DNA of 64,000 nucleotides from contig JARGXX010000073.1 of the NCBI GenBank assembly GCA_030374765.1, positions 734,776 through 798,775 on the forward strand. Reading direction: 5' to 3'. The notes beneath the pieces were generated by a model. It saw nothing but the letters and a program-made list of their open reading frames with translations, was not told where the DNA came from and searched no databases. Of the stretch, positions 1 to 64,000 are shown in pieces. Source of the stretch: Agarophyton chilense (taxonomy: Eukaryota > Rhodophyta > Florideophyceae > Gracilariales > Gracilariaceae). The position numbers and the translations under genes are program-made. How positions within the stretch are numbered: position 1 is the stretch's first letter; each line of letters begins with the position of its first letter.

Positions 1-2
1 GC

Positions 3-710
3 GTGGATAGTAGGGGCATTTCTCTTGAACATCGTTTGAAGGAAGAGATCAAGCATCCTTTGCGTAAACCGAAACAGACTTTATTCGCTACTTTGTCCTT
101 CTCGGCCTTTTTAGCGTCGCCTATTGCCATCTCTCGCTTCGTCACACACGCTGACTCCATTCAACAGCTGTCGATAAACCTGCTCATCAATATCACCGCC
201 GTAGCAACCTTCGGGTATCTCACATGGCGTCAAGTACAGTTCGGGAGACGAGCACTCAATTCTTTCGCAGGTCGTCCTCAACTGAGAGACCTGCCTATAG
301 CATCACCATCGGAAAAGCTAGCCGTTCTCCCATCTTTGTTACGTGCTCCAAAAAGAATGTCAAGTCTTTTGAGACGATCAGATGTGATCCTGTTAATAGG
401 AAGACGAATTCAAATGTATACGTACCTTGCTCGATGCAAGGAGACTTTTGACGTCATGCCCTCCGCTCTCGTAATCTTTCCAACGGATGTAAATTCGTCA
501 GAGGAGCAGTTTCCAATCCAACCTGACGCTATTCCAGATCGCGAGAATGATGGAAATGCTGATTGGAAGGCTTGGATAGCGGACGTTGTTCCAGCGAGGA
601 GAAACATTGTCGTGCTTCGGATCAGCAGAAACGATGATGCCACCGCACCCGCCAACGCGTTTCTAGTCGAGGACGGCGATGCCAAATCAGTCTCACTCCC
701 GTTTAAATGA
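3..710 (+). CDS. DUF3493 (LPA/REP27-type) membrane protein, 5' partial
   Basis: The open frame runs in from the left window edge and ends at a stop at 708-710, so the true start lies outside. The first ~100 residues match the DUF3493 pattern as I know it: an amphipathic RLKEEIKHPLRKPK stretch, a hydrophobic segment, a second hydrophobic segment starting NLLINITAVATFGYL, then a basic tail. DUF3493 proteins are found in cyanobacteria and plastid-bearing eukaryotes, where members such as LPA3/REP27 help photosystem II assembly or repair. The C-terminal ~120 residues are not recognised. A plastid role is inferred from the family; the transit peptide would be upstream of the window. The gene converges on the channel gene on the opposite strand. 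Confidence 0.55.
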   Translation: MDSRGISLEHRLKEEIKHPLRKPKQTLFATLSFSAFLASPIAISRFVTHADSIQQLSINLLINITAVATFGYLTWRQVQFGRRALNSFAGRPQLRDLPIASPSEKLAVLPSLLRAPKRMSSLLRRSDVILLIGRRIQMYTYLARCKETFDVMPSALVIFPTDVNSSEEQFPIQPDAIPDRENDGNADWKAWIADVVPARRNIVVLRISRNDDATAPANAFLVEDGDAKSVSLPFK

Positions 711-970
711 ATTGCCTTGCGTCTCGGAGGTAACGAAATTCTAACGTATTCCCCGCAACCATCACACCTAAAGAAACTGATATGTTTTGCTTGTGGTCTA
801 TTTACATTCAATCAAAGAAAAAAGTGCTAACGAGAAACTACTTGTGAAAGGACAAGGTGCCCTAAGAATGTATCAAAGAGGTATGAAGACTTTCTGTGTG
901 GCAAAATTTGACCACCACACATACTTGCCATGCGCAACAAGAACAAAGCTTCGGCGCATGGTAGCCGTAA

Positions 971-3900
971 CTATGAAGGCTGCGATTCACCAGTTTCATG
1001 ACCTTTCTTCACTACGCAAGTACCATACAAAGATAATTGCGACATATTCGCTTCGATATCATTCCTCGTCGTCAAAAGCTCACTCTCGCTTTCGCTCTCG
1101 TATCCTTCATCATCATCATCTAAACAATCACCGTAATTCTTGGTGCTTCGATTTTTGTCAACATCGTTCGAGTCATACATTACATTTCCTGACATGAAGT
1201 CGAACCTGTGGCTCGAAGCTTCTACCTGATTCGCATCCGGCTCAAATCGTTCAAAAGCTCGGACACCAGAAGTTAACAACGGTGATTCTTGTATCAATGC
1301 ATCTTTCTCCGCATTGTTCAAAAACGACTCGGAACTCGATGAGGATGAGGCAAATGTCATGGGATCGGAGAGCATGGGGTACTCTCCGCTGAACGACCTT
1401 ACAAACTTTGAAATAGCCTTATCACGCAGTGTACCGATGATGCCGAGAATTTTGTTTCCCATGCTAGCTCCCGCTGAAACGCAAGTGAACAAGGTAAAGA
1501 GACAGAATCCAGCTGTTGTGAATCCAGCCTTAACCCAACCTTGCAAGTAAAAAATAGTTGCTAGAGAGAGTTGACTTACTATAGTCCAAGTTAAAATAAA
1601 GTTGGCACTCAGTCTGGGCAAGCGTCCATCAATATGGCTCTTTGGATGTACATATCGGATTAAATACACATCTACTGCATGTTTGCAAACGAAGTAGAGC
1701 CAAGCAAAGTACCAGACAAGGGGTGCCATAAATCCAAAAAGCAGGCACATTGACATCACAGTCACGCTGTATGCATAGTGTCGAGGATAATCGAATATAT
1801 CTGAGCATTTAGCTTCTGCGATATCCAACGGTGTGGTTGCTATTCTTCGCCGCACCATCATCGAAAAGCTCGACGGAATTCGCATCAACCAAAACACAGA
1901 GCCAGATAGAGCAAGTTGCACCAAATAGTTACAGAGAAAGAAAGCAATATCTCCCGAGAAAAGTCGTTGAAGAATAGGGAGGGCGTTATAAACATTCGCT
2001 CCGCCGTTGCTTTGCTTGTATATCATCTCCAAAAATTCGGAAGCAGTATTCAGAGCGAGAGAGGGCAAGACGACGGCGTTCATCACGTAGTAAAATGATG
2101 TCTTTCGAAAAACGGACATCTCTTGAGCAGAGTGGGTGGTATAACCCTCAAGGGAGCACGTAAGACGAAGAAAGGATGGGACTACGGCAAACACGACCGC
2201 CAAGAGAAGAACAGGTAGATATACTAATAAAACCGATCGCAGCATTGTGTTTGACGTGAAGAACGACGGTAATAGTTGAAGAATATCAGTAGAGATAGAG
2301 TCAACAGCCATATCTCCATTCGATGTAAGGTTGTTTAAAATATCGAATCCATTGGTACCATTGAAAGAAGAACCAAGCTCCGGAGCAGGAAACGTTGTAT
2401 TATGATGACCATGATTGCTAAATATCACCTGCGGATCACTCAGAAGAGAAAGCTCAGCAAATACAAGTTTGAGTGCTGTTAACATCGCAACGGGGCTCGT
2501 GAATAAAATGAGGATCGCAAAAACAATGAACTGAACCAGCATTTCTCTGAGAGTTCGTTCGAAGAAAGAAATGCCTATGTTCTTCCAGATAATATCGCCA
2601 CTCTTTGGTGCACGCTCTGCTTTCATATTGCGCAATCTTGCAGTTGCAAACTCCGGGGAAATTTGCTCATTGTCAGAATTGGATTGTATCAATCTAGTTT
2701 CGGCCTGTTCGGCAACACGGGTGAGCGTAGGTGCAAATCTTTGAGAGTGTAAAAATTGTCGACGCGTTTCATGCGGAAGTAAGTTCATAACCCCCTTGTA
2801 GAGATTGCTAAATGCAGGAATCTCCCATTCGGAGTAACTGCGGTGATGACGGCCGATTGTGAAATCCAGTTCCTGTTGTGAAACACTTGCAGGCGAAACA
2901 CGTGAGCCATCTACAATACGAACTGGAAAATTCTTGACCACTGAGGCAGCAGCTGTGGGTGATCGGAAAGACAAGAATGCACAACCCATAAATTTTCGAA
3001 CAGGTTCGTTTGAGTGAGAGACCAATTCGTCTTGCAAGGTTGTGATTCTTTGCTCAAGTTCCTTAATGGTTTCCTCTGTACTCCGACGTCTTGCCAAAAT
3101 AGCAAACAGCTTTCCCAACATGCTTCGTCTTACAGGAGCGCTCGAAGAATCGTTCTCAATGTTATCTCGAAGATAATCAAGACGATTTCGTGCAAAAGAT
3201 ATAGAACGTAGAATTCTGGCTTCAGACATTCTGTCCCTGCACACCAGTTCAACCTTACAAACCTGTCCGGGGTAAATAGCTTGTAACAACGACATGAGTT
3301 CTGCAGCAGAGCAAATATCATGAGGAAGGCCGCGAGCAAATAACATCCAATGAGCAGGACGTGGTGAGGGTGATTTTCGCTTTGGACTGTCTCCTATAGT
3401 ACCCGTAATGTTTACACTAGATGAGGAACCTGATCGAAGCCACGCCGATAGCGATTGTTCTCCACCAGCAGCGGTTTTCACAACAGTGTACATGACAATG
3501 ACACAAAGGGCAGTTATGACGATGACGGGCAGTTGCAACAAGTTAAGCGGTGAGTTTGGAGGAAGATTGTGTGAAGTGAAACGTTCAAACACACCACGAT
3601 CAGTCTTTAGAAGTGACATTAGAGAATGAGGTAGACTTTCACCCTTTGTACGAAACACAGCACCACCCCACCAATATACAGGCAACAAGATGACAGTGGC
3701 TACAGCGGCGCAGATTGTAGTAATAACAATACAGGCTCGTTGGAAAATGAGATAAACCTGTGCATCTCTTGAAAGTTTGGATTCTGAAGTTGTGAAAAAA
3801 ACTCTCCAGCCTTTCCATCTCATTGGAGGAGCCGCTCTTACATAGGCCGCCACAGGAGTATACGCTCTTGCAGAGCGAACCGTAGGGTACTTGTTCAGAA

Positions 3901-4240
3901 GTGTAATATCTTCTGGTTCCAAAGGACCAGCCTCTCTGAGAATAACGTAGCGATAAAACAGAAGTCCCACACATGATGTGGCAAGATTGACAAGAATAAC
4001 TAGTGTTAACCCCGAGGACATGGTAGTTTGTTCGTACATGTTCTTGTACGTGTTCCCTGCAGTTCCATTTTGAGCAATGAGAAACGAAGAGTTTAAAAAA
4101 TGTGAAGCACTGAGCGGAACATGAAGCGGGAGCATTTCAAGATGATTTGTTGTTGACAATGGCACAGAAAAAGAGCATCCAAGTTGAAACAAGCACAAGC
4201 AAAACCACAACCACAGGAGGGAAACACTTATACAGCGCAT
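971..4240 (-). CDS. OSCA/CSC1/TMEM63 mechanosensitive cation channel
   Basis: Predicted protein of 1,089 residues in one frame. It starts with a signal-peptide-like hydrophobic stretch (MRCISVSLLWLWFCLC), followed by three membrane segments (about residues 74-98, 162-192 and 235-254), a cytosolic RRM-like region (about 297-430, with GCAFLSFRSPTAAA), and a seven-helix RSN1_7TM block (about 590-945) with the family hallmark FDYPRHYAYSV. The C terminus is acidic and serine-rich. This is the classic order of OSCA/CSC1/TMEM63 channels, which pass calcium and other cations on osmotic or mechanical stress. The open frame extends upstream to 4444, but those 68 residues are basic and do not look conserved, whereas the internal ATG at 4238-4240 starts a signal peptide, so I chose it. 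Not decayed; ordinary host gene. Confidence 0.9.
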   Translation of the reverse strand: MRCISVSLLWLWFCLCLFQLGCSFSVPLSTTNHLEMLPLHVPLSASHFLNSSFLIAQNGTAGNTYKNMYEQTTMSSGLTLVILVNLATSCVGLLFYRYVILREAGPLEPEDITLLNKYPTVRSARAYTPVAAYVRAAPPMRWKGWRVFFTTSESKLSRDAQVYLIFQRACIVITTICAAVATVILLPVYWWGGAVFRTKGESLPHSLMSLLKTDRGVFERFTSHNLPPNSPLNLLQLPVIVITALCVIVMYTVVKTAAGGEQSLSAWLRSGSSSSVNITGTIGDSPKRKSPSPRPAHWMLFARGLPHDICSAAELMSLLQAIYPGQVCKVELVCRDRMSEARILRSISFARNRLDYLRDNIENDSSSAPVRRSMLGKLFAILARRRSTEETIKELEQRITTLQDELVSHSNEPVRKFMGCAFLSFRSPTAAASVVKNFPVRIVDGSRVSPASVSQQELDFTIGRHHRSYSEWEIPAFSNLYKGVMNLLPHETRRQFLHSQRFAPTLTRVAEQAETRLIQSNSDNEQISPEFATARLRNMKAERAPKSGDIIWKNIGISFFERTLREMLVQFIVFAILILFTSPVAMLTALKLVFAELSLLSDPQVIFSNHGHHNTTFPAPELGSSFNGTNGFDILNNLTSNGDMAVDSISTDILQLLPSFFTSNTMLRSVLLVYLPVLLLAVVFAVVPSFLRLTCSLEGYTTHSAQEMSVFRKTSFYYVMNAVVLPSLALNTASEFLEMIYKQSNGGANVYNALPILQRLFSGDIAFFLCNYLVQLALSGSVFWLMRIPSSFSMMVRRRIATTPLDIAEAKCSDIFDYPRHYAYSVTVMSMCLLFGFMAPLVWYFAWLYFVCKHAVDVYLIRYVHPKSHIDGRLPRLSANFILTWTIVSQLSLATIFYLQGWVKAGFTTAGFCLFTLFTCVSAGASMGNKILGIIGTLRDKAISKFVRSFSGEYPMLSDPMTFASSSSSSESFLNNAEKDALIQESPLLTSGVRAFERFEPDANQVEASSHRFDFMSGNVMYDSNDVDKNRSTKNYGDCLDDDDEGYESESESELLTTRNDIEANMSQLSLYGTCVVKKGHETGESQPS

Positions 4241-4917
4241 AATTTCAACCACGTCATGGACGTATTGCAACGCCCGCAAGCCGCGCCAAAAAAACCGGAC
4301 AAACAAGAGTGAGCGAAGTTGCGGCGAAGTAGGTGCGTGGAACGCCTTTCGCCGGACGGCAGAAGGCCGAAGACAACACCGAGGCACTCGGGAGATGGTT
4401 TGAAAGCCGCTCACGTTAGGAGCCGTGGGATGGGAATGGAACAATTGTTTCCATCGCGGTCGCGTGGCCGCAACAACAGCCTGCTCGCTGCCAGGAACGC
4501 ACAGCCACGCGCACCAAACAGCGTCAGAAAAAAAAGGCTGTTGGTTTGAAGTTGTGTGCTGGATGTCGTGGCATACGTGTGTCCCTGAGGCCGGAAAAGT
4601 CCATCATCCTCACCGAGCCGAAACCATGATGGTACGCTTCATCTGCCTTACAGAAGCATGGGTTCCGCAGCAGTTTTTCTCCGACCACACGCCGCGAACA
4701 AAGCAAAAAACCTCCATTAGCTCACACTACACGTCTACCAACACACGGACCCCCTACTAGAGTACACTTTGAGCTCCGAAATCTAGAGTATCGAGGTTGG
4801 AAGAGCATTCTACCACCCACACACCTGCAAGTCCCACGCGTTCCTTCACACTGGGGCACACACAGCTACAATCCAATTCCTCTCGCTTTCACATCTCAGA
4901 TCAGTGGTCTCTAGTAC
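4241..4917. other. intergenic, upstream of the channel gene
   Basis: 677 bases between two genes on the same (minus) strand. It should hold the promoter of the channel gene and the 3' end of the kinase gene. The part nearest the channel gene is an open extension of its reading frame up to 4444. I see no further gene or repeat. Confidence 0.5.
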
Positions 4918-6537
4918 TCACGTCTCCACATTAGCCACGACTCCGGCTTCACTGATTTCTGCAACAAAAGCATGTGCAAGGCACTCTTTGGCTGTCGCCC
5001 TTTTATCAGGATCGAACCGAAGCATGGGTTCCAGGAACGAACTGATTAAAGAAGCTTCTTCTCGTCTGAATTTGTATTTCTCTTCAAGCACCTCAATGAG
5101 GGGAAACGAGTCCAAATGTTTGATATGTCTCAATTCTCCGTTTCGCGTAAACAATTCTCGACTGAACTCGCCCTTTCGAGTCAAACATCTCGGCATCGGT
5201 CCCAGTAGTTCAATCATTAGAGCTAGATGATCTTCGTCTCTATCGTATTCCAGACTTGAGTGAGGGTCGAACAAATAGTCACCAGTTAAGATCTCAAAAA
5301 TCAGACATGCTGCCGACCAAATATCCACAGAGCTATTGTATTTCGTCCCAATGATTACCTCAGGACTTCGATACTGTCTTGTCTGAATGTCTTCGGTGAA
5401 ATGTTTACTTATCCAACAGGCGTTCCCGAGGTCGGCGATTTGCACCACACCACGTGCAAACATTTCATCCTTGTCTATTATGGAACCAAGTTCAATCTTT
5501 TCGAAGGCATCTCCATCAGTTTTCGTTTTTGTTCCAGAGCTATCCGAGTCACGCGAGTCGTACTTCGGGACATATTTCACGCTATCCGCTGTTACAGGTT
5601 TCGTTGTCTCTACAGGTTTAGAAGGTGTTGATCTCGATGGTGACATCATGGGCACCAAGGAACCAAATGGATACTCAGATGGAGCAGAGGACACAGATTC
5701 GCGTTCCGCTTCGCGCTTCGCCTTCGCCTTCAGCCGCTTTTTTTGGTTTCTACGATATGTTTTTGAAGTGGGTCTCACACCATTTAACACGCCTGAGCTT
5801 TCAGATGCAGTACTACCGTTCAATATTTCATTTCGGCGACGATCAATTAAGTACTGACTGTATGCCGTACATTTCACTTCCACTTCATGCATCATATGCG
5901 ACGGTATCTCAAACAAAACATTCTCCGGTTTCAGGTCCGTGTGGATGATGTCAGCCTCAGAATGTAAAAAATGCAACCCCATGAGGATATCCTTGGAGAT
6001 TCGACGAACTAATGACAATGGAGCTCCCTTGTAGTTAAATCGTCGAATAAGCTTTAAAAGTGAGTTTCCGAGTACATCAAACACAAGACATACGTGCCTA
6101 CCATTCGGTCCTGAGAGTTCAAAATGGTCCAGAAGAGAAATAACTGGCTCGCGTCGATATCGGTCCTTAGTTCGCACGGCCTGCAAAAGCTTGATCTCGT
6201 CCCTTGCAGCTTCACTATAATCCGGGGCTGATTTTTGAATCTTAAGAGCCACCACGCGATTAACCCGCGAGCCAGAAGAGCTTCCAGGGGCAAAACGATT
6301 GTTATCCAAACAAAGCCAGACAGTGGAGAAATGACCAACGCCCAGACGGCAAAGCGCGCGGTAAGTGCCGTTTTTGAAGGTGTCCCCGACCTTCACGGGG
6401 TGGTAACCACCTTTCTTGAGAGATTCTTGTTCGGTTTGTTCACCAAGACTTGATTCGGAGTCTTCATGGTAGGGAAACTGCACATCTGCAGTGGAATCAA
6501 AGCGAGCACGCTCGCGTTTTTCGACAGCTGTACCCAT
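4918..6537 (-). CDS. SRPK: SR-protein kinase (SRPK family)
   Basis: 539-residue Ser/Thr kinase in a single frame. The glycine loop is LGVGHFSTVW, the ATP lysine is K99 in VALKI, and the catalytic loop is HTDLKPEN (D191), with T in place of the usual R as is typical of SRPKs. A low-complexity spacer (about residues 200-350) splits the kinase lobes, as in SRPK1/Sky1. The metal-binding motif is DLGNA (D359), again the SRPK form. The activation segment reads TRQYRSPEVIIG. SRPKs phosphorylate Arg-Ser dipeptides of splicing factors in cytoplasm and nucleus. All key residues are present, so the gene is presumed active. It lies about 680 bases upstream of the channel gene on the same strand. Confidence 0.95.
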   Translation of the reverse strand: MGTAVEKRERARFDSTADVQFPYHEDSESSLGEQTEQESLKKGGYHPVKVGDTFKNGTYRALCRLGVGHFSTVWLCLDNNRFAPGSSSGSRVNRVVALKIQKSAPDYSEAARDEIKLLQAVRTKDRYRREPVISLLDHFELSGPNGRHVCLVFDVLGNSLLKLIRRFNYKGAPLSLVRRISKDILMGLHFLHSEADIIHTDLKPENVLFEIPSHMMHEVEVKCTAYSQYLIDRRRNEILNGSTASESSGVLNGVRPTSKTYRRNQKKRLKAKAKREAERESVSSAPSEYPFGSLVPMMSPSRSTPSKPVETTKPVTADSVKYVPKYDSRDSDSSGTKTKTDGDAFEKIELGSIIDKDEMFARGVVQIADLGNACWISKHFTEDIQTRQYRSPEVIIGTKYNSSVDIWSAACLIFEILTGDYLFDPHSSLEYDRDEDHLALMIELLGPMPRCLTRKGEFSRELFTRNGELRHIKHLDSFPLIEVLEEKYKFRREEASLISSFLEPMLRFDPDKRATAKECLAHAFVAEISEAGVVANVET

Positions 6538-7780
6538 TCCACGGGAATGCCTCGAGCTGTGAAATCAGCCCTGCAATAACGCCCTGATTTCGGGCTGCTT
6601 GAAGACTTCCTACAACGGCCGCGGCGCTGTGATGGCTTTGACAAGGCCGGTGGCACCTTTTACTTCACCACACTTGGTAGCGTTGCCGGCATGAATGCAG
6701 AAAAAGATCCAAAACAGAAGTGCAACTCGTGGATGCATCGTTGGGAACCGAATATTTTCACGACTTATTTTCAAGATGGATTCATCTACAAAGGTAGGGG
6801 AAATCTTCCTCAGCAAGGCTACCATTCACATGCCAAGAATCTGGCCCCAGAATTGATTCGCAAAACCTTTTGAGTCGCATCAGAGGCATCAGCTATCCAC
6901 CACCAGTTTTCAACAAATAGTAAGTTGGTATCCTTCTATAAAGGTGACGGGGGCTTTTTCTCAACGAATGGAGGGTCTGCGTCTCGAGGACTTCTGAAGA
7001 AATAGTAGACACGAGACAACAATTCCAAGTTTTTTTATGTGCCAAACTCGCTAAATCGCAAACTGCTAATATTTTGGATTCCACCACCACCGCAACCAAA
7101 TTGCAGGATTGGAAGCCAGGTGGACGCCTTCAATTGGTGTGCCGCCCATGGTACCGTATCATAGATTAATCATGACGACATGCATGCTGACTGTACGACC
7201 ATTCCGTGACCGAAATAGATTGGCCGAAACGTTGGAAGTTTCGTTGAGAACTAGCCGTTCCTGGTAGGAACCTTAGTCCAGTTTCATTTAAAGAAGTCAC
7301 TAGTTCTCCACAGCCACGCATAACAACTATCACAGAAGCTGGAGTGACAACGAAAAAGATACGAGAAAAGGTCACGAAGTTTCGTCCAGTTTCCGTCGGT
7401 ATGTTTCAAGAAGGTCGTGACAATCTGCAAAAATCTTCGTTTGAAGTGCAGGAAATACGCATGAGCTATATAAAAAGCCGAGTGCAGATAACGTGGCCCG
7501 AGGGTTTCAATAAAAACGTGCTTATCGCCCTGCTGCCTAGTTTCGGCCAGTTAACAAGAACGCAGTAATGACAAACACACCTCCTCATGCTTTCTGCGAG
7601 GGCAATTCATCCGAAAAATGCATACTACACTCTCTATTTCTATCCGAAGACTCTTCCCTTCCTTCTCTGCCTTCCCACAACCCGCTCGAAACCTCATCTT
7701 TGGAGACTGGGGGATTTATATTTGTGCGTTTCATGCGAGACAACGACCCAGCAAGATACACGTATCATCACGAATATGCT
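6538..7780. other. intergenic, no supported gene
   Basis: Region upstream of the kinase gene. On the minus strand 6738-6610 encodes a 42-residue peptide with a signal-peptide-like start (MHPRVALLFWIFFCIHAGNA), which could be an upstream ORF or chance. Nothing else here looks coding. Confidence 0.4.
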
Positions 7781-7848
7781 GCGCCGTACTCAGTAGTCTG
7801 CACTGAAACAAATAAAATGCACGACTGCCGGCGGTGGTGACACCCACA
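7781..7848 (+). repeat. dispersed repeat, copy 1 (68 bp)
   Basis: This stretch aligns without gaps to 24916-24983 (about 56 of 68 bases identical by eye). Both copies contain AATAAAAT followed by a GC-rich block ending GCCGGC(A/G)GTGGTG. The AATAAA could be a polyadenylation signal of a short retroelement or an LTR fragment. The family is not recognised. Confidence 0.55.
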
Positions 7849-7959
7849 CTCAGGCCCGCCGAAACAAGTAGATACTCGAGCGCTTCACTTATAATATGGT
7901 AGCATCCACCTGGGTCTGCAAACCTCTGCAGCACCTCTAGGCGCTTCTTAATCCTTCAG

Positions 7960-8420
7960 CATCCGGGCCTGGCTTCTAACGATTCAGCTTTTGCGCCTCG
8001 CTACGCTCTTTTCTGCTTCCGCGTTTCGTTTCGTACGCTTAAGCCTCTAAGCCTCGCATTTAACGCTTCAGCATTAGCTACTTCCATCTTGCACTTTGTC
8101 CTTCGCGCATCATATCGTACGATTTAGTTTTTGCGCTTGGCATCGTACGCTTACATTTACACGTTTCTTCAGCCTTTGGCCTCTTCGTCTCCACAAATTC
8201 CGGCCTCTGCGTTTCTTCGGCCTTCGGCCACCATGCCTTTACACCTTCCGTCCATCACGTTTTTTTGGCCTTTGACTTCTTGGGCCTTTCGGTTTTTGCA
8301 CTTTCCCGGCCTTCGGCCTTCGCGTGTCTTTGGCTTTTTGACCTGTTCGAATCCTCGGCCTTTTAGTCTCCGCTCTTTCTTGTCTTTCGCCTTTCTCGGC
8401 TCCTGATTAGACCCTCTTGG
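7960..8420 (+). repeat. degenerate pyrimidine-rich low-complexity tract
   Basis: About 460 bases built from imperfect repeats of CTTCGGCCTTT-like words (for example TTCTTCGGCCTTCGGCC near 8214, and again near 8310 and 8360). Strong C+T bias on the plus strand. Open frames across it on both strands follow from the low complexity and are not credible genes. Confidence 0.6.
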
Positions 8421-8992
8421 GCTCTTGGAGTTTTGTGGTTCTAAAGTCTTATCTCTATCTCGAGAGATGAATTCAATCAAGAACATACCTTCTTGTCCTC
8501 ACAGGTCCAAAAGCTTCCTACATTCGAAATTTGAAAATTAATTCTCTCAATCTCCCCGGAAAGCTGCGGGGATAGATTAATCAGAAGTGATGGGAAGTTG
8601 CATTTGTTTCTGTTAAAGGCTTTCATGATCAGGCTGCTGAAAGATGCTTCTTTGAATCATGTTACATCACCAGGCTTCCAACAAAATCAAAAAGAGTACC
8701 TGAGGCAGGTTGGAATTTCATGGGTGTTCGTGACTTTCATGCTGGGTGTGGAGCAAAACCCGGCGACGGGAAGTGCTCTCAAGGTGTTCGAAGCCTTGCT
8801 CCCTGGGGGAGGCAGACTCAGAGACAGAGCCCTCCGTTCCACCCGTAGTGTGGGGTGTAACTCCCACGGGGGATTCCGGCAGTACCGACGGAGGTGAGGG
8901 GTAGGAACCGTTGGATCGGGAATGGGTATGGGTATCCCACAGAATGGGGAAAATCCGGCGAAGAGGAAAAACGGGGCGAGGGTCGGGCACTA

Positions 8993-9042
8993 ACAGGCAC
9001 CGGACCCGAGAACCAGAAAAGAGGCGAAACAACAAAAGAAAC
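8993..9042 (+). repeat. 50-bp segment shared with the giant transposon
   Basis: The 50 bases here recur on the opposite strand at 57233-57282 inside the giant transposon, with one mismatch seen by eye. A further 18-base block (8954-8971) also recurs at 57214-57231, but on the other side of the 50-mer, so the two blocks are permuted between the loci as if both derive from a tandemly repeated unit. The surrounding 8.6-9.4 kb has no recognisable gene. Confidence 0.75.
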
Positions 9043-9759
9043 CCAATACAGGGGCGAAAACCTGTCCTCGAAAGGAAACACAAAAAGCACGCAACAAGTA
9101 AGCAGAACCCCCACGGGGTATCGTGCACGCTTGTCGTCTGAGCGGTCCCAAGGGGGTGGTTGCACGGAACCCAAACGTGGGCACTCGCCAAGTGGAGTCG
9201 TGTCCCTACGCAGGCGTTGCTAACCAGAGCCCGTTCCGGGTTGTAAGGCCGAAACGATGGCGACAAAGAACCTCTAAAGGTATCGAAGACCAACCTTGGT
9301 TACCATTTACTCTGAGCTTCGGACTGTCAGATCTCATCTCCCTAAGTAGGGCCCACTAACTAAACTCTACAGTAGTGCACACCTGCTCAGGGCCATACAC
9401 GTGGAGATTCAACTGTCAAGGCCCAAAAGTCCAACGTTCTACAAATATCTGAAAATCGGTGCCAAGATTAAGCCACGTGTATCACGGGGCCAATCCAACC
9501 ATGTACCATCCAAAATTTCCCTTATAGGCGAAATCTAACCGGAAAACAGTGCCACCTCAGCACACCTTAGAGGGGATCATAATCATAACCCTCGGAGGGT
9601 TCAATCCTCATTCTATGAGTTGCATCTTCAAGTATCCCCTGACTGGGCGTTGCTCTACACACACGATCTTGTTTTAGAAGGCGCATACATTTCCAACCCC
9701 TATTTCTGCAGCCAACTGGACGTGCTGGGCATCATGGAATAGCCAACAAACTCGTCTGC

Positions 9760-11370
9760 AATACTCGAAAATACAGATCACGTATGTAAACTGCTCAACT
9801 CTCCGTATGGAGCAGTACAGGCTGGCATAATGTTGGTCTATCTCTTCTGCGAGAGCGTTGTTTCAAGAAACTTTGTGAAATCTGCTTTGGACTCGAAAGT
9901 ATTCATGTTCCAGAAACAATAAAGATTCATCATCTTGGCAAATATCGTTGACGATTATTCGTTTGCTTCTAAAAGCTCTGAGCTTCTTAGTATCTTCAAG
10001 GAGCAACTTTCGGTAACATTAGACGTCAAAAGATATCAGGAACTCAAGGCATGCATTGGATGGTGTAGTATTCTACTACTCTCGAAATACCGATGGAATA
10101 TTTTTCGTCTAAGTACGAAGACACTCATAGGGGAGTGCAAGAGCTATGATAAAGATATGAAGTTGCATCCCCCGATAGCCCGCGAGGTGGTATGTTACAC
10201 GTGAGATCTCAGCCTGCAACGGCGCATCCGATTCAACCTTTTGTAGGGAAATTCCGGATTGGCAACGGCGCATATAGTAGGTAGCCACGTGGCAACCAAG
10301 CCTATCCTTCGTGGGTGGAAGCCCATTTAGAACTAATTATCCCGTACTGTAGAGGGGTTAATGGGCTAACCAAGTGATATCTAGATATTATTATGTGCGG
10401 GTCTCACCCTTGTGCACAGTACATAAGGCAAATAGGGGAGCGCTGACTCCAAAGTAAAGGAGACAACAATGGATTTACCAACTGTCTTTGTCCTTGTACA
10501 GGATTACTTAACCGGAGATCCGGACGAGCTACAACAAGTGGTTGTCCGTTCCATCGTACCAACCAGCATCATTGGCGAGTGGGGCCTTACAACCCCCACT
10601 CTAGCTCGCTATTGTTGTGCTCTACCACATCTTGCCCTTAGCCGCAAGCACCCATTCGGTAGTCCGGAACACTGTCGCAGGTGTCTGCTCTCTCCGTTAG
10701 AGCGGATACTACAGATGGAGCATTCAATTCTCTCTACTCGGCATCAGGGTCACATAGTATGGATACGCTCTGCCACTGCTCAAGCGGTTTGGCATGCAGA
10801 AATCCAACCGGGTTGGGTCACCTTTACCAACTGCAGTCGATCTCCTACCAACCAAGGAGAAGGAGAACATACTCTCCACAAGCGATCATGCGAACTGTGG
10901 CCCTAAAATTGGTGGACTTCTCTACATAGCGGTATTCACTCCCACGGATCTTTCCTATCCGGTTTTGGCTCTTTCAAAACATTTGCACAACCATTTTGAA
11001 CGACATTTATTCCTTCTAAAAAGAATTCTTAGATACTTGGTGAGTAATATTAACCATGGACTTCACTTTCCACCTGTTTGTTTTATTTCTCCGCTTTTCT
11101 TCGTGCATTCGCTGACGCTGATTGGGGCGGCTGTATTCAGAAAAGAAGATCCAAATCTAGGTACTTAATCGTTTTCAACGACGCACCGATCTTGTAAAAG
11201 TCTAAGCGACAAACTGTGATTGCACTCTCTTCAGCGGAAGCGGAATGCTTCGCGCTTTCTACATGTGCAAAGGACGTCATTTGGATACGAAAACTATTTT
11301 GGGAATTCTCACACCACCAGCCATGGATCGTAGACTTATGGTACGAGGCTACAACGGTCCTCATTGACAG
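9760..11370 (+). pseudogene. Ty1/copia pol relic (RT and RNase H)
   Basis: Several frames on the plus strand read through a decayed copia polymerase. Near 9783 VCKLLNSPYGAVQA matches the copia motif around YGLKQ. At 9935-10120 NIVDDYSFASKSSELL holds the VDD catalytic box followed by the FDVK-like stretch. After an insertion the frame resumes near 10760 with LKRFGMQKSNRVG, and 10907-11060 carries LLYIAVFTPTDLSYPV, matching the copia MYLAVCTRPDIAYAV region. The RNase H part is at 11100-11370 (ADADWGG, then IALSSAEAECFALS). Stops and frame changes are frequent, so it is dead. No LTRs were found for it. Confidence 0.8.
10194..10713 (-). mobile_element. ~0.52-kb LTR-like insertion in the copia relic
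   Basis: This block interrupts copia pol. In reverse complement it begins TGTAGTATCCGCTCTAACGG and closely parallels 35917-36444, an insertion in gypsy A that begins TGAAGTATCCGCTCTAACGG. Both share GGAGTCAGCGCTC, a block ending GCGCCGTTGCA, and TG...CA edges typical of LTRs. The simplest reading is two solo LTRs of one family. The border near 10194 is uncertain, since weak similarity continues for another ~70 bases, and I could not find matching target duplications. Confidence 0.6.
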
Positions 11371-12151
11371 CTCGGCTGTATAGTCCTCTGTAAAACATCT
11401 GCCAGTACCAAGAATGTCCTAAAAATGGCCGAAACCCCATCCAAAAACTTCACATTTTCATGTCCCGAGATCTGCCAGAACATGGCCGAAATTTAAGCAC
11501 AAAAATGCCGTTAATAATGTCCGGGAAATGGCCATATACAGCATGGCATAGTAGGTCCAAAAAGTGGGCAACAAAGGCCTTCTTCGGACATATGTCGAGC
11601 TACTTCAGTAGATTTTCTGGGCATTATCAGCCTTGGTAGTATCTACCAAAATGTGTCAAGATGTGGCCAAGTAGTGTTCGAAGTAAATCCTCGAGCACTA
11701 CCAAGGCACTACCGTAACTGTTCGAGTATAGTACCGACAATGTGCAAAAGCTCACCGTGAGGCAGCTGGCACATGTTCTGTAGAGGCTTTAATTGTTTCC
11801 ATTGTAGTACAAAATCTATTCTATGGTAGATCACGCCTGGGTCAAGAACAGATAATGTCATGCGCAAAGCACAAATCATGACTTTGAAGGCCACGAGCAT
11901 GTCCCCAAACTCCCAAAAGAGACTCATGAACACCCAAAGCGCGCCACTAGATGTACGCGAGCAAACCAGAATATGTTTTTACATGTTAGAACTTCTATGC
12001 GATCCTGGGAAGAAGGCACGTTGGACGCCAGCAATGAAATGCTTGAGAGAGACTAAATCAATCCAGATATGTTAACATTGTTAATGTCGAGAAAGAAGTG
12101 TACAACAGAAAGTGAAAGAGATATACTTACCTGGCAAAAAGATCGTCTACA
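11371..12151. other. no supported gene
   Basis: Roughly 780 bases between the copia relic and the next gene relic. Several short words (ATGGCC, GGCCGAAA) recur, but I see no ordered repeat and no coding signal. Confidence 0.4.
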
Positions 12152-13578
12152 TCACACCCCAGAGTTATCGGAACGGCGAGGAGTCTTGAACGTTCTCTTA
12201 GGCTCTTTCTTCGACCCTTGATTGGACACTTTCCTCGCCGCTCTTTTCCGCGCGGTGTTCGAGGACTTCTGCTTTCGGCACCTGAACTTCCTCTCCCTCT
12301 GTCGCCAATAGAAGCCGTTCTCCCGATCGGAGTCGGATGTCTCAATATCTTGGCTTGAGAAACGCCACGGTCTTCTTTCTTGATAGCAAGTTTCTACTTC
12401 AGAATCAGAAACATCTTCTTCACTGCTTTCCTCTTCATCGTCGTCGTTCTCCGCAGACATATTCGAACTTTCGGAGGAGGTTCCTGCTTCCTTGGAATTG
12501 CGGTGCTGAACGGGATCTTTACTAGGCTGCTTCTCGGCTCGCGCGGCTTTGCGCTCATGAGAGTCTTGGGCGTCCTCTTCCGAATATTCGACAAGTGTGG
12601 GTGACATTAGCACCTCTTGTCGAGCGCGCTTCCGACTTCTTTGGAGCACTGTGAAACCCTTTTCTGTCCACTACTGCGACACTCTTGCCTTCTCCCCTTT
12701 GCCCCCTTGCCCTCAGTTCTTACCGGAACATTACGAAGAGGGCTGGCCATCTCCTGTTCATGTGCAACAACAGTGCCTCTTCTTTGAGTGCTCCCTTCTC
12801 TACCATTTCTTCTGCCGGGAGTACAGATGTGTGGCGTAGGCATTGCACCTTGTGATGTATCTGCAATATCCGTGACTTTTTCATACTGATGCGCGGCCCT
12901 CAAAGTACGCATTACACCCTTATCATTGACTTCGTTCTCCTCGGTCTCATTGGCCCCTTTCTTCTTTCCCATGGCCACCGTTTTCTTTGCTGCCTCCGCC
13001 ATAGCCTTCTTGTCCCGTTGCATGGCTTCCTTGATGAATTCATTCGAGACCCACCCGCTCTGCGCCGCACTCAAACCCGGGTGAGTGTCTTCCAGCTTCC
13101 TCTTCAAAGCCGAAATATGTGACGAGAACTTCATTCAAACAGATTTGTACGTGCGAAATCCACGCTCCAGGTTCAGTTTCTGGTACAGATATAGACGGAT
13201 ATCGTCTTTGATCCTGTTTGCCAGTTCCAAGTACATAGGAAAGTTCGAGTCAAACAACTCTATGCTCCGCCCCATTTGCTTCTGGTACAGGCGGTTGAAC
13301 ACTGCGCGAGCAGAGACCACAGTACCTGTTGGAACCCCTGGCCGGTCGTTAGCTTTCATCTTTCTCCGGTCCGATGCGGTCGGTATGCGAACAGAGTTAC
13401 GCGGAAGAATGTTACCTTCGGTTGTATTCGATTGAACGGCCAGTAATGCCCTTTTTCCCGGCCCCTCTGCCACAGGGCCGAATCCATTTCGCTGTGACAC
13501 TTGGAGCGAGACGCTCCTTTGCATTTCCGAGTTCACGGCGCTATCAGCTGTGAAGTGGATCGGATTCCTGGCACTCAT
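12152..13578 (-). pseudogene. unrecognised nuclear-type protein gene, broken twice
   Basis: Reading down the minus strand from an ATG at 13578, 147 residues run to a single TGA at 13137-13135. The same frame continues at once for another 175 residues to 12607. A third stretch (12649-12152) overlaps in another frame. Together they give a Lys/Arg-rich, acidic-patch protein: the middle has KKTVAMGKKKGANETEEN and the last part has NDDDEEESSEEDVSDSEVE followed by a basic tail. This composition suggests a chromatin or nucleolar protein, but I recognise no domain. One nonsense codon plus one frame change argue for a pseudogene; introns hiding the breaks are possible, though I found no convincing splice sites at the TGA. 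Confidence 0.4.
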
Positions 13579-13887
13579 GATGTTCCTGACAGAAGCGAAG
13601 TAAATCAGGATGTTAGAATGAACAAATAGAATCGAAGGGAAAGCATCCAGATGAATGCATATAACTTGTGTAAATACGTACTCGAGAAGATATCAGAGAT
13701 GAACAAGACCTATGCAAAATGGTACCTGCGCGAGATATCGGGTTGAGAAAAACGCTGCACTCAGGAGATAGTGTGGAAAGACGAAAATGGTGCCTCCGTC
13801 AAACAGAGAACGGAGGGAAGAGGTCTTCCGGAGGAAAGGAGCGGGGAGAGCAGATAAATTGCCTCGTATATCAAGTGAAAAGTATGA

Positions 13888-15475
13888 ATGAAGAGAAAAG
13901 TTACGGACTTTCAACTTTTCCAGTTTTGGAGAACATCGGATCAGGACTTGGAGCTCATTCTGCAAACCCCGAAAGCCAGTAGAGCTCTCGCGAGTGAGCA
14001 GAAATTTGACACCGATATTTCATTGAATAACCTAAAAGACGCCGATAAAGACTTAGACGTCGATGATACCCTGCATTCTTATCATAGTTTTCAAATCAAA
14101 ATATTGGGGGCAAGAGAAAGGAAACGGTGTCGCTGGAGGATATCTTCTCATAGCAGAAGCGTTCCGTTTTCGAACGATGAGTACCAAGAAGAATTAAACC
14201 AAAATGAGGAGGAGGACACAAACGAGATGCAGGGAAGGAGACTTTGTAGGTGGCAAGGCAGAAACCAGAACATTCCGGTTGAGCCATTTGCGTTAAGTAG
14301 ATCACTAGTCTCCCAGTTTGTAAACCATGCTAACTCACAAGACGCAGAGAAATTCCCATACCATGAAAATGTGGTCCCAGAACAGGAATGATTGGAAGAA
14401 CCGCAACAAGACTCAGGCCTCGATGTAAAGGATGTTTCTGAACTGAAAAGAGCACATGGTTTTGGCACTGTTGCTAGCGTTGACGCAATCCCTGGTGATG
14501 TTGCTGGCGTTGAAGCGTTCTGTGATGAAATAGAGATGATGTCCGACAGCATTGCAAGCAAATCTTTTGCTACTTCAAACGTTTCCAATCCGTACTCCAA
14601 TAATGCTGAGGCCAATCCAAAGATGATTGAGTTCAAGCGACTTGCTTGCATAGTCTACGCGGGCGAGCTCTCGAATGTTTCGCAAAGAGCCGTGGAGATG
14701 CTTACAAAGATGCCTCCAATAAATTCTCGATTCCATTTTCGAACTATGATCGCTTCTGCCATACGCCAGTCTTGCCTTTCTAAGTCATACGTGCGAATGT
14801 GCCCAAATGGACACGCAGCCCAATCCGGGAGGCTCCGTTTAGCTTCCACCGGCATGCAGACTTGTACCTGCTTCCATTCTTCCACAAGTTCAATGTCCAT
14901 AGGAACATTCTTCTTCTTTTGAAACGCACAGCCGATATGATATCCGTAGCGAAAGACCGCTACTCGCGTGGACCGAAACGAGCTCGATCCGAATGACGAC
15001 GACAGAAACCATGAGTAGTATATCCGAGTTCCATACTAGTGCTTATTGTTTTGGTGCTGTAGGTGGAGAGATTCGAATACGGAATTGTCAGAAAAGTGCT
15101 GAGAAACCGTTTGTCCGAGAAAACTTTCCCGCCTACTCCATTGATTTTGTCATCACATCTGCAAGATGCTTCAAGAAGTTGAGGGTTACCAAAGCATCAC
15201 AGAAATTCGTGGTTGAGAGCAAGGCCGCCCATATTATTCGTTCTCGACATCCGGGACGCAATGCCCGCCAGAAGTTCTGCATTGCAGCCGAATTTGATCC
15301 TGTATCAGAGGAATCTTTCTGTTCACAATCTCCTACCATTACAGCTCCACAATCACAGAAACCGAAACACTTGTACTATGGTAGCGTCAACGATATCATA
15401 GAAGTTACTCTCGAGGTTGGATCCATGCGGGTAGTGACGGCATTTGTGGTGGTAAAGTGGCAGTACGGTCTATGA
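13888..15475 (+). pseudogene. unrecognised reading frame with in-frame TGA
   Basis: A plus-strand frame runs from 13888 to a TGA at 14389-14391 and continues directly in the same frame to 14922, giving about 344 codons with one stop. It includes a possible zinc-binding patch (CPNGH, then TGMQTCTC). A second frame at 14993-15475 follows after a frame change and ends with YYGSVNDIIEVTLEVG, faintly like the tail domain of CACTA/KDZ-type transposases. That likeness is weak. Nothing identifies the gene; I treat it as a decayed gene or transposon fragment. Confidence 0.3.
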
Positions 15476-16634
15476 GAAGATGAGAGTTTTGATCTTGTGT
15501 AAACAGATAAGAAAGGCAGTGGGGAAATCACCAGGGAACCCGCTGTTTGTATTCAAAGACTCGTAGGATTTCTTGGTATTCAAGGCCGACGATACTATTT
15601 CGATCCAGTTCGAATCGAAGATCAAGCGGGGAGAAAGGTAGAGCTACAAGGAGTAGCCAGAAGGACCAGCCGGTGATAATTGTCTCCCAATCCGAGAAGG
15701 TGGACTCCACAGTAGGGTACAAGATCACACATGGCAAACTGAAGGTACTATAACTCATGTAGATAATTTTCAATGGGATGAAGATAGGCTTGATGTGTAA
15801 AAAGATGATTCAGAGTAGGAGGTGCTCATTTTCGTTCTTGTCTCCTGGAGGTACCAACGCCTTTTCCAGCTTCGCCATAACCTGATGAGCATGCTTCATG
15901 ATCTACTTCGATGCTCCTGCTTGAGAATATGTATGACATGCGGTTATTGTATCTCCATTCGAATGAGCAACGAATGCAACCCAGAAAAGGAAAATGGCGT
16001 CGTGGCATATGGTGAAACACGACCACTTTTGAAAGGGTACATCATTCCACAGCAATTAACAACAACACTATGATGGGTACCTTACTATAGCTTGCAAAGC
16101 ATTCTTGACCATTGACCAACAGGTTCATGACCTCCACTTGCATGGAGTTACACAGGAACATGCCTCCCATACCAGTACGCACCTTGTCCGTTTCAGAGTA
16201 AGATATTTAGACTTCCTTTCCTTCCGATGAAATCCATTAGGGGTTACATTCACTTGTTCGATTACAAAGGTGGCACGTGCACCGCAGTGACCAGCGGGCG
16301 ATACAGGGGGGTTGCGAGAGAGGTGACGAGGTGGAGAGGAGGACGCTGTTGTGCATGGAAACGGAGTGTGGCTGCCTCCTGGAGAGAATCTTGATATCCA
16401 CAATCCTTTCAAAACGCTCAAAACTTTCGGACAATCATTTCGTCACTCCACTTTGTCTCGGTACAAATAAGATCTGACCGCTTCGTTCTCGCGAGATTTC
16501 ACGGCTCTTTTTGGTCGTACAAGCGCCGTCCGTGGGAGCTACAAATATTTCAACTTCAAATCTGTGCTCTGCCTCGCACAAGAGCGCCCAATAACAACAG
16601 TCGCTGCGCTGGTGATCCACCGACAAGTGCCTCA
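15476..16634. other. no supported gene
   Basis: About 1.16 kb with only short frames on both strands and no recognised motif or repeat. Confidence 0.4.
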
Positions 16635-17411
16635 TTGGAAGTAACATACACGCACGCCTCAATGATCCGTTGCGCTGCTCAAATAGCGCCGTCGTCGCGC
16701 CGGTACAGTTTGCCGCACGTCGCCATGAAGCGGATATGGAGGCGTGATCATTGGCGTGTACATCAAGGTCACGCTCGCTGGAAAATGGTTTTCCTCCGGC
16801 CTCCGCTCGACCACAATCTGAAACGCTTTCTGAATGAGGAGTCCGGGCTGGATCGCCCTGAACGAACAGATCGCTCTGAACTAAAGAATCGCTCCCAGCA
16901 CAGGGATCGCTCCGAAGGCAAGTATGGTTCTTGTGGTCGCTCGCGCGAGTGAGCTGCGGGTGATGACATTTCGGAGCAGAGGAAAGGGTTCAGAGGCGCG
17001 TTGTCTCGTTTGAGTAACCGTAGTGACTGGGATAATAACAGTTCTCGCAAAATGGAAGAGGGACACGACAGATTTGAAAAAATAGAAGACAAGCCGTCAA
17101 TGCACAACTCAGACAGAGCGGATGAAATCTCCAGGGATCGGACAAGGTCTTCTTTCAAGAGCGATGCCGCAAAAACGAAGGACAAAGCCACAAAGTCTCG
17201 CCCGGACGACGGTTCACAAAAGTGGGACTGGAGAGATGACCAGAACGATGTCCAAGAAGGTAATCGATCCCTCCCTTCGGAACGCAGGACTGCCAAAAAG
17301 TCAGACTCGAGGAATGGGTGCGCCAGCTCGAAGTACCAGGTAGATGGCAAGGACGATGTGCCTCCCCCCCCCTCGCGGAAGAACGACGCAACGCAGTCCG
17401 AAACAATTTAG
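16635..17411 (+). pseudogene. Arg/Ser/Asp-rich low-complexity frame with in-frame TGA
   Basis: One frame spans 16635-17411 with a single TGA at 16950-16952. Both sides share the same unusual composition: before the stop DRPERTDRSELKNRSQHRDR, after it LSNRSDWDNNSSRKMEEGHD and DEISRDRTRSSFKSD. This looks like an RS/RD-rich region of an RNA-binding or splicing-type protein. No RRM is visible. The shared composition on both sides of the stop supports one gene that gained a nonsense codon (or is read through). Confidence 0.35.
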
Positions 17412-17869
17412 ACGCCCCTCCGCTCGTCACAAAAAGCTCGCCGCGCTCCGGGAGCAAGCACGAAGAGCTGCGCACGCAGGCTTCATGATCGCTGTGATAC
17501 GTGGCAATAAGAAGGTCAAGCATGATATGCGTGAGTTCTGGATCCAGGGGGGGCCCCCCAAAGGGGGGTATTCCTTCCTTTAGGATATCTCCAGCGCACG
17601 CCGTTTTTTAATCGAAAGCGTGGGGCGACAAGTACCGCTGCGCGGCACACGACACACGTCGCAAATGAGTCGACGCGCACGGGGCAGGCTGAGACCATTT
17701 TTTAACGTCTCATTTTTTTCAGGCGTCTGGCTGCGCCGCAACGTTCAGTACGACTTTTAGCGAATGCCTCGTCGTGAGCTGTGCTTTGTGCACTGCTATG
17801 AACGCTGAGCAGCAGATGGCACTCGGTGCTCAGCACAAGGGGAGGGCACTGCGCGCGGCTCGTTCACGC

Positions 17870-17916
17870 CCTGGCTCACGACCTGGCTCACGACCTGGCT
17901 CACGTCCTGGCCCACG
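17870..17916 (+). repeat. 12-bp tandem repeat, about 4 copies
   Basis: The unit CCTGGCTCACGA is repeated nearly four times in direct tandem, the last copy being CCTGGCCCACG. On the minus strand it would encode SQVV repeats within an open frame (18443-17796, 215 residues, no recognised domain) that I do not consider a supported gene. Confidence 0.85.
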
Positions 17917-20563
17917 CGCTCGCCTCCGGTTGAACGGCAAGTGACTATAGAATGGCCCGAGCGCACCGCCGTCGTCGAGCCTTCACCTTTCCGGCTGCGC
18001 GCGTGCGCCCGTCCTTCGGCATCCTCGTGCATCCTACAGCGGTGAGCGTAGCCACCATAATATGGACGGGTATTCTCGCCCTGCCCATCCCACTGTAGGC
18101 AGTCGGTCACCGCCCGCTCGTGCTGCTGTTCACGTGCAACCTGCTTGCACAGCTCGGAGTCGCCGTTGCCACCAGCGAGCTTTTGCAATGCGCGTAATAT
18201 GCACCTTATGAAGCTGTGGGCTATCAGCCCTTTAATCGATACACGCAGTCGCATTTGAGCCAGCCAACTCCCCTGCAATCGCTGGCGGCGCTTTACATCC
18301 CGTACCGTTGGTACACGCCGGCGTGACGCCTTCCTGCGCTTGCTGTTATGATATATTATCTGTCCATTCTGTCGGCGTATGCCATCGCCGGGCCGCAGGC
18401 GGACGTTGCTCTCATTTCCCTTCTGGGTATACTGCCCATCCAATTGCTGGCGGAGGTGTTTGTGCTGGTATCAGCCCTGCTCATAATACTGGCATACCAG
18501 AGACTCTTGCCATCCCTCACATTGGGCACCATCGCTAAGGAGTGGTACTCATTGTCCTCATCTCACTCATGCTTGCACGAGGGTTGGCCATTCGTCAGCT
18601 CGTCACTAACTCTTGGAAGCTCTCGCAACTACATGATCCACTACTCATGGGTACCATAACCCTCAGTGGTGTCCTAATACAGACGATCAGTGCCCTTGAT
18701 ACCTAGAATGGAGAGGGCAAGATCTCATGTTATTGTTGCACTTTCCACAGTATTAATACAAGCCTTTTCAACTCGTGTTGCATAATTAACAAGATCTTCA
18801 TTATGATCGAGTTTTCCTCGATGTTCCAAACCACCCGTCCAAGCAAATATGGATGCAATGGGATTGATACTGGCGTTCTGACATGCCTGATGCTGACGAT
18901 AACGGCGAACTACCGTACCGTGCGCCGCTTCTGTTTCAATAGTTTTAACATTGTCATGTCAACTGTGCCAGCACGCGTGGGCAAGCGCCCGAGACGTGTC
19001 CCGTTTGTCCCGCGCTATCCGCTTTGCACTGCGATTCCAACATCACCACACCGGCTGGCGCATGTGAGGCTGCTGTTGCACACGCTCATCCTTTCATGGC
19101 CAACGATCCGTTTTTTAAGTTGGGCACCGACGTCGTGAATCTGCACGCCCTGCACACGACTCTTGCGAAAACCGCTACAACCGATCTTCACGCTGAAATG
19201 GGAACAAGTACCGCACTCTTCTATCCACACCATGTGCGAGTGAACACCTCTCAGATGCTCCACAGCATCATAAAGAGTTCCATGCACGTTATGCAACCGT
19301 TAAACGAATGGAACAGGAAAGAAGTTGTTGATGATTGAAGAATGCGCTGCTGGAGTTGACGACAACCCCAGGCACTCCACAGATCATACATTTCATTTCA
19401 ATACATATTTATCAAACGTTCTCACCCTTCTTAACTAACCACCCCTTCCCTCGACCGGGACCCTGGGTTGGGTTTTCCTGTTTGTTCCTCCCGTGCTCCC
19501 CCTTAGTTTTTTAAAGCACGGTTGCGTCGACTTATTGAAGCTGATATAACCCTCACCCAGCTCTCCAACTAAGCCATTTGTTTCTGAGCCCCCTGGAGCT
19601 GTTACTGACAAGCCCGGAGCCAGTTCACCTCTTTCTCGAGCTCAGCTATCTTCTCTCGAAGAGTGGGATCTACGTCCTCCTTCGTTTCTTCTGCACTCGC
19701 CATCAAAAGCAGCAATTCATACTCTTTTTTTGCCCCCCCCTCTTCCAGCTCCGCTCGTCACCTTGTTGGAACACGGTTATTGTGAGATAGATACCCCAAG
19801 TGCACTCATATCAAGTTAACTTTACTTATATAGTATGGGAATCATCGTTCAACGGGACTTTTCTATGTCTGTGGTCGCTAGCTTACTGTTCGTTCCCAGT
19901 ACAAGTACAAGCTCGGCATGACTTGCACACATTATGGCTCGGATCGCTTGAGCCGTTACGTTTGATGTCAATAACACTCTTGAGGAGCTCCACTTCCTCC
20001 CGATGGCCCTCCTCATCGTTCGCATGACGTAGCCAGGGCCTCTTCACATGGATGACACTCATATATCGATCGAGAAAGTGACTTCCAACGGTTTACGACG
20101 GACATGTTGCAAAGTGGTATTTATGTTCCCATATCCAGAACCTGCTCGTACGAGAACCCTTCAAATGTAGGATAAGTCACATTCAAGCGTTTGAAGAGGA
20201 AACCTGAAACCTTAAACCTGTTCTTAATAGTGTTGGAAACGAAATGAGCTGGAATGAGGTCTTAGGAAACTGGTAAATTAGCAATCTATTGCGTTCACTG
20301 GAGAAGAGGTGTGTGCAATGACTCAAGCAATGGAATCTGCGTGCGTGATCTTGCGAAAACGATAGAATGTCGAACATCAGAGGGCACATTGCGTGTGTAA
20401 TTTGTCCGTAAAGCAGGTTGGAGGACTTTCCTACAGGCATAATTCTTTCGAATTGTGAGATGTTGTGCACTTTGAAACGCACTGTCCTGCAGCGCTGACA
20501 CCGAACAGCCCCGTCGTCCCGCCCTGTAACTTGATTTCGGCGTCGCATGGAGGGCAGGGCTGA
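17917..20563. other. no supported gene
   Basis: About 2.6 kb. A plus-strand frame near 18348-18530 is very hydrophobic (three possible membrane segments, for example IAGPQADVALISLLGILPIQ), but it is short, lacks flanking conserved sequence and is not recognised. The rest has only short scattered frames. Confidence 0.35.
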
Positions 20564-22020
20564 ATGGAAGAAGAGTTCTGTCGGTTTGATATTGTTATCA
20601 ACAATCCTGACGCTGAAAATGAAGTGGCATTTTGGAAATCGGACCAGAGCAACACTGGCTTAATATCTCTGAAAGACAAGGAAGAACTGTTGCATGAGTA
20701 CGCCGAATACGACCACACTGCTCAAGATATGTTTTATGTCGAAAATCCTATACTTAGGTCCGTGTTTGGGCGTCATGGACTTCGGACTTTGTCAATGAAG
20801 GATTTCAATGAGGTTTCGAAGGATATCCTGCCGCCGTTGTTCAGAGAGGATATTCAAACAATAAGAGAACACTTTCTGAATGCTGATAGTATTGGATCTG
20901 CTCGGAAAGGATATCGACGACGTGGCGTACCTTGAACCTTCTGCCACACCGTCCTTATTTGGATCCCAGTTTATTAGTAGGAGCACCATTCCAGCGACCA
21001 ATCGCTCAGCCTTGCAGACGCATTCTGTGTACCCGCCAACTATTCCAACATGAATGAAATGGTCCGACTGGATGGCTCTGTATCTGACTGTAGTAGTGAG
21101 TAGGACTGCAGTTGCTCCCTTAGAAAGGGCAAAGATGCTGATGCAAACTGGAAACCGAGTTTAATACTTAGGAGAATGAATCGCGAGCAGGCGGCAGGTG
21201 ATTGCGGAAGAATCCAGCATCAGATGTGCTTTTTTTAGGCAGAACGGAGCCAACATCCTTCGACCGGTTCGCAGTACTATAATTCAAACTGCGTTAGTTA
21301 CGCGCCTTGCGTCTTCCCCTGATGCAGCTGCATGGTTTTCGTCGCCAAGTTCGGGGTTGAATGAAGACGGTGTGTCGTCCAATGTAACGGGAACGGGCGG
21401 CAATCGTACAATTCTTGCGTTGTTCGCCGGAGCGGTGGCCGGAATGGTAAGTCACACGGCAACACATCCTTTCGATTTTGTGCGTGCGCGCTTGGCTATG
21501 AAGAGGAAGGGCTTCGAGCCTTATCGAGGCCCTATTCATGGAATCAGTGAAGCCATGTGGACAGAAGGGGTGCGTAGTATCTACCATGGATTATTCCCTA
21601 CGGTGGTTGGGAGCTTCGGTTTTGTGGGCATCACACTGGCTGTGAACGAAACATGCTTGCTACCTATTTTGCCGCAACGCAAAAGCGACCCTTCAAACAC
21701 GCCGACACCAGGCGGTTTGGTTTCGGCCGGAATTCTAACGAAGATGACGAGTTAGTTGGCAACGTATCCTATCGATACGCGCCGTCGACGAATGCAGGTC
21801 GCTGGATATGATCCTAGATCAGGCTCACAAGCGACGACGTTTTTCAATGCTTGGACAGAAATTCGGAGTCAGATGGGATGGGGCGGATATTTTCGGGGTG
21901 CGTTGCCGAACCTATTCATGATTGCACCGTCAAGGGCTGTTAGTTTGCTGGTGTATGAACGGTTACGACCTCGTGTTGATGCTATCTACTCAACACGCTG
22001 TTGGGAGTTTTCTGTTGCAG
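20564..22020 (+). pseudogene. mitochondrial carrier (SLC25) relic, possibly EF-hand type
   Basis: Plus-strand frames reconstruct most of a mitochondrial solute carrier. Near 21100-21160 SRTAVAPLERAKMLMQTG is the first PxD/E-x-x-K/R signature, followed by FFRQNGANILRPVRST; at 21420-21600 SHTATHPFDFVRARLAMK is the second signature, and at 21756-21800 LATYPIDTRRRRMQVAGYD is the third. Between the second and third, a TAG at 21753-21755 interrupts the frame, and the 5' part (20564-20935) is in another frame. That 5' part (SDQSNTGLISLKDKEELL) looks like an EF hand, suggesting a Ca-regulated ATP-Mg/Pi-type carrier. Carriers exchange metabolites across the mitochondrial inner membrane. This copy is broken, unless unseen introns rescue it. 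Confidence 0.7.
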
Positions 22021-22207
22021 TCATCACCGCACGTAAGAAAATCGTCGTAGAACGTCAGGGGCTTTGCTCTTTTTATTCTTTTTGGTGCTGTATCGTTTTG
22101 TATGAAGACAGTGGTATTTGTGTACTAATGCTCATGACATTTTATTTACTGACATGGAAATGAAAGACTAACTAAAATGTAGATGCGATTGTATTCCTGT
22201 ACAATGG

Positions 22208-22842
22208 CTAGCTTTTGCTTGAAAAGCTATGAACACGTGTTTTGTGCAGAATAATCGATAGTTGTAAGCCGCTTGCTATCGAGAGAACGACGTTTGCGGG
22301 TGTCGATGAGCGGACACATGAGGTGAAGATAAGCTGAATGGCCGTGGCTCCACATATGTAGGACTTAAACACAGTAAGCGCTGTGATGAGGCGGTAAAAT
22401 GCGCATTGTAAGACATTGTTACCATATGTAGTCATCCCAGTGAGAAACTGCACGAGTGATGTATCAAAAAAATAACGAAGGTTAATATCAATTTCGCACT
22501 CACGTTCAATTATGTGCTCTACAGCCTTGAAAAGACAACACGTAACACAACGTACATTGCGATAGATGAAACCACGAGCTCCACGTAATGTTTGAATAAA
22601 GTTATAAGCGACATAAGTTTCTGGAATAAATTCAATGGACCCAACAGCAATATAGACAGTTGATGTAGCCTGATCTCTTTCGCGAAAGTGTAGCAAGGCG
22701 ACGAGTATAAAAAAATTCCGAAACCGAAAAGAAATAATGCTACCAAGGTTGTTCTCCAAGGAAATGATGTTCTGTTTTCACATGCAGCACAACGACGAAA
22801 GAGATGTGCATCATTGTAGCGACTTTGCGAAGTGTCGTACAA
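22208..22842 (-). CDS. hypothetical, overlapping hydrophobic frames
   Basis: Two overlapping minus-strand frames (22842-22519 and 22759-22208) are rich in hydrophobic residues; the first has a CAAC pair followed by TTLVALFLFGFGIFLY. Neither is recognised. They might be one small membrane protein with a frame change or intron, or chance. It is tail-to-tail with the carrier relic. Confidence 0.2.
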
Positions 22843-23186
22843 ATGGGCTGGAATGCCTTCCTGAAAAGTGTGTCAGAGAGTGGTGCTGCGGTTGGTTTTG
22901 GCGCTTAGTTGAGCGACGAACCTCTCTATAGGGGCTGTCGTTAGAGAAAGATAGAGTTGGCTGTGGTCGCGACATCTCAGGTTCGGGGTGAAGAGCGAAG
23001 ACGAAGGCAACAAACAAAGCAAAGCACGGAAGCATAACCTCACGAAGCAATCGCCTTTGCGTAAACCTTGACAAGGCACCCCAAAATGCACGCGCGACTT
23101 GAAAACGCCCTTTTCACAAGTCCCCCGAATGCACCGCGCCTCCATTGGCCAAAAGGCGCCGCGCTTTCGCCTTCTCGACTTTGTTA

Positions 23187-23940
23187 TCAATTGAGCGAAG
23201 CGTCGGAGAGCATAGAATTGAATTGCTGAGTAACTTGTTCAACAAAGGGCTCCAAACTCGTATGATTTTCGACAGATATCAAAGGCCTTCCATCATACAG
23301 CCTTGACGATCCTCTAGGCGGCACGGCAGGGAAATATAGGAGGGAGAACATCACCACCTTCAGTGAGGGGGTGATATGTCCATCGACGAAGTAGACTGCC
23401 AGGTATCCTTTCTCGCTCTTTGTCATTGTGCGCCAAAACGGTCAATTTGTCGGTTGCGGAATATCCATCCAAGTGCAGGTTCCTACAAAGCAGGTTGAAA
23501 GGGTGGTGTCCAAACTTCAAACTCGTTTGGCTGTTGCGCTTGTTGTTGTTCAGTGTATTGATTAAGAGCACCGTCATCCCGCAAGTTTCGTTCAGAGGAT
23601 ACAGATTGGATACGAAAAATGGCGCTGAGAACATCGGCACATGTGTGTCCTTCAGAAGGTCTCCCAGCAGAAACATCAAGCACATCTGTGGGGCGTTTAT
23701 GGGAGGCAGGTCGTCTTCGCAGCGAAGGATGGATTCCCAACTGCTCAGAGCGTATGAAAAGGGAGCGCATGTGCCAGGATGGTTCTCTGAAGCGCGAAGA
23801 AAGAATTCAGAGAGGCTCCTCCGGATGGTGATCGGTATCAATTCGTTCGAACAGCGCGTGCCGCTGTCGGCATGCGCTGTGAGAGCGTTCGAGCGTGTGC
23901 GCGAGCTCACGGATCCTCCTTTGGTCAGAACATTGCCCAC
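23187..23940 (-). pseudogene. hypothetical gene with one frame change
   Basis: A minus-strand frame starts MGNVLTKGGSVSSRTRSNAL (a possible N-myristoylation start) and runs 208 codons to 23314. An overlapping second frame (23426-23187) continues with protein-like sequence (YLAVYFVDGHITPSLKVV). A single frame change around 23410 would join them into one protein of about 250 residues. I recognise no domain. The opposite-strand frame across the same DNA looks less protein-like. Confidence 0.25.
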
Positions 23941-24004
23941 AAGTGCGATGATCGGCGTGCAATTTTGTACACCGAGTGTTCCAGTTCACACTGCCTCATG
24001 TTGA

Positions 24005-24915
24005 ACTGGTTTCAGTTGTATTTGGAATGCGTGTCATGTTGCGTCCACCTAAAGGACACTAGCAGGCACATAAATTAGATTTCAAAAAATTGGCTCTGGC
24101 CGAATGGACATGTGCCGGACACCCTTCGGTCCTTACAGCGCATATTGGGCTACTTTACGGTACATTACTGTACCGACCCTAATCACATACAAGGTTCATA
24201 GGGGTCTTTGATCGGAAACTCGCAGATATTGGGTCAAAATAAACACATTGACTTCACGATGCACCATGTGAAAGAGTTATCTCCTATGGGAGTTGTTTAA
24301 TTCGAGCATATTCCCAGGAGTCTACAGATTTTTGACATACTGACAAAGTGTGCGTCTCTCCAAGATGTAAAGAGTATGGTCGGTTTTATGAAACTTGACT
24401 TCTTTTGATGAATAATTGTGGAAACTACTATTACACTATCTTGTGTTTTTCTTTTGATTTTCTTTCGTTTTATTGAAAGGGTTTGTTCTGAATAATTGTT
24501 TTGGTTTACCCTTAATATTGGTTTTGTTTTCTACAATCGTTTTTCTTTTTCTCACAAAGAACGCTTTTTTTGTCCGAAGAGGTTTCATATGTGTTCTGGG
24601 TTTTGAATTTTACTGGTGTGAATGGTATGGTTTCAATGTGTAGCAGCTACGTGAGGCATTTTTTTACAGTTTTGTCTATGAATTTGTTATCACCACGCCT
24701 TTCACTTCTGAAAGATGCTTTGAAGGGAAGATACAATTCTAGATAAGAGATGTATAAGTTGTTTTGTGTATTTTTGTTGGATTGATTCTGAGTGCGATCT
24801 CCAAAGTGGTGAATGTTGAAGCCTTGTTGGTTCGCTTTGAAGGACGGTGTTAATTTCCCTGCGCCTCATGCGAGGCGAAGGCGCAGCACGACCCACAGGT
24901 CATTACGTGTACGCG
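24005..24915. other. no supported gene; AT-rich tract
   Basis: About 900 bases without a gene. From about 24420 to 24690 the plus strand is T-rich with long TTTTG/TTTTC runs. No ordered repeat seen. Confidence 0.4.
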
Positions 24916-24983
24916 GCGCCGTGCTCTGTAACTTGCACTGAAAAAAATAAAATACACGGCCGCCGGCAGTGGTGTCACCCACC
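24916..24983 (+). repeat. dispersed repeat, copy 2 (68 bp)
   Basis: Second copy of the repeat at 7781-7848, ungapped and about 82% identical by eye. It ends 14 bases before the left LTR of the copia element, so it is either a pre-existing repeat at the insertion site or part of a larger unit. Confidence 0.55.
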
Positions 24984-24997
24984 GTCAGGCAGTCCAA

Positions 24998-25164
24998 TGC
25001 TACAAAGTGAAGATCTGCCTCCCCCCCTTTTAGGGAGGCACCGCCCACGTCGCTCGTTTATTTGTACCCAGAAACGGGTCTCTGCGTCGACTCGCCACTG
25101 GAAAGTGGCCCGGTGATCGGCACATATATTTGCACCTAGTGTGCGCGTGTCATATTGCGTTACA
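24998..25164 (-). repeat. copia 3' LTR
   Basis: 167 bases starting TGCTACAAAG and ending GCGTTACA. It shares with the other LTR the blocks GGGAGGCACCGCC, AGAAACGGGTCTCTG and TTTGCACCTAGT. The divergence between the two LTRs is considerable, indicating an old insertion. Confidence 0.8.
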
Positions 25165-25777
25165 CCATCCCTCGAAGAGGTCGTTGATGTTATCAAATCT
25201 CTTTTCATCACCTCCAAGCAAGTACTTTGCTTAGTCTAGCTCATCATCTGTGAGCACAGCAATTTGGTTTCAGAAACATGAGCAGCTTCGACACGACACA
25301 TAACTAATCTCAATAATCGGAAACAACGGCTTAGAACTAGAGAAACACGAAACCGTTTGCCACCGTTATAAACTTTCGATAGGAGTTAAAAGCATGTAGG
25401 AGAAAGAACTTCACATAGGGAAAAGGTGTAGCCTCACGTATGGTACCAAAGCATATGAATCTTTAAAGTAGTCGGATAGGAATTCACAAAACTGATATCA
25501 GAAACACAAAAGAAAAGGAAAACACAGAAAGCATAAGAAAAGTCTGTTAATGTTAGTGATCGAAGCACTACATCAAAATTCTAAACAAAGGAAAAAGCTT
25601 TTATAAGTCTTGGTACGACAGTGACGTAGTCATCAGGTCTGCAGGTTGCTGAAAAGATTTTACTTGAATGAGTTCAACAACCCCAGAATCATCGTGATCC
25701 TTCACATGGTGGAACCGAATAGTGATGTGCTTATTCCTATCCGTAAGCTTGTCGTTCTTCACCGTGAATCCCGCGGC

Positions 25778-26825
25778 TTAGCTATCAATATACATCTTCA
25801 CCGGATACAGTTCTGGTTCCGAGCTTAAAAGATCATTATAGACAAGCTCCCAGAACACTCTAAGAATCCATACAACGTTCCGTGCACTCTGTGAAAGAGC
25901 GATATACTCAGACTCCTCAGACGAGTGTGCAATGATACTCTGTCTCTTTAAACTCCACATCTTCGGAGCGTTGTTCACCTGTACCAGGTACACTGTCGTT
26001 GACCTTCTAGTCTCTTTCCCCCCAGTCCAGTCGGGATCGCAAAAAGCTTCGAAGGGGCGCCTTGTTCATCGACGGAAATGCGAGTCGATAATGTTTCGAT
26101 CTTAATAAATACTTAAGAATATGCTTCAAAAGTATCCAGTGAAGTTTAGTGGGCTCATGCACTTGCCTTGATAGATGTGAAGCGACGTAGGATGTGTCAG
26201 GGCGGGTGCATACCGCTATGTACTTGATTTATCCAACGAGAGAGCGGTATAAGTTGTGCTCTCTCCGACCAAGTACAGGTTCATCTTTGTAGCTATTCTT
26301 CATGTCAAAAGTTGTAAGTAGTGGAGTACGGACCGACTTCAGTTCTCGCAGTGCGTGTTCCGTAGCAATTCGTTCGATGTACTTGGATTGGTCCAGAAAT
26401 ATTCCGTCCCTTGAACGAGTAATACTCCAATCAAGGAAGAGTTTCGCAAGTACAAGGCACTTCACTTTGAATGTTGACATCACTTGTTCCTTGAGGTCAG
26501 CCATAAGAGACTTTGTAGACGAACCAAACATGATGTCGTCCATTGCAAAGACCAATTTAAGAAATGATCCATCCTCCGAGTTGTAATGTTTAAGTCTGTG
26601 ATCGCTCTTCGATTTTTTGAAGCCCATCTGAAAAAGAACATCATGAAAAAGAGATCCCCAGATCTTACTTGCTTCTACCGAGCCGTACATTGACTTGAAA
26701 AGTAAGCAGACCTTTCCCGGTTGATACGATGTTCCACTGGAGTTAGTATGTTGATCTACAATCAATGGCTTGTCCATATCACCGTAAAGGTATGTGTTGC
26801 TAATGTCCATTGTTTCCGGGCGCAA
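25778..26825 (-). pseudogene. copia reverse transcriptase and RNase H
   Basis: The frame 26825-26229 covers the RT: VCLLFKSMYGSVEASKIW (the YGLKQA region), then VFAMDDIMFGSS, where M replaces the usual V of the YVDD box, and later LDWSITRSRDGIFLDQSKYI and YRSLVG at the end. The RNase H remnant lies at 25993-25778 with IIAHSSEESEYIALSQSA. Between them the frame is broken. Dead copy. Confidence 0.85.
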
Positions 26826-27387
26826 TTCCTTTGCAGCAGCTTTCGCAATGATTAGGTGAATAGTTTCATGACGGGCTACTAGTGTGTAGATTACATCTGG
26901 ATGTTAGTTGAGTAAATGAAGTTGCTTATCTCCTCCAACGACACAGCGAGCTTTTTGAAGCTGCGGTTTCATACAAGCTGTATCCTTGTGAATGAATGTC
27001 CACAAGGTTTGTATGGGCTTCATATCCGGGTTTCGGTCTACATATTTCCATGTGCCACGATCGATCAAGGCGTCAAATTCCCGATCGATTGCATCTGCCC
27101 ATTTTTTTATCTTGCAGGTTCCTCGAACGATAAAAGGATGCCCGTAATGGTAGTAGACCTTGCTTTCGCGGCCATAAAATATATGAGAGAAGCTTTTATG
27201 CGATCTTCAAACTCATCGTCTCCATCGAGTTCAGCTTCTTGGCGGCTACAAGAAGTGAAATCGAATAATTCAGGTAGGGGAAAAAATCGATACGGTGTGG
27301 ATGTCCGAAGATCCGCAAGACGGGCGTTGATGAATTTATTCTACTGTGGCCCATAAATGCGCAATAGGGTTTTCGGATTCTCCATTC

Positions 27388-28600
27388 CTACGAAGTGTCC
27401 AAGAACAGCGCGTAGTAGAAACATCTTGTGCGGAGCAGTGTCAGACAGATATATGTAGGCGTGACCTTGTTGTCCAAAGGGTAGGATATGCTCCAAGTTT
27501 GGTTGATTACCAGTCCAAAAGGAGTGTGGAGTGTATATGTTAATTCATTCACAGGAAAAACTGCTCCGTATCCAGTTTGCGTGGTTATTTGCTTGCTTTC
27601 AAAGGAGTTCAGGGAGTTCCGAAGCAAATAGCAAATGTTCTGGTTGTTGTCGAGATATTCTGGATGGATTTTCCAGCTGCGCCATTCCATTGATGGGCAT
27701 AAGTCTGTGAGTACTCCAAAAGTATACCGTTGTCTTTACAAAACGTGATAGTTTCGTTAGAGCTGTTTTCCCCTGCTCCATCCAATCGAATACGATACTT
27801 GTGGAAGCTGATCAGCTCCTTCGCGGCAAGTGGTTTGTAACGCTTGATGCCAGAAAAGTCCTATGACTAGTTGGAAAAGAAGTACACAGTCGATTGTCTC
27901 GTTTTATCGTCAATAATGGCCAGTGAGTATGATTATTCAGTAGATGACACGGTACTAATCGGACCAGAGATGTCTACGTGAGTCAGTTGGAGAGATTTCT
28001 GAGTAACAGATTGATTTTTGTACACTGGGGCCCGAGGTTTTACGGCTTCCTTGCACGATGTACTGTCTATCGTCTCAATGTCCTCCTTGGTAAAGTGGGG
28101 AATGCCGTAGGTAGAGTGGCATACTGCGATCATTCGGTTGTGTCCGGGATGTTTGAGCTTTTCATGCCAAAGATTGGAGTCGTCTTTGAAAGAGGCGCGA
28201 GCTGCAGTTAGACTGTTCCTTCTCACCGGATTGGGTAAGGAATAAAAATTGTCGTGGGATCGAGACTTGTAGAGACAATTCTTATGATCATTGTCCCAGA
28301 TCTTCACACCATCAAAGGAGTCCGTATGTTCGAAGTCGATCTTCACCAATTTCCCAAGTTCGTAGAGTGAGAAAAGATTGTCGGTGAAATTTGGTGTGTG
28401 TTTTTCTTGAAGCATCAAACCGTCACCGATGGGGAGTTTGATGGTTCCCGTTCCAACGATAGGGGATAGGCCGTCAGATTTCTCGACCAGCCCATTCCTC
28501 TTCTCCTGGTGTTACTAGAAAAGATTATTGTCGAAGAGAACGATCTCATTTGCACCTGAGTCCAGCCAAGTTTGCAGCTCCCAGTCGTGATCGGAAGCAT
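27388..28600 (-). pseudogene. copia protease and integrase
   Basis: Near 28580-28540 WLDSGANEIVLFDN carries the aspartic-protease D-S-G-A motif. The frame 28418-27933 has the pre-integrase motif LWHEKLKHPGHNRM and the start of the integrase core (THVDISGPIS). Further downstream, 27690-27388 holds an integrase C-terminal part (LRNSLNSFESKQITTQTGYG). Several frame breaks separate these parts. Confidence 0.8.
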
Positions 28601-28835
28601 TTAAGAGAAATTTGCTGCGAACAAAGAATCACACACGTCTGTTAGTGGTGTTGTCATTCTGGTAGTTGTTTTTCTTAAGGCTTCGATTCTCCCAGTTGTT
28701 CCACGAGTTCCTTATGGCATAATTGATTCGTATGAATGAGAAACCACGGCATTTGTATTTTGGGTTGTTATTTGAGTCATTGTTCGAAAGACGCGTTTGA
28801 CAGTCTCTGCGGATGTTGTCAATCTTGCCGAAATA

Positions 28836-29144
28836 CTAACATTTGACTCCTACCTTCTTTCTGAAGTTCCTCTGTTGACGAGTCTTTCGTGCTACAAGCC
28901 GGGACTTAGACTCTTCAGTGTTGTTTGGAAAGAGCACAGCGGTTTTAATGTGATCCATTGTTCGCCTGCAAGCTAGCTCCAAATTCAAGAGCGCCACGAC
29001 TTGGTTATACGACATGCTGTTTGCATCTGCCAAGAGAGTGATGGCCATGAGTGAGTTCGGCGAAGATCGTAGGAGCACAGCAGTCTTTTCCGTGTCCTTA
29101 ATACGATTGTTCAGTCGTGCCAGCTTCAGGAATGTCTTTTCCAT
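28836..29144 (-). pseudogene. copia gag fragment
   Basis: A 102-codon frame with gag-like sequence: LKLARLNNRIKDTEKTAVLL and ITLLADANSMSYNQVVALLN, ending basic (RKTRQQRNFRKK), as the UBN2-type gag of copia elements often does before a zinc knuckle. Position between the 5' LTR and the protease fits gag. Confidence 0.6.
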
Positions 29145-29592
29145 TTTCTCAATATGTTTGGTGAAGTCATTCTCGTAATTGAATACGAAGGTTTAACAAC
29201 GTTGACGAAGTTTCATTTTGGACTGAAGATTATCTTCCTAATGCGTGCACTCTAGCTTCTTTCATACGTTCCCTGCCGTAGACACAGACTGTTCAATAAT
29301 GGAGCTGATTGTAACGATTTCTTCCAGTCCCAGGTTTTGTACGATGGTGGACAGAGCTTTGAAATCATACTCATCCCACTTTCGTTGTGCTTGTTGGTTT
29401 GCACTTTCGGTGAGGCGATCTTCATCCCACCCATGTAAAGTTGAGTCAGCATGAGCACGCCAAGGCTTTAGTAATCGCTGAGGTGGAGAACGTGTGCAAA
29501 GGAGTCGTTGAGATAAGACGCGCTAGAGAGAAGTCGTTTGAGAGGCGGAGATAGAATATGCGCGCGGCCTAGGACAGTCGTTCTCCATGCGA

Positions 29593-29763
29593 TGCTACCA
29601 TGTCAAAAGGAAATCTGGCTCCTCTCCCCTTTTCGGGAGGCACCGCCGCCTTCGCTCGTCTATTTGTACTAGAAACGGGTCTCTGTGTCGACCCGCCACT
29701 GTAAAGTGGCCGAGTGATTGGGACTGATATTTGCACCTAGTATGCGCGTGTCAAAATGCGTCA
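29593..29763 (-). repeat. copia 5' LTR
   Basis: 171 bases starting TGCTACCATG and ending GCGTCA. Matches the left LTR across its length with many substitutions. Confidence 0.8.
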
Positions 29764-30305
29764 AAAACGCGAGGAGAGGCTCCAGCGCTCTAATTCGAAC
29801 AGCGGAGGAAGGGGATGACCGAAGGCGAAGCGAGCGAAGCAAGTGAAGAACGATTTGAAGCACGTTGAGTACATATCTTCTGAGTACTTGGATAATATGA
29901 CGAAAGGCCCAATTTGATATCACAAACGTCTCGTATTTGATATCAAACGAAACGAGAGTGATATTCAAGGACCGCTCAGATATCAGCACTCTGCAGTGCG
30001 CAAAATCCAATTAAAGCCACCCCCCTTATTGTTGATGCCTTCCAATTCCCTCATGTTTCTCTCAACCTTCTCTCTATTAACGCTTAAAAAGAACAATTGA
30101 AGCACTTTAGACGCCATTAATAACACTTTTCTACTTATCTACACTGTCAATAACACTATGTACAAGAGCCACCCCCGAAATCTAATTAAAGAGCACTACA
30201 GTATTTTTTCCTTTGAACAAACGCGCGCGCATTTTGAATAAAACAAAAGCTCTAACAAATTCTCCTCTGCCCTTCCTACAACTTCAAAGTCGAAAAAACA
30301 TAAAA
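29764..30305. other. no gene; upstream flank of the Tc1 element
   Basis: About 540 bases. AGCCACCCCC occurs twice (near 30015 and 30167), each beside a (T)CTAATTAAA or CCAATTAAA word; this could be part of the Tc1 element's end. I could not define terminal inverted repeats. Confidence 0.35.
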
Positions 30306-30872
30306 ATGGGCCGTGGAAAACCTTTGACGGATAAAGAAAAAGGTATGATAGTTGCAGCTTTATTTCATTGCTGATCTCCAAGAGAGATTTCTCAAACCAT
30401 TGGACGCTCTCGAACTGTGGTCCGAAACTTTCTCAAAGATCCCGAAAACTACAACAAACGTTCTAAAGGCTCTAACAACAAAAAATGAGTTTGACGGCTA
30501 AACGAGCTCCTCTTCGCTCGGCAACAAACCCATCTAACTCTGCGATAGAACTCCGTAATGATCTTTCTCTTTCGGTTTCTGTCAGGCGCATAGAACAAGT
30601 GTTACATGATGATCCAGACTTAATCTATAAGAAGATGAAAAATATACCAATGATGACTAAAATACATAAAAAGAAAAGTTTTATACGGGCTCGAGAGAAG
30701 ATGACTTTTTCTATGACGAAATGGAAAGAAACCATTTTTTCCGATGAGAAGAATTTTAACGTAGATGGATCAGATGGATTTGCTCATTATTGGCATGATA
30801 AAAAGAAGAAAGCGATTAATTTTTTTAAGCAACAAAATGAAGGGGGTTCTGTGATGCTTTGGGGTGCCTGTT
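30306..30872 (+). pseudogene. Tc1/mariner transposase, N-terminal part
   Basis: From an ATG at 30306 the plus strand encodes a helix-turn-helix start (MGRGKPLTDKEKGMIVAALF, then REISQTIGRSRTVVRNFL) typical of Tc1-like transposases. After frame changes, 30631-30872 gives the DDE start: WKETIFSDEKNFNVDGSDGF with the first catalytic D, and GGSVMLWGAC. The gene is cut exactly at 30872 by gypsy A and resumes at 40358. It also has its own stop and frame breaks, so it was probably dead or dying before the insertion, although that order is an inference. Confidence 0.9.
30868..30872 (+). repeat. target site duplication CTGTT (left)
   Basis: The five bases before the gypsy A 5' LTR are CTGTT, and the five after its 3' LTR (40358-40362) are also CTGTT. 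Five-base duplications are usual for Ty3/gypsy integrase. Confidence 0.9.
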
Positions 30873-31318
30873 TGTGAAAGAGCGATAATAACGGTTGAGC
30901 CCGGTAAGCTGCCGGGCTCCGAAGGATCTTGCAGTTGACACGTGTACGGGTTGACCTCAGGTGGACTCAAGTAGATTATTAATTTAATATAATTAGTGTA
31001 ATAGATTAACACTACAGTGCCAAGGAGATCTCAGCGCCTGGCCAGTACCATTTACTTGGCTCGAGTGACGCTTCTCCCGTAGAGCACGGTAGGCACCGTT
31101 AGGATACAAAATAACCCCCTTTGATATAATAGTTCCACCCTTTGGTCTTCAATCCATCGTTTCCGTAGCTCCAGCCTGTAGGACTACGCAGTAAACTCCA
31201 GGCCATTGCACCAAGTGCTCTGGGAGTGCCGCCGTCAAGCATTCGAACCTTAGCACCCGCTCTACCACGCTACCACCGGTCGTTACCCGTACGCTGACCC
31301 AACCGTCATTGCGTTACA
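30873..31318 (+). repeat. gypsy A 5' LTR
   Basis: 446 bases, TGTGAAAGAG...GCGTTACA. Includes, on the minus strand at 31239-31277, tRNA-like A-box and B-box words (TAGCGTGGTAGAGC and GGTTCGAATGC). A tRNA primer-binding site follows directly (TGGTCTCCTGACTT, 31322-31335). Confidence 0.95.
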
Positions 31319-31321
31319 TTT

Positions 31322-31335
31322 TGGTCTCCTGACTT
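31322..31335 (+). promoter_or_regulatory. probable primer-binding site of gypsy A
   Basis: TGGTCTCCTGACTT starts three bases after the 5' LTR. TGG pairs with the CCA end of a tRNA, as expected for priming of minus-strand DNA synthesis. Gypsy B has TGGCCTCCCGACTT at the same place. I cannot name the tRNA. Confidence 0.6.
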
Positions 31336-31442
31336 AGAAACCTTTGGAATAATGAAATGGACCACTGGAACGAAGAATTATCAGGATTCTAACCTTTGGT
31401 TTAATTCCGCAACGGACCAGAAGTACAGAAGCAACCGCCATT

Positions 31443-33390
31443 ATGGATGCAGGAAACACACCCAACCGACCCGACCGTAGGACTCCTACGGCAGGACGAA
31501 GTGCGACTAGCCTTACCCTCAGGTTGATTCCGCTACCGACCGCAGGTTTACGAGAACGCCTCACGAGGGCCACCTCTAGGCCAGGGATACCTCAAGGAGA
31601 AACCCACCCCCCAGACCGAAGGAATTCGAGAAAACCTGCCCGCAGGTCTTGCCGACCTTTTCTGGCTCCGTCTCCGTGAGCTCTGCTCAATCCCCGTGGA
31701 TTCCATTATGGACGTGCGATTCGTTACGGCGACCGCTAACCATACGGATTACTTCATCGCGCGAATCGTCCCTAAGGTATTGGAGTCTGACTTATTCATA
31801 GACTCCCTCCTACAGGCTGTTCAAAGAGCCATCCGCCAGGCAGGCAATTTGGTCCCTAGGACCACCCCACCACAAATTAACCATCCGATTTCTATGTGGA
31901 AACCCCCGACCGAACCCCCAGGAGCGGCGGAATTATCCGCCCCTCGCCAGGAATACCATCAGGAAAAACCCATGGTGGGCCAACCTAGGAGCAGAAAAGA
32001 AGCTGCGCGTCTAGATGAGAGACAGATTGCCCATCAGGAGAATCCAAGGGAGGGACAAGCGAGGTGCAGAAGAGAAGCTCCGCGTCTGGACGAGAGACCG
32101 CTGGCCCCACCCGACGGATAAGACGAGGTACAGCGACCTTAAGGCTCCATCGGATCTGATAGAGAGATCGATCCTTTAGGTCCCTACTCCTCTGGAAAGA
32201 AAAAAAGAAACCGTAGGAGGATGAAGAAAAGAAGTAGCAAGAGAAGAGACCATTCGGACACGAGTGATTCCGAATCGGCCTCGACCGAAACGACCGACTC
32301 GGAAGTGGATGAGGCTGTCGTTCGAGGCCTTGGATCACTGACAACAACCAAAGAACTTCTCCTTAAGGTTCTAGACTGCCGGAATTACCGGCCGGCCGAC
32401 AGGTCCCCGAAATATTCTGGTTCGGTGGCTCGTCGACTCGCCAAATGGGCCAAACAGATGCAACTAACCATTACGGACAAGTTATAGGGTTCTGATCCCA
32501 TGGCTGTTTTTAGGTTTCTCAGTTTTTTCCGTACGGCCTGCGATCAGAACGGTGTCCACGAGGGCGCCGCTCTGTACCTTTTCCAATTCTTCCTTACAGG
32601 ACAGGCGCGTGACCGAGTGGTTTCGAAGATATCTGGCACAACTGACCTCGTGGATGCTTAAGACCGTGAGCTCCTCAGGTCATACCCTCAGGTTGTTCAT
32701 TAGCTTTTAGAAACTTACGCCACGGATGAGGTTGTAATGGATGCCCACCAGGAAATAATATCCTTTAGGCAGAGCTCCCACATGACCGAATCGGCTTTCG
32801 CAGACAACCTATGGAAGAAGAGTTACCGATGTGGAAACGTGTTCTCCGAAAGACGGCTTAAACGTCACTTCATCACAGGATTTCTCCTGTCATTCGGACA
32901 CATGTGCGCAATTACCACACGGAAAACCCGCAATACTCCTTCCGAAGGCCCGTTACCTACGCCTAGGGTTATGGTAAAAACTACAGGACCTCCGGGCGCA
33001 ACGCTGATATAACCAGAAGACATGCAACTCCATTGCGTAAACCCAACCAATCCCATTTCGTTAGCTCCACGGTGTCGGACATGGATGCTTCACTCATTCA
33101 CGCCGATTCGGGAGATGTCCTCACGGTCAATTTCAGTGCTGCTCCTTCAGGGCCCCCATCATACACCTCCCAGGGAACTACAGCGACCATTGGACAACCC
33201 ACACCCAAGTTTTCTCCCTTTCCGCCCCGCACGGACGTTTTTGTTCGCTCCCCAAGGGCCTGCTTCCTCTGCCTGTCACTGACCCAACCTTGTGACTGGG
33301 CGAAAGTTTTGCCTGAGGACGCACGAAAGGCCCTCCTAGCCGTAAGGGAAGAGAATTCCCCGGTGCGGAGATCCAAAGGAATGTAGAACA
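31443..33390 (+). pseudogene. gypsy A gag, broken
   Basis: Several plus-strand frames follow gag. The acidic/basic segment near 32221 (KKRSSKRRDHSDTSDSESAS) leads into the capsid-like part LLLKVLDCRNYRPADRSPKY. Comparison with gypsy B (44152-44722) shows what was lost: at 32485 TTCTCG in B reads TTATAG here (a TAG stop), near 32658 CAA in B reads TAA, and more stops lie around 32700. The C-terminal part with a possible CLSLTQPCDWAK patch is at 33250-33330. Confidence 0.75.
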
Positions 33391-33739
33391 GGGCACAGCA
33401 AAGAACCACAGGGACCCCTGGAAGCTCACGCTACGCCACGCCTCCGGACACTCCGATCAAAGCCCCACAGGTCCACGCCATTGTAGATACTACGGACGAC
33501 CCTGTAAAAGAACCCTATCCTGAGGAAGAAGCGGTAATCCAATCGGAAAACTCCTAGAAGGACGACTCGAGGCAAATCCTCCCTCTTTAAGCCCCTGCCT
33601 CAACCAATTGAACGGTCGGGCGCCAAAGAGCTCCTCACCTCCCAATACAAACCACCCACAATGAACCGCTCAGGATGAACAACAATTGGAACACGATGAC
33701 GACCCTGTCTGTATCCTCAGGAAAGATAACTATAAAGTT

Positions 33740-34566
33740 AGAGTAACCGTAGGACTTCGTTTCAACAACTCTCGAGTGCCCACAGCTGTATTGGACACAG
33801 GAGCTGCTCCCAACTTGGTCCATTCTAAGCTGCTCCCACTGGGGTGGCACGATTTCGTTTAGCCAAGGAAGACCCCAAGGATTACCGATGCGTCTCGTAG
33901 ACCAATGGACATTAAAGGGAAAGTACCACTTTACCTCCAAGCAGGACAATTCAAAGTTAGCACGTGGTTTCTTGTATGTCCTAACTTGGGCGCCGAGGAA
34001 ATCCTAGGGACCTCCTTTATCGACCAGTACATTAAGGTCATTTATCCAGGCCTTCTGAAAGTCACGTTTTACCGCCAACCTTCCATCTTTATAAATGGTT
34101 CAACCCCAGGGCCAGATGCCAACTGCAAACGAGCGGTTGTCTCCGAAAACACGAAGTCCAACAAGGTTCACCTATCAAAGGCCATAACGATACCGCCGGT
34201 GATCCAAATCGCTGTATCGGTCTATTCCCAGTACTCAGGTCCCGTAACGATTCAGAACCACCCGAAAACTGTTCTGAAGCACCTTACTTTGATGCCCGAT
34301 GGAGAAATGAACATCACCCTAACAGGTCCTTTTTGGTCACAATCAGCAACTTCCGAGATAAACCCGTGCGGTTTCCTAAAAATACAGTGATTGGTATCAC
34401 ACTACCCGGGCCCGTGGCCATTATGGAGGCCCAAATGGATAATCATGCAACGCCAACTCCCGACGAGGACGTTGACTCTTGGGAGGGGACGGTCGCCGTC
34501 GGCGAAGAATTCCAATCCTATAGGCCCCAGGTACTTAATCTCTTCAGGGAATACCAGGCCATGTGA
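33740..34566 (+). pseudogene. gypsy A aspartic protease region
   Basis: At about 33779-33823 TAVLDTGAAPNLVHS holds the D-T-G-A catalytic motif of retroelement proteases. The following stretch has WFLVCPNLGAEEILGTSFID, matching the ILG motif and flap region of gypsy proteases. A frame break lies just after the active site (TAG near 33860). Confidence 0.75.
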
Positions 34567-34575
34567 TCAGATAGA

Positions 34576-35919
34576 TTGAGCAAACTCAGAGACACTACAC
34601 ACAGCATTGACCTTCAGGATTACGCTAGACCACAGCTCCAGCACCCATACCATACCGGCCTTAAAGGTAGGGAAATTGTCGCCGACCAGATGGACAAGAT
34701 GCGCAAAGCTCAAGTCATAGAGCCGGCGCCTCTAAACCAATCCGAATGGACAAGTCTCCTTGTCGTCGTGGCAAAGAAAGATGGCTCCGTCAGGTTCTGT
34801 GTCGACTGCAGGAAGCTGAGCGCGGTAACCAAGAGGGAATCATACCCGATACCCCGCATGGACGACTGTCTGGATTCCTAAGGCGAAGCTATCGTATTTA
34901 CAACACTGTGCGCTAACTCTGGATACTGACAAATCTCTTTGGCCGAAGAGGCGAGAGGGCTGACAACCTTTACCACCCATGAAGGTCTGTTCAGATTTAC
35001 TTGCATTCTCTTTGGTTTGAAGAATGCACCAGCCACTTTCCAAAGTGTAATGGACATTATACTGTCCAGATTCTAATGGAAGTTCGCCCTGGTCTATTTG
35101 GATGACGTTATAATCTTCTCACGGACCGTAAAGGAACACTTTCGCCACGTGCAGAAGGTGCTACCAATCCTACAGGACGCTGGAGTAACACTGAATCTCC
35201 GCAATTGCGCTTTCTTCCAGGCCTCAGTGGTCTATCTCGCTCACGTCGTCCTCCCAGGAAAGCTAAAGGTGGCCACACGGACAACGAATGCGATTCATCA
35301 GACTAAGCCCCCTAGGACCCACAAGGAACTACGATCCTTCGTGGCCTTCTGCAACGTTTACCGACGGTTCGTTCAAGGATTTGCTAAGATCCCGGTCCCT
35401 CTAAACGCGATGCTGAAGAAGGAAACACCTTCGGAGTTCGAAGCCTTTACGGACGACCAGTACGAAGCATTTAAGACCCTAAAGGACCAATTGCTGAACC
35501 CACCCATATTGGCCTTACCAAAGCCCAATAGGCCTTTCGTCCTGGACACAGATGCCTCTGATGTCCAAGTGGGTTGTGCACTGCTACAGGAACAGGAGTC
35601 ACCGAAGGACTATAGACCTATTGGCTACTGGAGCACGACGCTCACCAGTGCGGAGCAAAACTACAGTACGACCGAAAAGGAATGTCTATCCATCGTATGG
35701 TCTGTATTGACACTGCTTCCGTACCTCGGGGGAACCAGGTTTACCATTACGACAAACCATGACTCACTACGCTGGTTACTCAATATGACCGATGCATCAA
35801 GTCGCCTCGCTCGGTGGTGCCTCAGGCTTTCCGAATATGACTACGAGATAACCTATAGGCCAGGCATCAAGCACCAGGCAGCAGATGCCCTGTCGCGAAT
35901 CGTTACCGATGGAACTTGA
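34576..35919 (+). pseudogene. gypsy A reverse transcriptase and RNase H
   Basis: RT motifs in order: TSLLVVVAKKDGSVRFCVDC, RESYPIPRMDDCLD, then after stops FGLKNAPATFQSVMD and the catalytic LVYLDDVIIFS at 35089-35121. RNase H (Ty3 type) follows: FVLDTDASDVQVGCALLQ, YSTTEKECLSIVWSV and TNHDSLRWLL, ending AADALSRI. At least three in-frame stops (near 34879, 34928 and 35073) disable it. The frame ends two codons into the LTR-like insertion at 35917. Confidence 0.9.
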
Positions 35920-36444
35920 AGTATCCGCTCTAACGGAGAGAGCAGACACCTGCAACAGCCTTCGGACTGCCGATGGGTCGCTTGCGGCGAAGGAAAAGGG
36001 GTGGTAGAGCTACAACACCAGCGAGCTGGAAGTGGGTTGTAAGGCCACTACTCGCCAGCGAGGGTGAACAGTCCAACTGTAAAACGTTGATGGAACGTAG
36101 GTACGAGACGGCTCGTGAAGTGGTTGGGGGCTGACTCTCTATTATAGCTCGTCCGTACCTCCGGTTAAGGAATCCTAAGCGAGGAACAGAATAGTCATGA
36201 TGCCCATGTTGTCTCCTTTACTTGGAGTCAGCGCTCACCTCTAGTACACTATATACTGTGTGCCAGGGTTAGTGCCCAAATAATACGTAAATAATACCCA
36301 GTGGTCAGCCTCTTAGCCAAACCACTGTATGGGTATGGTCCCTAATTGACTTACATCTACAAAGGGTAGTAAAACCAGCCACGTGAATCACCACTACATG
36401 CGCCGTTGCAAGCCACTCCACTCGTGATACCACGCGTTCCAACA
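35917..36444 (+). mobile_element. ~0.53-kb LTR-like insertion in gypsy A
   Basis: Begins TGAAGTATCCGCTC and ends CCAACA. It is the same family as the block at 10194-10713 (opposite orientation). It breaks gypsy A between RNase H and integrase. No RNA gene or open frame inside. A solo LTR is the likeliest identity. The right border could lie up to ~90 bases further. Confidence 0.6.
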
Positions 36445-36534
36445 ATGTACCCTGCCTCCTGGCATCCTACGCGGTGTGTCGCTTCTTATCCTAGCACTGA
36501 CCAGGCCACGCAGTAATGAGTTCCAAACGCGACT

Positions 36535-38595
36535 TTGCGACAAAGAAACCATCAAAACGCCGAAGTAGTAGAATACTACAGAACTGATGACACCCCATTG
36601 GACGACCTAATTCCCACCGCCTTTACAGATGATGGACCTCAGAGCTACACGGAAACAAATGACCTTATGGGTAAGGTGCAATCGGAGGATCCTGAGGTAA
36701 AGAAGAACGAAGTATACCTATTGGACTGGGAGACAGTACCGCCTGATTCGGTACCACCTCAGGTTAATGCGATAGCCCCGGAGGAAAAAGAACTCCTCTC
36801 TATAACTATTGAGGAACTCCTACAAATGCAGATCGAGGACGAGTACTGCAAGGAAACAGCCCAATTGGTAGAAAACCCAGGATTTCTGTTCGACTATGAC
36901 CGATTTGGACTACTATGTCGCCGCTCACCGCTGGATGGCGCACTCCAACGGGTAATATTAACTTTGCTAAGGGCGCAATTCCTGTATCTCGCCCATTTCC
37001 CCCGCTTGGCTGCTCATCCTGGAGGCAGATGAATGTACCAGACCCTATAGAAGTTCTTCTACTGGCCACTAATTGCGCAGGCCCTATGAAAAACCGCACG
37101 GAACTGTGCATCGTGCGCACAGATCCGAGGGTCTCGCGCCGACCATCAGGCCAAATTGAAGCTCTTCCCCGCTGCAGGTCCAATGGAATTTGTCGCAATG
37201 GATATACTTGGGCCTTTGCCTAAGTCGTCTCATGGGAAACGGTTTATTTTGATTATAACCGAGAGGTTTACCAAACTTACCCGAGCCCTACCCCTAGAGA
37301 AGACAAAGGCCACGAATGTCGCCACGGCCTTTCTGTTCCACTGGGTACATCCATATGGCACGCCACTGTACCTCTTTACGGATAACGGCAGCCAGTTTGT
37401 ATCCAAATTCTTCTCACACGTTTGTGCTCCCTTAGGAATCAAACATGTGACCACCACGGCGTACCACCCGCAAACCGATAGCCAAGCCGAACGCCTCAAC
37501 TGAACCCATCCGGACCGATTGGCACACTACGTATCGGAGCACTAATTGGACTGGGACGACTACGTTCAGCCACTGGTTTATGCCTACAACACGCCGGTGC
37601 ACGCTTCCACGGAGACAACACCGTTCGACTTAGCGCTAACGAGAGCGCCGCCGCCGATAGCTGTTGACCTTCAAGAGTCTATCATACCTCAGGACGTAAC
37701 CGAAGGAATGAATCCTACCCAGGCGAAGCGCTACTCGCGCCAACGCATCGACCGCATTATCCAATCGGTCAGAACAGTACTAACCAAAGCTCAACGGCGC
37801 TACAAGATCAATTTCGACAAAGCCATTTGGAACACACCGACCTATTGGGAAAGGAGATCTGGTTTACCTGGACCAGCCACCGAAGGACAGTGAGGAACTT
37901 GAGCACACTACGCGGAAGCTCTTACCCCGCTCTACGGGACCATACAAAGTCCTTAAGGCCAATGAACACACCATCACGTTGCTCATTGATGGCCTACAGG
38001 ACAACGTGTCTATTGACCCCGTGAAACATGCTCCCAGTTCTTCCGGACCACCAAAGTCCCAGCCCCTGGTCCAACGAAAGCACCACGACCTCAGGTCGAC
38101 GCTCAAGTCTCCACACCCCCTAAGGCAGTTCCCGCGGAGTCGACTAGCCCCACAGACAAGATGGTCAGTGGCAACTATTATGACCCATCGCTCCCAACCG
38201 ACTCGGATTGATTCGCCCCTCTGGACCACACTCTCCTTCCGGAGGATGAACACCAACCGGAATATGTTACTAAGCGCATCATCTCCGCCTGCATGGGAGA
38301 AGATGGAACCATGCTCTATCGCGTGCGTTGGTTCGGCTACACACCTGAGGAAGATACTTGGCAAGAGCCTCAAACCATTCCGGCTAATTTTATCGTTCGC
38401 TATTGGCGCAGAATCAGCCACTCAGAGTGCGGCCTTCAGGAGGGGGCAACTATTAGTCCGAATAATCCAACCATTGGCCCGAATAATCCCAAAACGCCTC
38501 CCAAAACGCCTCCCGACACGACGGTTCGCCGGAGCACGACGGTTCGTCGTAGATCCCACATCAGGGAACAAATTCAGTCCTTCAGAGACACCTGA
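36535..38595 (+). pseudogene. gypsy A integrase with chromodomain-like end
   Basis: The zinc-binding HHCC region is degraded (AHFPRLAAHPGGR, then NCASCAQ near 37110). The catalytic core at 37156-37503 shows AMDILGPLPKSSHGKRF, FTDNGSQFVSKFF and YHPQTDSQAERLN, giving the D, D and E positions. A stop follows the E helix. At 38270-38420 RIISACMGEDGTMLYRVRWF, then TPEEDTWQEPQTI, is a good match to a chromodomain, as in chromoviruses that target modified histones. Confidence 0.85.
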
Positions 38596-38613
38596 TGAAG
38601 ACCCGAGAGGCTC

Positions 38614-39284
38614 TTAAGATTGGACTCCGTCCCGGGGAACGCACATTTGAGATACAAGAAAGACCTTGGGAAAGCACAAGCAATACTTTATATAACTTAT
38701 TCGCGTAACTGACAGAGGCCTAAAAGCCCTCGGTATGACCTCAAAGTTCGAAGAAGCAACACCAACCGGTCTCACTGGGGGCGGCGCAGGAGTAACTCCG
38801 TCGTCCTCATTGGCACCTGCTCGAGCGAAACCAGGACTAGGGTCACCCAAGGAGCCAACTGGACCACCCGAAATGGCCCCAGCGAGCCAAGCACGGTTCC
38901 TCGGCGGGTATTCTCCTGAAGAACTATTGTCACCATCGAAAGCTTCCCAGTCACTCAAATTGAGACCATACGGGGCATCCAAGTCGACAGTAACCCTTTG
39001 AGACATCAACTGCGCATTCTGCCGTAGAACATTGACCATAGTCGTCTTCAGATCCTGACCCTGTTGGACATCCGCGGCGTAGCGGACCTAGCAACGCGCC
39101 CAGGAGCAAGAAATTCTTCAGGCCTGTCGCAATGTTCATCAAGACAGTAATAGAAACGGTACGGCATAATGAAATGAGGCACTACCCCCGGATTCCGTCC
39201 GATGGTATGTTCATAGCAGTCCCCGAGGCGTTCATAGGCTACTTGGTATCCAGAGGAGCTCCCCGCTTGGTTGTTCGAAGCCAT
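38614..39284 (-). pseudogene. antisense reading frame in gypsy A 3' region
   Basis: On the strand opposite to gag-pol, a frame starts at 39284 (MASNNQAGSSSGYQVAYERL) and, after one frame change near 39060, continues to 38614 through MSQRVTVDLDAPYGLNLSDW and a proline/glycine-rich stretch. Combined length is about 215 residues. No domain recognised. Antisense frames between integrase and 3' LTR are known in some plant Ty3/gypsy lineages (Retand/Tat type); this could be analogous. Chance is possible, since pol itself is decayed. Confidence 0.35.
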
Positions 39285-39910
39285 GGTGCCGCTGCCTACA
39301 GGTTGGTCCGTCGGGAAATGGTTAAAAAAACCGACGGAAGCGACATATTACGGAGAGAGAATGGCATATCCGACGGGCTTATAAGGCGATCGCGGCATCG
39401 CGCGCGACCAATGCAGGAATACCGCGATGGGAAGAAGGAAAGATGAAACCGAATCAGGCTGGATACTGACGTGACCTTGAATGGACAAAGGACCCACTGT
39501 GGTTCACGGCGGACAACGCGTGTAGGGTCGCCAAAGGAATACCGAAAGATAGGAAAAGCGGCAAGGAACCCCGCCCCGGTGCGCGCACAGTACCTTAAGT
39601 GAACTAATTCCCAACCTGGCGCCAAGGGTCAGCTCTTACGCACTGGTACCTCCAAGGATGGTGGCGATTCGAAGCCCCGTCTCGCCCACTGGTAACGAGA
39701 ACAACTAATCCCCGGACTGGTCATAAGACGCCGACATGTCGGGAATGGCATCGCTCGTGTCCAGGCCATTAGGACGCCCAGGATCACGACGTTCCGACCC
39801 CGAAGGCAATATCGGAGGTTCACCCATAGGTCCAACTAGAGCTAGACCCCCAAGAAGGTGTGAGGCAATTTGGACTTCGCCGTGACGGTCGAATACTAAA
39901 GAGGGAGATA

Positions 39911-40357
39911 TGTGAAGGAGCGATGATAGCGGTTAAGCCCTGTAAGCCGCTGGGCCCTGCAGGATCTTGCAGATGACACGTGGGCGGCTCGACCTCCGGT
40001 GGACTCATGTAGACTATTAATTTATTTTTATTAGTGTAATAAAATAGCATTACAGTGCCAGGGATATCTCAGAGCCTCGCCAGTGCTATTTACTTGGCTC
40101 GAGTGACGCTTCTCCATTAGAGTACGAAAGGCCCCGTTATGATACTAAATAATCCCCTTTGGTATATTAGTTCCATCTTTTGGTCTTCAAGCCATCGTTT
40201 CCGTAGCCCCAATCTGTAGGACTACGCAGTAAACGCCAGTTCATTGCACCAAGTAGTCTGGGAGTGCCGCAGTCAAGGATTCGAACCTTAGGATTCGCTC
40301 TACTACGCTACCACCGGCCGAGACGCGTATGCTGACTGAACCCGTCATTGCGTTACA
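39911..40357 (+). repeat. gypsy A 3' LTR
   Basis: 447 bases, TGTGAAGGAG...GCGTTACA, preceded by a purine tract (AAAGAGGGAGATA) that would serve as polypurine tract. tRNA-like boxes on the minus strand at 40277-40314, with a perfect B-box word GGTTCGAATCC. Confidence 0.95.
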
Positions 40358-40795
40358 CTGTTTTTACTTTGGTTTAATCAATCTGGTTTTTTTGTGCTGG
40401 TAAAATGGATTCTATGAAGATTTGCAAGGTGTTGCAGAAAAAAAATGTTACCATTTGCGGCCAAAACAATTGGAGAACGTTTTAATTTTCAGCAAGACTG
40501 GGCTTCTATACACCGTTTATTGTATACTAAAAAGTGGTTGACTGATCATAATGTTAATGTTTTACAGTGGCCATCCAAGTCCCCTGACTTGAACATTATG
40601 GAAAGCATTGGTGGGGTTTTAGCACGCTGCGTTTACGCCAATCAGCGCCAATTTCTAGATGTTGGAACGCTTTTGGAATGTGTGACTGAATGTTGGAATA
40701 AATTGAGCGAAGAGTTTATTAAATCACTTTACAGCTGTATACAGGAGCGCTGTATTCAAGTGGTAGAGAAAAGGGGTGAAATGACCACGTATTGA
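40358..40795 (+). pseudogene. Tc1/mariner transposase, C-terminal part
   Basis: Continuation of the gene cut at 30872. FNFQQDWASIHRLLYTKKWL contains the second catalytic D (usually QQDNAPxH; here N is W and P is S), and WPSKSPDLNIMESIGGVLAR contains the third acidic residue (E of PIENLW, here IMESIG). It ends at a stop at 40793-40795. A run of A residues near 40438 marks a frame slip just before the QQD block. Confidence 0.9.
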
Positions 40796-41257
40796 ATGAA
40801 ATAAATGTGTTTCTTTGTTTTGGCCTTTATTTAGATTTCGCTATCAAGTTCAGAAAACTATGGGCTAGGTCTGGTTCTGCAAAGGTCTGAACAAACAAAT
40901 TTTGATGTGTAAGTAGATTTTGAGACTTTTAATTGTCTTTAATATCTTTAAGACGTCAAAGAACAATCTAATTCTTATCGTTTCCAATTTATCTCTACTT
41001 AATGAATGGAGATTCTAGCCGTTCATGGGTTTTCTATTTCATCTTCCTCCTTAGATTTTCTTTTCATAGTTCGAATACCATCCTATTTGTTATCTATTGA
41101 TATGTCTGCGAGATTAAAATTGAAATTGTGCGGTATAAGATTCAATTTGTTCTCGTATGCACCCTTGTAAACATTCCAAGCACCAACCTCGCATATTGCA
41201 ATCAAAAAACATTCACTCTATAATACCATTCATTCTCTTTTAACTTCTTTTCCATAT
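40796..41257. other. no gene; between Tc1 and PiggyBac relics
   Basis: About 460 bases, AT-rich, presumably 3' end of the Tc1 element and flank. Nothing further recognised. Confidence 0.4.
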
Positions 41258-42476
41258 TCACATCATCTTGGCGTTACCAATTATGTCTATTAGTTCTTGA
41301 AAAACAAGAATATTACTCCTCCAAAACATCTGGAATAGCAGAAGAAAGCAGATTTTATTGGTTATTCCAAAAGTTGTCCTCCATGTTTTATGAAAAATGA
41401 AAGTTCCTGGTTTGATACCGCTACAAATGCTGATGGAATATCTTCTCTCACGATTAACGCAGAGCACATACATCATTCTTTGATCCAATTCAGGCAGTTT
41501 TGCGATCATTGACATGTGCTGTCTTCGTGCGGTCATCATGTTTTTGAGAAAATGTTTCATAGGAAACCTTATGGTAGCTGTTTATATAACCCCAATACGT
41601 CGCATTCCTGTTTTTAAAAGTTCTTCAGCTGTTTCAACAAATACAAAAAATGTATCAACACAAAATATTCGATCAGTTGCGAACAAATTTCAATAAAGAC
41701 TCATTAAAACAGCTGTTCCATGCGCATGTTTAGATTCAAAAGGTTGTTCATCTGGTTGCGAAGCACCCATAGTGATTTCTTTTTCGAGAATAATTCCGCT
41801 CCTTTCACAGAATTCTTTCTTTAATTCACAACCATTTTCAGGTTTCCCATCAAGAGCAGTGTAGTGTGAAAGTCCAATTTCAATCCAGTTTACTCCGAGT
41901 CCATACCATATTTACATGCTTTCTTCTACACACAGAGTTTGTGACAGAGTTACGAAAGCTTTTTCGTGGTCATAAATAGCTTTCACAAACTCAGAAACGC
42001 ATAATTTTCTGCATTGTTCTGATATTCGATTGTTTTGAGCGACATTGAAAACGATAAATAGACGTATATGTTAAAAAGTATTGCGTGACATGATATTTTC
42101 AATCTGAAGAGATTCAATATATTTAGAAAATGTGTCCTTGGACCAAAGTGATCTTGTATTTGAAAACTCAAAACGTTTTATTAACACCATAAAACCGAAA
42201 ATATTCAAACTTTCACCTCCTTTAGTCTGCTTTAAGTCTTTCCTTTCCAGTTGAGAGTTGGTAGATCGAACAATTTTTCCAAATGAGTTAAAGGAAACAT
42301 CCACATGAAGAAACCGTACTGAAATGGTCCTGAGAGTGCATGAATGGCAAAAAAATCTCTAACAAGTCCAGTGACTTTTCATTGATGCATTTGCACTCGA
42401 CCTTACAAAGCCAAGGATACCTTTTCTTTTGTCCATTTCGTCGAATGATCTTCCACAAAGCTGCTTTACGGGTCAC
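41258..42476 (-). pseudogene. PiggyBac-like (DDE_Tnp_1_7) transposase relic
   Basis: Minus-strand frames read in order through a PiggyBac-type transposase of the PGBD4 kind. 42304-42071 has LNIFGFMVLIKRFEFSNTRS and SLWSKDTFSKYI, the N-terminal helical domain. 41560-41258 has MTARRQHMSMIAKLPELDQ, then NRERRYSISICSGIKPGT, matching the C-terminal part of the DDE fold. The middle (about 41600-42050) is littered with stops. The order with the 5' part at the right shows that the gypsy B insertion at 42489 cut the region just upstream of it. Confidence 0.65.
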
Positions 42477-42488
42477 TGTTCGTCACAG

Positions 42489-43173
42489 TGTGAAGGAGCA
42501 ACGATAACGGTTGAGCCCTGTAAGCCACCAGGACCCCACCGACCAGCACCGTAAGCTTTAAAAATTACATCAACCAGAATCCCTAACCCTAGACCATCGC
42601 AAACAGCTACCAACTCCACAAAACATACAAACCAGAAGCGCGCACGTGTGTGCCTCCCCAAACCCCCCCCCCCCCCCCCCCAAATTCACTCCCACGGAGC
42701 CATATGGACCCGCGGCACCTCCTCACGTGGCAAGTGCCACGCGACCACGTTTGAAACGTGGTTGTTGTCATATGACAGGTATCTTACAGGCGCCAGGTGG
42801 ACTGGCCGACCTCAGCTGGGCTCATTTAGATAATAATTTTATTTTAATTAGTGTGATAGATTAGCATTATAATGCCAGGGAGATTCCAGCGCCTCGCCTG
42901 TACTATTTACTTGGCTCCAATGAGGCTTCTCTCTTAGAGTAGGGTAGGGACAGTTGGGTTACTAAATTATCCCCTTTGTTACATTAGTTCCACCAATTGG
43001 TCTTCAAGCAATCGTTTCCATAGCTCCAACCTGTAGGACTACGCAGTAAACGCCAGCCCATTGCACCAAGTACTCTGGGAGTCCCACTGTCAATTATTTG
43101 AACCTTAGGACCCGCTCTACCACGCTACCACCGGTTGAGACCAGTACGCTGAGCCACAAGTCATTGCGTTACA
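42489..43173 (+). repeat. gypsy B 5' LTR with ~240-bp internal insertion
   Basis: Matches the gypsy A LTRs at both ends but is about 240 bases longer. The extra sequence lies between about 42540 and 42785 and contains a run of 19 C (42663-42681). Confidence 0.85.
42663..42681 (+). repeat. poly-C run, 19 bases
   Basis: Uninterrupted C run inside the extra segment of the gypsy B LTR. Length in the assembly may not be exact. Confidence 0.9.
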
Positions 43174-43297
43174 TTTTGGCCTCCCGACTTAGATCCTCTA
43201 GAAATAATGAAACGGACGACTGGAAGGAAGAATAATCCGAATTCTAACCATCGGTTTAATTGCCCAACGGACCAGAAGTACAGAAGCAACAGCCATT

Positions 43298-44722
43298 ATG
43301 GACTCAGAAAACACACCCAACCGACCAGACTATAAGACTCCCACGGCAGGAACAGGTACCATCGCAACGCCGACGATGTCGCCTGAACGTCAGGTTGATA
43401 CTCTTAGCAACCGCAGGAGCACGAGAAGCCAGCCGCAAGGAGTACTGACACCCATAGACGACCCTGAAAGGATTCGCCGAGAACGCCTCACCAGGGCCAC
43501 CTCTAGACCAGGAACACCCCAAGGAGAACTCCGTAAGACCGAAGGAATTAGAGAGAAAATTCCCGTAGGCTTGCCGACCTTCTCTGGCCCCGTCTCCATG
43601 AGCACTACTCAGCCCATGTGGATTCCATCGTGGACATGCGACTCGCTACGGCGATCTCTGACCAAACAAAATACTTCGTTACGCGAATCGTCCCCAAGGT
43701 CATGGAGTCTGAGTTATTCATAGACTCCCTCATTCAGGCCGTTCAAGGAGCAGTCACCAGCCAGTCAGGCAACGCGGTCCCTAGGACCAATCCACATGTC
43801 CACCATCCGGCTTCCATATGAAAACCCCCTACAAAACCCCCAAGAGTGGCGGTATTACCCACCCCTCGCCGGGAAAATCATCAGGAAAATCCAATAGAAA
43901 GACAGTCTAGGAGCAGAAGAGAAGCTCCGCGTCTAGAAGAGAGACAGATGGCTCTACCCAAAGGATAATATGAGCTACGGCGACCTCAGAGCTCTATCGG
44001 ATCTCATAGAGAGATCGATCCTTTAGGTCCCTATTCCGCTGGAAAGAAAAGAAGTAACCGCGGCAGAAAGAAGAATAGAAGAAGCAAGAGAAGAGACCAT
44101 TCGGATACGAGTGATTTCGAATCGGCCTCGACCGAAACGACCGACTCGGAAGTGGATGGGGCTGCCGTTCGAGGCTTCAGACCACTGACAACCATCAACG
44201 AACTTTTCCTTAAGGTTCTAGACTACCGAAATTACCGGCTGGTCGACAGGTCCCCGAAATATTCTGGTTCGGTGGCTCGAAGAGTCGCGAAATGGGCCAA
44301 ACGGATGCAACTCACCATTACGGACAAGTTCTCGGGTTCCGATCCCATTGCTCTCCTTATGTTTCTCAGTTTGTTCCGTACGGCCTGCGATCGGAACGGT
44401 GTCCACGAGGGCGCCGCTCTGTACCTTTTCCAATACTTTCTTACAGGGCAGGAGCGTGACCGAGTGGTTTCGAAGATATCTGGCACAACTGACTTGGTGG
44501 ATGCTCAAGACCGTGAGCTCCTCAGGTCATGCCCTCGGGTTGTTCATTACCTCTTGGAAACTTACGCCACGGATGAAGGTATAATGGATGCCTACCAGGA
44601 GGTAATATCCCTTAGGCAGAGCTCTAACATGACCGGATCGGCTTTCGCCGACGACCTGTGGAAGAAGGCTTACCAATGTGGAAATGGGTTCTTCGAAGGA
44701 AGGCCTAGACGTTACGTCTGTG
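43298..44722 (+). pseudogene. gypsy B gag, truncated by the giant transposon
   Basis: A first frame (43298-43723) starts MDSENTPNRPDYKTPTAG, equivalent to MDAGNTPNRPDRRTPTAG at 31443 in gypsy A. After a frame change, 44152 onward is open through VRGFRPLTTINELFLKVLDY and DRNGVHEGAALYLFQYFLTG. It keeps codons that are stops in gypsy A (for example CAA near 44508). Homology to gypsy A ends at ...FFEGRPRRYV; the last residues before the stop at 44752-44754 come from the transposon. Confidence 0.8.
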
Positions 44723-44744
44723 TTCTCGGAATGCTAGATAAGTG
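44723..44744 (+). repeat. left terminal inverted repeat
   Basis: TTCTCGGAATGCTAG, then three unmatched bases and AGTG, paired with 63979-64000 in inverse orientation. It might extend a few bases to the left (TG at 44721-44722); the partner bases would be beyond 64000. Confidence 0.75.
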
Positions 44745-44968
44745 TGCTAGATAGCTAGTTTTGTAAATAAAAAGCCAAAAAATCTTAGAATTTTGCAGAT
44801 TGCGCTAGTTCGGCACCTGTAAAAAAATTTTTTGGAAATAAGAACTCCATTTATCTTAGTGTTTTGACCACTTAATACAGTTTAATCTGCATTTGCAGTT
44901 TACTGGTCACTTTTGACCGCTCTAGGTGGAGATCCATACCAAGGCAGTCGTCAGTACCTTCTACCTCA
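44745..44968. other. left subterminal region
   Basis: Contains GCTAGATAGCTAGTTTTG (44745-44762) and GCGCTAGTT (44802-44810), the same CTAGTT word that is repeated at the right end. TTTTGACCACT and TTTTGACCGCT also occur, the former also found near 63976. These are candidate transposase binding sites. Confidence 0.5.
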
Positions 44969-45469
44969 TTACTGGCCCTTTTGCTTACTAGGCTCCATCG
45001 TTCCACCAGGAGGGTATTTGAGGTTGAAGAAGTGCACCACCGCATTCTCAACCTCCTCCACCTCCCCACTGCTCAAGTTCCTCACACCCGGCTGCCCTAC
45101 CACACACACATTCCCACCCTTCTTCTCCACATCCTTACCAACCCTCCCCTTCTTCAGCCGACTCTCTCCAACTCCTCCCCCTTTCCATTCCTCTCTCCCC
45201 TTCTTGATCCCAGCCGGCTCCCCGCATCTCCCTGGCGTCACCGGCGACCCTTTCGCTCTCCCCCTCTCCTCTCCCACCTCCTTCAACACCTTCCCCCCAC
45301 CCCAAATCTCCCCCACCCCTTCCATGTGCACTTCCAACACCTTCACACGCCTCTTCAGTTCCTCATTCGCCCTCCACAGCTTCCCCATCTCCAGCCCCAT
45401 GGGGATCCGCTCGACATCTCCAACGCCCGCGAAGGCTATCGACAAGAGCCACCGCAAGCGCAAGCGCAC
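44969..45469 (-). CDS. hypothetical basic coiled-coil protein of the transposon
   Basis: 166 residues on the minus strand. A short coiled coil (LWRANEELKRRVKVLEVHME) is followed by a Gly/Lys/Glu-rich stretch and an acidic EVEEVENAVVHFF end. Composition resembles that of the 853-residue protein at 57488-60141. The plus strand across it is Pro/Ser-rich low complexity and not credible. An overlapping frame upstream (45620-45363) is also basic and might be a further exon. No domain recognised. Confidence 0.35.
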   Translation of the reverse strand: MRLRLRWLLSIAFAGVGDVERIPMGLEMGKLWRANEELKRRVKVLEVHMEGVGEIWGGGKVLKEVGEERGRAKGSPVTPGRCGEPAGIKKGREEWKGGGVGESRLKKGRVGKDVEKKGGNVCVVGQPGVRNLSSGEVEEVENAVVHFFNLKYPPGGTMEPSKQKGQ

Positions 45470-46011
45470 TCACCTTAGTGCGGCCAGTAGTACCCAAAGC
45501 CTCCCACACAGCACCCCCCCTTGAAAATCCTCTCGCCCACCTCCGGCCTTTTATCTCCTTTTTTTGACCAGCTTTTCGCGCGCGCTCGCCCAATTTCAGT
45601 ACCCTCGTACACCCCTGCATCTACGCTCCGGATGCCCTTCACCCCACTCATTGCTCACTCACACACTCCCATCCATATTCCTACACCTTCTATCATGTTC
45701 GGCGCTCCCTCACTACTCCCAATTTCATGGCCTTCTCATTTATAATAAATTACACTCATTCGTAACACAAACCGCCGATTACTCATAAGCCCTCTTTCCC
45801 GTTATGACTTCCATAACAACACACACTCCTACACTTTTAACACAATAAACACCATTCAATATCATAAATCTAACCTCCTTCCCAAAAACCCCTAACACTC
45901 ATTCCTCCACAACCATACTCCTTCTCTATTTAATCACATCTCCACACTCGCCAACCCCACCACTTCTTCAATTCCAAGCACACCGCACTCCAAACACCTT
46001 TCGCAATCAAC
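45470..46011. other. no supported gene
   Basis: About 540 bases. C+T-rich plus strand, then AC-rich sequence leading to the start of the next gene; probable promoter region. Confidence 0.4.
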
Positions 46012-46728
46012 ATGACCGACTCTCTCACTGCCATCCCTTGCACCTCCGACCCAGCCGTTATTGTCGGCAGAGGCCGAATCGGCACTTTGCTTCGCAACAA
46101 AGGCACCCCACAAGATGCTTTTCTCTCAACTCAAGAATTCATCTCCGCGCAATACATCCCCGACGGCCCCATTTTCTTCTGCGGCAGAAATCATTCACTC
46201 GAAGACGTCATTCAATTTTGCCCTTCCTCCCGCAGAGAGGATCTGGTCTTCCTTCAGAACGGAAACATTCTCCCTCTTCTTTCAACCTATGGGCTCCAAA
46301 ACTGCACTAAAGCCGTTCTCTTCCTCGCCGTCCCCTCCCTTAACGCACCCCCCGAGGACTGTGTCACCCTCCTCAGTCCCCATGGTCTCACAACTGCCAA
46401 CGGCAAATGGGCTCCCGCACTCGCCAATCGCCTCAGTACCGCAGGCCTCACTTGTCATGTCCTGGACCAGCCCTCCTTCTCTAAAGCTTACTACGAAAAA
46501 TTCGTATGGATATCAGCTTTTAATCTCGTCGGCTCCTCTTATGGCTTTATCACAATGCACGAAGTTGCAGTACAACAACGCACAGTCATTTCAACCATAA
46601 TGAAAGAGCTCCTCGCCATCGTCACATCCGAAACAGGAATCGCCTACAATACAACAGAAACACTCCAAAAACTTCTGGCCCACGGAAAAACACTTACACA
46701 GTTTCCCAATTCGTTCTCAGACTTTTAG
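46012..46728 (+). CDS. ketopantoate-reductase-like NAD(P)-binding protein
   Basis: 238 residues starting with ATG. The N terminus has a Rossmann nucleotide-binding loop, VIVGRGRIGTLL (G19, G21, G24), followed by IFFCGRNHSLEDVI and LVFLQNGNIL, where QNG matches the conserved QNG of ketopantoate reductases. The second half (YYEKFVWISAFNLVGSSYG, then RTVISTIMKELLAIVTSETG) fits the helical C-terminal domain of the ApbA/PanE family. Those enzymes reduce 2-dehydropantoate for coenzyme A synthesis, but family members act on other substrates and the usual catalytic lysine is not clear here. As transposon cargo its role is unknown. At 238 residues it is shorter than typical PanE (about 300). Confidence 0.55.
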   Translation: MTDSLTAIPCTSDPAVIVGRGRIGTLLRNKGTPQDAFLSTQEFISAQYIPDGPIFFCGRNHSLEDVIQFCPSSRREDLVFLQNGNILPLLSTYGLQNCTKAVLFLAVPSLNAPPEDCVTLLSPHGLTTANGKWAPALANRLSTAGLTCHVLDQPSFSKAYYEKFVWISAFNLVGSSYGFITMHEVAVQQRTVISTIMKELLAIVTSETGIAYNTTETLQKLLAHGKTLTQFPNSFSDF

Positions 46729-47251
46729 TTCCGGAACGTCTACTTCTACAACGTTTCTAACGCCCAAAAATCCATTGGAAACGGTGACCCCGCCCCTTTC
46801 CATACGAACTTCTTGAACGTCCTCCTCAATGGGTAGTACTTCATTCATATACCCCTTCCAATAAAAACAAGTCCTCCTTTCTAAAGCATATGTCCATCTC
46901 CTTCGCTGCCTCGATAAAGACTGCTATCCGCACGACACCAAGTCAGAATATATGAAACGATATTAAGAATTGCTTCGTACATCACAAATCATCACTACAA
47001 CCACTCTTCATAAATCTTCCAACTTTGCAATTAAGTCTGTATCCAATAACCGCTCCTACAGCCTATCAAAGGTTTTCATTCATAACAATTATTCATACTC
47101 TGCGACAGAGATACGGCAACAACCTAACAACTACTTTGATCACTACATATATATATCCACCGATGACCACCCTACTTCATTGCGCTCAACATACTGTATC
47201 CAGTCCCTCACAAATACCTTTCTACACAACACTCTCCTCTCCTTCTCAAGC
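46729..47251. other. no supported gene; upstream of small gene
   Basis: About 520 bases. The frame of the next gene is open from 46970, but the sequence is Ser/Thr/Tyr/Asn-rich and lacks protein character, so I take it as 5' noncoding. Confidence 0.4.
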
Positions 47252-47596
47252 ATGCAGCGCTACGAAGCACGTCTTTACCTACCCCCTGGTTCTTCTGTCC
47301 AATGCTCAGCAGCTGTGGATATTCTTCCACAACGAACGGTTATCACCGTCGACGAAGTCCTTCAAATCAAACTTCCAACCACCCAGAATGTGGTCGAAGT
47401 CAGAGGGTTCCAGAATCATATCACCAACGAGCTCATGGACGAGATTCGTGACATTTGTACGAGCACCAGGAGGCTCCCCACTCGCAACTCCCTACAGCAG
47501 CAAGATACTCTGAAACAACTGTTCAAAGAGCGGTATCATATCGTTACCCATGTGCAGCGTACAAGGAAGACTAGCAAACCGGAACGCCTTTACTAA
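47252..47596 (+). CDS. hypothetical 114-residue protein
   Basis: From the ATG at 47252: MQRYEARLYLPPGSSVQCSA, then VDEVLQIKLPTTQNVVEVRG, and a basic end. The first ~65 residues look like a small beta-rich fold; no family recognised. It follows the reductase-like gene on the same strand. Confidence 0.4.
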   Translation: MQRYEARLYLPPGSSVQCSAAVDILPQRTVITVDEVLQIKLPTTQNVVEVRGFQNHITNELMDEIRDICTSTRRLPTRNSLQQQDTLKQLFKERYHIVTHVQRTRKTSKPERLY

Positions 47597-47741
47597 GATG
47601 TTCAGTTAGCAAACACTCTTCACATCGACCTTAACGTTCACAATCACACTAACTACACTCTTCGGAGTTATAGATCCAGCTCTGCAATATACGCTTCCAT
47701 TCAGATTCAACTCTCTCCTTCGGTTCATTTTCATAACGCTA

Positions 47742-48437
47742 TTGAGGTGTCCTATCCAAAGCCTGCTACAAATTCTCATAATCGAAGGAGGCGTACAATG
47801 TATAAACGCGTTATACGGGTCTATACAAACTACGCCGTTCAATCCAAACCAGCGATATACCTGGAAGAAACGAGTCTTTCTGGAATTCGGGGCTCTACTC
47901 CTTACTCTACTCATCCCCCTCAACGCCATACTTTTCCTCGTTCACCGCTTCATTCCAGTCAGCGGTACCCTTTCATCAGACGTGAAGACAAATTGTATCG
48001 CCTTCTCCACAGGAGGGGCCGCAGTTGGCGCTTTGGCATATCTTCTCCAGCTTGTTTCTATATCCTTCTTTCCAGAGTCCTATCTTAACACAAAGTTGAC
48101 AAGGACCCCAGAACCACGGAGAACCTCTTTTATGAACCTCGTGCTTGGCGCCCTTTCCCACTCTTTTCAACAAGCTTTATTCATATCCAGTCCGGCTGTA
48201 ACCTTCCGACTACTCGGTATGAGGCTGTGGGCATGCACTTTCGCTGCCCTCTCTTCAACCGCCTTCTCCACCTCTCGCATTGAGTGCCCTGGTGTTCCTA
48301 TACTGCTTGGTAACACAGTGGATGTCGTAATCTTGATATCTTCGACAGTTGTCATTCACTATGAGAAAGTGAAAGCAAGTGCTGCTCTCACGCGTTTCAA
48401 TCCAGTTGTTCAGGAGTTTTTACTGAAAGAGGACTGA
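47742..48437 (+). CDS. putative membrane protein of the transposon
   Basis: An open frame of 231 codons with about four hydrophobic segments: FGALLLTLLIPLNAILFLVH, FSTGGAAVGALAYLLQLVSI, a weaker one around LGALSHSFQQALFI, and VPILLGNTVDVVILISSTVV. There is no ATG near its 5' end (the frame opens with TTG), so the true start is probably in an upstream exon or in another frame, for example via an ATG at 47798. No family recognised. Ends at a stop at 48435-48437, tail to tail with the dioxygenase-like gene. Confidence 0.45.
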   Translation: MRCPIQSLLQILIIEGGVQCINALYGSIQTTPFNPNQRYTWKKRVFLEFGALLLTLLIPLNAILFLVHRFIPVSGTLSSDVKTNCIAFSTGGAAVGALAYLLQLVSISFFPESYLNTKLTRTPEPRRTSFMNLVLGALSHSFQQALFISSPAVTFRLLGMRLWACTFAALSSTAFSTSRIECPGVPILLGNTVDVVILISSTVVIHYEKVKASAALTRFNPVVQEFLLKED

Positions 48438-48541
48438 TCACTATTACAAGAAAAGGGGACTACTCCACATATTACCTCAAATTGTACTCTTTATTGTTCA
48501 ATAGGTAACAGATACTATCTAGTCGTCGTCGTCATCCACTA

Positions 48542-50575
48542 TCATACCGCCGTCTTCATAGTCTCCATCTGTGTTAGCCGAGTTGAGACCCATCCCAGGT
48601 TCATCATCCTCTTCTTCATACTCCTCTTCCCCACTTTCAACAACTTCCATTTATAATCTTCATCCAACTCCTCATCCTCATCTACCTGGAAGTCTTCATC
48701 ATCACCCTTGTTGGAATCATCCTCTTCGAACTTAGGCCGAAATGCTGGTTGCCTATGCACTGCGTCCGGTAGCTTGTACCCATCCGGTACCAAGTACATG
48801 TGATACCTCATGCAAACTTCCTTAACCAATGCATCCTCGTATCCAGCTCCAGCATGAAACACATCTCCTCTTCCAATAAAAATGGAGTACGGCGGAATCC
48901 TGAACTTCCTCACTACCATCGTCCGAGATACGCGCTTCAAGCTCCTGTCGTCGGGCACGTACATGTTGTGTGACCTCTCACAAACCCAAAGCATAAACGA
49001 ACTCGCTCCCGACGCCATCATGAGGAACCCTGGAACCTCTCCGACGTTCTTCTCGGCATCGGTCAGTCCTCCAAAGTCCGTATGTAACACCTGCCTTGGA
49101 CAGCCCTCCGCCGTACACAGCACTCGCCCCCCTGTTTCAGGGGCATAAATCCTCTTCTTCCCCGACCGGTTGTTGCACAACCGAAGAGCGGCCGCAATCT
49201 GTCCAAACCTGGCATCCAACAATGCCCTTTTCCTCACCATTAAAACGTTGTTCTCGTCCCCCTCCACAGAATCCACAATCCCCACCTTCGTCGTAATGTA
49301 CCGCCCAACTCCCTCCATTCTATCTCCAGCATCTCTGTCCTCACCAGCGTTGATTATAGGGTCCCATTTCTTTCTATTCCCTTCAATCGCCAAGTCCGAC
49401 TGGTTCAAGAAATCCGTCTGGAAGAACTCTAGCAAAGTCCCAGTCACATCCCCATCGAAGTTTACCCCCCTCTTCTTCGCCTCATCCGCCATCCCCTCGT
49501 CCGTGGCAAACTCTTCCAGCACACAAAATCCTTTCTCCATCAGCTCACTTCTCTTAGTCGCGAAGTACTCGCGGGCCAAGTCATCCCTCTCCATTGCTGC
49601 CATCCATATCGCCTGCTCTTCATTCACAGAGTGGTCCTTCGTCGGCAGAATCACCCCAAAAACCGGTTCTTTCGTGGAACCCAGTTCCTTGTGCCTGTTA
49701 TGAGCAGCACGCCAATAAACCGCGTGGTGCACACTTTTCAAGTCTTCTACCGTCAAGCACTCCGCCCTGTGCTTGTTCCGTAGGTAAATCATCTGCATCC
49801 AGAGGTGCTGATGCTTCACTCCATTTTCACCCGCCGGCCACTCGCTCGGAAGTGCATTCACCAAGTACACCCACGACATACCCGACCCCCCCGCATACGG
49901 TCCCGCCCTCTTCAGCCCCTTCGGAACACCCTCCGGATTATTGTCTTCGAAGCCACGCATTTGCACACCTTCCTCCTCTTCGTCCCCTACAAATGCACCC
50001 TGCCCCCCGTCATCATCCAGTTCATCCTCACTCGATGAGAAAACATTGAGTACATGTTCCTTCAAGAAGCGCTTCAGCTCTTTCCTGCTCATCTTCTTGA
50101 ACACATCCACCACGTCAGCCGGTATTTGAGCCGCAGATGTGCCCACCGTCTTTCTCCTCTTTCTCTTCCGCTTTAAAGGCTGTTCATACTCGCGTTCATC
50201 ATCACTAATGACCACAGCCTTTCTTTTCCCCTTTCTCTGTCTAGGTTCCATCACCCTCTCACCCGCAGCATCCAGCCCGCGCTCAGAACCGTTTCTAGTT
50301 CGTGTGATGCGTCTGGGAACCACGGTTTCCTGGTGGGGTACAGACTCCCCAGCACTAGACGAAGGACCATTCACAGAAGGTGGCACCTCCACCACATCCT
50401 TCTCCGCACTTGGGGACGCCAGACTCACTTTCAGACCGCCTTCAATCCGCCTTTGTGCGATTTTCATCCTCTTCGACACCAACCCCGGCCACAACCGCTT
50501 CGGACCACTGAGCTCCATCGTCGCCGTTTGCATGCAAAGGTACTCCCTTAAAGACACCTCGTTCTTTCCCATCAC
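48542..50575 (-). CDS. probable 2-oxoglutarate/Fe(II)-dependent dioxygenase
   Basis: 677 residues. The first ~240 are basic and acidic low complexity, with repeated Lys/Arg clusters (KRKRKRRKT) typical of nuclear localisation. The rest is globular. Residues 495-600 show a jelly-roll iron site: H498-T-D500 (LHTDFGG), the distal H574 in GDVFHAGAG, and R590 (MRYHMYL) 16 residues later, the arrangement in which R binds 2-oxoglutarate. I infer an oxygenase of the broad superfamily that includes TET/JBP, AlkB and phytanoyl-CoA hydroxylases; I cannot assign it to TET/JBP. DNA or chromatin would be a plausible substrate given the nuclear-type tail and the methyltransferase in the same element. It overlaps the next gene by 134 bases in a different frame: either two genes or exons of one. 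Confidence 0.6.
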   Translation of the reverse strand: MMGKNEVSLREYLCMQTATMELSGPKRLWPGLVSKRMKIAQRRIEGGLKVSLASPSAEKDVVEVPPSVNGPSSSAGESVPHQETVVPRRITRTRNGSERGLDAAGERVMEPRQRKGKRKAVVISDDEREYEQPLKRKRKRRKTVGTSAAQIPADVVDVFKKMSRKELKRFLKEHVLNVFSSSEDELDDDGGQGAFVGDEEEEGVQMRGFEDNNPEGVPKGLKRAGPYAGGSGMSWVYLVNALPSEWPAGENGVKHQHLWMQMIYLRNKHRAECLTVEDLKSVHHAVYWRAAHNRHKELGSTKEPVFGVILPTKDHSVNEEQAIWMAAMERDDLAREYFATKRSELMEKGFCVLEEFATDEGMADEAKKRGVNFDGDVTGTLLEFFQTDFLNQSDLAIEGNRKKWDPIINAGEDRDAGDRMEGVGRYITTKVGIVDSVEGDENNVLMVRKRALLDARFGQIAAALRLCNNRSGKKRIYAPETGGRVLCTAEGCPRQVLHTDFGGLTDAEKNVGEVPGFLMMASGASSFMLWVCERSHNMYVPDDRSLKRVSRTMVVRKFRIPPYSIFIGRGDVFHAGAGYEDALVKEVCMRYHMYLVPDGYKLPDAVHRQPAFRPKFEEDDSNKGDDEDFQVDEDEELDEDYKWKLLKVGKRSMKKRMMNLGWVSTRLTQMETMKTAV

Positions 50576-52205
50576 AATTGTACTGTCTAGAACCTTCCCC
50601 GCCGTCAGACCCTTCTCCTTTCCCGCCCTTTTTGCATAGTTGGAACATTCGTATGGCGCATTGGAAGAATTCCTTTCGCGTCTCCTGGAAACGTCCCATA
50701 TTCCCCGTAGAACCCATCCTCACCCTCACATGTAGCTGCAAACAACGGATTGCGAAACGGAATATTTCGTCTTCGAGTCCTAACAACAAGTCACTCGACA
50801 CATGCGCAAGGGTTAGCACTGAACTCTCCTTGCATACGTTCTCAAAGAACTCCAGGAGACCTTCGCTCCTGACGAATTTCAACCCAAGAGTCGCATAGCG
50901 ATTCAAGTGGCGCAAGCTGTAGATTCCTATAGCTTCGCTCGTCTTCAGCTCCCCAGCTATCCGTGTCGGAGTAAGGTCAGCCAACTTGGTTCTCTTATCG
51001 TCAATCAAGTTGCAAATGAAGGACACTGTCGAATGAACCTTGTCGGCGAAACTAATCTTCAACACATTTGAACTCATTTCATTGAGTACATTACCAAGAA
51101 CGAGCACTTCGTTCAGCGATAAAGGCTTCCGGTCCTTTCGTCTCCAACGAACGACATCACAAAACCGCACAATTTCCAACCACTTTCTCCCTTCAGAGGG
51201 ATCATTCTTCAGATCTCGCAGAACCAAGACGTGGTGATGACCGTCCATGAGTATGACAGGCACCACTACCCTCCCATTGTGAACAATTTCACTGAAATCT
51301 AATTCCATTCCCCCGACGATGGCAACAGCAATCGACCCTGCCGACGCAAGCCAGCCAAACGTTTTGCACTTTGCCATCGTCGCCGCCTTGTGTTCCGCAT
51401 TCACACTTCTCACAGTCTTCTCGGGGATTTGTATGTCATCTATGTCCACAATCAAGCGGCACTGGTCATAGTCTGAAGCAGAGATCTTCTTTTCCACGAG
51501 AGTCCTATCCACTTCCTGCGAAGGAACGGCATCGCCGTCATCGAACAACTCCAACTCGGGACCGGTGTGCGAATCCCCGCGTACATTCACCGCTGACCCC
51601 ACCTCCACAACATCTTCATCAGAATCATCCACTATCGTCACCCTCTTTTTCGGCTTGACGGGTTGCTTCATGACCGGCGGCCCTGTTGTTGGCTGTGCCC
51701 TCTTCCCCCTCAAAGGCGTAGCAGACTCCTTCGAGGGGGTCGCGCTTTTGGGAGTCTCCGGCCGAGGAGGCCCTGGAGTCAGCACAGAGGAGACACGTGT
51801 CATCATCGAGGTATCCCATGCGTATATACCTGCCGACACCATATCCTTCAGCAACTCCGGCGGCTCCTCTGCTCCCTTGAAGGAGTACGGATACTTGGAG
51901 TTGATCCCCTCCTTAATTTCAGTCCTCCAGATGGCCACCAATTCCTCTCCCGGCTTCGCAGACTCGCGCAACGAATGGCCATGCATCGCTCTGCAAAGCG
52001 CCTTCCCGGCCGCTCCACTGCCCCCAACACCTCTCAACTCCGCAGTGCCAACCATTGTACCCTTCTTCTTCCCTGTCTCATCCGCCAGGAACAACGCCAC
52101 CCTGTCCCCACCAGCCAGATTGTTTCCCGATGTAGCTTTTCGCGGAGTGGCGCGTGGAGTACCCCGCGGAGTACCCCTGGCTTTCGCTTTGCCTCGAGTC
52201 ATCAT
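50442..52205 (-). CDS. nuclear protein with possible ParB-like domain
   Basis: 587 residues. N terminus is basic with RGTPRGTPRATPRK repeats, followed by an acidic linker (VDDSDEDVVEVG). About residues 248-330 resemble the ParB/Srx fold: VDIDDIQIPEKTVRS at the start, a helical segment, then VVVPVILMDGHHHVLVL, where DGHHH recalls the D-G-x-H-R motif of ParB N-terminal domains. The R is replaced by H, so the match is suggestive only. The C-terminal ~200 residues are helical and unrecognised. ParB domains bind and slide on DNA from palindromic sites and use CTP; the large palindrome array lies 290 bases upstream of this start. The start ATG pair is at 52205. Confidence 0.5.
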   Translation of the reverse strand: MMTRGKAKARGTPRGTPRATPRKATSGNNLAGGDRVALFLADETGKKKGTMVGTAELRGVGGSGAAGKALCRAMHGHSLRESAKPGEELVAIWRTEIKEGINSKYPYSFKGAEEPPELLKDMVSAGIYAWDTSMMTRVSSVLTPGPPRPETPKSATPSKESATPLRGKRAQPTTGPPVMKQPVKPKKRVTIVDDSDEDVVEVGSAVNVRGDSHTGPELELFDDGDAVPSQEVDRTLVEKKISASDYDQCRLIVDIDDIQIPEKTVRSVNAEHKAATMAKCKTFGWLASAGSIAVAIVGGMELDFSEIVHNGRVVVPVILMDGHHHVLVLRDLKNDPSEGRKWLEIVRFCDVVRWRRKDRKPLSLNEVLVLGNVLNEMSSNVLKISFADKVHSTVSFICNLIDDKRTKLADLTPTRIAGELKTSEAIGIYSLRHLNRYATLGLKFVRSEGLLEFFENVCKESSVLTLAHVSSDLLLGLEDEIFRFAIRCLQLHVRVRMGSTGNMGRFQETRKEFFQCAIRMFQLCKKGGKGEGSDGGEGSRQYNCDGKERGVFKGVPLHANGDDGAQWSEAVVAGVGVEEDENRTKAD

Positions 52206-52495
52206 TTGAATCGGATCGTAGTCGGTCGAGGTTGCAAATGGTCACAGAGCGCTTTGAGCCTTTTATGGTATACAGACTAAGACGTATTAGATCGAGCTCC
52301 TTTGGTGGCGACTATCCGGAACACTCCCGAGAGCAGTTCGTTGCAATCAGCCTGAACTACGTCCGCTTAGTTTCAACCTGAGCTAAGTCCGCTTAGTTTC
52401 AAACTCAAGAAACTCCTTGTCTCTTTCCATCACAAACACGCCTATTGGCTTGGTAGGCGATACAAGAAAATAAAATTAAAAAATTAAAAATATCC
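52206..52495. other. probable promoter region between gene block and array
   Basis: 290 bases upstream of the minus-strand genes. GACTACGTCCGCTTAGTTTC-like words are repeated (TCCGCTTAGTTTCAA at about 52361 and 52389). AT-rich run just before the array. Confidence 0.4.
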
Positions 52496-53806
52496 TGACG
52501 GCCGACAGAGGTGCGCTCCGACTTCATCGGGACTCCCGATGAAGTCCCCGCGCACCTCTGTCGGCCGACATAATACATATAATTTTGTAATTTTTAGGAC
52601 GCCCAGGTGTACACGGTGCACTCTGTCGGCCGACATAATACATATAATTTTGTAATTTTTAGAACGCTCAGGTGTACACGGTGACGTATAATTTTGTAAT
52701 TTTTGGAACGCCCAGGTGTACACGGTGCACTCTGTCGGCCGACATAATACATATAATTCTGTAATTCTTGGAACGCTCAGGTGTACACGGTGCACTCTGT
52801 CGGCCGACAGAGGTGCGCTCCGACTTCATCGGGGGTCCCGATGAAGTCCCCGCGCACCTCTGTCGGCCGACAAAATACATATAATTTTGTAATTTTTGGA
52901 AAGCTTAGGTGTACACGGTGCACTCTATCGGCCGACAGAGAGCCGCGGGGACTTCATCAGGACCCCCGATGAAGTCGGAGCGCACCTCTGTCTGCCGACA
53001 GTCGACCAACATCTCAGGAACGCATCATGCGTGATGTTATGGCGTATTTATCGGCCGACAGGTGTGCCCTGCGACTTCATCGGTCCACCGATGAAGTCGC
53101 AGCACACCCCTGTCGGCCGACAATTCACCAGCATGTTGTAGGGACACCATTCGGGCCATTTGTGGGCCGCCAGGGGTGTGCTGCGACTTCATCGGTGGAC
53201 CGATGAAGTCGCAGGGCACCCCTGTCGGCCGACAAATACGCCATAACATCACGCATGATGCGTTTCTGAGATGTTGGTCGACTGTCGGCCGACAGAGGTG
53301 CGCTCCGACTTCATCGGGGGTCCCGATGAAGTCCCCGCGCACCTCTGTCGGCCGACAGAAGGCACCGTGTACACCTGGGCGTTCCAAAAATTACAAAATT
53401 ATATGTATTATGTCGGCCGACAGAGTGCACCGTGTACACCTGGGCGTTCCAAAAATTACAAAATTATATGTATTATGTCGGCCGACAGAGGTGCGCGGGG
53501 ACTTCATCCGGACCCCCAATGAAGTCGGAGCGCACCTCTGTCGGCCGACAGAGTGCACCGTGTACACCTGAGCCTTCCAAAAATAACGAAATTATATGTA
53601 TTATGTCGGCCGACAGAGGTGCGCGGGGACTTCATCGGGACCCCCAATGAAGTTGGAGCGCACCTCTGTCGGCCGACAGAATGCACCGTGTACACCTGGG
53701 CGTCCTAAAAATTACAAAATTATATGTATTATGTCGGCCGACAGAGGTGCGTGGGGACTTCATCGGGACCCCCGATGAAGTCGGAGCGCACCTCTGACGG
53801 CCGACA
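52496..53806. repeat. array of 21 palindromes forming one giant inverted repeat
   Basis: The 12-bp perfect palindrome TGTCGGCCGACA, or a copy with one or two changes, occurs 21 times, starting at 52496, 52559, 52624, 52733, 52798, 52861, 52926, 52989, 53049, 53111, 53161, 53223, 53283, 53346, 53411, 53476, 53539, 53604, 53667, 53732 and 53795. Spacing is mostly 60-65 bases. Segments between them alternate between a hairpin type (GAGGTGCG, then ACTTCATCGGG and its complement) and an AT-rich type (ATACATATAATTTTGTAA). AT-rich spacers left of about 53140 are in one orientation and those to the right in the other, so the whole block is an inverted repeat with a centre near 53140 and arms of about 650 bases. 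Copy 11, next to the centre, is the most diverged. It separates minus-strand genes on its left from plus-strand genes on its right. Confidence 0.95.
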
Positions 53807-53979
53807 GAATGCAACCAGGATAGCTGCGAAGTCGTTCCGCAACAACCGTTCTTCCGTGCGCGCTCCTCAACCGTACGCACAATTTTTCCGTACCCAGCCG
53901 CACCCAGCCGCACCCGCTGCTCTCTTTTACTCAGGCTCTCGTGACGACCGCCCGTGAGGTTGTTTGAACATGTACATAA

Positions 53980-56900
53980 ATGGCTCCAGAACCCACGAGA
54001 ACTTCTTCATCGCCTGCGGCAGACACCTTCGAAATGGGTAAACTGTTTGGTACGGGGGATGAACTTATCAGGGCGTGTCTGGATTTGCGTGATCGTTACG
54101 CATTAACGAGGCGGGAGGAAGATGAGCCGCGAAAAGTGGGGCACACTGTATTCATCGATTTCGCAATTGCCAATCACCACATCCTACCGGAGACCGCGAA
54201 GTTTTTTTATACTCTCCTAGGTCCCGACCACACCAATTACACAGAAGATGAGCTCCGAGTTGTAGGAAGGAGGGGCTCGAACTGTCAGAATTATTTCTCG
54301 GCGAGGTTGCTGGATATAAGGGATGGGGACCCAGATAGGCGCGTGAGGGACTTTTGGAACGCGTACGAGGCGGTGGAGTTCAAGGGCATCCCGAAGAATG
54401 TCACTTTGACAGAGTTCTTCAAAGGTCTGGATACAACCCGAAAGATGGCGAGCAAAAGCCGGGCTCCATTCGCGACCGACTTCCCGACAATGTTCCACAG
54501 GTTTCTGTTCCTCATTTGTATTCAGTCGGTCTCTATGGAGAAGAGAAGAGTCTCCCGTAAGTGAAGAAAGCGGTACAGAACCTACGATACGCCATTTTCG
54601 AAGGTGGCGATTTATGACAAACCAGTAGCTCAGCGTGTGGGCTTTGGTGTGCAGCTCGTCAATAACGCGTGGGACAGCTTCTCCCAGTATTTGGGATTCC
54701 CTGGCGTGGAATTCATGGTTTTGCCCTTTATCCATCTACGATATTCTGATATGCAGTTCCAGGCAATCGGAAACAGAAGGGATGGGTTCTCTCACAAGGA
54801 CATGGCCCAACGACTCCTTCCTGGTAGAAACCGTACTTTATTGGAGGAGGATGTCGTCCCATGGGCGTGGAACCTGCCGGAGTACGTTGACACTCCACTT
54901 CGTATGTTGGCCAAAGAGTTTCTCGCTGACCTGCACAAAGTGGTGGTGAATGAGCAGCTTTACTCTATATCAGCTCCGGAAAGATGGGACGTTCTAAAAC
55001 CGTTTACATACACTTTGCCTAGAGTGTTTGCGGAGAGATTCGACTGCTTCTCGAACTCTCTTATCTCTACCATCTCGGAATACATATCGCCACTAAAGCT
55101 GCGAGGGAGTGTGGAGGTGGAAGTGGTGGCTGCGACAAAGGCGGAACCTACTATGGTTATGGAAGAAGACGAGATAGAAGTTGTACCCCCTGAGAAAGAT
55201 TCGGAGGCTCCGGCGGTGGAGGGTGGAGAGGGAGTAGAGGGTGGGACCGGGAATGAGGAAGAGAACATGGGTGTTGGTCAGCATTCTTCCACAGCTGGAC
55301 CAAGGTCGGTCGAATCTGAGTCGGTGGATATTCTGCCGCCTCACGACCTTACCTCTCTGGATGATATAATGTCTCTCCAAAAGTGCGAGTCGGAGATGGA
55401 TAAGCACTGTCGAATGTACAATTGTACTTTCGAGAACCTGGTGGAGATTGACGAGACATTGCGCAGCAATGGGGTCTCTCCGATAGGGAAAGTGCAGTTG
55501 GTTCTCACGGACCCGCCGTATAATATACGTGCGAAGAAGAACAGGAAAAACAGCTGGTACGACGTTCTTAACCGGCAAGACATGGTGAAGACGGCGAAGC
55601 TCATCTCTAAACTTCTGCGTCCGAGAGGGCATTTCGTTATATTCTGCGCGATTGAGCAGGTGAACGAATGGAAAGAAGTGTTGGGTCGAATTGGTGCAAA
55701 AGATGAGAATGGACAGAAGAGCAGGTCGTTTGTCGTGGACAAGGTCCAGCTGCACTTCATTCGCTCTCAAGGCAATCCGATGCGTAATCCCGGACGTAGT
55801 TCGTGCTCCCTGTTTCCCGGAACAGAGTACGCCATTCATGGAGTTCGCAGCGGGTTGTCCTACGCCGAACAACATGGCATGGTGAACTATGAGAACTTCA
55901 GCTATGTACCATCGCGATATCCGGGTTACCATAGCGTGATTGACCAAGTGCCTCCCATGTCGAATGGTGAAACACTTCTATGGAGAAGGAAGAATGCCAA
56001 AGGAGCAGTTACGTATCAGAAAGTGCGGGCGGAACAGAAGTCACGCGCTTTGCTGAAGGAGCTCATCAGCAGGTTTTCTCAGCCGGGAGACATAGTGGTG
56101 GACCTCTTCGCCGGAACATTTTCAACGGCCATGGCATGCATGGAACTGGAAAAGCACCGTCAGTTTCTAGGGTGTGAGCCAGATCCGCAGTGCTTTGCTC
56201 ATGCGAAGCACGCCGCTACAGTGAAATTTGCGTCATGCATGCGGAACAACGAGACGGACATTCATATAACGCAAGATGTTCGGAACGCTGTGACTCGAGT
56301 GACATGCTTGTTTCCGGACGTCGTCATAAAGCGTTCGAAGTCCTGGAAAACACCTACCGGATTTCCCGAGCATCAGATGTTTCCACCCCATATCGTGGAT
56401 TTTCTCTCCTCCATGTGGCAGGATAAGAATATATCGGAGATTGGGCGACGGCAGGCGCTGTATGAGTGGCCAAGAAGTTTTCAAGGAAAGATGTCACTGT
56501 TGGATTGGAATGCTATTCTGGCAGTGGAGGCGACAGTATGTGGTTGTCAGATTGCAAATGCTGGAGTTGGTGTGTACACAACACGCCGGGTGATACAAGG
56601 TGAGACTGTTTGTTACTTTTACGGGACTTTGGTGTACCATGATCTTTCAAAGCGGAAGGAAGTTCATAAGGCATACGGAGGGGGGCTATTGAAAGCGACT
56701 GCTGATCGTTTTCGGCAGTACGCGATGGAGATAAGCGTCCGAGGGGAAGTGTTTCACAAGCTACCAGGAAGAATTAGTGGGGTGTCTCTTATTCCGGTGT
56801 GGATTGTCCCTGCTCCATTTTGCTTGGGGGGAACAATTAACGACCCCAAGTATGTGGAAGGGGATAGGGACAGGGATGCGGTTGAAGACGGGTTAATGAG

Positions 56901-57090
56901 ACGCCGAACTGCAAATGTTCGGGTCATCAGAACTCCGGGGACGGGGCGGACCCCATTTCAGTTGAGAGACTATAGATTGCTTTCTGTGCAAGCAATTCGA
57001 GATATAGAAATAGGAGAGGAGCTGTTCGCGGATTATGGGACAGAGTATATCTGGAGTATGAATAACACGCCAGTCATAGTAATCGATTAA
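53980..57090 (+). CDS. DNA amino-methyltransferase fused to SET domain
   Basis: Two open parts (53980-54564 and 54604-57090) join if an intron at 54501-54578 (GT...AG, 78 bases) is removed, giving 1,010 residues. Residues 1-330 are unrecognised; about 350-440 is an acidic linker. The methyltransferase follows: VQLVLTDPPYNIRA (motif IV, D485-P-P-Y), then DIVVDLFAGTFSTAMAC (motif I, D682) and GCEPDPQCF. Motif IV before motif I is the beta-class order; DPPY usually marks N6-adenine methylation, N4-cytosine being the alternative. From about 825 to the end is a SET domain: GVGVYTTRRVIQGETVC, GGTINDPKYV in place of the usual NHSC, and IRDIEIGEELFADYGTEYIW. SET domains methylate lysine, usually on histones. 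Asp in place of the NHSC histidine/cysteine may alter activity. Likely nuclear. Confidence 0.85.
54501..54578 (+). other. proposed intron in the methyltransferase-SET gene
   Basis: Starts GTTTCTG after CCACAG and ends GGTACAG. Removing it joins two open frames in phase through an Arg codon. A stronger-looking donor (GTAAGT at 54557) is present but gives no in-phase join with nearby AGs. Confidence 0.5.
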
Positions 57091-57487
57091 AAGTGCATCG
57101 CTTTTGTTACTTTACTTCATTGTAGTGTACCAGATATTGTGGGCTTTTACTATGTTTGTCGCTACATATAACGTCAAAGCGTGACGTAGTACATATGCTA
57201 AAGGAAAGTCTGTTTTTTCCTCTTCGCCGGATGTTTCTTTTGTTGTTTCGCCCCTTTTCTGGTTCTCGGGTCCGGTGCCTGTACACCGAAGGAGAATACT
57301 TTCCCAATATCTGGTGCGTTCGAGCGCATATTTAAAATATCTGAAAAGTTTCAAAGCGGGGTTTTCTGAGAACACGAAAAGGGTGGAGGTATATTTTTGG
57401 AAGCAGAATGTTTCGAAGCTTCTCTCCCATCCATCGCATTGCAACGCGTGGAAGACCATACCACGATCGCTCTCTCTCTCTTCAACC
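57091..57487. other. intergenic, includes shared 50-bp segment
   Basis: Between two plus-strand genes. 57233-57282 matches 8993-9042 in inverse orientation with one mismatch. The remainder should hold the promoter of the next gene. Open frames crossing it on the minus strand are read-through of low-complexity sequence. Confidence 0.5.
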
Positions 57488-60141
57488 ATGGCTCCGAAGC
57501 GCAAATCGAGAAGCGAGAACACTAGCGGGCGCGGTACAAAATCACGGCGGCATGGAGGGGATGCGGAGGGCGGAAGGGACAAGGGGCGTAGGCTCCAGGG
57601 CGCGAGTGGAGAGAAGGGAGGCGTGCGCCTGAGAGGTAGATCAAGGCAAGATGGTGGGGAAGGAGAGGCGAGTGGGGGCAAAGGAAAGGCTGTTCGCGCA
57701 AAGGAGACGGTGACGGAGGAGAGTGCGGAGCAAATCACGTCGCGTACGGAGCAAATCACGTCGCCTACGGGAGAGATGGTGCGGAGCGGCGATGGAAAAC
57801 GGGATGGCGTGCGAAGCAACCGCACGCGTGTACCTAGAAGTGGATTGCGGGGGAGGGCGAGCAGAGCTCCAGGGAGGACAAGGAGAGGGGATGCATCCGA
57901 GCGGACTCTAAGTGCTGTACTCACGTCTTCAGCTGATGTGGAGCCGGTAAATCCATGCTCTGCACCTGAAGGAGGTGAAGAGATTCCGAATGAGAGGACG
58001 AAGGGGCGTAAGGAGGGAGAGAGAATGATCGGAGAACGTGGATCCCGCCTCAGAGGCGTTGAAGAAGCAGGGGCATCGTTTACGGGTATGAGGGAAGAGG
58101 ACGGTGATGATGAGATACAGAAAGGGAGAATAGAGAGTAGCCGTGGTGGGGAGGGTAGAATAGGTGGACCCAGTAGTGGTCTAATCGCGGGCGCAAGAGT
58201 CGTTCGAGAGAGAACAGAAGGAGAGAGTGTTGGAGTTACCGCGGGGGAACAGGCGGAAAGATGGGAGGGGGCGAACTTGGATTACGTGGAAGAAAGGAGA
58301 GAGCGTGCAAGGGAAAGAATGGGGAGTGTTCGAGTTACAGGAAGAAGAGCGATAGACGAAAGGGAAAGCAGAGAAGTGCATGTGAGTGAGGGGGGAGAAG
58401 GGGGTTTGCTGGAGGGAGAACACGTGGTTCAGGGGAGGAAGGCGATGGAAGAGCAGCAGTTCTTTCTCATCAGGGAGAAGATGTCGAGCGTTTGCCACCG
58501 AGGAGAGGGGTGGGTTTGGGAGTTGAAGGGTTTGAGGTGAACGCAAGGCGAAGGACGCCGGAAGGTATGCGAGTAAGGAGAAACATTGTATTCACAAGGA
58601 ATAATGATAACGGGGAGAATGCGAATTTAAATGTCGTGGAGAACGCCGTCCGTATAGTGGAAGATGAAGCAAATGATGATGACATAGGTTTGTTGCCGCG
58701 GTCGATGCTAATTGAGAAGATGAATGTGTTGAAGGGACAAATGGGACGTATGAAGGAAGACAGCTACAGTGTGATGGTGAGTTTGAAAATGACCCAAACG
58801 GAGCTGGATCGGGCGAGGGAGGAAATGAAGCAGCAGAATGTGCTGATTGAGAGTTTGAGGGAGGCGTTGAAAGGTAGAATCGCTGGGGAAGGGAGGGGGG
58901 AGGGAGGCGTGACGCGGCGACGAAAGTATGACATTGGAGTGCAGGAATGCTTTTATGGATTTGCACGTCGTGTGTATGATAGGATTCTTCATTATGCAAA
59001 ACTGGAGGCATCGGAACTTTGCTTCGACACCGAGAATGTGGGTCGAAGCTGGAAGAATAGAAGTGAGGCGGTTGGGGAGAGTAGGGAGGAAAGTATGTTT
59101 GTGGTGGGAGAGAAGGAAATGGTTCCGAGATGTCCAATTGAGGTTGCATATGAGATGAGACCGTATACGCCGTCGACAGAGGGCGGGAGCCATTTGTTGT
59201 TGAAGCACGTGGTAGAGACTGAGTTAATGGGAGAGAAATGGGAGTCGATAAGGGAAGCGGGGAGGAGAGAGGAGTGCGTGGAAAATGTAAGTGCGGATAG
59301 GTGCTTGAGACAGAGGATGAAGCAGACATTGAGCGATGTGGTTGGGGTGCGGAAGCGAGCAGCGCGTGATAAGCTGTTTTCCATGCTTGGATATGATTTG
59401 ATCGCGAAACGAGCTAAGGTGACTGAAGGGACGGAGCTTTGGGCGGAGTTGAAGAAGCAGATTGAGGAGGCGCAGGAGAAGTTGATGGGGTCGGGGGAGG
59501 ATGGGAGAGGTAAGCTGTGTGCGTGGAGAACGAGTGCGATTGAAGATATTACTTATTCTGGATCGAAGGTGTCTGAGAACTTGGAGGACTTTGGTGAGGC
59601 AGATATGTATTTTCGAAATCAGGTGTCGTTGAAAGTGTTGGAGGAGTTTATGGGCTACGCGGTAGAGAGTCACAGAAATGGAGAAAGGCAGTATGTGGAT
59701 GGGACGGTGATGCATCTTGCGCGACTTGATGCATGGATTGGATGTGTGGTGACCACGATGTATAGAGACGTTGGGCGGGGAGGCCAAAGGCAACTTTTGT
59801 TCTCGACGCTGTTTGGGAGGTTTCTGCCACTGGCTGTTGAGGACATATTGAGGGTTGCCTGGAACATGGTGAAGGATGAGTATGCTGAGGAGTTTGAGAA
59901 TGATGGATTCTGTGGAGGGAATCGTAGAGATGTGAGTGGGAATAAGGAGAGAATCGCGACGGTTGGGCTATGGATACCGTCGAGAGAGAAAATCTATCTG
60001 GCGATAAGGGAGGAGTTTTTCATGGAGAATCTCACGAGAAGACTTGGAGCGGTGTTAGATTGCTATATAGCGTCATGTGGACCAGAAGAACCACGGTTCA
60101 AGCGCTTAGCGTTGGGGAGTAGGCAAGGAGTGGGAGAGTGA
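57488..60141 (+). CDS. 853-residue basic coiled-coil protein, one intron
   Basis: ATG at 57488 (MAPKRKSRSENTSGRGTKSR). Exon 1 runs to 58381; an intron of 92 bases, 58382-58473, has a GTGAGT donor and a TTCTTTCTCATCAG acceptor; exon 2 runs in phase to 60141. Residues 1-298 are Arg/Gly/Glu-rich and disordered, with clusters like RGTKSRRH that suggest nuclear, nucleic-acid binding. Residues ~370-434 form a coiled coil (LDRAREEMKQQNVLIESL). The remaining ~420 residues are globular and helical, with LEEFMGYAVESH and LRVAWNMVKDEYAEE. No family recognised. It lies between the methyltransferase gene and the transposase, convergent with the latter at 110 bases. Possibly an accessory protein for transposition. 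Confidence 0.6.
58382..58473 (+). other. intron in the 853-residue protein gene
   Basis: GTGAGT donor directly after codon 298 and a pyrimidine-rich TTCTTTCTCATCAG acceptor. Both flanking frames are open and join in phase 0, while reading through gives a stop at 58538-58540. Confidence 0.75.
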
Positions 60142-60250
60142 TAAGGTACGGGGGGATAAGGGGGTAAGGAGGTGCAGCAAGATGGGGGTCGGCTATGGAA
60201 AAAAAGCAGCGGTGCCTATTTCATTGGATCATGTGCCTTGGGAGGTATTA

Positions 60251-63200
60251 TTATGGGTGCCACCCAGTGGTGGTGTTGTGCCACCAGTGGTGGTGTTGGA
60301 GAAGTAGGGCTTGGCAGTTGGGTCTCGGTAGAATCTGTTGAGGTAAAATCGATGGAAGCGCCAGTGCAATCGAGGGGTGAAGGGGGGTGCGGGGTAGTTT
60401 TGGCGAAGTACATGAACGGGGCCGAGAATGGAAGAGGATGGTACGAGGCCAAACCAGGGAGAGACGTTGTCGGAGTTGGAAGTGTTTGAGATAGGAAGGG
60501 GGTGGGCGGTGTGGTTTTGTTTCGTCGTCTGTTGCCCATCGGAGGCAGATGCAATTGAGAGAGACATCGACTTGATCCTGGGGTGGAACGAGTTCGAGGA
60601 ACTGAACGAAGGTGAACTCGTTATGAGTGGAAGGGGAAGAAGGGGTGGTGAAGCGAAGAAGAGAGTTGAGCTTGCAGACCCAGGCGGTGGGAGTGGGGTT
60701 GGAGAAGCTGGAACCGGCAACGAGGATGTGGGAGAACTTTGGGGTTTTAGAGGGACTGAAGGAGGGAGCAGCGAGGATACGTTGAATGAGTGGGAGAGGG
60801 GGATCTTTGACGGCGAGCTCGTTTCGATGGGCGATGTAGTCGTCTAGGGTTGGGGTGAAGCCGCCGACGACGTATGCGGAATTGACGAATGTGAGACGGG
60901 TTTGGCGGAGAGTGGGGGAGTCCTGGTTGAGAGCTAGTGTTTCGAGTGTGAGTGTGACGAAGGAGGGGAGTGCGAGGGTTCCAATCTGTGAGATGATGGC
61001 GATAGTGTCTGGGGAGAATAGGTCCTGAAGGGAAGAGATTGTTGAGTGGGGGTTTGCTCGAAGGAATTTGTGAGCGGTGATGAGATCGGAAAAGGAGGTG
61101 TGCTTGCCATCACGGACGAAACCTGGTTTGCGGGCTTGGAAGGGAGGAGGAGGGGCATAGGAGGATGAGGTGACGGAAGGATCAGCGGAGAGAGAAATCC
61201 AATTGTTGACGGCATCGGAGCGTTTGATGGCACGGATGGTTTCGTTGTGCGCGGTGGGTCTGCGCTTGGAGGTTCGGGAGTAATGTGCTTTGAAGAGGGT
61301 ATGGGCTTGTTCGAAGATGCCTGCATCGTTGAAGTGGAGACCCCCAAAGCGTCGAATGTCGTCTACGATGTGATCGAGGAGGTGGAATTTGAGGGTGCCA
61401 AGGTTAGAGGTATGGTATGGACCGAGAACATCGACAGCTCTGTGCTTGAAGGAATGGATTTGGGAGGCGAGTTTGGCAAGACGAGAAGTGGTCCATTCGG
61501 GGACGGAGTTGTAGCACATGGAGGTGAGGAGGAGGTCTGTGTACTTGGAGAAGACGGTTGTGATGGGAGCGGAATTGGCTTCGTCACAGCAGCGGTCGAA
61601 GAAGGCGCCGATGAAGGGGAAGACCATGTAGAGGGCGCGGTAGTCTTTTGCTTCTAGCATGCCGCGGACGCCGTCAGTTGTGAAGAAGCCGTTGAGGGAC
61701 TGCCCGCTTTCGGAAGTAGAGAAGTCGATGTGGAGGCCGGTAGCTGGGGAATGGTTTTCGATGGCGGTGAGGATGAAGTTGGACTGCTTGAGGATGGAGG
61801 TGCGGACGGAGTGGAAGGAACGGCGGGAGTTTGTGGAGCTGATGGTGGTGAAGAGGTGTTCTGATTTGAGACGTTCGATGGCGGCGAGCTTGATGAGTTT
61901 GGAAACGCCGAGGTGGAAGTTGTGGAGGGGTTCGAAGGGGAAGATGTTGTATGGGGTGAGGAGGGGGGTGATGTTGAAAAGGGGGTAAGACTCGAAGAGG
62001 GAGGGGTATTTAGCGAGGGAGAGGGAGTGGAGTGCTTGGAGAGCTTGTTCCTTGAAGTTGCGCGAGACTCTTGGCTTGCGGGCGAGGAGAGCTGCTTCGG
62101 AGTCCTTGAGGAGGGAGAAGTGTTTGTTGCGAGCTGCAAGGGTGAGGGGAAGAGATCGAGGGGGATGGGCGTGAGAGTGTTGGTGGAGTTGTGAGCGAGG
62201 GACAGAGCATCTGTGGCAAGGGTGCTGGGGCGGGTGCCGTGGGAGATGGCGAGAATATCCTTTGCCTCGGGAATGTCTGCGCAGTAGCTGGCGATGATGG
62301 GGTGGCATTGACGAAGAACGCCGTCTGCGTCGCGGAAGGGGAAACCGGGGAGGGCGGAAGAAAAGAGAGGTTGAAGGAGGGAGGAGATGGTCTGCTGTAT
62401 GAGTTCCATTTTTGTTTGGCGGGGGATGGAGGAGGAATGAGTGATGATATCTGCATCTGGAGAAGGAGTGATTGGGGTGAAGGAGGTGGGAAGATAGCCG
62501 AGGAGTGTGAGATTGTCGGAGATGCATTTGCGGCGAAAGGAGTCGGAGAAGTTGAGAAGGGTGATGTGGAGGGGGTAGGAGGTGATGGAAGAAGATTTGA
62601 AAGAGGTAGAGGACTTGTCGGAGTAGATTTGGACGAGGCCGATGAAGGAGTCGATACCGGTGGAGTGAGGAAGATGCCAGACGATGTTATCTTTTGTGGA
62701 CTGCATGATGGCGGTCTTGAGTGCGGGGATGACTTTTGAGCCAAGGGTGGCTGCCATGGGGTGTGCGAAGGCGGGAGAGCCGGAGGCGGATGTTTGGGAG
62801 ATGGGGTGGAAAAAGGTGTTCTTGAAGTGTGCGAGGGCGAGCTGTTGTATGAGGACATGGATTGCGTCTTTCTGGAAGAGGGTTGCGGAGAAGCGTTTGT
62901 GGGGATCGAAGATGGTGGAGGGGGCGAAACCAATGGACCTGATTCTCTGGTGGAAGAGGTCTGCCTGGAGCTCGAGGCATTGCTTTGCGGAGGAGACTGA
63001 GTTCCGGAATGTTGATTCGGAGAAGTGGGGATCATTAAGGAGAGTGATGAGTTCGTCAGCCTTTCGTTGTCCAAGCTTGGAGGCGATGGAGGAGATGTAG
63101 AGGACCATTTTCTCCAGGTGGGGGTTGTCGAGGGGGGGACTGGAAGGAGGGAGGGAGGAGAGAGCGAGAGAGGAGGGGGAACCGAGAGGGGCAGTGGCGA

Positions 63201-63492
63201 CGTGGATGGCGTCCTGGGTGTGGAGGGAGAGAGAGAGCTGGTCTTGGAGGTAGGAGTCATGGTGTGCGAGAGGGACGTTGTCAGAAGGGCGATGTGAGGG
63301 AGGAGGATGAGGGGGGAGTTGTGAGGTGGACTTGTGGCGTTTTGCGCGGGGGGGGAAGTTGGGTTCATTTCGGCCAGGGGAGAGGAAGCGCTTGTTGACG
63401 GAGAGGCGATGAGGGCACCTTCTCTGGTGCCGCTGGAGGGCGGGGATTTCTCGGGCGAAGAAGGAGCAACCGTTGAAGCAGCAGGAAGGCAT
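60251..63492 (-). CDS. Plavaka-like DDE transposase
   Basis: Encoded in two overlapping minus-strand frames (63615-61654 and 62527-60251), with protein-like sequence passing from the first to the second near 62150. I start it at the ATG at 63492 (MPSCCFNGCSFFAREIPALQ), because a C2H2-type finger begins there. Core signatures follow: LVQIYSDKSSTSF, with the likely first catalytic D, then SYPLHITLLNF, FRRKCIS and LGYLPTSF, matching the conserved YSDKT...YPVY...N...RRK...GYLP block of Plavaka transposases. Next come DADGVLRQCHPIIASYCADI, equivalent to the CADG...VYPI...ADxPE block, then FPFEPLHNFHLGVSKLIK, and FNDAGIFEQAHTLFKAHY with a candidate third acidic residue. The join near 62150 could be an intron ending ...CCCTTGCAG, or a true or assembly frameshift. 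Cut-and-paste enzyme acting on the element's ends in the nucleus. Confidence 0.85.
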
Positions 63493-63615
63493 GGTGGGTG
63501 GAGGAGAGGTGGTGGGAAAGAAGTTGGTAGGGGAGCGTAGACGGAGAGAGAGTATGGTGCACACAGGGCACGTGACAGGGGAGGGCGGTGGAGAATAATA
63601 TAGAATGCAAGGCAC

Positions 63616-63978
63616 GTGAGGTCTGCCAGGTCGGGCTGCGATTCTATTGCGATTGATATGGATGGTACTAAATGTTCAATTTCTATTTTGAGGTCCAGTT
63701 TGGGACCGGTTGTTTGTACTAATCTGTCAATCTAGAGCGCACAAAGATTGAATCTGCTCCTGCACCACTTCTCTACTTTTACCTTTAAACTGCGGTGACA
63801 GAAAGATTCACGCTAGTTTTACCTCCATCAAAACTAGAAAAACTGCAGATATGTGCTAGTTTTCCTTCCCATACAAACTAGCACTAATGAACGAATGAGA
63901 ATATTTTCGGAAATTAACACCTCCAAATTTGGATAAATTCACGGGTTTTTCGATCATTTCAATTCGTCCTTTTTTGAC
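63616..63978. other. right subterminal region
   Basis: Contains CGCTAGTTTT (63811-63820), AAAACTAG (63830-63837), GTGCTAGTTT (63853-63862) and its inverse AAACTAGCAC (63875-63884), the last two forming a 10-bp hairpin. Same CTAGTT word as the left end. The upstream region of the transposase gene is also here. Confidence 0.55.
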
Positions 63979-64000
63979 CACTGAACTAGCATTCCGAGAA
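63979..64000 (-). repeat. right terminal inverted repeat (at window edge)
   Basis: CTAGCATTCCGAGAA at the extreme right is the inverse of 44723-44737. The repeat may continue past the window. Confidence 0.75.

Follow-up and report, generated by a model that had tools for sequence, protein, structure and literature searches.

The closest described systems are Plavaka DNA transposons, of which giant repeats of up to 50 kb have been published from Amoebidium (PMC11244446) and TET/JBP-bearing elements from Agaricales (PMC12730594; Kojima 2025). PlavakaA and PlavakaB of Agaricomycetes have a PF18759 transposase and a 2-bp target duplication in common, some carry a TET/JBP dioxygenase gene, and their termini are given as 5'-TGT..ACA-3' and 5'-CATCA..TGATG-3', respectively (PMC12730594). 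In the CMCT clade, 5'-CA..TG-3' termini are usual, not universal (PMC12730594). The Amoebidium giant repeats are gene-rich clusters of intron-poor genes with a Plavaka transposase and many tyrosine recombinases; ends, target duplication and skew are absent from the section that describes them (PMC11244446). Chromatin- or DNA-modification enzymes have also been captured by SET- or TET-bearing transposons such as HarbingerS and MuDR of Phytophthora, Kyakuja, Dileera and Zisupton, which have other transposases and for which the relevant part of the account describes no fused DNA methyltransferase-SET protein (PMC12730594). A bacterial-type amino-methyltransferase is further known in bdelloids, where the N4-cytosine enzyme is presented in connection with 4mC as a eukaryotic mark and not as a transposon gene (PMC8885841; 8s9m-8s9o).

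The window, i.e., the whole stretch of 64,000 nucleotides analysed here (positions 734776-798775 of contig C73, position 64000 being the contig end), contains one copy of an ~18-19 kb DNA transposon with many near-identical copies in the genome. It is probably a recently active giant Plavaka (CACTA-related) element with a putatively epigenetic cargo and a base skew that may derive from strand exposure. Two features of the Plavaka clade are present, a PF18759 transposase and a target duplication within the 2 or 3 bp expected. Since giant and TET/JBP-bearing Plavaka are already in print, the element is a variant within known Plavaka diversity, and the new transposon class proposed in the first-pass annotation is unsupported. 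It resembles the Amoebidium repeats in size, gene richness and intron-poor genes, whereas no tyrosine recombinase was found among the ORFs scanned against Pfam. From the published Agaricomycetes elements it differs in its CGTC..GACG termini, in carrying a methyltransferase-SET gene and others, and in its dioxygenase-like part, which is recognised by eye only, forms one chain with a ParB-like part and has HxD instead of the HxE given as the PE hallmark (PMC12730594). Features are listed in Table 1.

Both ends read CGTC(T/A)GTGTTCTCGGAATGCTAG. The inverted ends noticed in the first-pass annotation were recovered, with TTCTCGGAATGCTAG beginning at 44723 and its complement finishing at 64000; the 15-mer occurs 103 times in each orientation in the genome (reversed control, 0), and a left-end-specific 29-mer and a right-end-specific 23-mer occur 70 and 84 times, respectively (both reversed controls, 0). 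The ends, which that annotation had wanted compared with those of other copies, are the same in all ten sister copies fetched and reach 8 bp further outward than first read, and therefore the left end is placed at 44715. By the same comparison the right end would lie 8 bp past position 64000, where CACTGACG is expected beyond the contig. On each genomic side, 28 of 30 ends have CGTC/GACG as their outer four bases, and the remaining four ends differ by one base. CGTC after the duplicated dinucleotide is absent from all nine empty sites; thus, these bases are part of the element and TGT lies inside it. Accordingly, neither PlavakaA nor PlavakaB termini nor CMCT-type 5'-CA..TG-3' are found at the ends, the outermost bases being CG..CG.

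A 2-bp target duplication flanks 27 of 30 other copies (5.0 of 30 expected from shuffling), and three lack a matching one. For nine of the 30 insertion sites an uninterrupted relative (paralogous empty site) exists, with junctions free of gaps over the 29 printed columns of each. On the left side of the junction, the adjoining 120 bp find matches in a high-copy family; 40 of 373 candidates were scored, and the 39 other than the window have 86-91% identity. Two relatives were read across the junction: one (L092) has an open frame, the other (L093) a stop and a frameshift. The interruption of a gypsy gag gene at the left end is borne out.

Genome-wide, 50 left ends have a facing right end. The distance is 17.6-19.3 kb in 19 of the pairs, all in strict left-right orientation. 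The whole cargo is present in the same order in seven of the ten fetched copies, part being missing in L031 and L033 and most in L017. Compact copies of ~3-8 kb have identical ends, as could be expected if a small Plavaka transposon merely adjoined unrelated genes by chance, with no single mobile unit. In the compact copies examined, however, the breakpoints are shared and fall inside the full element, as in deletion derivatives, and this together with the 19 oriented pairs and the conserved cargo order leaves a chance composite next to no probability; shared ends, cargo and duplications already refute it. The first-pass annotation was therefore right to see one giant transposon. Sequence evidence establishes where the element ends, that it inserts precisely with a 2-bp duplication, and that it has a transposase, a recurring cargo and smaller deletion derivatives sharing its ends.

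Pairwise identity across ten aligned copies is 97.1-99.0%, and therefore the spread is recent, in line with the recent mobility first suggested, to which the uninterrupted sites also speak. Changes found in a single copy are near neutral (N/S 855/330), and replacements are depleted among changes found in two or more copies (N/S 70/44; Fisher p 0.017 against single-copy changes). The first description of the frames as largely intact fits the family better than the window copy, which, when compared with sister copies, has breaks in ED, F, G and H. No copy with every frame open was demonstrated among those fetched. Applied to the entire window, the remark that nearby elements are all decayed is not right, because host-type genes are present there.

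Table 1. Coordinates of the element and its features in the window.
Feature	Position	Strand	Remarks
Left copy of 2-bp target duplication (TA)	44713..44714		adjoins end defined from sister copies; right copy off contig
Left terminal inverted repeat CGTCTGTGTTCTCGGAATGCTAG	44715..44737	+	from comparison with sister copies
Near-linear GC-skew gradient	44715..64000		~-0.6 near left end to ~+0.6 near right; linear fit
ORF A, 166 codons	44972..45469	-	open in window copy; no Pfam match
ORF B, 238 codons	46012..46725	+	sub-threshold likeness to ketopantoate reductase C-terminus
ORF C, 275 codons	47610..48434	+	hydrophobic, membrane-like by eye; sub-threshold family matches only
ORF ED, 1,247 codons in sister copy L019/L020	48545..52241	-	frame interrupted in window copy
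Central array, ~64/128-bp repeats in both orientations	52350..53830		built on perfect palindrome TGTCGGCCGACA
ORF F, beta-class N6/N4 DNA methyltransferase with fused SET domain	53980..57087	+	1,043 codons in sister copies
ORF G, 923-930 codons in some sister copies	57275..60138	+	split in window copy; single open frame in 4/9 sister copies
ORF H, Plavaka transposase, 1,103-1,155 codons	60254..63675	-	single frame in 4/9 sister copies; interrupted in window copy
Right terminal inverted repeat	63986..64000	-	contig end cuts off outer 8 bp; sister copies have CGTCAGTG

About seven main ORFs are recognised in sister copies, four long (ED, F, G, H) and three short (A, B, C), with an additional doubtful short frame at 46967-47593; the initial count of about ten genes was too high. 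The Plavaka transposase identified at first reading was confirmed, ORF H matching PF18759 with E 3.9e-18 in the window copy and 1.9e-22 in a sister copy (80.4 bits; cut-off 26.3). Of 235 candidate matches in the host genome 123 were scored, and none of 14 control genomes has one. CQRC with nearby histidines is seen by eye in P0022. ORF A has frameshifting indels or stops in six of nine sister copies, and therefore its status as a gene is uncertain. ORF B has a PF08546 hint under the cut-off (E 0.084), repeated in NCBIfam (E 0.07). ORF C is free of indels in all nine sister copies and of stops in six, and ORF G has only sub-threshold coiled-coil family matches.

ORF F matches PF01555 (3.4e-18) and PF00856 (8.2e-5), both over the cut-off, and is open over 1,036-1,043 codons in seven of eight loci, the eighth being the window copy with its in-frame stop. 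A 69-bp intron considered in this ORF was dropped because sister copies read through. There are 19 homologues. The structural model (mean pLDDT 80) matches CcrM and M1.HpyAVI. Adenine-N6 enzymes give the best structural matches, and F has a DPPY motif. The fold is similar to that of the bdelloid enzyme (8s9m-8s9o). The protein would methylate DNA and histones, adenine-N6 being likelier than cytosine-N4. No methyltransferase-SET transposon was found in the literature searched.

ORF ED has ParB/sulfiredoxin-like motifs in its first half and, in its last part, HxD...H (HTD..H) motifs as in 2OG-Fe(II) (TET/JBP-like) dioxygenases, both noted by eye only. One metagenomic homologue, P0020, likewise joins the two parts in a single chain and is 36% identical over 79% of the D part. 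Neither Pfam nor NCBIfam gave a family above the cut-off, no PDB sequence matched, and the alignment of both sequences gave nothing at E <= 0.001 in the wider protein search. Fold prediction of the dioxygenase part from three sequences gave an unusable model (mean pLDDT 29.6).

DNA methyltransferases and SET proteins with a similar fold are known from giant viruses, and the giant size, the long uninterrupted frames, the palindromic array and the skew symmetric about the centre recall replicating genomes, so that an integrated DNA virus or virus-like replicon with a borrowed Plavaka transposase as integrase (Teratorn-like) has to be considered. Polinton/adintovirus and Teratorn-like viral elements are characterised by DNA polymerase and capsid genes, and Starships by a DUF3435 tyrosine recombinase captain. 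Among the ORFs scanned there is no Pfam match to any of these, and no capsid, polymerase, primase, ATPase or protease family exceeds the cut-off. A scan of viral contigs with the ORF F alignment gave seven matches, all of them weak (22-46% local identity) and confined to the methyltransferase region. A viral origin is thus very improbable.

The palindrome of the central array has 15 exact occurrences in the window copy; across the genome 487 sites were counted, compared with 5 for its reversed control. Some compact derivatives retain the array, and full-size copy L029 has no exact palindrome. The array lies where the GC skew passes through zero. Array and gradient had both been overlooked in the earlier reading, and no skewed DNA transposon of this kind was found in the literature searched. 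Linear fits of the skew give R2 0.94 in the window copy and 0.91-0.94 in nine of ten fetched sister copies; L017, a deleted copy with a gypsy element inside, gives 0.27, and 53 control windows from the rest of the window do not exceed 0.55. In all eight copies tested the linear model (R2 0.93-0.94) is better than a central step (0.78-0.82). AT skew is small along the element, and the outermost ~200 bp oppose the gradient (+0.17 left, -0.16 right).

The array at the sign change, with leading strands that would be G-rich as in bacteria, is what bidirectional replication from a bacterial-type central origin would give. A fixed origin predicts a step, however, and no replication protein is found among the ORFs scanned; such an origin, ranked below gradient models, is decidedly unlikely. 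Transcription or codon selection, in place of replication or strand exposure, is also an unlikely source of the skew, if somewhat less so. A divergent promoter at the centre that drives transcription outwards would produce the same sign in each half, and intergenic skew near the centre is weak or opposite (F-G gap +0.07, array-to-F -0.25). The gradient is nevertheless independent of which strand genes occupy: at four-fold sites, C exceeds G in the inward genes B, C and H (weakly in C, 44 to 28), whereas G exceeds C in the outward genes A, ED, F and G. Codon position 1 in six of seven genes, position 2 in five of seven and the A-B, C-D and G-H gaps also follow the gradient, and its near-linear form also speaks against transcription or codon selection.

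Among present copies, per-base rates of change of C and G are close in three of four parts of the element; in the part to the right of the array the rate is higher for G than for C, and such a bias would erode the skew. A small AT skew is not what simple cytosine deamination would produce. Deamination in TpC context was set aside because TpC shows no depletion on the C-poor strand (observed/expected 1.09), because of the small AT skew and because current changes give no support, although the asymmetry of TCA (log2 2.03) is somewhat greater than that of ACA (1.31).

In the preferred reading, a giant Plavaka element with exposure-derived skew, the DDE transposase would cut and paste the element, and some copies would be autonomous. 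The cargo may act as an epigenetic self-management kit, in which ED would use its ParB-like part to bind DNA, the palindromic array perhaps being the target, and would oxidise methylated bases that host silencing deposits. The linear skew could, more speculatively, record single-strand exposure that recurred over the history of the element and grew with proximity to its ends, for instance through strand-displacement copying starting there or through 5'-end resection. Against the reading as a whole count the terminal bases, which fit neither published subgroup, the by-eye status of the ED domains, L029 and the three copies lacking a matching duplication; against that of the skew count the lack of a skew-making bias in current changes, the small AT skew and the contrary outermost bases. 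A more specific version is put forward tentatively: strand-asymmetric copying, with single strands longest at the ends, would yield the linear, almost pure G/C gradient, and the ParB-dioxygenase fusion would sit on a parS-like array, marking self and stripping host methylation, opposed or complemented by the methyltransferase-SET protein.

The element thus represents a giant cargo-bearing Plavaka transposon whose ends, target duplication and insertion sites are defined, and it carries a candidate enzyme for combined DNA and histone methylation. In its near-linear GC skew, the copying mode of a eukaryotic DNA transposon may be preserved as a fossil record; comparison of relatives and simple assays can test this.

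The window (G000:C73:734776-798775) lies in a genome assembly of 79.8 Mb and 135 contigs, and stops at the contig end, since contig C73 is 798,775 bases long. The first-pass annotation had proposed a giant mobile element here, with a Plavaka-like transposase, a 15-bp repeat found at 44723 and, inverted, at the window's far end, and a gag gene interrupted at the left junction. The repeats, the transposase (PF18759) and the interruption are all present in the sequence, and the proposed giant mobile element is borne out. The 15-mer occurs 103 times per strand genome-wide (control 0), and the 10 sister loci retrieved with two such repeats span 15.9–18.9 kb. In all 10, the common terminal sequence extends 8 bp outward beyond the ends first proposed. 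Left ends of sister copies start CGTCTGTG and right ends CGTCAGTG, the outer four bases having a one-base difference in 4 of the 60 ends of 30 copies. End-specific patterns recover 70 left and 84 right ends genome-wide (controls 0). A facing right end is found within 45 kb of 50 left ends (49 distinct right ends, one used twice), and 19 end pairs are 17.6–19.3 kb apart, while two of 38–40 kb are likely the result of nesting or mispairing. The other 20 left ends are without a listed partner, in an exact-pattern search that misses mutated ends. The right flank of one copy (L090/L091; G000:C2:1067377-1080405) is itself an element end, indicating adjacent or nested copies.

Flanks were read for 30 end pairs (10 + 20). 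A 2-bp target duplication is present in 27 of the 30 copies, against 5.0 of 30 expected from partner shuffling, most frequently TA (8), followed by AT (5). Uninterrupted relatives, i.e., paralogous empty sites in which the flanks are joined minus one duplication, were found for at least 9 of the 30 copies, a lower bound from a comparison limited to a subset of loci; they are 78–97% identical, and all nine alignments are gap-free across the 29 columns shown around the junction. CGTC is absent after the duplicated dinucleotide in all nine and is therefore part of the element; its occurrence directly before the junction in the L058 empty site is ascribed to chance. A tenth candidate (L090) was discarded, the match being to element ends. 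Two copies, L015/L016 and L021/L022, share position and near-identical flanks (98% over 492 bp and 100% over 443 bp), reflecting either a repeated target hit twice or segment duplication.

The left flank of the window copy is a high-copy gypsy gag. Two relatives were read beyond the junction point; the frame is open in L092 and has a stop and a frameshift in L093. The right flank falls beyond the contig end, and the copy would measure 19,294 bp if its right end is like those of its sisters. Its ED, F, G, and H frames are interrupted relative to sister copies. Frames were counted, unedited, in nine sister copies; the tenth, L017, was excluded from counts and alignment as a deletion derivative containing a gypsy element. 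Three of the nine have an open ED frame of at least 1,100 codons, and four each have F open at 1,043 codons, G at 923–930, and H at 1,103–1,155; in a second set, F is open at 1,036–1,043 codons in seven of eight loci. The whole cargo is retained in the same order in 7 of 10 sister copies; L031 is devoid of part of F, and L033 of B and part of its surroundings. Protein H matches PF18759 (1.9e-22), a domain with 123 matches in this genome (123 scored of 235 candidates) and none in 14 control genomes. The ten PF18759 loci cut out all belong to this element family, with 94.8–99.2% identity over the best-scoring stretch.

Features of the window with their coordinates
Feature	Position	Strand	Remarks
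RSN1/calcium-dependent-channel-like membrane protein	971-4441	-	host-type gene or gene piece
Protein kinase	4918-6534	-	host-type gene or gene piece
Mitochondrial carrier	21198-21752	+	host-type gene or gene piece
Extra 209-codon frame	46967-47593	+	no frameshift or stop in 5 of 9 sister copies; no Pfam match; left out of gene count
Palindrome array	52350-53830		palindrome TGTCGGCCGACA

Ten aligned copies (the window and nine others) are 97.1–99.0% identical. Single-copy changes in six genes (855 replacement, 330 silent) are near the neutral expectation, and among changes common to at least two copies replacements are depleted (70/44; Fisher p 0.017). The pattern is consistent with a burst of recent copying from a lineage subject to weak purifying selection. 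The element's ends also occur on compact copies, some 3–8 kb long. Among the compact copies read, one internal breakpoint is common to L011, L012, L042, L043, L044, and L045, and a second to L010, L042, L043, L044, and L047, which suggests an amplified deletion derivative. The compact or deleted copies (L010–L012, L042–L045, L047; e.g., G000:C1:1548340-1553174) retain an end and a transposase fragment, several compact end pairs contain palindromes, and we infer that such copies move in trans. Locus L017/L018, full-size by its ends (18.7 kb), proves to be a deletion derivative whose interior is occupied by a gypsy element, the pol frame of which is open over 1,684 codons.

Protein F combines an N6_N4 methyltransferase domain with a SET domain, each above the Pfam cut-off. 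Among 7,995 scored candidates, 19 homologues were found (identity up to 49%, with 99% of the query covered); these proteins (P0001–P0019), from public assemblies, are 23–50% identical to F, and a precomputed listing gives both domains in nine and the methyltransferase alone in 10. The structure model (20 sequences; mean pLDDT 80) matches CcrM and M1.HpyAVI, with the bdelloid N4 enzyme further down, and its SET domain matches viral SET proteins. Since motif IV is DPPY and adenine enzymes top the structural list, F is more likely an adenine-N6 than a cytosine-N4 methyltransferase, judging from motif and model. Protein ED has a single homologue (P0020), likewise with both halves in one chain. By eye, its first half resembles ParB/sulfiredoxin and its final part shows the HxD...H pattern known from 2OG-Fe(II) dioxygenases; domain libraries gave no support for these assignments and fold prediction no usable model, and the ParB-like and dioxygenase-like identity is a candidate lead. 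Roles for the cargo are proposals.

Plavaka giant repeats of up to 50 kb, with tyrosine recombinases, are described in Amoebidium (PMC11244446, in the part consulted). The consulted part of another study describes TET-bearing Plavaka families and two termini-defined subgroups, from both of which the present termini differ (PMC12730594). Plavaka is named, with no mention of cargo in the portions consulted, in three others (PMC8290104, PMC11075540, PMC9674265). Among the matches listed, the literature search returned no skewed transposon and no methyltransferase-SET transposon.

GC skew is near-linear along the element, with an end-to-end change of about 1.3 and R2 of 0.91–0.94 in 10 of 11 elements fitted (500-bp bins, 200 bp omitted at each end); the eleventh, L017, gives R2 0.27. 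A linear fit is better than a central step in all eight copies tested. The zero point is at about 45% of element length, within or close to the palindrome array, and the outermost stretches oppose the trend (in L015, +0.17 at the left end and -0.16 at the right). Across 53 sliding 18.5-kb control windows in the remaining 44.7 kb, changes are -0.29 to 0.17 with R2 at most 0.55. At four-fold degenerate sites (+ strand, seven ORFs from L015, L019, and the window), G and C number 127 and 412 in the left four ORFs and 786 and 136 in the right three, despite each half holding genes on both strands; A/T is nearly even (226/181 left, 338/300 right). On its coding strand the transposase has G 12 and C 429, the gypsy pol frame in L017 G 268 and C 293. 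Intergenic skew follows the trend in A-B (-0.61), C-D (-0.21), and G-H (+0.58), and is off it in F-G (+0.07) and from the array to F (-0.25). The palindrome has 487 exact sites genome-wide; the first 50, by eye, are nearly all in or beside elements of this family (C3:196686-196867 being unassigned), with 0 to 15 per full-size copy read.

Such a gradient might arise if one strand were exposed for increasing time toward each element end. If excised ends undergo 5' resection, the exposed strand would have to change from C to G; if strand displacement or gap repair proceeds from both ends, the exposed strand would change from G to C. The two forms agree equally with sign and gradient. The bias is not seen in present-day changes among copies, where the per-base rates of C and G nearly agree in three of the four parts (leftmost part, C>T 0.075, G>A 0.077). 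From the array to 57.2 kb, G changes faster than C (G>A 0.074 vs. C>T 0.055; G>T 0.045 vs. C>A 0.023), a difference that would wear the skew down, and trinucleotide contexts carry no clear deaminase signature. The strand gradient is striking; as present-day changes show no such bias, any process of this kind must either operate in the mobile lineage and not in resident copies, or lie in the past.
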